Below, piece by piece: positions 1 through 42,939 of a stretch of DNA of 42,939 nt. The first letter of the stretch is position 1. The number at the start of each line of letters is the position of its first letter. Location of the stretch: positions 1-42,939 of the forward strand of contig JAFQHQ010000185.1 in assembly GCA_017397885.1 (NCBI GenBank), written 5' to 3'. A program made the translations under genes and the position numbers. This DNA is from Clostridia bacterium (GTDB taxonomy: Bacteria; Bacillota; Clostridia; UMGS1810). The notes below the pieces were generated by a model. That model searched no databases. It saw nothing but the letters and a program-made list of their open reading frames with translations, and was not told the DNA's origin.

Positions 1-31
1 TGCCGAATAAAACATCAGCGGTGGTCGGGGT

Positions 32-190
32 GTGGGGCTGACTATAGAAGCCCCACGAAAGAAAAGTTTGAGAACTTTTTCTCAAAAGAAGTGCTTGAGA
101 ACCCTTTCTCAAAAACAACCGGCGTTTTCGTGCCGGAGCGACAAACTCAAATTTGAACGTAAATTGCACACTTGCCATTGTGAGCAAGTG
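32..190. repeat. Array of five small stem-loops upstream of engB
   Basis: Five perfect or near-perfect hairpins follow each other: 32-56 (8-bp stem), 67-86 (8-bp stem, CTTT loop), 95-112 (7-bp stem, CCCT loop), 119-136 (5-6-bp stem) and 169-190 (7-bp stem). The second and third are near-identical direct copies of one unit. A 63-codon open frame crosses them (32-223), but its peptide is only a translation of these repeats, has no plausible ribosome site and resembles no family, so I do not call it a gene. The role is unknown; a repeat element or a structured leader for engB are both possible. Confidence 0.55.
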
Positions 191-240
191 AAAAGATTCA
201 AAGCATTTGATGCAGCATTTTAAGGGGGGGTATTCCAAAA

Positions 241-849
241 GTGAATATTCATAACGTGGAACTTACAATATCTGCGGTAAAGTCAAATCAATATCCCAAA
301 ACAACATTCCCCGACATTGCCTTTGCAGGCAGGTCGAACGTTGGAAAATCATCATTGATAAACAAGCTTTTAAACCGCAAAAGTCTTGCTCGTGTCAGTG
401 CAAAACCCGGCAAGACCGCAACCATAAATTTTTATAACATTGATAATTGTCTTAATTTTGTTGACCTTCCCGGCTATGGCTTTGCCAAGGTGTCGAAAGA
501 AGAAAAACGAAAATGGGGTCAGATGATAGAAACCTATTTAAACACCCGTGAAACCCTCAGCCAGGTTATTCTTCTTGTTGACAGCCGTCACGAGCCAACC
601 GCCGACGACAAGCTCATGCTGTCGTTTATTCGCGGTGTGTGCGAAAGAGCTGTTGTCGCGGCAACAAAATTTGACAAACTTAAACCCTCACAGAGGGATG
701 ATTCCTTAAGACGGATAATTTCTACCCTTGAACTCAAGGGAGATGACATTATAATACCTTTTTCCGCAGTAAACGGCACCGGGGTTGAAGAGTTCTGGAG
801 CTATGTGGATGAATTTGTTTTAGACAATGGGGGAGAAAGCGATGAGTGA
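241..849 (+). CDS. engB: Ribosome biogenesis GTPase EngB (YsxC/YihA)
   Basis: This is a 202-residue TrmE-Era-EngA-EngB-Septin-like GTPase, the usual size for EngB, which in studied bacteria assists late assembly of the large ribosomal subunit. The G motifs are clear: G1 GRSNVGKSS (about residues 30-38), G3 DLPGYG, G4 TKFD and a G5-like SAVNG. The GTG start at 241 is chosen because it gives the normal family N-terminus and lies 10 bases after a purine-rich AAGGGGGGG Shine-Dalgarno. The stop overlaps the pcrA start by 8 bases, so the two are probably translationally coupled. In many Firmicutes engB follows lon; nothing resembling lon is visible in the 240 bases upstream. Confidence 0.96.
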   Translation: MNIHNVELTISAVKSNQYPKTTFPDIAFAGRSNVGKSSLINKLLNRKSLARVSAKPGKTATINFYNIDNCLNFVDLPGYGFAKVSKEEKRKWGQMIETYLNTRETLSQVILLVDSRHEPTADDKLMLSFIRGVCERAVVAATKFDKLKPSQRDDSLRRIISTLELKGDDIIIPFSAVNGTGVEEFWSYVDEFVLDNGGESDE

Positions 850-3085
850 TATTTTAAACGGACTCAACGATAAACAAAAAGAAGCCGTACTCACAACCGA
901 GGGACCGCTCCTTGTGCTTGCGGGCGCAGGAAGCGGCAAAACCACCGTGCTCACCAGAAGGGTGGCTCACATTCTTGAAAAAGGACTTGCAAAGCCGTGG
1001 CAGATTCTTGCCATCACTTTTACCAATAAAGCGGCTGCAGAAATGAAAGAGCGTATTGCATCTCTTGTTCCAGATTCGGCGGATGATATGTGGATTCGTA
1101 CCTTCCATTCGTGCTGTGTGCGCATTTTGAGACGTGACATAACCGCACTCGGCTATAAGAGTGAATTCACAATTTATGATTCCAATGACCAGAAACGAAT
1201 TGTCAAAGACTGCATGAAATCTTGCGGGCTCAGTGAGGAAAATTTCCCCGTTAAGTCGGTCATTTTCCGCATTTCCGATTGCAAAAACAAAGACATTTCG
1301 CCCGAAGAATTTGAAGCGCAAAGTCAGTCCAATTACCGTGACCGTCAATATGCCGGACTCTACACGGAATATGAAAAAACTCTCAAATATAACAATGCTC
1401 TCGATTTTGACGATCTCATTTTAAAAACAGTTGAGCTTTTCAAAAAATGTCCCGATGTTCTTGCGTACTATCAGAATAAGTTTAAATATATTCTCGTAGA
1501 CGAATATCAGGATACCAACGGCTGTCAATATAAGCTTGTGGAAATGCTTGCCAAAGCACACCGCAATCTTTGTGTTGTTGGTGATGACGACCAGAGTATC
1601 TACAAATTCCGCGGTGCGGACATTTCAAACATTCTCAATTTCGAAAAGCACTTTGAAGAAGCAAAGGTTGTAAAACTCGAACAAAATTATCGTTCAACTC
1701 AAAACATTCTCACTGCGGCTAACAAGGTTATTGCCAACAACCGCAACCGAAAGAGCAAAAATCTATGGACCGATGCCGGAGACGGTGAAAAAATTGTTTT
1801 GAGGGCTCTTGGCGATCAGGTGAACGAAGCGGTTTATGTTAACAATCAGATAGAACATCTTGTGTCCAAAGAGGGTTACAAGTATTCCGATTTTGCAATT
1901 CTCTACCGCACAAATGCTCAGACCCGTGCCTTTGAAGAAAACCTTACATGCCCCTACCGCATTCTTGCAGGGCTCAGGTTCTATGACCGAAAGGAAATCA
2001 AAGACATTCTTTCATACCTGAGGGTTCTTTTTAATCCCGATGACGATCAGAATCTCACACGAATAATCAATGTTCCCAAAAGAGGTATCGGCGATTCAAC
2101 CGTTGCAAAGCTTCAGAGCTTCGGTGCAACCGTCGGAAAAAGCATGTTCGACATAATTACCGATGGTTCCTATGCCGAGGCATTTGGCAGAGCCAACGCA
2201 AAAATTACCGAATTTGCCGACATGATTAAAAGACTTCGTGAAAAAGTGAACACCATTCCTGTTTCCGAGCTTATTGATGAGCTTCTTTCGGCTACCGGCT
2301 ATGTTTCGAGACTTCTTCTTGAAAGTCCGCCGGACGATGCAGTGTCGAGAATTGAAAACGTTGAAGAATTCAAATCCAAAGCAAGAGAATATGAAGAAAA
2401 GGTTGAAAATCCCACCTTTGAGGGCTTTCTTGACAACATTTCCCTTGTTTCCGATGTTGATAACTATGATGACAAGCAAAATGCCGTTGTTCTCATGACA
2501 CTTCACAGCGCAAAGGGGCTTGAGTTCCCTGTAGTGTTTATGTGTGGTATGGAAATGGGACTTTTCCCCAGCTTCATGAGCGAAATGGAAGAAGGCGGCA
2601 TTGAAGAAGAACGCCGTCTTTGCTATGTGGGCATCACAAGAGCCCGCAAAAAGCTCTATCTTACATATGCAAAGCAAAGAACCCTTTTCGGAAAGACCGA
2701 AGCAAGAGTTTGCTCGGAGTTTGTCAATGAAATCCCAACCGAATATCTGGATATTGAGGTTAAGCGTCAGTCTGGCTTCAATGCACTCTATAATGTTGCA
2801 CCTGTAAAGCGTAACACCACACTTCCCACATTCAGCTTTTCGAGAAGCACCGAGAAAAAGCCGTCTGTTTCGTCAATCCCCGGTGTTATGCGCGGCTCCG
2901 AAATGAAATCCGCAGTTACAGATTCCGGCATCAAAAAAGGCGACAGGGTAAATCACAAAAAATTCGGTAATGGTCTTGTGCTTTCCGTTACCGATGTTGG
3001 GGGAGATTCTCAACTTGAAATTTCCTTTGACAATGTGGGCACACGAACTCTCATGGCGTCCTTTGCAAAGCTTACCAAGATTTAA
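842..3085 (+). CDS. pcrA: ATP-dependent DNA helicase PcrA (UvrD/Rep family)
   Basis: A 747-residue superfamily 1A 3'-5' helicase that in Gram-positives acts in nucleotide excision repair, plasmid replication and removal of RecA filaments. Visible motifs are Walker A GAGSGKT (residues 28-34), Walker B VDEYQDT (about 220), GDDDQSIYKFRGAD, QNYRST, the TLHSAKGLEF motif and VGITRARKKLYL near the end. The C-terminus carries the Tudor-like RNA polymerase-binding segment typical of PcrA (GDRVNHKKFGNGLVLSV). The start at 842 is preferred over an in-frame ATG at 827 because the sequence between them forms a GGGGGAGA Shine-Dalgarno and MSDILNGLN is the usual family beginning. The gene overlaps engB by 8 bases. 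Confidence 0.97.
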   Translation: MSDILNGLNDKQKEAVLTTEGPLLVLAGAGSGKTTVLTRRVAHILEKGLAKPWQILAITFTNKAAAEMKERIASLVPDSADDMWIRTFHSCCVRILRRDITALGYKSEFTIYDSNDQKRIVKDCMKSCGLSEENFPVKSVIFRISDCKNKDISPEEFEAQSQSNYRDRQYAGLYTEYEKTLKYNNALDFDDLILKTVELFKKCPDVLAYYQNKFKYILVDEYQDTNGCQYKLVEMLAKAHRNLCVVGDDDQSIYKFRGADISNILNFEKHFEEAKVVKLEQNYRSTQNILTAANKVIANNRNRKSKNLWTDAGDGEKIVLRALGDQVNEAVYVNNQIEHLVSKEGYKYSDFAILYRTNAQTRAFEENLTCPYRILAGLRFYDRKEIKDILSYLRVLFNPDDDQNLTRIINVPKRGIGDSTVAKLQSFGATVGKSMFDIITDGSYAEAFGRANAKITEFADMIKRLREKVNTIPVSELIDELLSATGYVSRLLLESPPDDAVSRIENVEEFKSKAREYEEKVENPTFEGFLDNISLVSDVDNYDDKQNAVVLMTLHSAKGLEFPVVFMCGMEMGLFPSFMSEMEEGGIEEERRLCYVGITRARKKLYLTYAKQRTLFGKTEARVCSEFVNEIPTEYLDIEVKRQSGFNALYNVAPVKRNTTLPTFSFSRSTEKKPSVSSIPGVMRGSEMKSAVTDSGIKKGDRVNHKKFGNGLVLSVTDVGGDSQLEISFDNVGTRTLMASFAKLTKI

Positions 3086-3102
3086 CCGCTAAACTGCAAT
3101 TC

Positions 3103-3219
3103 TGTCATTCTGAGCGAAGCAGAAGAAGATGAAAACAGATGTTTCGACTCACTTTGTTCGCTCAACATGACATGGGAAAAAGTGCTCAGCATTATCGCAA
3201 TGTCATTCTGAGCGAAGCG
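3103..3219. repeat. Intergenic palindromic repeat, three copies of a TGTCATTCTGAGCGAAGC-type unit
   Basis: Direct copies lie at 3103-3120 and 3201-3219, and a diverged inverted copy at 3156-3172 can pair with either. The unit TGTCATTCTGAGCGAAG is a widely dispersed intergenic motif in many bacterial genomes. It sits between pcrA and yerC and could act as an RNA hairpin at the pcrA 3' end. No open frame of interest lies here. Confidence 0.7.
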
Positions 3220-3294
3220 TCAGCGAAGTCGAAGAATCTAAATAATAAAAGTTATTCCCGAAACATGATATAAATATAAGAGGACTGAATTTTT

Positions 3295-3612
3295 ATGTTA
3301 GAAAAATTAAACGAAAAAAGCATAAATACCCTTGTGGATGCCATTCTTTCTTTAAAAACCAAAGAAGAATGTTGCAATCTGCTTGAAGACCTTTGCACAA
3401 TTTCCGAAATAAAAGCCATGGCACAGCGCATTGAAGTTGCCGAAATGCTTGACGAAAAGGTTGTCTACAGCGACATCGTGCGCAAAACCGGTGCAAGCAC
3501 AGCCACCATTAGCCGTGTTAACCGTGCACTGAACTATGGTGCGGGCGGCTACCGTGCTGTTTTGGACAGGCTTTGCCCCAAGGAAAAACCTGATGGCGGT
3601 GAAGAAAAATGA
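3295..3612 (+). CDS. yerC: YerC/YecD family TrpR-like DNA-binding protein
   Basis: A 105-residue all-helical protein of the Trp repressor superfamily. The helix-turn-helix lies in the second half, with YSDIVRKTGASTATISRVNRAL (about residues 60-81) as helix and recognition helix. Length and the ending match the YerC/YecD family, whose members are found next to pcrA in Bacillus, as here. The effector and target operator are not known for most members. A GAGGA Shine-Dalgarno precedes the ATG. The stop codon overlaps the methyltransferase start, suggesting co-transcription. Confidence 0.93.
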   Translation: MLEKLNEKSINTLVDAILSLKTKEECCNLLEDLCTISEIKAMAQRIEVAEMLDEKVVYSDIVRKTGASTATISRVNRALNYGAGGYRAVLDRLCPKEKPDGGEEK

Positions 3613-4367
3613 TGCAGGGCGAGAGCTATTCCGGCTTTGCCGGAGTGTATGATTTGCTCACCGGCGATGTGGAATATGAAAAACGCTGTGAATACATTGA
3701 AAAGCTAATGAAAAAACACATGGATTTTTCGCCCGAACTTGTGTGCGACCTTGGTTGCGGCACGGGGAGCGTGTGCAATATTCTTTCAAAAAAAGGCTAT
3801 GACATGATTGGCATCGATTCGTCGGATATGATGCTGGACATTGCCTCAAAAAAGAATGACGACAAAAAAATTCTCTATCTTTGCCAGGATATGTGTGAAT
3901 TTGAACTCTACGGCACAGTTGATGTGTTTTTGTGTATGCTCGATTCTCTAAATTACATCACATCTATCGAAGAAGTAAATGAAATTTTTGCCTTAGTAAA
4001 GAATTATCTCAACCCCGGCGGAATTTTCATTTTTGATGTAAACACTCTCTATAAATACGAAGAAATTCTCTCGGACAATACTTTTGTATCCGAAGAAAAC
4101 GAAATTTTCTACACCTGGGAAAATGCTTTCGATGGCGAATATCACGATTTTCGGCTGAACTTTTTTGCCAAGGACGAAAACGGAAAATACAACCGTATGA
4201 CCGAAGAACATTCTCAAAGGTATCACTCGGTTGATGAACTCAAAGAAATTATCAAAGAAAACGGTCTTTCTCTTGAGGCTGTCTATTCGGAGCTTACCGA
4301 AGACCTTCCGAAAGAAGACGACCAGAGAGTTTTCTTTGTGGTGAAAAAGCCTGTTGTTGATGTGTGA
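3609..4367 (+). CDS. Class I SAM-dependent methyltransferase
   Basis: A 252-residue Rossmann-fold methyltransferase. Motif I is VCDLGCGTGSV (about residues 38-48), followed by the acidic ribose-binding loop GIDSSDMML and a post-motif NPGGIFIFDV segment typical of this group. The substrate cannot be read from sequence; relatives are generic small-molecule or unknown-target methyltransferases. Two adjacent ATGs (3609 and 3612) both overlap the yerC stop, and either could be used. The downstream hairpin at 4404-4446 probably ends the engB-pcrA-yerC-methyltransferase run. Confidence 0.9.
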   Translation: MMQGESYSGFAGVYDLLTGDVEYEKRCEYIEKLMKKHMDFSPELVCDLGCGTGSVCNILSKKGYDMIGIDSSDMMLDIASKKNDDKKILYLCQDMCEFELYGTVDVFLCMLDSLNYITSIEEVNEIFALVKNYLNPGGIFIFDVNTLYKYEEILSDNTFVSEENEIFYTWENAFDGEYHDFRLNFFAKDENGKYNRMTEEHSQRYHSVDELKEIIKENGLSLEAVYSELTEDLPKEDDQRVFFVVKKPVVDV

Positions 4368-4403
4368 TATTAGACTGAAAAATTAATACAAAACAAATAT
4401 TAA

Positions 4404-4446
4404 AGGATTGTAAATTAATTCAGCAAATTAATTTACGGTCCTTTTT
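4404..4446 (+). terminator. Rho-independent terminator after the methyltransferase gene
   Basis: A 16-bp stem (4404-4419 with 4427-4442), all paired if two G-U pairs are allowed, has a 7-base loop and is followed by TTTTT. It lies 36 bases after the methyltransferase stop. Confidence 0.9.
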
Positions 4447-4543
4447 GCGGTCTGGAGTTTTTTTACATTTCCTTTTTTTGTAAATAAGAATTATATTATA
4501 TTCACACATTATGCTAATATTTGTATATAAGTTAACTTCAATA

Positions 4544-4572
4544 TTGATTTTGTGCGTAATTTTTGATATATT
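4544..4572 (+). promoter_or_regulatory. Sigma-A type promoter for the GH2 gene
   Basis: TTGATT at 4544-4549 and TATATT at 4567-4572 are separated by 17 bases in a very AT-rich stretch. The GH2 start codon follows 36 bases after the -10 box, with GGGAGA as ribosome site. Confidence 0.6.
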
Positions 4573-4608
4573 AAAATATATGATGATTTAAAACAATGGG
4601 AGAAAAAC

Positions 4609-6867
4609 ATGAAAAAGATAAGTTTAAACGGAAAATGGAAACTCTATTTTTACAATCAACTTGAAAAAGATATTAAAAATCCATCGGAGCTTGGCTGTGA
4701 ACAATGCATAAAATGCAGTGTTCCCGGCAATGTTGAGCTTGATTTGTCAGCTGCAGGGCTTCTTCCTGAAGATTTGTATTTTGGCACAAACATGAAAGAA
4801 TGCGAAAAGTTTGAAACCTATGCATGGTGGTATGAAAAGGAATTTGAAATTGACAAATCCATACTTTCGGAAAAACTTTATCTGCACTTTAACGGAGTGG
4901 ATTGCATAGCCGAATATTTTTTGAACGGGGAAAAAATAGGTGAGAGTGAAAACATGCTCACAGAGCATGAATTTTGCATAGACGGTGTTAAAAGAGAAAA
5001 AAACATTCTTCATGTTAAAATTAATTCCTTTGTGCTTCGTGAACATGAGGAAGAATTTTCCGAAAGATCGCTTTTGATGAATCCGTTTTTTCATCAGAAA
5101 TCCGTTGAGCTTCGAAAAGCACCTCACATGCACGGATGGGATATTTTGCCCAGAGCCGTAAGTGCAGGAATATGGAGAGATGCAGAGCTTGTTTCAAAAG
5201 GTGATTTTGAATTCAGACAGTTTACATACATTCCCGTTAAATATGAGTACGGTAATATGCTTGTTTGTTTTTGCTATGACATTGCTTGCCCCTATGACAA
5301 GCTTAAAAACAGCAAAATCATCATAAAAGGCAGCTGCAAAGGCAGAAGTTTTGAGACAGAAAGCCTTTTGCAAACCCACGGAGGCAGAATTGAACTTTGC
5401 ATTGAAAATGCTCTTCTTTGGTGGCCCAAGGGTTATGGCGAGGCAAATCTCTATGATGTTAAAGCACAAATTGTATGCGACGGAAAGGTTGTTGCAGAAT
5501 ATGACTGCACAATGGGGCTTCGCACAATAAAACTTTTGAATTCATATGTTGCCGACAAAACAAACGGAAAATTTGCCTTTGAAATAAACGGCAAAGAGAT
5601 TTTTTGCCTTGGAACAAACTGGGTTGCCCTTGATGCCTTTCACAGCCGTGACAAGGAAAGATATGACAAAGCTCTTGCGCTTCTTGATGACATCGGATGC
5701 AACATGGTCAGAATGTGGGGCGGAAATGTGTATGAAGACACAGCTTTTTATGATTTTTGCGATTCACACGGCATCATGGTGTGGCAGGATTTTACCATGG
5801 CGTGCAATGCCTATCCACACTCTGAAAAATTTTTGAAAGAAATAGAAAAAGAAGCCGTTTTTATCATTAAAAAGCTTCGCAATCACGCTTCCCTAACCCT
5901 TTGGGCAGGTGACAACGAATGCGACAGCATGCTGACTGAAAGCATATGGACAGACCCAAATTCCAACATCATAACCCGTGATATTTTAAAAAGAGCGGTG
6001 TTTAATCATGACACATGGAAGCCATATCTTCCAAGCTCGCCCTATTACGGAAGCGAAGTTATGGAAAAAGGCGGAAAAATTCAGCCGGCGGAACAGCATG
6101 TCTGGGGACCGAGAGATTATTTTAAAAGTGATTTCTACAGTGAAAACGATGCTCACTTTATCAGTGAATGCGGCTATCACGGCATGCCTTGCAGGCAAAC
6201 CCTTGAAAAATTCCTTGAAAACAATGACATGAAGCCGGGAGTAATAACCGAAAACAATATTCTCCACTCAACCGATTGGAAAGGCTCCGACCACAGAGTG
6301 CGTCTTGTGTCCAATCAGGTTATTCAGCTTTTCTCAAAAGTTCCCGACAATATGGATGACTACATTCTTGCTTCACAAATATCTCAAGCGGAAGCAATGA
6401 AATATTTTGTGGAACGCATGAGAATAAACCGTCCGCAAAAGAGCGGAATTCTATGGTGGAACCTTGTTGACGGCTGGCCTCATGTGTCCGATGCGGTGGT
6501 TGATTATTACTTTGAGAAAAAACTTGCATATGATTATATCAAACAGAGTCAACAGCCATTTTGCATCATGATGGACGAAATACAAAACTGGAACAGCCGA
6601 ATTGTCGCTTCAAACAATACTCTTGAAAATGTGAATGGTGTTGTGAGGGTGTCCGACGGCGAAAGCAAAGAGATTCTCTTTAAAAAAGAATTTTCTGTTA
6701 TGCCAAACTGCAGTGAAGCTCTTGGCGAAATAAAGCTTTATTATTCGGAAAAAAGACTTTTTGTCATTGAGTGGGAAACCGACAAAGGCGATGGCTTTAA
6801 CCACTATATCAGCGGCGGTGTTCCGTTTTCTCTTGAAAAATATAAAAAATGGATTGAAATAATTTAA
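4609..6867 (+). CDS. Glycoside hydrolase family 2 protein, beta-mannosidase-like
   Basis: A 752-residue GH2 enzyme with no signal peptide, so probably cytoplasmic, removing non-reducing-end sugars from imported oligosaccharides. The N-terminal jelly-roll (about 1-190) begins LNGKWKLY and contains AWWYEKEF. The Ig-like middle domain (about 195-315) leads to the catalytic barrel with RMWGGNVYED and VWQDF. The candidate acid/base is Glu437 in LWAGDNECD and the nucleophile is Glu520 in FISECGYHGMP. These fit beta-mannosidases (which usually read W-x-G-N-N-E and SE-x-G-Y) better than beta-galactosidases or glucuronidases. It is somewhat shorter than the usual 820-890 residues, mainly at the C-terminus. 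It has its own promoter. Exact specificity is uncertain. Confidence 0.88.
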   Translation: MKKISLNGKWKLYFYNQLEKDIKNPSELGCEQCIKCSVPGNVELDLSAAGLLPEDLYFGTNMKECEKFETYAWWYEKEFEIDKSILSEKLYLHFNGVDCIAEYFLNGEKIGESENMLTEHEFCIDGVKREKNILHVKINSFVLREHEEEFSERSLLMNPFFHQKSVELRKAPHMHGWDILPRAVSAGIWRDAELVSKGDFEFRQFTYIPVKYEYGNMLVCFCYDIACPYDKLKNSKIIIKGSCKGRSFETESLLQTHGGRIELCIENALLWWPKGYGEANLYDVKAQIVCDGKVVAEYDCTMGLRTIKLLNSYVADKTNGKFAFEINGKEIFCLGTNWVALDAFHSRDKERYDKALALLDDIGCNMVRMWGGNVYEDTAFYDFCDSHGIMVWQDFTMACNAYPHSEKFLKEIEKEAVFIIKKLRNHASLTLWAGDNECDSMLTESIWTDPNSNIITRDILKRAVFNHDTWKPYLPSSPYYGSEVMEKGGKIQPAEQHVWGPRDYFKSDFYSENDAHFISECGYHGMPCRQTLEKFLENNDMKPGVITENNILHSTDWKGSDHRVRLVSNQVIQLFSKVPDNMDDYILASQISQAEAMKYFVERMRINRPQKSGILWWNLVDGWPHVSDAVVDYYFEKKLAYDYIKQSQQPFCIMMDEIQNWNSRIVASNNTLENVNGVVRVSDGESKEILFKKEFSVMPNCSEALGEIKLYYSEKRLFVIEWETDKGDGFNHYISGGVPFSLEKYKKWIEII

Positions 6868-7412
6868 ACGTAGTAGGGCTTCAAATTGGAGTTTGGCGCT
6901 GTGTTTAACACCGGGACATTGTAGGGCAGGGGCTTGCTCCTGCCGACAAAGTTCAACGAAACGAGCAAGCCCGCTTGCTACGCTCTGGTGTTAATTTCAT
7001 CTTCAATCAAAGCGACAAATTACAAATTAGCGGGGAGAAGGAATAATTATGTAGGGGAGGGGCTCCGCGCCCTCCCGGTGCGAAATCATCAATGTATACG
7101 GGAGGGCACAGAGACCCTCCCCTACGATATTATTGTGTTAAACAGAGCGATAAATTATTTTTAGGTGCTGATTTTTCACTAAATACCAAAGCGTTTTTGC
7201 ACTTTGCATTTTACACTTTGCATTGCTCTGATTGGAAATCCAATCAGAACGACAGATTCCAATTTATCGAAGTGTTTATAATGTCGGATTTGCAGGTAAC
7301 GGGCTTGCGTCATTCCACATTTTCGGCAGGAGCAAGCCCCTGCCCTACAATCTATTATTTCAAACACCCCGATAAATTTCAATCTAACGATGCTTATTAA
7401 CGGAGGAACCCT
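6868..7412. repeat. Gene-free stretch of nested inverted repeats (REP/MITE-like)
   Basis: No convincing gene lies in these 545 bases. A perfect 29-bp inverted repeat (6918-6946 and 7323-7351) encloses a second 27-bp inverted repeat with three mismatches (7051-7077 and 7099-7125). Two smaller hairpins also occur: AGCAAGC/GCTTGCT around 6963-6978 and an 8-bp perfect stem at 7228-7247. Each arm of the large repeats is itself roughly palindromic and GC-rich (GGGGAGGGG, GGGCAGGGGC), unlike the AT-rich flanks. GTAGGGGxGGGGCTC-type units of this kind are common between genes in gut Clostridia. The stretch probably splits the GH2 and GH20 genes into separate transcripts. Confidence 0.8.
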
Positions 7413-9317
7413 ATGACAAAATTATCATTTATAAACGCAGAAAAGTTAATGGACGGCATATGTGAAGTCTCCGACATTTTGAAATTCGAAATTGACGACA
7501 AAGCCCCAAACATTTATGTGACCGCAAAAAAATCGGAAGATAAAGGCTTGCTTCGAGTAGCTTTAAAAGGAAATCATGCCGCGGTTGAATATGATGATAA
7601 GGCTTCTTTTTTTCGTGGGCTTATGCTTCTTTGCAAAAATATGGCAGACGATTTTGAAATTTGTGAAAAAAGAAGCTTCAAAACAAACGGTGCTATGTTT
7701 GATATGTCACGAAATTCGGTGTTCAAGGTTGAAACCGTAAAAGAAATCATGAAATATATGGCACTTATGGGACTAAACATGTTCATGCTCTACACCGAAG
7801 ATACCTATGAGCTTGAAGGCTACCCGTATTTTGGTCATATGCGCGGAAGGTACACCAAAAAAGAAATCGGTCAAATGCAGGATTTTGGCGAAAAACTGGG
7901 GATTGAGCTTGTGCCGTGTATTCAGCTTCTTGCACATCTCGCCACAGCTCTCAAATGGGACGAATTTGCTCATATCCGTGATACACACGATGTTTTGCTT
8001 GCCGATAGTGAAGAAACCTACGCCTTTATAGACACAGTTTTTTCTAACCTTTCAAAAATGTACAAAAGCCGTCGTGTGCACATAGGTATGGATGAGGCGG
8101 CATTTCTCGGTCAGGGCAGATACCTTGACAAAAACGGATTTTGCGAGCAATCCGAAATTTTTTGCCGTCACCTTAACCGTTGTCGGAGCATAGCTTTGGA
8201 ATATGGTTTCAAGCCTATGATGTGGAGTGACATGTTTTTTGACATGGCAGGTGAATTTGGATACAGCTCCGATGCCGAATTTTCGGAAACTGTCAAAAAT
8301 GCAGTGCCTTCTGACATCAGTCAGGTCTATTGGTCATATGATTCTTTTGATGAAGCTGCCTATGAAGCAATGATTGAAAAGCACCGCGAAATAACCGACA
8401 ATGTGATTTTTGCGGGCGGAATATGGACATGGAGCGGACCGTGCCCCAAATATGCAAAAACAATTGCCGTCTCAAAAGCAGCACTTTCAACGTGCATAAA
8501 AAAAGGCGTGAGTGAGGTTTTTGCAACCGTGTGGCACAACGGTGCAGAATGTCCCCTTGTGCTTGCTTTGCCCGGACTCATGCTTTTTGCCCAAATGGAT
8601 TATACCGGCAAATTCGACCTTGATGCAGTCAAAGAAAACTTTGGATTTATCACGGGTGTTTGTGCCGATGATATTATAAATATGGAAATTGCAGATTATC
8701 CTGCAGGGGATGCCGACAAATCAAAGGTTAAAAACCCAAGCCGTTATTATCTTTACAATGACCCTCTTGCAGGTCTTTTGGACAAACATGCTCAAGGACT
8801 TGAGCTTTCCCGGTTTTACGGAAAAATAGGGGAGGAGTATGCCGAAAAAGGCACAAAAATCGGATTTTTTGCCGAAGCTTTTGAATATTACAAAGCTGTG
8901 GTAAATGTTTTGGAGCTTAAAGCGGATTTTGGTGTGAAGCTTAAAAAGGCATATGACGAAAAAGATATTCCCACACTTAAAAAGCTCTATGATTTAAGCA
9001 TTGAAACAGAAAAAAGAATTGACAATCTTAACGCCGTTCACCGCAGGTCGTGGCTTTTTTACAACAAGGCAAACGGCTTTGAGGTTCACGACATGATTTA
9101 CGGAGCGTTAAAATCAAGATTTCAAACGCTGAGGTTTCAGCTTGAGCGATTTTTTGCAGACACAAGCTATGTGATAGACGAGCTGTCGGCACAAAGACTT
9201 CCCTTTGCCAACATTCCCGAAGGCGAAAGCCCTGCGGTTTTTGTCAGTCCTCGCTTTACAAGGCTTTATTCGGCAAACGTTGTGGCAACTGTGTTTAATG
9301 ATATGTTTATAGGTTAG
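7413..9317 (+). CDS. GH20-like beta-N-acetylhexosaminidase, cytoplasmic
   Basis: A 634-residue protein without signal peptide. It has the GH20 layout: an N-terminal alpha/beta domain (about 1-85) and a TIM barrel from about residue 90 (FDMSRNSVFKVETVKEIMKYMALMGLN). The catalytic Asp-Glu pair is D227-E228 in HIGMDEA, then WSDM (271-274) and a late VWHNGAE. Canonical GH20 enzymes read H-x-G-G-D-E; here a Met replaces the second Gly and Ala follows the Glu, so this is a divergent group. A long helical C-terminus (about 450-634) follows. The expected reaction is release of terminal beta-linked hexosamine. GGAGG precedes the start. A second GH20-like gene (25930-27714) shares the same motif variant. 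Confidence 0.82.
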   Translation: MTKLSFINAEKLMDGICEVSDILKFEIDDKAPNIYVTAKKSEDKGLLRVALKGNHAAVEYDDKASFFRGLMLLCKNMADDFEICEKRSFKTNGAMFDMSRNSVFKVETVKEIMKYMALMGLNMFMLYTEDTYELEGYPYFGHMRGRYTKKEIGQMQDFGEKLGIELVPCIQLLAHLATALKWDEFAHIRDTHDVLLADSEETYAFIDTVFSNLSKMYKSRRVHIGMDEAAFLGQGRYLDKNGFCEQSEIFCRHLNRCRSIALEYGFKPMMWSDMFFDMAGEFGYSSDAEFSETVKNAVPSDISQVYWSYDSFDEAAYEAMIEKHREITDNVIFAGGIWTWSGPCPKYAKTIAVSKAALSTCIKKGVSEVFATVWHNGAECPLVLALPGLMLFAQMDYTGKFDLDAVKENFGFITGVCADDIINMEIADYPAGDADKSKVKNPSRYYLYNDPLAGLLDKHAQGLELSRFYGKIGEEYAEKGTKIGFFAEAFEYYKAVVNVLELKADFGVKLKKAYDEKDIPTLKKLYDLSIETEKRIDNLNAVHRRSWLFYNKANGFEVHDMIYGALKSRFQTLRFQLERFFADTSYVIDELSAQRLPFANIPEGESPAVFVSPRFTRLYSANVVATVFNDMFIG

Positions 9318-9591
9318 CCGTCGGAGGACTATCCGAACTCGCCCTAAAGCCATGAAAGACAGGCTTTTTCTTCGTTGTCGCTTATCGTCATACCTCGTAT
9401 TGCCGAAAGCTTCCGCCTCGAAAAATCGCTGTTTTCAAGACTTTAGGGTTTGAAGAATTTCAGAATTAGTAAATTTTTGATAGAATAAGATAAAAACGCA
9501 GGGAATATCGACCATATTTCCGAGGCTTTTAGCGAAATTATATCAAAAATTTACAATTCTGAAACGGGTTCGGATAATCTTCCGACGGCTA
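9315..9591. mobile_element. Miniature inverted-repeat element with nested stems
   Basis: Terminal inverted repeats of 24 bp with two mismatches (9315-9338 and 9568-9591) enclose a second imperfect inverted repeat (9461-9482 and 9541-9561). The left end starts exactly on the TAG stop codon of the GH20 gene. There is no open frame. Near the left end AAAGCC...GGCTTTTT (9346-9369) could act as a weak terminator. A related sequence with matching terminal bases lies at 37193-37274. This looks like a non-autonomous miniature element or palindromic repeat; no transposase source is visible. Confidence 0.55.
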
Positions 9592-9630
9592 GCCTTAACA
9601 TCCGACGCTTCGGCGTCAGATGTTAAGGCT
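9591..9630. terminator. Strong TTCG-loop hairpin between convergent genes
   Basis: An 18-bp stem (9591-9608 with 9613-9630) has a single mismatch and a TTCG tetraloop closed by C-G, an unusually stable RNA loop. It lies between the convergent GH20 and SGNH hydrolase genes. No long T-run follows on either side, so it may act as a transcript-end stabiliser as much as a classical terminator. Confidence 0.65.
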
Positions 9631-9662
9631 ATAATCTTATGGTTAAAAATTAAGTTTGCTGT

Positions 9663-11048
9663 TTAGTCATCGGCTTTTGACGTCTCTGCCACATATCTCC
9701 AAAAACAAAGCATAGGCATTTGTGTGCCGAAATCTATGAGTATGCGTTTCGGATCGGTGCCGGTCTGACCGCTTATGTATATCGGTGCTTTGAGCTCGTT
9801 TTGTGTTTGGATTTCTAAAGTATTTGAACGTATCAATACTTTTTCAATATTTTGTTTGCCGTTTGCATCTTCAATTTCTATTGGGTATTCATCAAGTGAA
9901 GCATTGTAATCATATAAGAATTCCGTAACATTAGAAAACTCAATTATGAGTTTTTTAGAATCCTTGACGGTCGCAGATGATATATCCGGAGCATTTACGG
10001 GCATTCCTTTGCTATACAAGACGTTTAGTACCTGGGATGCAAGTCTTTCGCCAAGCATAATTGCCGAAAGCTTACTGATATGAATAAAATCTGACATATG
10101 GACTGCGTCGATTGCCGGGAGAATATATGTGTTTGTTATCTTATGGGCAGCCAGACGCTGTGCTTCGCGGATTTCATCATATGAACGGCTGAGTCGTTCA
10201 TTTGGTGCAGTCCTTATCTGTCTGTTAAGCTGAAACGTAAAAAACGGCAAATCATGCATTGAAAAATCACTGCGAAACTGTTTGGTAAGCTTTTCGAAGC
10301 GCATGAGATATTCTTTGCATGACACTCCATCGCCGGCATCGGTGCATCCCTGATACCAAAGAACCGCTTTGAACCCGATATTTTTGCTCTTTAGTGCATT
10401 TTTCATTTTTAAGTAAAGGTCTCCGTTTTCGGCAACGAGCCATCTTGAAAGCGGAGAGCCACCCATTGCGGCGGGAATTAATCCTACCGGAATGCCGGTG
10501 GTCTTTTTTATTTTTTTGGCAAAAGAGAGAAACATGTTGTTTTTAGAATAATCATATTCATTAAAGGGGGCTGTGGCAATGTCCCAAAAATCCAGATTTC
10601 GAAGCACGTGTACCCCCGGCTCGGGTTCGTCGCAGACAGTCCCTCTGCCCATGCCTGCCGCATTGCTTTGACCGGCTATCAAAAAAACATCACCAACGCA
10701 AAAATGACGTATGTTGTTTCCTCGAAGCGGTTGTTCTACGCATAAATCGGGATTATACAATACAATATCCATGGTATATGGTCCGCCGCACGGCACATTA
10801 TTCACGCGAACGTGCCAGCTCATGTCTTCAACCGTAAGTCTGACCAAAGGAATGACGAGAGAACCGTCACATTCACTCATAATACGAACATACAGCATCT
10901 CGGTTGAAAAAGGTATTTCCTGCCATGTATCGTCGTCTGTGTTTTCTTCAAATATACCGCTTACATCAAAATCAGCAAATCCGTTTTGGTGTTGTATTAT
11001 TTCCCAGCACTGAGGGGAGGATGTTATTTTTATTTTTTGTACCTTCAT
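9663..11048 (-). CDS. Sialate O-acetylesterase-type SGNH hydrolase
   Basis: A 461-residue esterase of the SASA family (PF03629 type), without signal peptide and therefore probably cytoplasmic. The nucleophile is Ser128 in LIAGQSNAAGMG. The block II glycine is in AAMGGSPLSRW, WYQGCTDA (about 231-238) supplies the oxyanion-hole region, and Asp320/His323 in SDFIHISK complete the triad. Family members deacetylate sialic acids or acetylated plant and microbial sugars; the true substrate is not readable here. It is the last gene of the seven-gene array, 15 bases after the GH39 stop, and has a CCGGAGG ribosome site almost the same as that of the GH39 gene. Confidence 0.87.
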   Translation of the reverse strand: MKVQKIKITSSPQCWEIIQHQNGFADFDVSGIFEENTDDDTWQEIPFSTEMLYVRIMSECDGSLVIPLVRLTVEDMSWHVRVNNVPCGGPYTMDIVLYNPDLCVEQPLRGNNIRHFCVGDVFLIAGQSNAAGMGRGTVCDEPEPGVHVLRNLDFWDIATAPFNEYDYSKNNMFLSFAKKIKKTTGIPVGLIPAAMGGSPLSRWLVAENGDLYLKMKNALKSKNIGFKAVLWYQGCTDAGDGVSCKEYLMRFEKLTKQFRSDFSMHDLPFFTFQLNRQIRTAPNERLSRSYDEIREAQRLAAHKITNTYILPAIDAVHMSDFIHISKLSAIMLGERLASQVLNVLYSKGMPVNAPDISSATVKDSKKLIIEFSNVTEFLYDYNASLDEYPIEIEDANGKQNIEKVLIRSNTLEIQTQNELKAPIYISGQTGTDPKRILIDFGTQMPMLCFWRYVAETSKADD

Positions 11049-11063
11049 TTTAACCTCCGGATA

Positions 11064-12437
11064 TTAATTGCATATAAGGTAAAAACTTCCTGACGGTAAT
11101 GTAAATTCTCCGGGATTTATATTTGATGCCTCAAGATGTCGGGTGTCATCGTTGATATAAACCGTCATATCGGAGCAGAGATTGGTTTCTATATGAACGG
11201 CATCCTTTGAAGTATTAGTGATTAATACGGCTTTTTTGTCACCGTTGAATGCCGCAAGAGTGTATATGCCGTTTTCACTGTTTACAGAGCTCTCTGCCCG
11301 GTTACCGAGCATATATAGCTTGTTAAACGCAGGAAATGCATAATAGAGTGGAAACGGTTCTCTGTTTATGGGATTGAACATTCCGTGATAATATGATGCG
11401 GAAACCTGTGCGTCATAATAACACAGGATTTTGGTTTTTGTATTTTGCATTGCACACATCATGGAAACTGTTTTTGCGGCGGCGAGAGATGTACCTTTTT
11501 GAGATATTGCAAGTTGTGAAGCTTCGAGTGGGTTGCCTCTGTCTTCACACACATTGTTCCATTCGTTTAGTTGAGTTTCTATATCACCATATCCAAGCTC
11601 GTTGAGACGTCGGTCAAGATATTCGGCACAGATAACGGTTCTGTCGGTTGTGAGATAGCTGTGCCATGAAAAGAAATCTATGGGAGCATCATGCTTTTTG
11701 ATATGTTCAAAAAAGCCTTCAAAAAAGTCAATAAAGTTGGAGCTTCGTCCGCTTGCATAGAGTTCATCATCAACCTTTTCGCACTTTATACCGAACTTTT
11801 CGGGATCGGAGAGAATATGACGGAAACCGCAGGTTGCATAGCCTCCAACTTTTATTTCATCCCCGAAAACCGATTTCAGATGTTTTGATGTTACGGTATA
11901 AAGCTCATAGTATTCTTCCTTTGTACCGTGCCACATTTGGTTTTCCGAGTTGTCTCTGCCGTTATCGGGTTCATTCCATATTTCCCAGTAGGTTATGTTA
12001 TAACGGAACCCGTTCGCCCATCCGTAGTTATAATGACGAATAATGTGTTCGCAGATTTTTGCCCATTTAAGGCTGTCTTTTGGCGGAAATATACGATATG
12101 CCTTTATGTAGTGATAATTCTCTATAGTTTCACCAAGTCGGAAAATAGGTTCGCAGTGATGTTTTATGAGATTTTCTATAAGCCAGTCAGTAAATGTAAA
12201 ATCATAGGATGCTTCGTCTTCCACATCGGCATTAAAATCTCTGAAAATATTATGAATATCCACAAAACGGTTGGCACCGTAAGCCCCACCAACATCGTGA
12301 AGTCTGGAATAGGGCATGCCTGCTTCGGAAACAAAGTGGAACATAGAATCGTTTACCCCCATAAAAGGAGGCTGACCTATTGCGTGCATGGGTTTGATTG
12401 TACCTGCATTTTTGTTGAAGTTATAGTTTATTTTCAT
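11064..12437 (-). CDS. Glycoside hydrolase family 39 protein
   Basis: A 457-residue (alpha/beta)8-barrel enzyme with no signal peptide. The acid/base is Glu156 in YWEIWNEPDN and the nucleophile Glu292 in IETQLNEWNN, both classical for GH39. The N-terminus (YSRLHDVGG) lines the active site, and the C-terminal 90 residues form the expected beta-sandwich. GH39 contains beta-xylosidases and alpha-L-iduronidases; with lyases of the heparinase fold next door, activity on a uronic-acid-containing oligosaccharide is worth considering, but sequence alone does not decide it. The start has a strong GGAGG site. It follows the SLH-like gene after a 94-base gap that contains an imperfect hairpin. Confidence 0.88.
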   Translation of the reverse strand: MKINYNFNKNAGTIKPMHAIGQPPFMGVNDSMFHFVSEAGMPYSRLHDVGGAYGANRFVDIHNIFRDFNADVEDEASYDFTFTDWLIENLIKHHCEPIFRLGETIENYHYIKAYRIFPPKDSLKWAKICEHIIRHYNYGWANGFRYNITYWEIWNEPDNGRDNSENQMWHGTKEEYYELYTVTSKHLKSVFGDEIKVGGYATCGFRHILSDPEKFGIKCEKVDDELYASGRSSNFIDFFEGFFEHIKKHDAPIDFFSWHSYLTTDRTVICAEYLDRRLNELGYGDIETQLNEWNNVCEDRGNPLEASQLAISQKGTSLAAAKTVSMMCAMQNTKTKILCYYDAQVSASYYHGMFNPINREPFPLYYAFPAFNKLYMLGNRAESSVNSENGIYTLAAFNGDKKAVLITNTSKDAVHIETNLCSDMTVYINDDTRHLEASNINPGEFTLPSGSFYLICN

Positions 12438-12461
12438 GAAAAATTCCTCCGGATTTTAATT

Positions 12462-12524
12462 GACCTCGGCAGTCATCATTAAAAACTGTTTTCATAAGTG
12501 CTTTTTATGTTGATTGTCGAGGTC
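12462..12524. promoter_or_regulatory. Intercistronic imperfect hairpin
   Basis: GACCTCG (12462-12468) pairs with CGAGGTC (12518-12524), and the stem extends imperfectly by about ten more bases. It lies in the 94-base gap between the SLH-like gene and the GH39 gene. No T-run follows in the direction of transcription, so partial attenuation or mRNA processing is more likely than full termination. Confidence 0.45.
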
Positions 12525-12531
12525 GTTTTTG

Positions 12532-15066
12532 TCAATTAACAATAAATATGGAAAAGGGATCGAGCCATCTGTCATCAAAAACCAACTTGGTGCAATTGTC
12601 ACCGGCAACTTCATAAGAGTATAGCTCGTCTAAAGTGACAGTTTCCACCGTACGGGTTCTGTCGTTATAACGGAAGATGGAATAGAGGCTTGCCTTAATG
12701 GGCTTAATGTCACTCTCCTTCACGTTGGCAGGGTTAATGTTGGCATAGGCAAGATCCACAACGGGATTCCAGTTTTTGATTACGTTACAAAGTCGGATTT
12801 CTGCAACCTTGCCTGCTCCGCCGCCGTTTCCGCTGAAAATATAATTTCCGTCGGCGAGGGTGAGAGCACCTTTTTTATATACAAGCTCTGCCGCTTTCAC
12901 ATCTGATGTATTGCTTAAATAGCTTATTCTTATGAGGTCTCCGCCGGCAATATTCATTGAGGAAAAATAGTCGAGTGATTTTCCGTATACAACTCTTCCG
13001 GATGGGTTGTTTTTGTTGTACACGGTTACGGCCTCGATTTCATCGCCGTTGCTTTTTATGACCTGAGAAACATCGCCGACCATAAACAGTCTTGTATCAT
13101 CCGGCACACCTTCGGCGCCGAGACTGCCGTCATATCTCATAACAACATAATCGGCAACTTTGTCATTTTTGTCAAGACTGTATCCCTCGGAGGTGGCGGT
13201 ATAGTTGGTGCCGCTGGTGAGAGAAGAGCAAGTGAAAACGGAATAAAGGTCTTCGTTGTTTTCAATGGTTCCGTCGCTTGCCTGGTTGGGAATACGAAAA
13301 ACCTTTGTTGACGGATTGATAAAAACTCCTTCGCCAAATATTTCTGACCATTTTTTGTAGGTGATGTAAGAAAGGTTCTTGAGCTTGTCTTCACCGGTTT
13401 TGTAAATGTCTGCACCGCATTCGGTATCCATGAGCGTATCTCCCGGAAAATCAAGAGCTGTAATCAGTCCGTCGGCGCTAAGCTCATATCTTACAATGCC
13501 GAGTTCAACATTTGTGCCGATTTTGGGAATAGCCGAGTGCATATCGGCAAATGAATCATATGACTTGTTGTTAATCAGACATTTCTTATCCAAACCGTAT
13601 TGAACACTTATACCATCCTCGGTGAAAATTTTTACAATAAGGCTGTCGTCAAAGCTCTTTTTGATAAGCTTTGTCGCAAGTATAATTCCTGCAAGTCCGC
13701 CGGCATTTGCACCTTCGGATATATGCACTGCCGTGTTATATTCATCTGTTACCAAAGTTACAAAATTCCCCAAAAGTTCAGATGCTTCGCGGCTTATCCG
13801 AGATGTTATTTTAAAGGATTTTCCTTCGATTATAACCGAATATGTACTTACTTCTTCAATCTTTCCGGAAACTGTTTCCAAAAGCTTGACAATTTTATAG
13901 ATATTTCCGTTTATATCCTGATATATGTTGAGGATGTCTCCGACGGTGATGTCTGCAAGAGTAAGCTTTTTGCCGTCAGTGTCAAAAATTAATGTTGTAT
14001 CCTCAATTTTATATGTCATGCCTTGGCAAAAGATGGTTTCATTTGATTTGTTTATTCCCGAAACCTTCATTGCCTGACCGGATTCTATAATAACTATATC
14101 AGCTCCGTCGGAATAGATACCGTTATCAATAATTGTAACCTTTCCGCTTTCGGGCACTGCACCTTCTGCATTGGGAAAATGTTCACAGCCGTTGTAAAAT
14201 ATGTCTGCTTTTACAGATATTTTTGCAGATTTTGTGCGTTTGTCTTTGTCAATATACTCATACACATTGTCTGAAAAGCAGGCTTCATTATCCGGATAAA
14301 GCTCGGTCACATGACTTTTGTCATCAACGACAGCACAAATAACTCTGTCTGTTTTTCCTTCTTCTCTGACATATGCTGTGATATATCTGCCAAAGAGTTC
14401 TTCGGCAGGGGTGTCGCAGTTATATTCAATGCCGTCAATCGAAACTCTGCCGTTGTCGACAGTTTTAGCACTGATTGAATAGATTCCTGCCGCATCTGCA
14501 ATACCGTATATTGTATAAATGCCGTGTTTATCGTTTAATATGGAATTGCCTATGTAAGGGTATTGAGCATTATATGAGGTCAGATCGGCGGTTATGTAAT
14601 TGTAAATAAGGACATATGCTTGTTCGTAGGTGAGGGTAACCGAAAGGTCGGTTCCCACACCTTTGAATAGCTTTAGATTTGTGCCGGCTTTCAGCAATTC
14701 AAAATCATTGATGTTGTCCGAACGAATTCCAAGCAGTTTGACACAAAGAATAAGAGCATCCTTGAAGGATATATTGTTTGAGGGATGAAAATAATAGTTT
14801 GTGTCAGAAAATATCCCCGCCATTGCAAGCTCGTCTCTGCTCAGTTGTTCGTAGTAAGAGTTTTTGATAAGTATGTCCACAAAGGTATCACGGGATATGT
14901 ACTCCGTTCTTTTTGATGTAGCATCGTCAAATCCAAGCCCCACAAGAAGCGCATTTGCATCGTCAAAATATTCGTTTGCCGAAGCAGAGGTACTCTGCGC
15001 AGGGACTGCATTTATCAACAGAACATAGAGCAATATCATGCTTATTATTTTTTTTATGTTTCTCAT
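12532..15066 (-). CDS. Secreted protein with N-terminal SLH-like region
   Basis: An 844-residue protein with a signal peptide (positive MRNIKK, hydrophobic stretch to about 22, cleavage near SASA-NE). Residues about 33-185 resemble degenerate SLH repeats: EYFDDANALLVGLG, AGIFSD..YFHPSNNISFKDALILCVKLLGI and VTLTYEQAYVLIYNYI. The rest is beta-rich with repeated short domains and no catalytic motif that I recognise. It lies 28 bases downstream of the large lyase gene with an AAAGGAGT ribosome site, so it is co-expressed with it. A wall-associated scaffold or glycan-binding protein is plausible; an undescribed enzyme is not excluded. Confidence 0.75.
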   Translation of the reverse strand: MRNIKKIISMILLYVLLINAVPAQSTSASANEYFDDANALLVGLGFDDATSKRTEYISRDTFVDILIKNSYYEQLSRDELAMAGIFSDTNYYFHPSNNISFKDALILCVKLLGIRSDNINDFELLKAGTNLKLFKGVGTDLSVTLTYEQAYVLIYNYITADLTSYNAQYPYIGNSILNDKHGIYTIYGIADAAGIYSISAKTVDNGRVSIDGIEYNCDTPAEELFGRYITAYVREEGKTDRVICAVVDDKSHVTELYPDNEACFSDNVYEYIDKDKRTKSAKISVKADIFYNGCEHFPNAEGAVPESGKVTIIDNGIYSDGADIVIIESGQAMKVSGINKSNETIFCQGMTYKIEDTTLIFDTDGKKLTLADITVGDILNIYQDINGNIYKIVKLLETVSGKIEEVSTYSVIIEGKSFKITSRISREASELLGNFVTLVTDEYNTAVHISEGANAGGLAGIILATKLIKKSFDDSLIVKIFTEDGISVQYGLDKKCLINNKSYDSFADMHSAIPKIGTNVELGIVRYELSADGLITALDFPGDTLMDTECGADIYKTGEDKLKNLSYITYKKWSEIFGEGVFINPSTKVFRIPNQASDGTIENNEDLYSVFTCSSLTSGTNYTATSEGYSLDKNDKVADYVVMRYDGSLGAEGVPDDTRLFMVGDVSQVIKSNGDEIEAVTVYNKNNPSGRVVYGKSLDYFSSMNIAGGDLIRISYLSNTSDVKAAELVYKKGALTLADGNYIFSGNGGGAGKVAEIRLCNVIKNWNPVVDLAYANINPANVKESDIKPIKASLYSIFRYNDRTRTVETVTLDELYSYEVAGDNCTKLVFDDRWLDPFSIFIVN

Positions 15067-15094
15067 AGATTACTCCTTTCCGATTAACGTTTGT

Positions 15095-18000
15095 TTATTC
15101 ACCGTATAATTGAATTTCTGTCACGCTGTTCCAGTGATTCAGGCTATTTTGCTGACCTTCGTAGCGTACATATCTTGCTTTGGCATTGAGCTCAAAATAT
15201 TCAAACTCCGAAGATTTGCCCGAGGATTCACCAAGCACAATTTGCTTTGTCCAGCTTTGTCCGTCGTCTGAGGTATATATTTCAAAATAAGATTGTCTTT
15301 TGGCTCCTTCATAAAACGCAATTCCGATTGCTTTGATGTTTTTGGCGGAACCGAGGTCTATATCCAGGCAAGGCTTTTGTCCTTCGCCCGAGGCGGACCA
15401 ACGGGTGCTCATATCATTATCACCAACGTTTTCGGGAATATTGCCGTCATTATCGGTAGCAGTAATTGCAGAAAAATCATATTTTGTTAATGAATTAATG
15501 TCAATTTCTTTTGGCTTAAGAGTAAACAAAATTTCATAGTATGAAGTCCTGCCGGAGGATTTAACCTCAATAACTGCTTTTTTCACATCACCTTCGGGAT
15601 ATGTTACAACAGTTTCGGTATTATTGTCGGCTTTTGCAACAACCGTTGGGAGCTGTGTCGGAATGGAGTCATATTTAATGTTATAGTTATATACATCGCC
15701 GTTAAAGCCATCTATTGATTGACCGTCAATCTGAATATCCGTGAGCACCGGTTTTGGAACAAGGGCTTCGTCGGCAGTCCAATTGTCAATGGCAACAAAA
15801 TCCGAGATTTGCTCGGGAATTTCAGCCTCGGTGGATACGGGAATAAATTCCGCCATGAGGTTGAGTTCGGTTACGTTGTTAGCTTTTATATATATTTTTC
15901 TGTAGGCTCTCAAAACTCGCTGTTCGGGATTTTGCGGTGAGGTTGGCAATCTTTCGGCTGCCATCTGACCAAGCTCAAAATCTACATTTGCCCATACCTT
16001 GAGAGCAAGTTTTTTTCCGTTTAATGTTATGAGTGCAGTGGATGAGTCAAGAATTTCAATTTGACCCGGAGTATTGACCGACCAGAAAATTTCCGACGGT
16101 TCAGCCATGAGAGCTTCATCCTGAATAACAATTTTGCTTCGGTTGTCATGGATTTTTATTCCGCGTTTATATGAAGCAGCATATCCGTCATAAACCTTTG
16201 TGAGGTCTGTTACGGCATAAGCTGCTCCTTCGCCCGATGCAAAATCATCAAATACCGCAGTTGTATCAACATCCTGACCGACAGCAGTTGAAGGATTTAT
16301 GACAAGGCAATTGTTGCCCTCGGGACGTTTTTCATACCAGTTCCATCTGCCGCCGCTCTGAGAATTGTCCCAATAGTCGGGATAGTCATAGTTGCCAAGT
16401 CCCATTGGGGTGATAAATCTTTCTCCGAATGCATCTATACCAAATGCACCCGACACCGGATCGCTGTGACCGTTTGCATTTCCGTTTCCGGTGTACATTG
16501 CGGCATAAAATCCGGTTTCTTTGTTCCAGGAATTTCTGAAAACAGCCACATTTTGCTTCATGGACACAGGGGAGAGCTTTTTGTCAAGAGACAGGGTCAG
16601 CCCTTCCTCAATGTTGTTCAGCTCACCTTTATCATACCAGAGAAGCACCTTTGCACTGTTTGAAGAGGTGAGTCTGTCGTTGATAAGACTCAGAAGCTCC
16701 GCATTTTTTGAGTGTTTTGCGGCAAAATACAAAAAGTTTGAATTAAACTCCGATGCAGCCGGTGAACAGTCGCCAAATGCAAAAGGACCGACTCCGTACA
16801 TATACAGAGGATAGTATGCAGTTGTGCGGAATCCGCTGTAGCGGTCATAGTCATACATGGTGCCCAAAGCACTCTGAATTGCAGAGAGCATGTTCATTGC
16901 TTTACCGGTTGTGTAGCCATAGTATCCAACCGGCTCTTCATGGCCGCCTTCACTGCCGACAAGCTCAAAATACGGCTGAATATTGTACATGTTGTTATAG
17001 AGTACAAATGCACAGTATTCGGGGTAGTCGGGTGCAAGAGCAAGAGCCGCAATTGCAAGATTGCTGTTGTTATAAACGCAATGGTTATATGAACCTCTCC
17101 AGCACCATATATTCATGTTGTCATTTTCTGCACGCAATGACGAAAGTTTTGAAGGGTCTTTGTAATATTCATATGCTATGTCAACACTTTTTTCTTTTAT
17201 GGAGGATATTGCCCATGATTTTTGTTCATCGCTAAGATAGTCATACAGCCAGTCATAACAGATGGCTATTGCCGCCGCGGTTTGAGTGTTATCAAGCTGA
17301 GCGTCAGCTGTCCATTTTGTGATTTTTTGCAGGTGAGTAAATTCCTCCATTGCACGGTTGAGATATTTTTGATCACCTTCTACAAAGTAAGTGGTCATAA
17401 GTGCAAGTATTCTGCCTTCAACACTTGTGTGTTGCTGGCTTACAGCATTGTTATGTGTGATGACGGAAGTATCAAGAAGCTCGTCGGCAGATTCTTTGAC
17501 AAGGGCATAAAGCCTTTTAGTATCCTCATCACCGGAGATGAGATTTGTTTTTATTTCTTCCAGCTTGGCACGGGTGCCGTGTATATATGGATGGCTGATG
17601 TTTTTGGGATTCAACTTGCTTTTTATATCAGAAAGAATTTTGGCTTCGGTTGGAGCTTCAACCGTGTCCAAAGCCGTGAGAGGCGCTGTCCATATTGTGG
17701 CTGAAAAGTTTTTGATATATTCGGAAAGTCTGTACATTATTACCGCGGCTTCTGCTCTGGTGGTTTTGCTGTGCGGCATGAAGGTGCCGTCGGGCATACC
17801 TTTGATAATACCTTCTTTCGAAAGATATGCAACGGCGGATTTTGCATATTGCGAAACTGATGCTCCGTCTGTAAAGTTGAGTTCGCATTCTTCGGTTTTG
17901 TATCCTGCGGCATTGAGTGCTCTGACCGTCATAACGCACAAATCCTCGCGGGTTATGGATTGACCTCTGCCAAAGGATTGTCCGTTGCCCCGGGTTATGC

Positions 18001-20623
18001 CGAGAGCTTCGGCAGAGGAAACATAGGCATAGAACCAATCGTCCGGGGAAACATCGTCAAAGCTTGCGGGGCTGTCTGTCATTTCAAATTCAAAGGCTTC
18101 TGTAATCAGCTTTACAAATTGTTCGCGACTCAGGTTTTCTGCCGGAGCATAGCGCCTTTGGGCAATGCCGTCTATCACTCCCATACGATACAGAAATTCA
18201 ATCTCTTTTTTCGCCCAGTCATAGTCTGATATATCATCAAAACTATATATGTTGTCAGCATAAGTGTCGGGTGAAGAAGTTTGAGTATTTCCTTGTTGCT
18301 GTGAATCGGAAGGGGGAGTCTGTGCTGTGATGGATACGTTGGGAGTTCCTTTTATTGTTGACGAACCACCGCCACCGCCGGTTGTACGTTTGTCCTCGGT
18401 GTCAATAGATTTGTTAAAAGCCTTTTTGAAATCGTCGATATCTTTGAAGTCCTGCCCTGCAAGAGCTTTGGCGGCATTCTTTTCGTTTTTCTTGAATTTG
18501 TCAATGTCCTTTTGACTAAGCTCCAAAAGTTCGCTGTTTGATTCATCTTTGATTATTTCGCTTACTTGGGCATAGTTTGATGCTTCTTTTATTTTATCAA
18601 AGATTGCCTGCAATCTCACCGTCTGAATGCTTTTGCTGAATGTTTCGCAAATTTCTTCAAATGATGATGTTGTATTTTTAATTTGGTCGGCAAAATCAGA
18701 TACCGTCATTCTTTTGTATTCATCATTCATATTTGAATAGAATGAATAATTATCAATTTTGTCAATTGCACATTCTGAAGCATATTTTTCAAAAGCATCA
18801 ATTAATATATCCACATCTTTTTCATGGGAGAATCCGCTTATAAGATATGCATCATAAATTGCATCGCGTGCGGCAGATATGTTTTCTGCAGTATAGTCGC
18901 CAAATTCCGGCTCGTCGGCAAGCAGATTGCTCACATAATCATTTCGCTCAAAAATTTCTTCTTTATTTTCAAATATTTCAAACATATCATATGCCGTATC
19001 AATAACACCCTTGATGATCTGTGCATCACCGGAGGATAAGCAAGACCACACATGAGCATATTCTGCGGCTGAATAGCACGTAAACACATCGCTTATCAGG
19101 GCTTTTCCCAGATAGTATGGAGAAGAAACATATGCCCTGTATTCTCCGCCATCCGTTAACTGTACCTCAAATGAATAATAGCCGTTTTTATTTGTGACGG
19201 AAGTTGCACTGAAAACGGGATTTTCCGTATCCGAGTCGGAATTAGCTATTATGAGATTTACGACACTCTCTGCACAGTCAAAAAGCTTTCCGCTGACACA
19301 CAGCTTTCCGCTGTAATCGGAGGATATTGAAACATCGGCGAAGGAGGTACCCGACTCATTGGAGTATACGGGGTTATAATCCGATTCGTCGCCATCTGTT
19401 CTGAACAGGATTTTTTTTGTTTCGCAAATTGTTGAATCACTGCTTTCCAATCCCGAAATGCAAAGGCTGTATACGGTTGTTGGAGAAAGCGGCATTGGCG
19501 GAGTAATTGTAATTATATTGCTCTCTTCATCATATGTAAAATCCGACTCCGACAAATCCACCGTTTCTCCGCTGTGTTCTTTTTGGAGATTCAGATTAGA
19601 TGCTTCAACAGACTGCACTGCAGAGCCTAAATATATTTCGATACATTGGTCGGGAGAAAAACTGCGTTCCAATGCTTTCGGCACAGTATTTTTCACTCCG
19701 TAAAAATCCTCACCGGTATATTTTACAACAACACCGGGTCCCCAGGAACCGTCTGACCATTGACTGCTTTCGTTTGCTATTGATGACTGATTTCCCACAT
19801 TTTGTTTCAACATAAATTTAAGGCGGGTTTTTCCTTCAGAAAGAAGTTTTTTAACCTGAGACGTAATGTCGATGTCAACATATTTACCATTACCGGCTGC
19901 TTCGGAAATTGTGGCAAATACATCGCCGTATTGGGGTAATTGTGAATAGGGAGTTGTTCCCGGGGTGAAATCACCGTCTATTTCATACAGTGAGGCATTT
20001 ACCGACCCGTTCATGAAAGGTTTGTATGTGACCTGCGTAATATTTTTACCCTCAAGGGAACTGATGTCAATAATGCAATAGTAATGACGGTAGGTGCCTC
20101 CGGCATACAGATACGGAAGCCATCCGCTGCCGCCGGAGCTTGATTTGCGGTTTCCGGTATGGTCCGGATCTGAGGGGAGATATACTGCTGACAAAAAATT
20201 TGATGAAGTGAGTTTTAATTCGTATTCATTCACACAGGTTTCAAATTTGTATAAAACATCTTCGCCAAATTTGTTGCCGCTCTTGCTTAAAATGCCGTTT
20301 CTTATTTCAAGAATATAGGTGCAATAGGGCGATTTTTGGCAATTTACCATAATGTCAGCTCCGCTAACTTCAAGATCGGATCTTTGAATTTCAACATCAA
20401 AGCCGTCTTTGTAGAGCTTTACCGTATCGGCATTTACGGTGGAAGGATCAACCGTATCGGAAAAGCTGACTTTCAGCGGCGAGGTGTAGCTTATTTCGCC
20501 GGATGGACCGTCCGTTGGTGAAAAAACGATTTTTGCCTCTTTTTCCTGTGCAAATACATGACCGGGATATGAAGCGGCAACGGTTATAAAAATTGTTAGT
20601 AATAATGATATAATTCGTTTCAT
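15095..20623 (-). CDS. SLH-anchored multidomain heparinase II/III-like polysaccharide lyase
   Basis: An 1842-residue secreted protein. In order: signal peptide (1-25); Ig-like Big_5-type domain (about 30-130); DNRLRE-like binding module (131-305); second Big_5-like domain (310-408); beta domain (425-510); helical region (515-745); Gly/Ser/Gln-rich linker; three SLH domains (793-970); the lyase, made of an alpha/alpha toroid (about 1010-1320) and a beta-sandwich (1350-1600); a cadherin-like domain (1622-1705); and a C-terminal F5/8-type (CBM32-like) domain (1712-1842). Candidate lyase residues lie in NIWCWRGSYNH, GGHEEPVGYYGY (1227-1238) and GHSDPVSGAF (1385-1394). The SLH repeats probably bind secondary wall polymer, placing the lyase on the cell surface. 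Substrate unknown; the fold covers glycosaminoglycan, alginate and related lyases. Confidence 0.88.
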   Translation of the reverse strand: MKRIISLLLTIFITVAASYPGHVFAQEKEAKIVFSPTDGPSGEISYTSPLKVSFSDTVDPSTVNADTVKLYKDGFDVEIQRSDLEVSGADIMVNCQKSPYCTYILEIRNGILSKSGNKFGEDVLYKFETCVNEYELKLTSSNFLSAVYLPSDPDHTGNRKSSSGGSGWLPYLYAGGTYRHYYCIIDISSLEGKNITQVTYKPFMNGSVNASLYEIDGDFTPGTTPYSQLPQYGDVFATISEAAGNGKYVDIDITSQVKKLLSEGKTRLKFMLKQNVGNQSSIANESSQWSDGSWGPGVVVKYTGEDFYGVKNTVPKALERSFSPDQCIEIYLGSAVQSVEASNLNLQKEHSGETVDLSESDFTYDEESNIITITPPMPLSPTTVYSLCISGLESSDSTICETKKILFRTDGDESDYNPVYSNESGTSFADVSISSDYSGKLCVSGKLFDCAESVVNLIIANSDSDTENPVFSATSVTNKNGYYSFEVQLTDGGEYRAYVSSPYYLGKALISDVFTCYSAAEYAHVWSCLSSGDAQIIKGVIDTAYDMFEIFENKEEIFERNDYVSNLLADEPEFGDYTAENISAARDAIYDAYLISGFSHEKDVDILIDAFEKYASECAIDKIDNYSFYSNMNDEYKRMTVSDFADQIKNTTSSFEEICETFSKSIQTVRLQAIFDKIKEASNYAQVSEIIKDESNSELLELSQKDIDKFKKNEKNAAKALAGQDFKDIDDFKKAFNKSIDTEDKRTTGGGGGSSTIKGTPNVSITAQTPPSDSQQQGNTQTSSPDTYADNIYSFDDISDYDWAKKEIEFLYRMGVIDGIAQRRYAPAENLSREQFVKLITEAFEFEMTDSPASFDDVSPDDWFYAYVSSAEALGITRGNGQSFGRGQSITREDLCVMTVRALNAAGYKTEECELNFTDGASVSQYAKSAVAYLSKEGIIKGMPDGTFMPHSKTTRAEAAVIMYRLSEYIKNFSATIWTAPLTALDTVEAPTEAKILSDIKSKLNPKNISHPYIHGTRAKLEEIKTNLISGDEDTKRLYALVKESADELLDTSVITHNNAVSQQHTSVEGRILALMTTYFVEGDQKYLNRAMEEFTHLQKITKWTADAQLDNTQTAAAIAICYDWLYDYLSDEQKSWAISSIKEKSVDIAYEYYKDPSKLSSLRAENDNMNIWCWRGSYNHCVYNNSNLAIAALALAPDYPEYCAFVLYNNMYNIQPYFELVGSEGGHEEPVGYYGYTTGKAMNMLSAIQSALGTMYDYDRYSGFRTTAYYPLYMYGVGPFAFGDCSPAASEFNSNFLYFAAKHSKNAELLSLINDRLTSSNSAKVLLWYDKGELNNIEEGLTLSLDKKLSPVSMKQNVAVFRNSWNKETGFYAAMYTGNGNANGHSDPVSGAFGIDAFGERFITPMGLGNYDYPDYWDNSQSGGRWNWYEKRPEGNNCLVINPSTAVGQDVDTTAVFDDFASGEGAAYAVTDLTKVYDGYAASYKRGIKIHDNRSKIVIQDEALMAEPSEIFWSVNTPGQIEILDSSTALITLNGKKLALKVWANVDFELGQMAAERLPTSPQNPEQRVLRAYRKIYIKANNVTELNLMAEFIPVSTEAEIPEQISDFVAIDNWTADEALVPKPVLTDIQIDGQSIDGFNGDVYNYNIKYDSIPTQLPTVVAKADNNTETVVTYPEGDVKKAVIEVKSSGRTSYYEILFTLKPKEIDINSLTKYDFSAITATDNDGNIPENVGDNDMSTRWSASGEGQKPCLDIDLGSAKNIKAIGIAFYEGAKRQSYFEIYTSDDGQSWTKQIVLGESSGKSSEFEYFELNAKARYVRYEGQQNSLNHWNSVTEIQLYGE

Positions 20624-20639
20624 AAAATCCTCAACTTTC

Positions 20640-23600
20640 TTAATATTCTATGGCGGTCCCAAGCGGTATAATTCCGCTTGAGATATTCCACAAAAAAACT
20701 TTGATTTTAGAGCCGGATGTAACTTCGGCAGAAAGTAAGCGGGTTGCGTAGGGCAAAATACGCCCGCTTGTTTCCATTGAAACATCCGTAAGTTCATTAT
20801 CGCTGTATTTTGCCAACACAAGCATATAATTGCTGAAGCAAAGGTCACTGTTGTTTTTAAGTGTCACCTCAGCGTTGACATATCCCGAGGATTCGGAAAT
20901 AATGATATCCGAAATGACAAGAGGTTCTTTTTTTAGCCGATAAGATATCGATATGTAAGGTTTCCACTGTGAATAACTTGATTCGTTGGCAAGCACTGTT
21001 GTAGACGGCTCATTTTGCACTATCATAAATCCAAGCTTTGTTTTGCCCTCTGAAATGAGCTTGTTTATGTGAGCTGTTAAATCAAAGGAGATATATCCGC
21101 CGTTTCCTATGTTGCCCGCATATTCGCCGAGAAGCGATTTGGCAGGCGGAAGGCTTTTGAAGGGGGTAACACCCGGAGTGAAATCTCCGTCAACAGAACA
21201 TAGCGATATATTGAGATTACCGCCGCAAAACAAACTGAATTTTCCATTTGTGATTTCGGTGTCCTTTAAACTGCTGATATCCACTGTGCAGTAATAGTGA
21301 CGATATACCCCGGAGCTGTAGAGATGAGGCAACCATCCGCTGTCGGCTTGCGAAAGGGTACCTGTGTGTGATGCATCATTCGTTTCATACATGGCAGAAG
21401 TAAACTTAGTGTAGTTCAGAGTTGTTTGACGTATGGTTCCTTCCGGGGGCAACCGAGTGAGTTTTACAACGTAATATGCACTTCGTCCGTTGCCCGATAC
21501 GGTGATTATTGCTTTGAATTCTCCGTTTTCGGTATATCGGATATCCACATCATATCCCTTTGGATTATCAACGGTTATTTCGGGCTCTTTATCAGCAAAC
21601 TTTTCAAAAACCAACTCATAATTATAGTTCATGGAATTAAATCCGGCTATGGGAGTTCCGTCCACATATATGGCATCAACGGTGGGTTTTGCAATCATGG
21701 CTTCGTCGGTATTCCAATCGGAAATGGGTACAAAGTCTGATATATCCTCCGGCATTTCAAACTCTGTTACAACGGGAGTGAATTCTGCCATTAATTGAAG
21801 AGTTGTTATGTTTTCGGCACTGAGGGCTAACTTGCGATAGCCCGGATAAGACTTTTGCTCCGCTGTCTGCGGTGAGGTGGGAAGTTTTTCGGCAGCCATT
21901 TCAAATAGCCTTATATCTGTGTTTGCATATATCTTCACAGCGACTTTTTTGCCGTTGTTTGTAAGAATCGCAGTGTTTTCGGATGTGATTTCTATTTGCG
22001 CCGGAGTATTAAAAGACCAGAATATTGTTGAAGGCGATTTCATTTCGGCTTCGTCCTGAACAACAATCCGTTCTCTGTTTTTGTGAACCTTCATGCCGCG
22101 TTTGTATGATTTGACATAGTCTTTGTACACGCCCGAAAGGTCGCTGATTGCATAGGCACAGGCATCATTGCTTTCAAAGATGTCTATAACTGCCGTTTCG
22201 CTGACATCCTGTCCAACCTTTTCGGATGGATTTATAACAAGACATCCTGCTCCTTCGGGACGCTTTTCATACCAATTCCATCTTCTTCCGTTTTGTTCAT
22301 TTTCCCAATAACCCGGATAGTCGTAGTTGCCTGCTCCTATGGGTGTTATAAATCTTTCGCCAAATGCATCGAGGCAAAAAGCCCCCGAAACTGCATCATT
22401 GTGACCGGTGGCTGTGGCACATCCGACATACATTGCGGCATAAAAACCATAGTCAATGTTGTGACTGTTTCTAAACACTGCCACATTCTGAGCCTTTGAA
22501 ACCGGCGAAAGAAGTCTGTCATACGGAAGCTTTTCGGCATCTTCCGTGTTGTCAAGCTCTCCTTTGTCATACCAGAGTAAGGCTTTTGCGCAATCACCTT
22601 TTGCAAAACTTTCGGAAAGAAGTTTCATTAGCTTTTGATTGTTTGAATGTTTTGCGGCAAAATAGAGAAAATTTGTATCGTAATATGCTTTTGATGGGGA
22701 AGTATCGCCAAAGGCAAAGGGACCTGCACCATGCATGTAAAGCGGATAGTAAGCTGTGGTTGCAAATCCGGGATATTTATCATAGTCATACATTGTACCC
22801 AGCGATGAATTGATTGCAGACAGCATATTTATCGCTTTGCCTGTGGTGTAACCATAATAGCCTACAGGTTCTTCATGACCTCCGTTTTCGCCCACCATTT
22901 CAAAGTATGGTTGGATATTATACAGGTTATTGTATATAATGAATGCCGAGTATTCGGGATATACCGGTGCAATTGCAAGCGCGGCAACGGCAAGATTGCT
23001 GTTGTTGTATACACAATGATTATAACTTCCGCGCCAGCACCATATATTCATATTGTCGTTTTCTGCACGGAGAGCGGAAAGCTCGGACGGATTTTTGTAG
23101 TATCTGTAGGCAATATCCAGGCTTTTTTCCTTTATTGTTTCTACAGCCCACGTCTTTTGCTCGTCAGATAAATAATCAAAAAGCCAGTCATAGCATATTG
23201 CTATTGATGCCGCGCTTTGAGTGTTATCAAGCTGAGCCGCTGCTGTCCATTTTGAAATGGTTTGCATGTTAGCAAATTCTGCGAGGGCGCGGTTTAGATA
23301 ACGTGTATCTTCGCTGACAAAATAGACTGTCATAAGATTGATAATTCTTGACTCCACGGCAATGTGACTTTGGCTTACACCGTTTTGAGTTGAAACAGGC
23401 GTAAGCTCCAAAAGCTTGTTTGCATCGGAAAGAACCTTATTATATAACATCAGCGAATATTCGTCGCCGGATTCTATATTTGATTTTATCTGCTCAAGCT
23501 TGTCATAAGATGCGTGTATATACGGATGCTTGACATCTACCGATAAAAAGCGTTCTTCAATGTCTTCGAGAATCATCGATTCCGACGGAGCATCAATGTG

Positions 23601-23687
23601 AGATGCTCCGTAAACAAAACAGGAAGGGGCGATAGTGCCAAGCAAAATGATCACAACCAGTAGTACGCCCATTATCCTGCTTTTCAT
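20640..23687 (-). CDS. Secreted heparinase II/III-like polysaccharide lyase
   Basis: A 1015-residue protein with signal peptide (1-27, ending FVYGA). The lyase toroid (about 53-360) and beta-sandwich (390-640) are very closely related to those of the neighbouring 1842-residue protein. Both share the runs RAENDNMNIWCWRGSYNHCV, HEEPVGYYGYTTGKA and NWYEKRPEG; here the HxD motif is GHNDAVSGAF (428-437). A cadherin-like domain (667-745) follows, then a DNRLRE-like module (755-917) and a C-terminal module ending KIKVFLWNISSGIIPLG. There is no SLH domain, so this copy is probably released or held only through glycan binding. GGGAGTGAT precedes the start. It is 16 bases upstream of the large lyase gene, so the two are tandem duplicates in one transcript. 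Confidence 0.88.
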   Translation of the reverse strand: MKSRIMGVLLVVIILLGTIAPSCFVYGASHIDAPSESMILEDIEERFLSVDVKHPYIHASYDKLEQIKSNIESGDEYSLMLYNKVLSDANKLLELTPVSTQNGVSQSHIAVESRIINLMTVYFVSEDTRYLNRALAEFANMQTISKWTAAAQLDNTQSAASIAICYDWLFDYLSDEQKTWAVETIKEKSLDIAYRYYKNPSELSALRAENDNMNIWCWRGSYNHCVYNNSNLAVAALAIAPVYPEYSAFIIYNNLYNIQPYFEMVGENGGHEEPVGYYGYTTGKAINMLSAINSSLGTMYDYDKYPGFATTAYYPLYMHGAGPFAFGDTSPSKAYYDTNFLYFAAKHSNNQKLMKLLSESFAKGDCAKALLWYDKGELDNTEDAEKLPYDRLLSPVSKAQNVAVFRNSHNIDYGFYAAMYVGCATATGHNDAVSGAFCLDAFGERFITPIGAGNYDYPGYWENEQNGRRWNWYEKRPEGAGCLVINPSEKVGQDVSETAVIDIFESNDACAYAISDLSGVYKDYVKSYKRGMKVHKNRERIVVQDEAEMKSPSTIFWSFNTPAQIEITSENTAILTNNGKKVAVKIYANTDIRLFEMAAEKLPTSPQTAEQKSYPGYRKLALSAENITTLQLMAEFTPVVTEFEMPEDISDFVPISDWNTDEAMIAKPTVDAIYVDGTPIAGFNSMNYNYELVFEKFADKEPEITVDNPKGYDVDIRYTENGEFKAIITVSGNGRSAYYVVKLTRLPPEGTIRQTTLNYTKFTSAMYETNDASHTGTLSQADSGWLPHLYSSGVYRHYYCTVDISSLKDTEITNGKFSLFCGGNLNISLCSVDGDFTPGVTPFKSLPPAKSLLGEYAGNIGNGGYISFDLTAHINKLISEGKTKLGFMIVQNEPSTTVLANESSYSQWKPYISISYRLKKEPLVISDIIISESSGYVNAEVTLKNNSDLCFSNYMLVLAKYSDNELTDVSMETSGRILPYATRLLSAEVTSGSKIKVFLWNISSGIIPLGTAIEY

Positions 23688-23712
23688 AATATCACTCCCT
23701 TCCTGTCGAAGG

Positions 23713-23750
23713 CCCGAGAAAGAAATTTTTTAATAAATTGCTTTCTCGGG
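23713..23750. promoter_or_regulatory. Intercistronic hairpin upstream of the 1015-residue lyase gene
   Basis: A perfect 10-bp stem (23713-23722 with 23741-23750) has an AT-rich 18-base loop that can pair further. It fills the 71-base gap between the binding-protein gene and the lyase gene. It could partly end transcription or protect the 3' end of the upstream message; no clear T-run is seen in the transcribed direction. Confidence 0.55.
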
Positions 23751-23758
23751 AGTATATT

Positions 23759-25867
23759 TTAATTGTCTGATGTTGCTACCTGCCTGATTGGTTTAAGCAT
23801 TGAATCGGCAGACCACAAAAATGCTTTGATTTTGTTATTTCCTGTAGCTGTGTAGCTATGGGAAATCATATCGCTCGAATCGGTGCCTTGCACACCGGTA
23901 ACAGAGACGAGCTCGTCCGAATTATACTCGGCTATGATGAGAACGCAGTTTGCGGCATTTGAACCTGCATATACCGAGGCTGTGTATACCAAGCCTTCAT
24001 TTGTGAGAATTATTTCGTTATTTATTGTTGTAAATGACAGCGAAATATTTTCGCTCTGAATAACACTGCCGGCATAAAGTCCGGTGATATCAATCCGATA
24101 GTTTTTTGCACCTTCAAGCTCTTTGGAAGGATTGATAATGATTTTTCTCTGAGCCGGAACAAATGTGATTTCACTTTCTGTAAGTGATATGGTTTGTGCA
24201 TCTGTTGTATTTGTAAGAACAATGTTTTCTGCATTGATTTGTGTCACATCTGCTGTGAAAATCAGCTCTATATTTTTGTCACATTCAAAATCGGTTTCGT
24301 TGTTTTTCGGATCGGATGATTTCAGTGCAATGTATACTTCGTTTTCTGTTGTTACACTGAGATTGGATCTCCAGCTTGACCATGCTGTTTCATTGGCAAG
24401 ATTGGTTGTGCTTGCATCGGTTTGTTTGACCATAAATTTCAGGATTGTGCCGCCTGCAAGAAGTGTTTCTCTTGCATAGTCGGTAATGTCTATTTGTGCG
24501 TAGCCTCCATTGCCCATGGCTTTGGAAAATGTTTGGAAAACATCTCCGGGTATGGGAAGCTCGGCATATTGGGTAGTGCCGGGTACGAAATCTCCGTTGA
24601 GTTTATACAGAGATATATTAATATTTCCGTTGCAGAAAAGATTGTATGTTACATTTGAAATAGATTTGCCTGCCAGCTCACTGATATCTACTGTGCAGTA
24701 ATACTCTCTGTATGATGAACCGTTATAGAGATGAGGAAGCCAGCTGCCGGAATTGTTGCTTACTCCTGTGCCGGCAGGTTCATCGGTATCATACATTGCA
24801 GAGCTGAATTTTGATGATGAAATTGTAAGTTGTGTTGTACCGGTTATTGTGGTAAAGGAATAAGAAGCCTGCTCGCCGATGACACTTCCGTAAACATCGG
24901 TGATTACATCGCTTATTACCAATGTATATTCCTTAAAGGGCTTTTTGGGATATGAAACAGTTATAGTTTTTTCGTTAACCGATATGTCCTCATCTGAGAG
25001 TGCCAGCTTTTCTCCCTCGCACCACAGTGACACTGTGTCGGTGTTTACCATAACTTCGTTGAGAGGGTTGTTGTATGACACAGATATATCATCGGTATAA
25101 ACACATTCTCCGCTTGGATAGCTTTCTGCGGCAAGGGGCTGCATTTCTTCTGTCTCAATTGTAAGGAGCGGTCTGTAACTCTCGGTTGCACTCTCTTTTG
25201 TTTCAAGATTTGCATAGTAATTATATTTGGTTCCGAGAATTGCCGCAAAGCTGATAACGCTGTCAGACTCGGACAAGGAGTATTTTTTGATTAAATCGGT
25301 AATATCATATTCATATGTGGTTGGTGTGGCAGGCATGTTGTTTCGGCTTGCAATAAGCACATCGGGTTTTATTTTTGCATCTGTCAAACCGATAGCTGTG
25401 GTTTTCAGGGGGGCATTTTTGTAGGTGAGACCGTCCTCTGTCCATGAATTGTCATCCACCTTCCAAAATCCCAATCCGCCGGCGCCGTCTGCCTGGTTTG
25501 AAAGTGCGTAGGTGAGCTTTAGAGTTGCCTTTTTTACATATTGACTGTCAAAATCAAAGGTGTTAGCAAGATCAAACTTAAAATAAGCAAGATAACCGGG
25601 ACACTGGGTGTATATTGCATTACCTCCGCAACCGAAAAAATCTTCCGTAGCAAAATACTGCGAACCGAATTTAACGGATGCGTCATTGCCTGTGTTTGTT
25701 GATAAAACGGTTGAACCGCTCCATCCGGCACCGCCGACCGAAGCATCGGCAATGGGTGAAAGAGTGTAGACAGATGTGCCCTGTGCATGAGTGGGAATAA
25801 CTGTCATTGCTCCGACTGTTGTCAGCATAAGAGCCAACACTAAAACTTTTGCAACAATTTTTTTCAT
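23759..25867 (-). CDS. Secreted multi-module DNRLRE/Ig-like binding protein
   Basis: A 702-residue protein with signal peptide (1-28, ending THAQG). A canonical DNRLRE domain (about 33-237) starts with SPIADASVGG and contains AYFKFDL, KATLKLTY and YEYDITDLI. It is followed by a Big_5-like domain (245-340), a second DNRLRE-like module (345-507) closely related to those in both lyases, another Big_5-like domain (511-614) and a C-terminal module (617-698, KIKAFLWSADSMLKPI). No catalytic motif is seen. DNRLRE modules are found on secreted polysaccharide-degrading enzymes and some bind glycans. It lies 62 bases downstream of the second GH20 gene and has an ACGGAGG ribosome site. Confidence 0.84.
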   Translation of the reverse strand: MKKIVAKVLVLALMLTTVGAMTVIPTHAQGTSVYTLSPIADASVGGAGWSGSTVLSTNTGNDASVKFGSQYFATEDFFGCGGNAIYTQCPGYLAYFKFDLANTFDFDSQYVKKATLKLTYALSNQADGAGGLGFWKVDDNSWTEDGLTYKNAPLKTTAIGLTDAKIKPDVLIASRNNMPATPTTYEYDITDLIKKYSLSESDSVISFAAILGTKYNYYANLETKESATESYRPLLTIETEEMQPLAAESYPSGECVYTDDISVSYNNPLNEVMVNTDTVSLWCEGEKLALSDEDISVNEKTITVSYPKKPFKEYTLVISDVITDVYGSVIGEQASYSFTTITGTTQLTISSSKFSSAMYDTDEPAGTGVSNNSGSWLPHLYNGSSYREYYCTVDISELAGKSISNVTYNLFCNGNINISLYKLNGDFVPGTTQYAELPIPGDVFQTFSKAMGNGGYAQIDITDYARETLLAGGTILKFMVKQTDASTTNLANETAWSSWRSNLSVTTENEVYIALKSSDPKNNETDFECDKNIELIFTADVTQINAENIVLTNTTDAQTISLTESEITFVPAQRKIIINPSKELEGAKNYRIDITGLYAGSVIQSENISLSFTTINNEIILTNEGLVYTASVYAGSNAANCVLIIAEYNSDELVSVTGVQGTDSSDMISHSYTATGNNKIKAFLWSADSMLKPIRQVATSDN

Positions 25868-25929
25868 GATTATAACCTCCGTTTTAATTTTATATGAAGC
25901 GACAGAATTTTACCATGCGTATAAAATCC

Positions 25930-27714
25930 TTACACATCATTTTGTAGTAATTCTTCAAGCTCGGTTCTTCTTAGACTAAGCTGATTCATGAAATTTTCTG
26001 AACCTTTTTCATAATTTCTGATGCACCAAAGCTTGTAATATTCATTTTTAATTTCATCGCAAAGCTCAATGAGTTCATTAATTTTGTTTTTTGAAAATTT
26101 TTCGCCTATTCTCAGTTTGCAAAGCTCGGATGAAAGTATCACACAGCGGGAATTTAACAGTATTTCTCTTTTCAATTGTTTATCAAAATCAACAGCTTCA
26201 ATATCGGTTATCACCTTTTTTACATATGCGGTGACATTATCAAAATAGAATACATCTCCCGAATCCTTGAGGTCATAGAGATGGTTGAAGCGTGAATTTG
26301 ATATTGGTGTTTTAAATAACTGACCGCACATGCTTCCCACATGAACTCTCTCAGGTTCAAGAAGATAATAATTTGCCATACGATACATCAGTCTTGAAAT
26401 GTTTTTACCGCCAAAGAGCGCTTCATCGGTAAATCTTTCGGCATTTCTGATGAAATCCGCCTTAAAGCTTTCGCCGTCTTGCTCTTTTCCCACGTTCCAC
26501 CCGTACTGACCTGCAAGTGCACACGGAACGGCACTCCATACACCAAAGTGAGGATGTCCTTCTTCACAGCCCCAATCGGTTATCATGATGCCTTTTGCAC
26601 CGTATTTTAGCCCGACTTCGGCGGCGGTGCGGATGTTGAAGGTTGTCACATCGGCTCTGCCCGTAAAACTAAGGTGGGTGTTGCATGAAGGACACACATA
26701 GAAATTGAGTCCGGCATCACGGTATTTTATACAATGCTCCGCCATACGCTGAGATTGAATAAGCTCATATCCCCATTCAAGCACAACGCTGTCCTTAGGG
26801 ATCATATGGTAAACCTCTTCGTCGCCGTAAATCATGTCCGACCAAAACATTACCTTTTTGTTGTATTTGGATTTTGTAAGATTATCCAGCTTTTGGAGCC
26901 ATTGCATAAACGCAGCGGCTTTGCCGTGAACCCGGCAATATTCCTCCATCTGAAATTTTCCAAGTCCATATGCTTCGTCAAGCCCAACGTTGACATATTC
27001 AGATGAAAAATGGGGCAGAAGAGATGAATAAACATTATCGATAAAATCAAGACTTTCGTCAATGAGCGGATTTATTGTACCGCTGTTTGTGTTTTCGTTT
27101 CCCAAAGCGAGGGGACGAAATTCTTCGTGTTTGAGCCATGGGGTCAAATGTCCGAAGGAATTTTGATTTGGAACAAAATCTATGTAACGCTCCCTGCAAT
27201 ATTTGTCGAGTTCCTTTATATCATTGCAATCAAGGCAGTCAAAATCTTCGGTATATTTGGGGTAGGAGCTGTATTTGTAACATTCTCCTTCCATATAAAG
27301 CTGAATTTCATTGTATTTAAGATATGATAAAAAATCTATAATCTTTTTTACGGTCTCCGGTTTTGGCATTCTGCATCTGCTGATATCAAGCATATATGCA
27401 CGTCGCTCAAATTGAGGCTTGTCATGAACCTCACAACAACATACTTTTTCCTTGCCCTGTTTCAAAAGCTGAAAAAGAGAAGTGAAAGCTCTGTATTTGC
27501 CTTCATCACAGGATGATGTAACACAAATCCCGTCGGAATTGATTGTCAAAAGATATTCTTCCTTGGACATATCCGGATTGTTTATTACGTTGATATCAGA
27601 GTTCCCGTCTTTATACATATAAAACAGCTCATTGTGATTTCTGCAGTTGTAGTTACATTTTAAAACATATACTGAATTTTCAAATATGGCATTTTGCGGC
27701 TTGGGGAAAATCAT
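25930..27714 (-). CDS. GH20-like beta-N-acetylhexosaminidase, first gene of the lyase array
   Basis: A 594-residue protein without signal peptide. A small N-terminal domain (1-95) is followed by a GH20 barrel: AYMLDISRCRMPKPETVKKI, VPNQNSFGHL, the Asp-Glu pair D246-E247 in VNVGLDEAYG, then WSDM, EWGYE and a late ITDWGCEEGH. The GLDEA motif parallels GMDEA in the plus-strand GH20 gene, so both belong to the same divergent branch, although they are otherwise quite different. AAGGAG precedes the start. It is the promoter-proximal gene of the array and faces the AraC regulator. The exact sugar released is unknown. Confidence 0.82.
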   Translation of the reverse strand: MIFPKPQNAIFENSVYVLKCNYNCRNHNELFYMYKDGNSDINVINNPDMSKEEYLLTINSDGICVTSSCDEGKYRAFTSLFQLLKQGKEKVCCCEVHDKPQFERRAYMLDISRCRMPKPETVKKIIDFLSYLKYNEIQLYMEGECYKYSSYPKYTEDFDCLDCNDIKELDKYCRERYIDFVPNQNSFGHLTPWLKHEEFRPLALGNENTNSGTINPLIDESLDFIDNVYSSLLPHFSSEYVNVGLDEAYGLGKFQMEEYCRVHGKAAAFMQWLQKLDNLTKSKYNKKVMFWSDMIYGDEEVYHMIPKDSVVLEWGYELIQSQRMAEHCIKYRDAGLNFYVCPSCNTHLSFTGRADVTTFNIRTAAEVGLKYGAKGIMITDWGCEEGHPHFGVWSAVPCALAGQYGWNVGKEQDGESFKADFIRNAERFTDEALFGGKNISRLMYRMANYYLLEPERVHVGSMCGQLFKTPISNSRFNHLYDLKDSGDVFYFDNVTAYVKKVITDIEAVDFDKQLKREILLNSRCVILSSELCKLRIGEKFSKNKINELIELCDEIKNEYYKLWCIRNYEKGSENFMNQLSLRRTELEELLQNDV

Positions 27715-27759
27715 TTGCTTCTCCTTAATTAAAAGAATATAAAATATTATTGTAATTAA

Positions 27760-27787
27760 AGTATATCATTGCCGAAATACACTTTAA
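27760..27787 (-). promoter_or_regulatory. Weak promoter for the seven-gene lyase array
   Basis: Read on the minus strand, TTAAAG (27787-27782) and TATACT (27765-27760) are separated by 16 bases. The poor -35 box fits an activator-dependent promoter, and the paired TTTCAAACAAAA repeats begin 9 bases upstream of it. Confidence 0.5.
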
Positions 27788-27950
27788 TACATTTATTTCA
27801 AACAAAAACTTTCATTTTTCAAACAAAACTGTTTTTTGCATTATGATTTTCACTTTTTTCGTATTCAAAATTAATATCGGGTTTGTTATATATGTCAATA
27901 AAATTTATAATGAATTAGAAAGAAATTTTTGATAAATATATCAATAAATA

Positions 27951-27979
27951 TTGACTTTTTATTATTTTCAAAATATAAT
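27951..27979 (+). promoter_or_regulatory. Sigma-A promoter for the AraC regulator gene
   Basis: TTGACT (27951-27956) and TATAAT (27974-27979) lie 17 bases apart. The third TTTCAAACAAAA repeat lies about 33 bases downstream of the -10 box, inside the transcribed leader. Confidence 0.75.
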
Positions 27980-28036
27980 CATACTGTAAGATAAAATCAG
28001 AAATCTTGTATTTTCAAACAAAACCGAGGTGATGAT

Positions 28037-28939
28037 ATGTCTAAATTGGAAGAAATTAAAAAGAATCATGGAATTGACAAATCAATAGCATCCAGCCATG
28101 CATTGGTTTATTCATATACCAAGCACGCAAAATCCCCCATAACTTTTGCACACTATACCCATGAACACACCATTTCGTCACGGGTAATGTATAACAAAAA
28201 TAACGACCACTGCTCTCTTTTTATTTTTCAAACCGGAAAATTCGGATTTATTTTTGACAATGCAGTTTACAATTCTTCATATGGCAATGCGTTGATAATC
28301 AGAAACAACGAAAAGTACACGGCGTGTTTTTATACTGATTCTTATCTTGATTATTATGAAATTCAAATTCCGTTGGAGTTTTTTGGCGATTACAACGGTA
28401 CAGATATGTTCTATTCTCTTTTTTATGAAAGGGAAAACGGCGAAAGAAATATGGTTAGTTTAGACAGATTCAACTGTGATGTGATGATGAGCAAATTGCG
28501 TGAAATAGAAAACGTTATAAACTCTCAAAATTCCAATGCCGATATTCTTGTATATGCACATATCATACAGATTATGGGCATAATACATTCACAGTATAAT
28601 CTAAACAGAAGTATGCCGGTAATTAAAATTCCGCAGAAATTGAAAACGGCAGTGGATTATATACATCAGAATTATCTCACGCTTATTGGGGTTGATGAGG
28701 TATCACACCATTGCAATATAACCGGAACCTATCTGGCAAGAATGTTTAAGGATTTTATGCTTTGTACACCAAACGAATATATAACCAATCTGAGGATATC
28801 TCATGCGAAATATTTGCTTTCGAACGGCAAGAGTCTCACCGATGCATGCTTTGGTTCCGGATTCAGCAATTATACATATTTTATTACAAAATTCAAATCG
28901 GTCACCGGGATTACCCCCTCGAAATTTAAAAAGAAGTAA
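28037..28939 (+). CDS. AraC family transcriptional regulator of the lyase array
   Basis: A 300-residue regulator with a cupin-like sensor domain (about 25-150) and a C-terminal double helix-turn-helix (about 200-300). The first HTH is IGVDEVSHHCNITGTYLARMFKDFM and the second ends SLTDACFGSGFSNYTYFITKFKSVTGITPSKF, the classical AraC signature. GAGGTGATG precedes the start. Divergent placement and the repeats in the shared region suggest that it activates the seven-gene polysaccharide array and controls itself. The ligand is probably a breakdown product of the target glycan (inference). Confidence 0.92.
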   Translation: MSKLEEIKKNHGIDKSIASSHALVYSYTKHAKSPITFAHYTHEHTISSRVMYNKNNDHCSLFIFQTGKFGFIFDNAVYNSSYGNALIIRNNEKYTACFYTDSYLDYYEIQIPLEFFGDYNGTDMFYSLFYERENGERNMVSLDRFNCDVMMSKLREIENVINSQNSNADILVYAHIIQIMGIIHSQYNLNRSMPVIKIPQKLKTAVDYIHQNYLTLIGVDEVSHHCNITGTYLARMFKDFMLCTPNEYITNLRISHAKYLLSNGKSLTDACFGSGFSNYTYFITKFKSVTGITPSKFKKK

Positions 28940-29025
28940 AAAAACAGTATTTTTCGGTGTGATTCGGAATTAATATAATTTCTTGTATAAATAGACGGAA
29001 TTTTCGCGATATTTGCAAAAAAATA

Positions 29026-29054
29026 TTGACAACATTTCCAAACTGTGATAAAAT
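29026..29054 (+). promoter_or_regulatory. Sigma-A promoter for the cold-shock gene
   Basis: TTGACA (29026-29031) and TAAAAT (29049-29054) have a 17-base spacer, and the -10 box is preceded by a TGTGA extension. Confidence 0.8.
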
Positions 29055-29074
29055 GCATCTATGAGTAGTACAAT

Positions 29075-29106
29075 TAACTGCTCTAATCACTAACAAAGAG
29101 CAGTTA
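29075..29106 (+). promoter_or_regulatory. Leader hairpin of the cold-shock gene
   Basis: A perfect 10-bp stem, TAACTGCTCT with AGAGCAGTTA, around a 12-base loop lies in the roughly 70-base leader and ends 27 bases before the start codon. Cold-shock leaders of other bacteria fold in temperature-dependent ways; whether this one does is unknown. Confidence 0.55.
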
Positions 29107-29133
29107 TGCTCAGTATTTTTAGGAGGCACAATA

Positions 29134-29334
29134 ATGCAAAAAGGTACAGTAAAATGGTTTAATGCCGAAAAAGGTTATGGATTTATCGAGTGTGAAGACG
29201 GCGGCGACGTATTCGTTCACTTCTCAGCTATCAACATGGAAGGTTACAAATCTCTCCAGGAAGGCGAAGCTGTAGAATTTGAAGTTATCGACGGAGCTAA
29301 AGGTCCTCAGGCTGCAAACGTTGTTAAAGCATAA
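29134..29334 (+). CDS. Cold-shock domain protein (Csp family)
   Basis: A 66-residue single OB-fold protein, the usual length of bacterial Csp proteins, which act as RNA chaperones. RNP1 is KGYGFIEC and RNP2 is VFVHFSAI; the start [15 protein letters not shown] is typical. A strong promoter, a short structured leader, an AGGAGG ribosome site and a GC-rich terminator make it a single-gene unit. Csp genes with such signals are usually highly expressed. Confidence 0.97.
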
Positions 29335-29372
29335 GTTTGAAAGTTTAATATAAATTTCGATAACGTACCCAA

Positions 29373-29401
29373 GCCCCTCCACGTTTTGGAGGGGCATTTT
29401 T
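29373..29401 (+). terminator. Terminator of the cold-shock gene
   Basis: An 8-bp GC-rich stem, GCCCCTCC with GGAGGGGC, and a 7-base loop are followed by ATTTTT. Confidence 0.92.
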
Positions 29402-29485
29402 GGTCTAATGAATATTTAATTCATTCCGAAATATTTGTATGATACACAATTGCGCCAAATAAGTTTTGCGAAAGGATTTGCAAAA

Positions 29486-30367
29486 ATGGATGATAAAAAT
29501 AATATTATAGAAAAACTTGAAACAATAAAACCGACACTCAGTAAAAGTCAGAAAAGAATTGCCGATTTTATTGCCCAACACTACGATCAGGCGGCTTTCA
29601 TGACTGCTGCAAAACTTGGAGAAAATGCCGGCGTGAGCGAATCCACGGTTGTCCGTTTTGCCACCGAGCTTGGCTATGGCGGATATCCTGAGTTTCAGCA
29701 CGTTTTGCGTGAAATAATTAAAAATAAGCTGACTGCTGTGCAAAGAATGGAAATCACATCTTCAAAGTTTGCGGAAAAAGACATATTGTCAACGGTTCTT
29801 TCTTCCGACATCGACAAACTTCGTCAGACGTTAGAAACCGTAAGTGCCGAAGATTTCACCTCGTGTATTGATACAATTATGAAGGCAAAAAAAGTGTATG
29901 TGCTTGGAGCAAGGACATGCTTTTCCATTGCAAATTTTCTTGGGTTTTATCTTAATCTCATTTCCCTTGATGTCAAACTCATCACAACAAACTCCGCCAG
30001 CGAAACCTTTGAACAGATTTTTGCCACCGGTGAGGATGATGTGATAATTGCCATAAGTTATCCGAGATATTCAAGAAGAACCCTTAATGCCGTGAAATAT
30101 GCTCATAACAAAAAGAGCAAAATCATTGCCATTACCGACAGTGAAATTTCGCCAATCGTAAAATATGCCGATCATTCGCTGATTGCAAGGTCCGATATGT
30201 CAAACTTTGTGGATTCTCTTGTGGCACCGCTCAGCATTATCAATGCCCTCATTGTGGCTCTTGTAATGCGTAACCGAGAAAAGGTTGTCGAAAATTTTCA
30301 TGCACTTGAAGATATTTGGGATGAATACCGTGTGTATGAAAAACCCATTGAAGAAAAGGAAAAATAA
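29486..30367 (+). CDS. RpiR/MurR family transcriptional regulator with SIS domain
   Basis: A 293-residue regulator: N-terminal helix-turn-helix (about 1-80, with TAAKLGENAGVSESTVVRFATELGY) and a SIS sugar-phosphate-binding domain (about 110-250, with VYVLGARTCFSIANFLG and IAISYPRYSRRTLNAVKYA). Members sense sugar phosphates and usually repress catabolic genes. The start at 29486 is preferred over an in-frame ATG at 29435 because AAAGGA lies 10 bases before it and the family begins here. One base separates its stop from the flavoprotein start. No neighbouring sugar pathway gene indicates the ligand. Confidence 0.92.
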   Translation: MDDKNNIIEKLETIKPTLSKSQKRIADFIAQHYDQAAFMTAAKLGENAGVSESTVVRFATELGYGGYPEFQHVLREIIKNKLTAVQRMEITSSKFAEKDILSTVLSSDIDKLRQTLETVSAEDFTSCIDTIMKAKKVYVLGARTCFSIANFLGFYLNLISLDVKLITTNSASETFEQIFATGEDDVIIAISYPRYSRRTLNAVKYAHNKKSKIIAITDSEISPIVKYADHSLIARSDMSNFVDSLVAPLSIINALIVALVMRNREKVVENFHALEDIWDEYRVYEKPIEEKEK

Positions 30368-30368
30368 A

Positions 30369-31583
30369 ATGAGCGATATTGTAGCAGTAATAGGAGCAGG
30401 ACCTGCAGGGTTACTCGCGGCGGCATTTGCCGCAAAAAACGGCAATAAGGTCTGCCTCATAGAAAAAAATAAAATCATCGGAAAAAAGCTTCTTATCACC
30501 GGTAAGGGGCGGTGCAATGTGACAAACAGTGCATCTATGGAAGATTTTATTGCAAACACGGCGGTTAATGCAAGCTTTATGTACAGTGCTTTCTACAGCT
30601 TCACCAATACCGACATTATGGATATCATTGAATCTGAGGGCGTGAAGCTCAAAGAAGAACGCGGCGGCAGAATTTTCCCTGTTTCGGACCGAGCTTCGGA
30701 TGTTCGTAATGCGCTTGTGTCTTTTGCTTCAAAACAGGGGGTTAAGTTTTTGCATGCCGAAGTTAAAGCTGTTGACAAATCCGAAGACGGTTTTGTCGTC
30801 ATTTTTGCCGACTCAAAAAAACTTGTTGCTTCAAAGGTTATTGTGGCAACAGGCGGTGTGAGCTATCCCGGCACCGGCTCAACGGGCGACGGCTACAAAA
30901 TTGCCCGAAAATTCGGCCACAAAATTGTTGAACCGAAGGCTTCTCTTGTTCCCTTGGTGACAAAAGAAAAATATGTTTCGAAGCTTATGGGGCTTTCTCT
31001 TAAAAACATTGCTGTTCGTCTTTTGAAAAACGGCAAAGAAATATATTCCGATTTTGGTGAAATGCTTTTCACTCATTTTGGTCTCAGCGGTCCGGTGATA
31101 CTGAGTGCATCTTCTCATATGAAAGGTGACGGTGATTATAAAATAGAAATTGATCTAAAGCCCGCTCTCGACTTTAAAACGCTTGATAATCGCATTTTAA
31201 GAGATTTTGAAAAAGAAAAAAACAAAGATTTCATAAACGCTCTCGATGAACTTTTGCCCAAAAAGTTAATCCCGACAATCGTTTCGCTTTCGGGAATAGG
31301 AGAGAGAACGAAAGTCAATTCAATTACGCGTGAAATGAGGCGCACTCTTGTTAATCTTTTGAAGGGTCTCACATTTTCTGTTTCGGGCAAACGCCCGGTA
31401 AACGAGGCAATCATAACCTCGGGCGGTGTGTGTGTAAAAGAAATTAACCCTGCAACCATGGAATCAAAGCTTTGTTCCGGGCTCTTTTTTGCCGGTGAAG
31501 TAATTGATGTTGATGCCTATACGGGCGGATTTAATTTGCAGATTGCTTTTTCCACTGCTTTTCTTGCGGGGAATAATGTTTGA
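30369..31583 (+). CDS. NAD(P)/FAD-dependent oxidoreductase (BaiN/RdsA, YtfP/HI0933 family)
   Basis: A 404-residue flavoprotein. The dinucleotide-binding motif GAGPAGLLAA lies at residues 8-17, followed by KKLLITGKGRCNVTNS, a hallmark of the HI0933/YhiN/YtfP family, and the closing GEVIDVDAYTGGFNLQIAFSTAFLAG. Family members are poorly characterised; one gut homologue (BaiN) has been linked to bile acid dehydroxylation steps, but most genomes carry the family without that pathway. The start at 30369 directly follows the regulator stop with AAGGAAA as ribosome site; the longer frame would begin inside the regulator gene. Confidence 0.92.
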   Translation: MSDIVAVIGAGPAGLLAAAFAAKNGNKVCLIEKNKIIGKKLLITGKGRCNVTNSASMEDFIANTAVNASFMYSAFYSFTNTDIMDIIESEGVKLKEERGGRIFPVSDRASDVRNALVSFASKQGVKFLHAEVKAVDKSEDGFVVIFADSKKLVASKVIVATGGVSYPGTGSTGDGYKIARKFGHKIVEPKASLVPLVTKEKYVSKLMGLSLKNIAVRLLKNGKEIYSDFGEMLFTHFGLSGPVILSASSHMKGDGDYKIEIDLKPALDFKTLDNRILRDFEKEKNKDFINALDELLPKKLIPTIVSLSGIGERTKVNSITREMRRTLVNLLKGLTFSVSGKRPVNEAIITSGGVCVKEINPATMESKLCSGLFFAGEVIDVDAYTGGFNLQIAFSTAFLAGNNV

Positions 31584-31619
31584 AGCTTCGCATAAAATAC
31601 TTTCAAAGAGGTGATTTCT

Positions 31620-32051
31620 TTGAAAGTATTTTTTAATAAACCGAAAAGTTCGCCGACCGGGAAACTTCTTGCCGCGGCATCGGTGTTTCTTGCTTTTGCA
31701 CTTTTGGTGTCCCAGTGGCGCATTTTTTCAAACAAAGAAACTGTCCGTGTGTCGGCAAAACCCGACGCACTTTCTGCTGTGCTTGAAAGTGTTACCCTCA
31801 CATCTTCACGAAGCCTTGGCAAGGGTGAAGCTTATATATATTTAAACGGTGAAGAATATGCGCCGTTTTTGGGTACGGATGAGATGGTGAGCGTGTATGC
31901 AAATGCGGTTGTGGAAGTGCTTTCGTGTACAGACAGCAAATTTGAAATAGGTTACGAAGCATCCGGAATTAATGTAACATCAATTGCACCGTCCGAAAAA
32001 ATTTTGTGCAAAAAGGGAATCAATTTTATTTGCAGGTTTGTATCAAAATGA
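31620..32051 (+). CDS. Small membrane-anchored protein of unknown function, TTG start
   Basis: A 143-residue protein that I do not recognise as a named family. A hydrophobic segment (about residues 14-30, LLAAASVFLAFALLVS) follows a basic N-terminus, so it is probably a signal anchor with the rest outside. A beta-rich domain with YIYLNGEEYAPFLGTDEMVSVYANAVVEV follows. The start is taken as TTG at 31620: the preceding AGAGGTGAT is an ideal Shine-Dalgarno, and the in-frame GTG at 31611 is part of it. The gene lies 36 bases after the flavoprotein gene and probably shares its transcript. Confidence 0.7.
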   Translation: MKVFFNKPKSSPTGKLLAAASVFLAFALLVSQWRIFSNKETVRVSAKPDALSAVLESVTLTSSRSLGKGEAYIYLNGEEYAPFLGTDEMVSVYANAVVEVLSCTDSKFEIGYEASGINVTSIAPSEKILCKKGINFICRFVSK

Positions 32052-32143
32052 TATTTTGAATCGAAAAACTGTTTTTAGTATTGTTTGCAGATGTCGGTTG
32101 TGTTTTTTGTAATGAAATTGTAAAATATTTTTTCAAAAAACTA

Positions 32144-32172
32144 TTGTGTATTTTGATTTTTTGAGTTATAAT
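32144..32172 (+). promoter_or_regulatory. Sigma-A promoter for the cmk cluster
   Basis: TTGTGT (32144-32149) and TATAAT (32167-32172) lie 17 bases apart in an AT-rich gap, 43 bases before the cmk start. Confidence 0.7.
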
Positions 32173-32215
32173 ATAACTTGTTGTATGTCATTTTTCGGAA
32201 GGAGAAAATAAACAC

Positions 32216-32884
32216 ATGATAAATGTTGCGTTGGACGGTCCTTCAGGTGCCGGAAAAAGCACCATCGCAAAGGCCGTTGCAAAAAGATTTGAGTTTATTT
32301 ATATTGATACCGGTGCAATGTTTCGTTCGCTTGCTTTAAAGTGCATTGAACAGGGCATCGACATTAAAGCCAATCCTGCCGCGGTTGAAGCAATGCTTCA
32401 AAACACAGTTCTCGATATTGGTCGTGATGACGGACAACAACTAATGTTTCTTGACGGCAAAAATGTCACTTCTCTAATCAGAACTCCCGAGGTTTCCAAG
32501 GCTGCATCGGACATTGCGGTCATTCCTGCGGTGAGGCAATGGCTTCTTGAAACCGAGCGTGAATTTGCCGCAAAATATGACTGTATTATGGATGGGCGTG
32601 ACATTGGTACAAGTGTTTTGCCAAATGCCGATGTCAAGGTTTTTCTTACAGCATCTGCCGAGGCACGGGCAAAACGCCGCCTGGCTGAACTGGTGGAAAA
32701 GGGCGTTGAAGTCAGCTTTGACGAGGTTCTTGCCGAAATGAAATATCGTGACAAGCAAGACAGTGAGCGCGAAGTTTCGCCACTCAGAAAAGCGGACGAT
32801 GCCATTGAAGCCGACACAACACTTCTCACACTTGAAGAATCAATCGCTCTTGTTTGTGATATAATCCGAAAGGTGATAGACTGA
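32216..32884 (+). CDS. cmk: (d)CMP kinase (cytidylate kinase)
   Basis: A 222-residue P-loop nucleoside monophosphate kinase that phosphorylates CMP and dCMP. Walker A is GPSGAGKST (8-16). DTGAMFRSL is the CMP-binding signature, MDGRDIGTSVLP holds the conserved DGRD, and the lid region carries RRLAEL and RDKQDSEREVSPL. Length fits the family. GGAAGGAG precedes the start. Its stop overlaps the plsC start by one base. The cmk-plsC-ispH/S1 order is a conserved Clostridia arrangement. Confidence 0.97.
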   Translation: MINVALDGPSGAGKSTIAKAVAKRFEFIYIDTGAMFRSLALKCIEQGIDIKANPAAVEAMLQNTVLDIGRDDGQQLMFLDGKNVTSLIRTPEVSKAASDIAVIPAVRQWLLETEREFAAKYDCIMDGRDIGTSVLPNADVKVFLTASAEARAKRRLAELVEKGVEVSFDEVLAEMKYRDKQDSEREVSPLRKADDAIEADTTLLTLEESIALVCDIIRKVID

Positions 32885-33456
32885 TGTATAAATTTGTTTG
32901 TCTTCTGGTAAAAGGGTTTTTGTCTTTGCTTTTCAGAGTTAAGGTGACAGGTAAAGAAAATATTCCTAAAGAGGGTGGGTTCATCCTTTGCAGCAATCAT
33001 CTCAGTAATTGGGATCCGCCGCTCCTTCAGGCGTTTATAAAACGCCGTATCTATTATATGGCTAAAGAAGAACTTTTTGAAGCTTTTGGAGTGGGATTCA
33101 TTTTGAGACGCATAAAGGCTATTCCCGTTCACAGAAACGGTGCAGACATAACTTCAATGAAAAGAGCCATAAAAACCGTCAGAGGCGGTGACGTTTTGGG
33201 AATTTTCCCGACAGGTCAGCGTGAAATGGTTAAGGGTGAGGGAGATGTCAAAGCCGGCATCGGATTTTTGGCTGTTAAGACAAACGGAGTGGTAATTCCC
33301 GTACATATCACAGCATCCTACAAAGTTTTTTCAAAGGTAAGGGTAAACATCGGCAAGCCTGTTGAGTTTGCTGTTCCCGAAGGGAAAGCCACTACCGAAG
33401 ATTTTGAGCTTATCAGCGAAAAAATATATGCTGACATAAAATCTCTGGCAAATTAA
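32884..33456 (+). CDS. plsC: 1-acyl-sn-glycerol-3-phosphate acyltransferase, PlsC-like
   Basis: A 190-residue acyltransferase of the PlsC family, expected to acylate lysophosphatidic acid at the membrane. The catalytic motif is NHLSNWDPP (H-x4-D type) at about residues 39-47, followed by the RIKAIPVHR block. The third block reads IFPTGQRE where most members have FPEGTR; loss of the Glu that contacts the glycerol phosphate is unusual. The protein is short and compact, as in cmk-linked homologues. The ATG overlaps the cmk stop (ATGA-type), indicating coupling. Confidence 0.9.
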   Translation: MYKFVCLLVKGFLSLLFRVKVTGKENIPKEGGFILCSNHLSNWDPPLLQAFIKRRIYYMAKEELFEAFGVGFILRRIKAIPVHRNGADITSMKRAIKTVRGGDVLGIFPTGQREMVKGEGDVKAGIGFLAVKTNGVVIPVHITASYKVFSKVRVNIGKPVEFAVPEGKATTEDFELISEKIYADIKSLAN

Positions 33457-33473
33457 CATTCGGAGTGAGCAAC

Positions 33474-35618
33474 ATGGAAATAAAACTGGCTAAAACCGCA
33501 GGGTTTTGCTTTGGGGTTAACCGTGCAGTCAGCACGCTTGAAAAAGAATCCGAAAACAAATCCATTTCAACTCTCGGGCCAATCATTCACAACGATATTG
33601 TTGTTGGTGATTTGAAAAAAAGGGGAGTCGGTGTCATAGATGACATATCGGCTCTGCCAAAAGGCAACGCACTTGCAATCCGTGCTCACGGTGTTGGCAA
33701 ACAAACAATGGATCTTGTTGAAAAGTCGGGTATAGAGTGTATTGATCTTACTTGTCCCTATGTCAAAAAAATTCATAACATTGTATACAAGCACAGTAAT
33801 GAAGGATATAAAATAGTAATTGTGGGCAACAAAAATCACCCCGAGGTTATGGGAATTAACGGTTGGTGTGAAAATAATGCAATAATTGCTCTTGACATAT
33901 CCGATATTAGTGGTAAAATAGAGTGTGGCGATAAAATTTGTCTGGTTTGTCAGACAACGATGGACAGAAACACTTTTGAGACAATATCGTCACACATAAA
34001 AGGTATTTGCAGTGATGCCCTTGTTTTTGATACAATATGCTCTGCGACGAATGAGCGTCAGAGTGAGGCGGCGGAAATTGCAAAAGATGTACAGCTTATG
34101 CTCGTTATCGGTGATCCGCACAGTTCAAACACCGGAAAGCTTACGGGCATATGCAAAAAGTATTGTCACAATACTTTTCAAATTGAAAATTTTGAGGATT
34201 TTCCTCAGAATATATATATACCAAAGATAATTGGTATAACGGCAGGTGCTTCCACACCGCCGGGCATAATTAAGGAGGTTATAGACAAAATGGTTGAAAA
34301 CATTAATGGAGCTGAAAGCTTCGCACAAGAATTTGAGGAGTACGAAAAATCTCTGATCACTTTAAATACAAGGGATGTAGTTAAGGGTACAGTTATGAGT
34401 GTCAGCGAGAAAGGTATCAGTGTAAACCTTGGTTACAAATCTGACGGATTTGTTCCTGCTGCTGAAGTTACCGATGATCCTTCTGCCGACATTACAAAAA
34501 TGTATTCTGAAGGCGACGAAGTGGAAGTTTTCGTTGTCAGAGTAAATGATGTTGACGGTGAAGTTACACTTTCCATGAAGAAAATCGAAATGATGAAGGG
34601 TGTAAAAGAAATCGAAGAAGCATTCGAATCAAAAGAAATTCTCACAGGTAAGGTTATTCAGGCTGTAAACGGCGGAGTTATAGTATCTGCCAAAGGTACA
34701 AGAGTGTTTGTTCCCGCATCACAGGCAAGCGACAGATTCCTTCAGAATCTCGAATCAATTGTTGGTGATGAAGTTGCATTCAGAATCATTGATATCAGAA
34801 AAATGCGTGGCAGAAACAAAGTTATCGGTTCGGTTAAGAATGTATTGCTCGAACAGAAAGCTGCTCTTGCTGAAAGCTTCTGGGCTGATATTGAAGTTGG
34901 CAAAGAATACAAAGGTATTGTTAAGTCTCTCACCAAGTTTGGTGCTTTTGCGGACATCGGTGGTGTAGACGGTCTTATTCACATTTCACAGCTTTCATGG
35001 TCCAAAATCAAACATCCTTCAGAGGTTGTAAATGTTGGCGATGAAGTTAGTGTATATGTTCTTGAATTTGACAAAGAAACCGGCAAGGTTTCTCTCGGCT
35101 TCAAGAAAGCAGAAGATAATCCTTGGGTTAAAGTTGAAAATGAACTCAAAGTTGATGATGTTATCGATGTAAAAATCGTAAGAATTGTTCCTTTTGGTGC
35201 TTTTGCTGAAATCTATCCCGGTGTTGACGGTCTTATCCACATTTCTCAGGTTGCCGACAAGAGAATCGGTAAAGTTGAAGACGAGCTCACTGTTGGTCAG
35301 CATGTTCAGGCAAAGGTTGTTGAAATCGATCTCGAAAAACAGAAGATTGGTCTCAGCATCAGAGCTCTCATTGCTCCCGCCAAGGAAGAAGCTGAAGAAG
35401 TTGCTCCCGAAGCAGTTGCTGAAGAAGTTGCTCCCGAAGCGGTTGCTGAAGAAGTTGCTCCCGAAGCAGTTGCTGAAGAAGTTGCTCCCGAAGCAGTAGC
35501 TGAAGAAGTTGCTCCCGAAACAGTTGCTGAAGAAGTTGCTCCCGAAGCGGTTGCTGAAGAAGTTGCTCCCGAAACAGTAGCTGAAGAAGTTGCAGCTCCC
35601 GAAGCATCTGAAGAATAA
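33474..35618 (+). CDS. ispH: Bifunctional HMBPP reductase IspH / ribosomal protein S1 fusion
   Basis: A 714-residue fusion known from many Clostridia. Residues 1-280 are IspH (LytB), the 4Fe-4S enzyme of the last step of the MEP isoprenoid pathway, with cluster cysteines Cys12 (AGFCFGV), Cys94 (LTCPYV) and Cys189 (TICSAT), plus H39 and the HPE motif near 122-124. Four S1 RNA-binding domains follow (about 300-369, 386-455, 474-545, 560-630). The tail is acidic and built from nine-residue EEVAPEAVA repeats. The start at 33474 lies six bases after CGGAGTGA; the in-frame GTG at 33465 is part of that Shine-Dalgarno. It is the third gene of the cmk cluster. Confidence 0.95.
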   Translation: MEIKLAKTAGFCFGVNRAVSTLEKESENKSISTLGPIIHNDIVVGDLKKRGVGVIDDISALPKGNALAIRAHGVGKQTMDLVEKSGIECIDLTCPYVKKIHNIVYKHSNEGYKIVIVGNKNHPEVMGINGWCENNAIIALDISDISGKIECGDKICLVCQTTMDRNTFETISSHIKGICSDALVFDTICSATNERQSEAAEIAKDVQLMLVIGDPHSSNTGKLTGICKKYCHNTFQIENFEDFPQNIYIPKIIGITAGASTPPGIIKEVIDKMVENINGAESFAQEFEEYEKSLITLNTRDVVKGTVMSVSEKGISVNLGYKSDGFVPAAEVTDDPSADITKMYSEGDEVEVFVVRVNDVDGEVTLSMKKIEMMKGVKEIEEAFESKEILTGKVIQAVNGGVIVSAKGTRVFVPASQASDRFLQNLESIVGDEVAFRIIDIRKMRGRNKVIGSVKNVLLEQKAALAESFWADIEVGKEYKGIVKSLTKFGAFADIGGVDGLIHISQLSWSKIKHPSEVVNVGDEVSVYVLEFDKETGKVSLGFKKAEDNPWVKVENELKVDDVIDVKIVRIVPFGAFAEIYPGVDGLIHISQVADKRIGKVEDELTVGQHVQAKVVEIDLEKQKIGLSIRALIAPAKEEAEEVAPEAVAEEVAPEAVAEEVAPEAVAEEVAPEAVAEEVAPETVAEEVAPEAVAEEVAPETVAEEVAAPEASEE
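35394..35582 (+). repeat. Seven tandem 27-bp units in the S1 tail
   Basis: Seven in-frame 27-base units, each encoding EEVAPEAVA or EEVAPETVA, run without interruption and are followed by a partial eighth. Units differ mostly at silent third positions and at an Ala/Thr position, so the array expands or contracts by whole codon blocks without breaking the frame. Confidence 0.97.
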
Positions 35619-35675
35619 TAAACATTCATTAACAACCAACACTAAAAACGGTTGTTAATCTAAATTCAATTGATA

Positions 35676-35706
35676 AGGGCTGTTGCAAATGTGCGACAGC
35701 CTTTTT
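35676..35706 (+). terminator. Terminator after the IspH-S1 gene
   Basis: A 10-bp stem (35678-35687 with 35692-35701, one T-G pair) with a 4-base loop is followed by TTTTT. A second 8-bp hairpin, TAACAACC with GGTTGTTA, lies just upstream at about 35630-35657. Confidence 0.88.
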
Positions 35707-35738
35707 CAGAATTGTTATTAAGTAAAGGTAGTGATATT

Positions 35739-36563
35739 ATGAAACTTGTGTCAAAGATAGTATTCATAATTTTAGCGTTTGCTATTCTTGTTCCCGGCAA
35801 CGTTTATGCGGAAAATATTGATTATATCGAAAGCTTTATAGACGGTGATCAGGACTACATTGTTTTCGGCACCATTATGGAAATCGATGAAGATGGCAAT
35901 GGTGTGATTCTTGTATCGGAAATTGTCGGAAATTACAATGAAGCTCCGGCAGACGCTGACGAAACAGATCGGAGCGAATTTGATGAAGAAGCTGAAAATG
36001 AGGCTGACACATCAGGAGTTCTCGAACATGGAAGCGAAATTCCCGTGGTCAATTTTACTTCGTATCTTTATTATGATTCGGATCGGTGTTCTCCCAGAGT
36101 TGGCAACAATGTTTTGTTGTCGCTTAAATTCGGCGGAAATGTATATATGATTGAAAACGGTGCGTTCTTGGTTACAGATGCGGACTACGATTCTTTTATG
36201 ATTAAAGCCCCCGACAATATTTCGGCAGAAGGTATGGCTGAAATAACCGCCATATATAACTATGTAAAATCCAACGGTAGAAACAGTGACCTTTCAATAA
36301 GAGACGGCAACGTATATACTCATGAAGCCGGTGCGGAAAAAGAACTTGATGTTCCGATGGGTATTGAGTTTACCAATCAAAGCGGAGAAACTGTGGGTTC
36401 ATCTGTGCCGATACAAGATGGCGCAGAGAAAAAGACGAAACAGTTCAGGCTTCCGGGTGAAAAATGGATGCACGCACTTGTAATTATGGTTGTAGGTGCA
36501 GTTTTAGGTATTGTAATAACAAAGGCATTTATAAAGATTGAAAAGAAGGTTGATAAACAATGA
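35739..36563 (+). CDS. Exported acidic protein with C-terminal membrane anchor, unknown function
   Basis: A 274-residue protein of no family I recognise. It has a signal peptide (1-24, ending NVYA), an extracellular acidic domain with an Asp/Glu-rich insertion (about 75-105), a beta-rich part with FTSYLYYDSDRCSPRVGNNVLLSLKF, and a C-terminal membrane helix (about 243-262) followed by a lysine-rich tail. This topology puts the domain outside and the tail inside. The ATG at 35739 follows AAAGGTAGTGA; the in-frame upstream start at 35670 would run through the terminator hairpin. Its stop overlaps the Nudix start (ATGA), so the two are coupled, but a functional link is not evident. Confidence 0.8.
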   Translation: MKLVSKIVFIILAFAILVPGNVYAENIDYIESFIDGDQDYIVFGTIMEIDEDGNGVILVSEIVGNYNEAPADADETDRSEFDEEAENEADTSGVLEHGSEIPVVNFTSYLYYDSDRCSPRVGNNVLLSLKFGGNVYMIENGAFLVTDADYDSFMIKAPDNISAEGMAEITAIYNYVKSNGRNSDLSIRDGNVYTHEAGAEKELDVPMGIEFTNQSGETVGSSVPIQDGAEKKTKQFRLPGEKWMHALVIMVVGAVLGIVITKAFIKIEKKVDKQ

Positions 36564-37099
36564 TTATAAAAGAGAATACCACAAAAAGAAACACAATTTA
36601 TAAGGGCAGAGTTCTGGAATATGTTGTAGATACGGTTGAACTTGAAAACGGACTCGAAGCTGAGCGTGAAATGGTGTTTCATCCCGGCGGAGTTGGTGTT
36701 ATAGCCATAGATTCTGAAGGATATGTATATTTGGTCAGACAGTTCAGAAAGCCCTATGATACAGATATTCTTGAAATTCCTGCCGGAAAACTCGACAAAA
36801 ACGAAACTCCCGAGGCATGCGGAAGGCGTGAACTTGAAGAGGAAACGGGTCTTTTGGCAAAAAAATTGATTTCACTTGGTGAGATTTATCCGTCGGTTGG
36901 TTATACAAACGAAATCATCAGGATTTTTCTTGCAACAGAATTTGAATGCGGGAAGTCAAGTCCTGATGAAGATGAGTTTGTTGACGTTGTTAAAATTCCG
37001 TTTGCCGAGCTTGTGAAAATGGTTATGAACGGTGAAATTAAGGATGCTAAAACTGTTGTTGCGGCATTGAAAGCCAAGGCTTTGATATCAAACAATTAA
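36560..37099 (+). CDS. Nudix hydrolase, ADP-ribose pyrophosphatase-like
   Basis: A 179-residue Nudix protein of the NudF/ADP-ribose pyrophosphatase type. The Nudix box runs from GKLDKNETPEACGRRE to LEEETGL and fits G-x5-E-x7-R-E-x2-E-E-x-G. The preceding VYLVRQFRKPYDTDILEIPAG is characteristic of ADP-ribose hydrolases, and YPSVGYTNEIIRIFLA follows. The likely reaction is ADP-ribose to AMP and ribose 5-phosphate. It overlaps the upstream gene by four bases and is followed by a strong terminator. Confidence 0.94.
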   Translation: MIIKENTTKRNTIYKGRVLEYVVDTVELENGLEAEREMVFHPGGVGVIAIDSEGYVYLVRQFRKPYDTDILEIPAGKLDKNETPEACGRRELEEETGLLAKKLISLGEIYPSVGYTNEIIRIFLATEFECGKSSPDEDEFVDVVKIPFAELVKMVMNGEIKDAKTVVAALKAKALISNN

Positions 37100-37140
37100 T
37101 GCGTTTCCAAAATGTTGAAATAAAATAATATTCAAAACAC

Positions 37141-37186
37141 AAAAAACCCCTGTATCTGATTCTTCTATCTGACACAGGGGTTTTTT
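37141..37186. terminator. Bidirectional terminator between convergent genes
   Basis: CCCCTGT (37147-37153) pairs with ACAGGGG (37174-37180), flanked by six A on the left and six T on the right, so it can end transcription of the Nudix gene and of the opposing lipoprotein gene. Confidence 0.92.
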
Positions 37187-37192
37187 GGTCTT

Positions 37193-37274
37193 AGCCTAAC
37201 AGGAGCTATCCGAACCTGATTTTAAACGGAAGAATTCCGCTTGAACTACGTTAAAATGCTCGCAAATCCGGCTA
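37193..37274. repeat. Palindromic repeat related to the 9315-9591 element
   Basis: Read on the minus strand it runs from TAGCC at 37274 to GGCTA and ends with GTTCGGATA-N10-GGCTA, the same length and pattern as the right end of the element at 9315-9591. The TAGCC end supplies the stop codon of the lipoprotein gene, just as the other copy starts on the GH20 stop codon. The centre contains a small CGGAAGAATTCCG hairpin. It is shorter, so probably a deleted or minimal copy. Confidence 0.5.
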
Positions 37275-38357
37275 GGGTGTATATACAAGATTTCCTTTGT
37301 TGTCATAAACCTTGTATCCGGCGTCTTTGTTAGCATCGGCAAGTGCTTTGGCACGTTCCAGTGTTATAAATGCACCTATTTGAGAATCGGCATCATCTGC
37401 CGATTTTCTTACACGGTAAAAAATTTCATCGTCTTTCTCGGTTTCTTTGGACTCTTCTTCAGATTCCGGTTCTGCAACCTCCGGTTTATCCGTTACGGTT
37501 GTTCCTTTTTCGGATTCTTCCGCGTCTTCCTCCGGATTGAGTTCTGTTTCTTTTTTGTCCTCATCCGAATCTTTATCTTCGCGATCGAGGTCCGTCTTTT
37601 CATAGTCTTTTTCGAAGCTGCCCTTCTTGTCCGGATCCAGATAATCTTTGAGTTCATCAAGTGTTTCAAATCTCATTCCCGAAATTTCGTCAAAATCCGA
37701 ATCCATCACTTTCCAACATACATCGCCATATGAATCGAGGTCTTTATATGCATAATATTGCGGCACTGCACTTCGGCTTTCAAAAAAGATTTCAAATTCC
37801 GAATAAATGTCAAGCTTTGCTTCTTTTGATGCAATGTTCTTTTTTATTGCGGTTTTTGCGTCTTCCACATTAATCAGCTTGTTGTTTTTTGTAAGTCTTT
37901 TGAGATAGAGTTCGCTTATTTCTTTGTCTTCAAAACAGTTTATTCCGTATTGTTCGACAAATTCGTAAACAATGTCAAGGTTGTTTATGTGATTCTGCTG
38001 CGAAAAATTTTCAATAAATTCTTCATAAACAATTTCAAGCGGAACATATTCACCGTAGTCAAAACGTGATACCAGCAATTTGTCATATTGTGCAACACAG
38101 ATATCGTATTTTGTCATGTTTGATGAGTCTTTATATTTTACCAGCACGAGCTTGTTGTCTCCGGCGCTGAGCCCTTTGATGTCATCTTCGAGTCTTCGTG
38201 AATATTTTAAGTCTGCCATATCTGCGTTGAGTGCTTTTTCGAAATCGGACTCATCCAGGGTTTTGATTTGATATTCCTGCTGTTTTTCCGATTTTTCACA
38301 TGCTGAAAATGCAAAAATGTTTATTATAATCAGAAAAAACAAAAACAATTTTTTCAT
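37272..38357 (-). CDS. Lipoprotein with C-terminal SPOR-like domain
   Basis: A 361-residue lipoprotein. The signal peptide has a lipobox ending FAFSAC (Cys20), so it is anchored to the outer face of the membrane. A globular part (about 25-235) is followed by a highly charged Glu/Asp/Lys linker (about 240-305). The C-terminal about 50 residues (FYRVRKSADDADSQIGAFITLERAKALAD) resemble the wall-binding SPOR-like segment often found on clostridial amidases and other wall enzymes. No catalytic motif is seen. It may act in the cell envelope near the division or sporulation septum; this is inference from the C-terminal domain only. Confidence 0.8.
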   Translation of the reverse strand: MKKLFLFFLIIINIFAFSACEKSEKQQEYQIKTLDESDFEKALNADMADLKYSRRLEDDIKGLSAGDNKLVLVKYKDSSNMTKYDICVAQYDKLLVSRFDYGEYVPLEIVYEEFIENFSQQNHINNLDIVYEFVEQYGINCFEDKEISELYLKRLTKNNKLINVEDAKTAIKKNIASKEAKLDIYSEFEIFFESRSAVPQYYAYKDLDSYGDVCWKVMDSDFDEISGMRFETLDELKDYLDPDKKGSFEKDYEKTDLDREDKDSDEDKKETELNPEEDAEESEKGTTVTDKPEVAEPESEEESKETEKDDEIFYRVRKSADDADSQIGAFITLERAKALADANKDAGYKVYDNKGNLVYTP

Positions 38358-38403
38358 TTTACTGCCCCTTTCGTCACTTTATACAGCCACGGCTGTTAGT
38401 ATA

Positions 38404-38432
38404 ATTATACATTTCATGAGAAAAATTGTCAA
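38404..38432 (-). promoter_or_regulatory. Consensus sigma-A promoter for the lipoprotein gene
   Basis: On the minus strand TTGACA (38432-38427) and TATAAT (38409-38404) match consensus exactly with a 17-base spacer. A small ACAGCC/GGCTGT hairpin lies in the leader before the AAAGGGG ribosome site. Confidence 0.88.
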
Positions 38433-38610
38433 TTCATGTAATGTATTTGTCAATATAATTTAATGATAAAAATATTACTTTGTTCTAAATTGCCCCTTAT
38501 TTCCCGAATTAATGTGACCTGTAAAATCTCTTTGTTTGGAAAATAATGCTGCATTTGACGCTTGTTTGTCGCAAACAAACAAAACCCGACTTCCCGATAT
38601 CTACAAAATT

Positions 38611-38641
38611 TTTACACGGATATATATATAATAAATATAAT
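38611..38641 (+). promoter_or_regulatory. Possible spoIIE promoter
   Basis: TTTACA (38611-38616) and TATAAT (38636-38641) are 19 bases apart. Spo0A-activated sigma-A promoters such as Bacillus spoIIE also have overlong spacers, and an operator-like palindrome lies 32 bases upstream, but the very AT-rich setting allows other readings. Confidence 0.45.
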
Positions 38642-38671
38642 ACTTTCTTTATAAATATCGGGAGGCACAAT

Positions 38672-41038
38672 ATGGAAAAAGGTAAAAAGGAACAACCGGC
38701 TCTGGTCATATCGAAAACCCTTGGGCGTGGATATGAAAAATTGTTATTCAAGCTCACTGCATCCGAAACGTTGAAAACAATTTTGTGTTTTGTGTTTCAG
38801 TTTTCAAAAATATTTTCAAATTTTTCCCCCTTCGGAACGGCTTTCTATTCGGCTGTGTTTCGCAGTGACAGATGGGTAGCAAATTTTATCGGTTCACTTT
38901 TGGGTATGATACTTTCTCACAAGGAGGCATTTTGGACATACGGCGTAACTTTGCTTGCACAGACTGCTGTATTTGCAATGTTTGACAAATGGCTCGAAAC
39001 AGGTTTGAAAAGAGCTTTGGTATCGGCTATGCTGTTTTTTGGGTTTGGTTTTCTCAGACTTGTGGGATTTGGTTACATAGCCTATGATGTTATGGCTCTT
39101 ATTCTCGAATCGATATTGGTGGTCATGTCGGCGTTGGTGTTTTCGTCGGCAGTGACCATGATGGGAACAATAAAACGGCGAAGGCTTATATCCGAATCGG
39201 AAGTGCTGAGCTTTTATACAACTGTGGCAGTTTTTATTTTGTGTTTTCAAAATCAGGCAATAGAGAACGGACATCACTATTCATCGGTTATTTCAATTTT
39301 GCTGATTATGATTTTTTGTCTTACGTCAGAGAAGAATTCGTCACTTCCGCTTGCAATTTTGCTGGGCACGGTAAATGCTCTCGGTCACGGTAGCGGTTAT
39401 GCCATAATGGGCACTTATCCCCTTGGTGCACTCATTGCATCGGTTCTCAAAAAATACGGAAAAAGCGGGGTGGTTTTGGGATTTGTAATTGCAAACAGTG
39501 CATCTTCGCTTCTTCTTGCCGAAAGCAACGAAATTGTTATCGGCATATACGATTGCTTTGTTGCGTCGGTTATATTTGCAATAATCCCCAAAAAATTTAT
39601 GGCTCCGGTTCGCAAACTCAATTTAGAAAATTCACCCACGTCACCTTGTGACGTTTCGCCGGGTTTGTCATTCACGGAAACTTCGGGATTTGAACGTATT
39701 TCCGAGTCTGTGAAGGAGCTTTCGGAAATTTACAGATCTGACTTTGGTGAAAGAAAAATCAGTCCGGCATACATTGCCATGATGACAAATGAAATTAAAA
39801 AAAGAGTGTGCACCGGCTGTGACGAAAAAGAAAAATGTTTTGATCAGAGCGGCGGAATTGCAACAAAGACGGTTGAAGCTATGCTCAAACTTCCCTTGGG
39901 CGCCTCTCACTTAAACGGACAGACACTTCCTAAAAATTTTAAAAATGTATGTCACAGATGCGATAGCTTTGCTCAGGCGTGCAACCATTTTACTGACATA
40001 ATTAAAACAGAAAGCAAGTGGCTTACAAAAACAGTTGAAACACGTAAACTTGTGTCGGAGCAGCTTGGGGGAATAGCAGAAATAATACAAAAAGAGTGTT
40101 TAAACATAAAACACTCTCGTGACAGACAATTGGAACACAAACTGCATACCGAGCTTGATAAAATCGAAATTAATGCAATTGATATACGTGTGCAAAAAAA
40201 TGCAGATATGCTCTATGATATTGACATAACCGTTCCGGGAGCTGAGGTTTCAAAGCAGCTTCGCTCTGTTGTTGCAGACTGCATAGAAAAAACAGTTCAT
40301 ATGAAGGTGAGCTTTTCGGGTATAAGACGAAGAGGTGGAGATGTTATATTTATGTTCTCGCCCAAAATTTCCTACAGTGCATCTTTTGGCTATGCAACCA
40401 AAGCAAAAAACGGAGAAAAGGTGTGCGGTGACAGTTTTAATGTTGTCTATACCGACAAAAATAAAATGGTTATGGTGCTTTCCGACGGCATGGGAAGCGG
40501 AGCGGCTGCAAACGGTGAAAGCAAGATGACCGTCAGCCTTCTCGAAAAATTTCTTCTGGCAGGATTCGACTGCGACACCTCGGTGAGACTGATAAATTCG
40601 AGCTTACTCATGCAGGGCGGAAGGGAGAGCTTTGCGACTATGGATATTTGCAACATAAACCTTACGGCGGCAAGTATTGAGTTTACAAAGTTTGGCGCAT
40701 CTGATGCTTACATAAAATCGGACGGAAACATCACAAGGGTAAAGGGATGTGCTCTCCCCGTAGGCATACTTCGTGAAACCAAAGGTCAAAAACACATGCT
40801 TTCTCTGGAGGGGGACACAATTGTTATTCTTATGTCCGACGGTGTGGCGGACATTTCCCTCAGAGAATCGGTGAGTGATGATTGGATAGGAAATCTGCTT
40901 ACACAACTGAAAAGCAACAATCCGCAAATTATAGCCGGGAAACTTCTGGAAAAAGCAACACAGCTTCAAAAGGGAAAAGTGAGTGATGATATGACTGTGC
41001 TTGTGGCATGCATTACAAAAGAAAAAAATAAAGTCTGA
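38672..41038 (+). CDS. spoIIE: Stage II sporulation protein E (SpoIIE), PP2C-type phosphatase
   Basis: A 788-residue protein that in studied spore formers dephosphorylates SpoIIAA to activate sigma F in the forespore and assists polar septation. The N-terminal third (about 35-325) is a multi-pass membrane domain. The middle carries the family's cysteine clusters (VCTGCDEKEKC and CHRCDSFAQAC). The C-terminal PP2C phosphatase (about 580-785) has the metal-binding aspartates in VLSDGMGSG (about 604) and MSDGVADIS (about 723). The start at 38672 has GGGAGG 6-11 bases upstream; a longer in-frame reading from 38546 would run through the promoter region. Its presence shows the organism descends from, and probably still is, an endospore former. 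Confidence 0.96.
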   Translation: MEKGKKEQPALVISKTLGRGYEKLLFKLTASETLKTILCFVFQFSKIFSNFSPFGTAFYSAVFRSDRWVANFIGSLLGMILSHKEAFWTYGVTLLAQTAVFAMFDKWLETGLKRALVSAMLFFGFGFLRLVGFGYIAYDVMALILESILVVMSALVFSSAVTMMGTIKRRRLISESEVLSFYTTVAVFILCFQNQAIENGHHYSSVISILLIMIFCLTSEKNSSLPLAILLGTVNALGHGSGYAIMGTYPLGALIASVLKKYGKSGVVLGFVIANSASSLLLAESNEIVIGIYDCFVASVIFAIIPKKFMAPVRKLNLENSPTSPCDVSPGLSFTETSGFERISESVKELSEIYRSDFGERKISPAYIAMMTNEIKKRVCTGCDEKEKCFDQSGGIATKTVEAMLKLPLGASHLNGQTLPKNFKNVCHRCDSFAQACNHFTDIIKTESKWLTKTVETRKLVSEQLGGIAEIIQKECLNIKHSRDRQLEHKLHTELDKIEINAIDIRVQKNADMLYDIDITVPGAEVSKQLRSVVADCIEKTVHMKVSFSGIRRRGGDVIFMFSPKISYSASFGYATKAKNGEKVCGDSFNVVYTDKNKMVMVLSDGMGSGAAANGESKMTVSLLEKFLLAGFDCDTSVRLINSSLLMQGGRESFATMDICNINLTAASIEFTKFGASDAYIKSDGNITRVKGCALPVGILRETKGQKHMLSLEGDTIVILMSDGVADISLRESVSDDWIGNLLTQLKSNNPQIIAGKLLEKATQLQKGKVSDDMTVLVACITKEKNKV

Positions 41039-41052
41039 CTGCATATTTATAT

Positions 41053-41080
41053 TTGATTAAATTTGTTTTTCGGGTATAAT
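41053..41080 (+). promoter_or_regulatory. Promoter for the small membrane protein gene
   Basis: TTGATT (41053-41058) and TATAAT (41075-41080) have a 16-base spacer. Confidence 0.65.
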
Positions 41081-41169
41081 ATGCAATTTTTGGAAGTATA
41101 ATACAAACATCAGCGAAACACAAACCGTGTCAAAATTCGAGACAATATACTGACAAAAGGAGCTTAGCC

Positions 41170-41403
41170 ATGCCTGAAAAAAAGTTTGGAATGATTAATA
41201 TTTTGAAAGGTGTATTCAAAATAAAAAAGCCTGTTTGCGAAGATATTGTGCATCAGGCAGATCGTATTATTGCAGATTATGTTGCGCAAAAAAGAGGAGA
41301 AATTCTTTCGAAATACAAAAACAAAAAACATTGGTTAAGAAATTTGTTTTTGGTACTTGGGTTTTTTCTCGGTTTGTTTTTTATTTATATATTAGTGAAA
41401 TAA
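41170..41403 (+). CDS. Small membrane protein of unknown function
   Basis: A 77-residue protein that I do not recognise. It has a polar N-terminal part with a helical segment (CEDIVHQADRIIADYVAQKRGEIL), then a basic stretch (KYKNKKHWLR) and one membrane helix at the C-terminus (about 58-75, LFLVLGFFLGLFFIYILV), so it is probably tail-anchored with the N-terminus inside. Its own promoter and an AAAGGAG ribosome site support it as real. It lies between spoIIE and the pnp remnant; no functional link is evident. Confidence 0.7.
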   Translation: MPEKKFGMINILKGVFKIKKPVCEDIVHQADRIIADYVAQKRGEILSKYKNKKHWLRNLFLVLGFFLGLFFIYILVK

Positions 41404-41542
41404 ATCGGAGTTTATCGTTCCTGCATGAAGATGCCTTGATATTAATGTGATTTTTTGTTATTAATATGCAGTGTATGTTTGTTTACTTATTCTTGTTAAT
41501 TTTAATATAAGATTGAGTAAAATTGCTTGTGATGTCCCTTAA

Positions 41543-41839
41543 ACGGCAATTCAGAAAATTATCGCAGATACAGGTGCTAAAATCGATATCGAAGACGATG
41601 GTAGTGTATTCATTCTTACTACCGATCAGGAAGCAGGAGACAGAGCTCTTGCTGCAATCGAAGGTCTTGTTCACATCTCCAAGTTTGAAACCCGCAGAGT
41701 TGCCAAGGTTGAAGATGTTGTTTCCGAAGGTGACGAAATCAAAGTTAAGCTTATGGAAATTGACCGTCAGGGCAAATTCAATCTTTACGGAAAAGATGCT
41801 CTCAGTGAAGAAGCAGCTTCCGAAGAAAATGCTCAGTAA
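41543..41839 (+). pseudogene. Decayed 3' remnant of polynucleotide phosphorylase (pnp)
   Basis: This 98-codon open stretch has no start codon or ribosome site and is preceded by an in-frame TAA. It encodes the end of the PNPase KH domain ([20 protein letters not shown], then [15 protein letters not shown]) joined directly to the second half of the S1 domain ([21 protein letters not shown] through [16 protein letters not shown]) and an acidic tail. About 35-40 residues that normally lie between these parts are missing, in frame. The two RNase PH domains are absent. The original terminator seems to be kept at 41847. It is probably a truncated duplicate, with a full pnp elsewhere in the genome (inference). 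Confidence 0.85.
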
Positions 41840-41846
41840 TAAATAT

Positions 41847-41892
41847 AAAGACTGCGTAAATGGTGTATTGCCATGTATGCAGTCTTTTTTTG
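41847..41892 (+). terminator. Terminator after the pnp remnant
   Basis: AAAGACTGC (41847-41855) pairs with GCAGTCTTT (41879-41887), with an inner ATGG/CCAT stem, followed by a T-run. Confidence 0.88.
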
Positions 41893-41943
41893 ATGTTTTC
41901 AATTATGAAGTACGTATTATAGGCAGAGTTAGCTCAAAAATCA

Positions 41944-42693
41944 TTACCGGAAACGTTTGCGATATCTTGTCGGAGACATTTTATTCTTTGAATAAAAAAG
42001 ATTGTAAAAATGGGAATAATTGTTGAATCCGCAGTCAATTGCTATTGCTTCAAGAGAGGCTGCGGTTGATTCCATGAGATGATTAGCTCGGTTAAGCCTC
42101 AGAGTGTTGATATACTTAACCGGTGTTGTACCAACATCTTCGTTAAAAAGTCTGATAATATGATTTTTACTGAAATTGAATTTATTACACAAATCATCAA
42201 GGCTAATGTTTTGCGTGAAGGAGTTGTTTATATAATCCACAATTTGTGATACAACGGGATTTTTATATTTTGGTTGAGCAAGCTTTAAAAGCAAATTCAA
42301 AAACCTGTAGGTTTTTAATGTATGGGATGAGTCGCTGTGACAAAGAGCATCAAGTTCTTCCATGTATGGCATGAATTTTTCAATATCAAAATTACCTCTT
42401 TGCGGAATTTCTGAATTGTCAGGAAGCCACGAAGATGTGAAATGAACATAAAAATATTCGGGGCTGTCACAGGGTAAAGTTCCTTCCTGATAGCTGTTAT
42501 CCTTTTGAATAAAATATTCACCCGTCTTTATTTCATATTGTATACCATCTTCCACAAAACGCAAAACACCTTTAAAAACCATAAGGAGAACATTGTCGGG
42601 ACAGAGTCTTGTGACATACCGCTCACCTGCATCAAAATATCTCATTGATCCATGTGTGAATTCTATATGTTTGTTAAGGTCTATTCCTATCAT
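41944..42693 (-). CDS. AraC family transcriptional regulator
   Basis: A 249-residue regulator: an N-terminal cupin sensor (about 1-130, with LLMVFKGVLRFVEDGIQYEIKTGEYFI) and a C-terminal double HTH (about 145-249), in which ISLDDLCNKFNFSKNHIIRLFNEDVG is the first HTH and AIAIDCGFNNYSHFYNLFYSKNKMSPTRYRKRF the AraC signature. GGTGAT lies five bases before the start. It has a consensus promoter. It is distinct from the regulator at 28037, and its targets would lie beyond the right end of the window. Confidence 0.93.
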   Translation of the reverse strand: MIGIDLNKHIEFTHGSMRYFDAGERYVTRLCPDNVLLMVFKGVLRFVEDGIQYEIKTGEYFIQKDNSYQEGTLPCDSPEYFYVHFTSSWLPDNSEIPQRGNFDIEKFMPYMEELDALCHSDSSHTLKTYRFLNLLLKLAQPKYKNPVVSQIVDYINNSFTQNISLDDLCNKFNFSKNHIIRLFNEDVGTTPVKYINTLRLNRANHLMESTAASLEAIAIDCGFNNYSHFYNLFYSKNKMSPTRYRKRFR

Positions 42694-42708
42694 ATAATCA
42701 CCATATTC

Positions 42709-42737
42709 ATTATATTACCGCGGTTTTGTTTTGTCAA
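42709..42737 (-). promoter_or_regulatory. Consensus sigma-A promoter for the second AraC gene
   Basis: On the minus strand TTGACA (42737-42732) and TATAAT (42714-42709) are both exact matches to consensus with a 17-base spacer. Confidence 0.85.
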
Positions 42738-42775
42738 GGCATCATAAATATATGGTGATATTGTTAATGTTCTGG

Positions 42776-42804
42776 TTGACAATAATAATTTTAATATTTA
42801 TGAT
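42776..42804 (+). promoter_or_regulatory. Rightward promoter at the window end
   Basis: TTGACA (42776-42781) and TATGAT (42799-42804) are 17 bases apart and read away from the AraC gene. The -10 box lies at the edge of the terminal palindrome; any gene it serves is outside the window. Confidence 0.55.
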
Positions 42805-42939
42805 TGGGTGATAAAATTAATATATAGAAAATTCTATAGATAAATTGGAGTTTGTCGGTTAGTTTGCATGCAAACTAACCGACAAACTCCAATTTATCTA
42901 TAGAATTTTCTATATATTAATTTTATCACCCAATCATAA
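42798..42939. repeat. Exact 142-bp palindrome at the window end
   Basis: Bases 42798-42868 are repeated as their exact reverse complement in 42869-42939, with no spacer; the centre is TTTGCATGCAAA. The window stops at the last palindromic base. The length (142) equals k+1 for k=141, so it probably marks a fold-back edge in a de Bruijn assembly graph rather than a finished chromosomal feature. Confidence 0.95.

Follow-up and report, generated by a model that had tools for sequence, protein, structure and literature searches.

A repeated, probable polysaccharide-degradation locus with PL35-like lyases and a recurrent SLH protein pair in a Clostridia genome

How does a bacterium use a polysaccharide locus that encodes a wall-tethered lyase and a set of sugar-trimming enzymes, and no transporter? 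The question is raised by the window, a stretch of 42,939 nucleotides from a Clostridia metagenome-assembled genome (MAG; 3.06 Mb, 77% complete), in which an initial annotation described ten contiguous genes with a proposed role in the degradation of a uronate- and hexosamine-containing glycan. Open reading frames and Pfam matches placed all ten genes as described (Table 1). In the following, domain calls are from Pfam and structures are AF2 models, and signal-peptide-like starts and transmembrane segments come from a crude hydropathy scan; the genomic neighbourhoods covered are the stretches around lyase, c1, GH88 and ABC genes.

Organization of the locus

In the hydropathy scan, c1, lyase 1, lyase 2 and the 702-residue binding protein have signal-peptide-like starts; no such start was seen on the glycoside hydrolases or the esterase of the locus. 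With a hydrophobic start and three SLH repeats, lyase 1 is predicted to be an SLH-anchored surface protein, as had been proposed. The same scan found no protein with four or more transmembrane segments in 4609-28939, in agreement with the statement that no transporter is adjacent. The binding protein has modules in common with both lyases and is 38.5% identical to residues 40-413 of lyase 1. In the PDB comparison, the nearest matches of the GH39 enzyme are a glucosidase and then beta-xylosidases. AraC-type genes, like the one that diverges from the lyase operon, are repeatedly neighbours of lyases in this genome.

Table 1. Features of the ten-gene locus, with positions in the window
Feature	Position	Strand	Evidence
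GH2, beta-mannosidase-like, without signal peptide	4609..6867	+	PF22666 4.6e-33; PDB GH2 9nfe 1e-171; beta-mannosidase 5n6u 5e-94
GH20 of GH20C type with GH20C C-terminal domain (exo-beta-hexosaminidase), without signal peptide	7413..9317	+	PF18088 2.4e-40; 5a6b 7e-101; IGMDEA motif kept
SASA-type carbohydrate esterase, without signal peptide	9663..11048	-	PF03629 8.8e-41; 9ega 3e-14
GH39, without signal peptide	11064..12437	-	PF01229 1.4e-15; 5z3k 1e-18; beta-xylosidases 1e-10
c1, secreted; degenerate SLH triple (~residues 28-178), then small beta domains over ~660 aa	12532..15066	-	844 aa; AF2 pLDDT 82.6
Lyase 1: Big_5/DNRLRE/Big_5, c0 unit with three SLH, PL35-like lyase, F5/8C (CBM32-type)	15095..20623	-	Pfam: SLH x3 1.5e-31, DUF4962, F5/8C, Big_5
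c0 N-terminal region fused into lyase 1, residues 427-766	18326..19345	-	c0 profile E 4.4e-18
Three SLH repeats of lyase 1, residues 783-974	17702..18277	-	Pfam SLH
PL35-like catalytic domain of lyase 1, residues 1007-1639	15707..17605	-	PL35 profile and triad mapping
F5/8C domain of lyase 1, like CBM32 of alginate lyase AlyQ, residues 1720-1837	15113..15466	-	PF00754 2.4e-15; 7d29 3e-25
Lyase 2: secreted PL35-like lyase, C-terminal DNRLRE module, without SLH	20640..23687	-	DUF4962
Catalytic domain of lyase 2	21642-23546	-	AF2 pLDDT 93.7, pTM 0.90; Z 36.0 to 8khv
Secreted binding protein, 702 aa: CBM96/DNRLRE and Big_5	23759..25867	-	CBM96 4.5e-15
Divergent GH20, remote, without signal peptide	25930..27714	-	PF00728 6.4e-17; 8bbl 3e-17
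AraC-family regulator, divergent from lyase operon	28037..28939	+	HTH_18 2.4e-18

The initial annotation regarded the ten genes as one locus, which would be doubtful if related genomes showed them scattered among unrelated neighbours. The modules do recur together; the complete ten-gene set was found only in a nearly identical sister genome (G001), which has the same gene order as the window and is 97-98% identical where compared.

Expansion and metal-site loss of the PL35-like lyases

Within the MAG, PF16332 matched at 45 places, and a profile of our own recovered 52 lyase genes, some of them fragments, across 37 lyase loci. The window locus is one of about 40 in a genome with some 50 such lyase genes. 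The 43 full lyase domains have a median identity of 27%, and only 5 of the 52 lyase genes carry SLH repeats of their own. The expansion is strongest within the genus of the window and its family. An expansion of the same kind has been reported for Tibetan pig MAG052, an uncultivated member of the Clostridia with 39 PL35 genes together with GH20 and other host-glycan enzymes (PMC7785962); the part of that report available to us gives gene counts and does not describe individual loci, an anchor pair, a fusion or the metal site. In yak faeces, PL35 is the most abundant PL family (PMC7547465).

The assignment of both lyases to the heparinase fold was borne out and could be narrowed to PL35-like. 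A profile of the 43 paralogues matched the PL35 enzymes GAGases II and VII and a PL35 chondroitinase (8khv, 8khw and 9o3q; PMC12088678) over nearly the full length at 1e-107 to 1e-115, compared to 5e-28 or weaker for other families (PL17 8bdd, PL33 8r75, PL15 3a0o, PL21 2fuq). Modelled by AF2, the domain of lyase 2 is an (alpha/alpha)6 toroid with an antiparallel beta-sheet and has Z-scores of 36.0, 35.8 and 33.2 to the PL35 structures and 27.9 to the next family. At the positions of the GAGase II catalytic triad, Asn192/Tyr246/His401, both window lyases have N, Y and H; equivalents of Asn192 and Tyr246 occur in 43/43 paralogues, and that of His401 in 33/43.

Different from the PL35 GAGases, to which they are ~22% identical by structural alignment, the window lyases are multimodular (SLH, CBM96-like and CBM32-type modules), come from Clostridia rather than Bacteroidetes, and have all four Mn2+ ligands replaced. 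At the positions of His403, Asp405, Asp421 and His457 of GAGase II, the two proteins have D/V/P/A and D/V/P/N. All four ligands are intact in 17 of the 43 paralogues. They were replaced jointly in two clades, 'D-V-P/A' (seven rows, including both window lyases) and 'N-N-N' (ten rows), each forming one side of a branch with support of 100/100. Judged by sequence, the window lyases are PL35-like enzymes of a clade that lost the entire Mn2+ site. Since GAGase II loses all or nearly all activity when these ligands are mutated to alanine (PMC12088678), the clade should be either metal-independent or functionally altered; activity is not to be presumed, and we name the proteins PL35-like instead of filing them as PL35 GAGases.

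One parallel in architecture is Dp0100 of Defluviitalea phaphyphila (PMC9971899), a lyase that is also clostridial and multimodular, shares the fold class of the window lyases and carries CBM96- and F5/8C-type (CBM32) modules. Its catalytic domain, however, belongs to the alginate lyase family PL39 (Z 23-25 to the window model, compared to 36 for PL35), and the available portion of the paper describes no c0 unit or c1 partner.

A recurrent SLH pair beside the lyases

Clustering of the genes next to the lyases gave two recurrent partners, c0 and c1. c0 is a protein of ~550 aa that starts like a signal peptide, continues with a beta region and a spacer, and bears three SLH repeats. c1 matched no Pfam family beyond SLH. 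In its AF2 model, the SLH part has a Z-score of 11.6, and residues 328-397 resemble an S-layer self-assembly domain (Z 8.0); Foldseek with the whole c1 model returned only meaningless long matches, and the dearth of other matches is no sign of a new fold. The c1 ortholog in G001 is 98% identical.

Of the c1 genes in the MAG's lyase loci with a readable upstream gene, 19/19 have c0 immediately upstream and on the same strand, as do 8/14 further c1 genes of this genome. In other genomes the same holds for 17/21 c1 genes from five family-level groups, including that of the window, in a sample that is not random because these loci were chosen for strong c1 matches. The gaps between the two genes range from -17 to +32 bp. 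In the window and in two other loci (L039 and L042), c1 is preceded by a lyase gene that itself includes the c0 unit, which preserves the order of c0 then c1. About 40 divergent c1 copies are present in the window genome, and 23/40 lie within 10 kb of a PF16332 match, compared to 19% expected under uniform and independent placement. In other families, the pair adjoins GH10, GH36, GH20C, GH106-type, CBM9 and deacetylase genes and AraC regulators; unlike in the window genome, it also stands beside ABC importer genes there. Within the class, 15 or more family-level groups have full-length c1 (E < 1e-100). We did not find such an SLH pair described in the open-licence literature. The initial annotation had overlooked this pair, as well as the c0 fusion in lyase 1, the multiplication of lyase paralogues and the absence of the Mn2+ site.

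As two adjacent, divergent genes that accompany changing sets of enzymes and regulators from one glycan locus to the next, c0-c1 is reminiscent of SusC/SusD of Bacteroidetes. The comparison concerns recurrence only: by Pfam and AF2, c1 consists of SLH and small beta domains with no SusC-like barrel, and the pair comprises SLH-bearing wall proteins instead of an outer-membrane TonB-dependent barrel; nothing seen here points to a role in import. Tentatively, and with less than even confidence, we propose that c0-c1 may be a previously undescribed SusC/SusD-like capture or docking unit at the Gram-positive wall, spread across Clostridia families, whose copies diverge with their locus, hold SLH-less lyases and binding proteins, and could be used as a sequence marker for polysaccharide loci.

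The same proteins might instead be ordinary S-layer or wall-architecture proteins that serve attachment only, with no specific role in glycan capture or docking. The SLH triple of c1 and its domain like the S-layer self-assembly domain would fit this, as would the c1-like genes that stand alone without c0 or a lyase (L093, L096 and L098). A single structural S-layer, however, needs neither some 40 divergent copies in one genome nor their enrichment near lyases, and it would leave aside the occurrence of the pair beside enzymes in other families and the fusion of c0 to a lyase; we hold this explanation possible, short of probable. The lyases themselves could have ceased to be depolymerases upon loss of the metal site and act as uronate epimerases or glycan-binding toroids. 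All four ligands were indeed replaced in a clade-specific manner, and human dermatan sulfate epimerase 1 has the same fold (6hzn, Z 23.3). Yet PL35 is much closer in sequence and structure, the triad is retained by all seven members of the window clade, and the lyases of this clade reside on CBM-bearing secreted proteins, which makes such a change of function improbable.

Import, substrate and proposed mechanism

The missing transporter had been taken to set this locus apart. It is instead a genome-wide pattern: a linked ABC, MFS or PTS transporter is missing from the window locus and from nearly all other lyase loci in the MAG. In the whole genome, SBP_bac_1 matched once and BPD_transp_1 three times, as against 46 BPD matches in a similarly sized relative; such low counts are limited by the 77% completeness of the MAG, and the sister MAG has an equally low count of ABC permeases. 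Two of the three BPD_transp_1 matches form a single CUT1-like importer with a lipoprotein (L085), the one sugar-type ABC importer found genome-wide. This set and an MFS gene beside two GH88 genes (L044) are candidate carriers. GPH-type (MFS_2) carriers were rejected as the main importer, with one copy in G000. Gram-positive polysaccharide utilization loci likewise cluster enzymes with an AraC regulator, but they have linked ABC, PTS or MFS genes.

The lack of GH88/105-type hydrolases was rejected as a distinguishing trait as well. Pfam found no GH88 and no sulfatase gene among the locus genes, different from glycosaminoglycan utilization loci, in which both are linked; elsewhere in the genome there are ~18 GH88/105-type hydrolases and four KDPG aldolases, so that unsaturated uronates could be consumed. 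The noted absence of sulfatases applies to the locus, and genome-wide there are three matches, one of them strong. This scarcity argues against sulfated glycosaminoglycans.

Extracellular cutting followed by cytoplasmic trimming, as first suggested, is likely right in outline, given PL35-like lyases with an intact triad and glycoside hydrolases without signal peptides. We consider it likely that the locus belongs, as one of many repeated units, to a large surface system for glycan degradation with surface cutting by SLH-held lyases, unlinked import and cytoplasmic finishing. Binding modules and lyases would be kept at the wall by the SLH repeats of c0 and possibly also of c1. Cleavage of a uronate-containing polymer by the lyases would proceed through beta-elimination, Asn neutralising the carboxylate and His and Tyr acting as base and acid, and would do without the Mn2+ site found in characterised PL35 enzymes. 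Short products would be imported through carriers encoded elsewhere, and cytoplasmic enzymes would take off acetyl, hexosamine, and mannose- or xylose-like residues, the unsaturated uronate being consumed by the GH88/105-type hydrolases and KDPG aldolases. The anatomy of the locus, the homologies, the triad, the ligand loss and the c0-c1 adjacency can be read from the sequences; the anchoring partners, docking, substrate class and import route are what we infer beyond them.

The polymer is probably an unsulfated, acetylated heteropolysaccharide with uronate and hexosamine. The two GH20 enzymes, the SASA esterase and the CBM96/CBM32-type modules fit a possibly acetylated uronate/hexosamine glycan, and the CBM96-type modules and the AlyQ-like CBM32 suggest uronate-rich ligands; the founding CBM96 member binds alginate (PMC9971899). 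As to its source, a microbial exopolysaccharide or capsule comes close to an even chance. It is rather unlikely that the locus degrades host glycosaminoglycan (hyaluronan or chondroitin), like the characterised PL35 enzymes, which act on HA, CS and HS (PMC12088678, PMC11262172). The genome does contain GH20 enzymes, GH88-type hydrolases and KDPG aldolase, and a close relative comes from goat cecum; however, sulfatases are nearly absent, and HA or CS would not require the GH2 mannosidase-like and GH39 enzymes, an acetylesterase or ~50 divergent lyases. A plant glycan is a slightly weaker candidate still.

For the proposed surface system, the main interest would lie less in the absent transporter than in the conserved SLH pair, its fusion to a lyase and the loss of the metal site. 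With an intact triad and no Mn2+ ligands, the PL35-like clades allow a direct test of what the metal does in this fold. In Bacteroidetes, the SusC/SusD pair serves to locate glycan loci; an equivalent marker for Gram-positive gut bacteria is not known to us. The divergent yet conserved c0-c1 pair beside carbohydrate enzymes could supply one, and it would sort many uncharacterised lyases and surface proteins by locus.

Lyase paralogues with a replaced catalytic histidine

As indicated by residue mapping, the catalytic His is replaced by Asn, Gln, Tyr or Gly in ten of the PL35-like lyase paralogues, all of which retain the Asn and Tyr residues. These proteins may be binding-only or mechanistically altered.

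Recurrent neighbours of the lyase and GH88-type genes

Neighbour clustering identified a recurrent family (cluster c4) adjoining the lyases; it has five copies of ∼620–720 residues in size. A Pfam scan of two members gave no match except one below threshold. Clustering also placed a neutral-ceramidase-like gene (cluster c7) next to GH88-type genes at three loci. At L044, two GH88-type genes adjoin one MFS-like gene, which is a candidate importer of unsaturated uronides.

Locations of the features (L numbers, stretches of the same MAG with local coordinates)
Feature	Stretch	Position
His-replaced lyase paralogue	L016	9009-10895
His-replaced lyase paralogue	L038	1605-3428
His-replaced lyase paralogues	L031, L022, L028, L011, L023	
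Cluster c4	L010	4512-8406
Cluster c4	L012	11702-15771
Cluster c4	L020	9918-11774
MFS-like gene	L044	262-1521
Cluster c7	L011	7580-8869
Cluster c7	L041, L045	
RpiR-type regulator	window	29435-30367
IspH-S1 fusion	window	33465-35618
SpoIIE homologue	window	38546-41038

Other genes of the window

A short way downstream of the AraC gene, which is divergent from the lyase operon, lies one RpiR-type regulator with a SIS domain. IspH (LytB) and S1 domains are fused in a single ORF. The presence of the SpoIIE homologue suggests an endospore-forming lineage.
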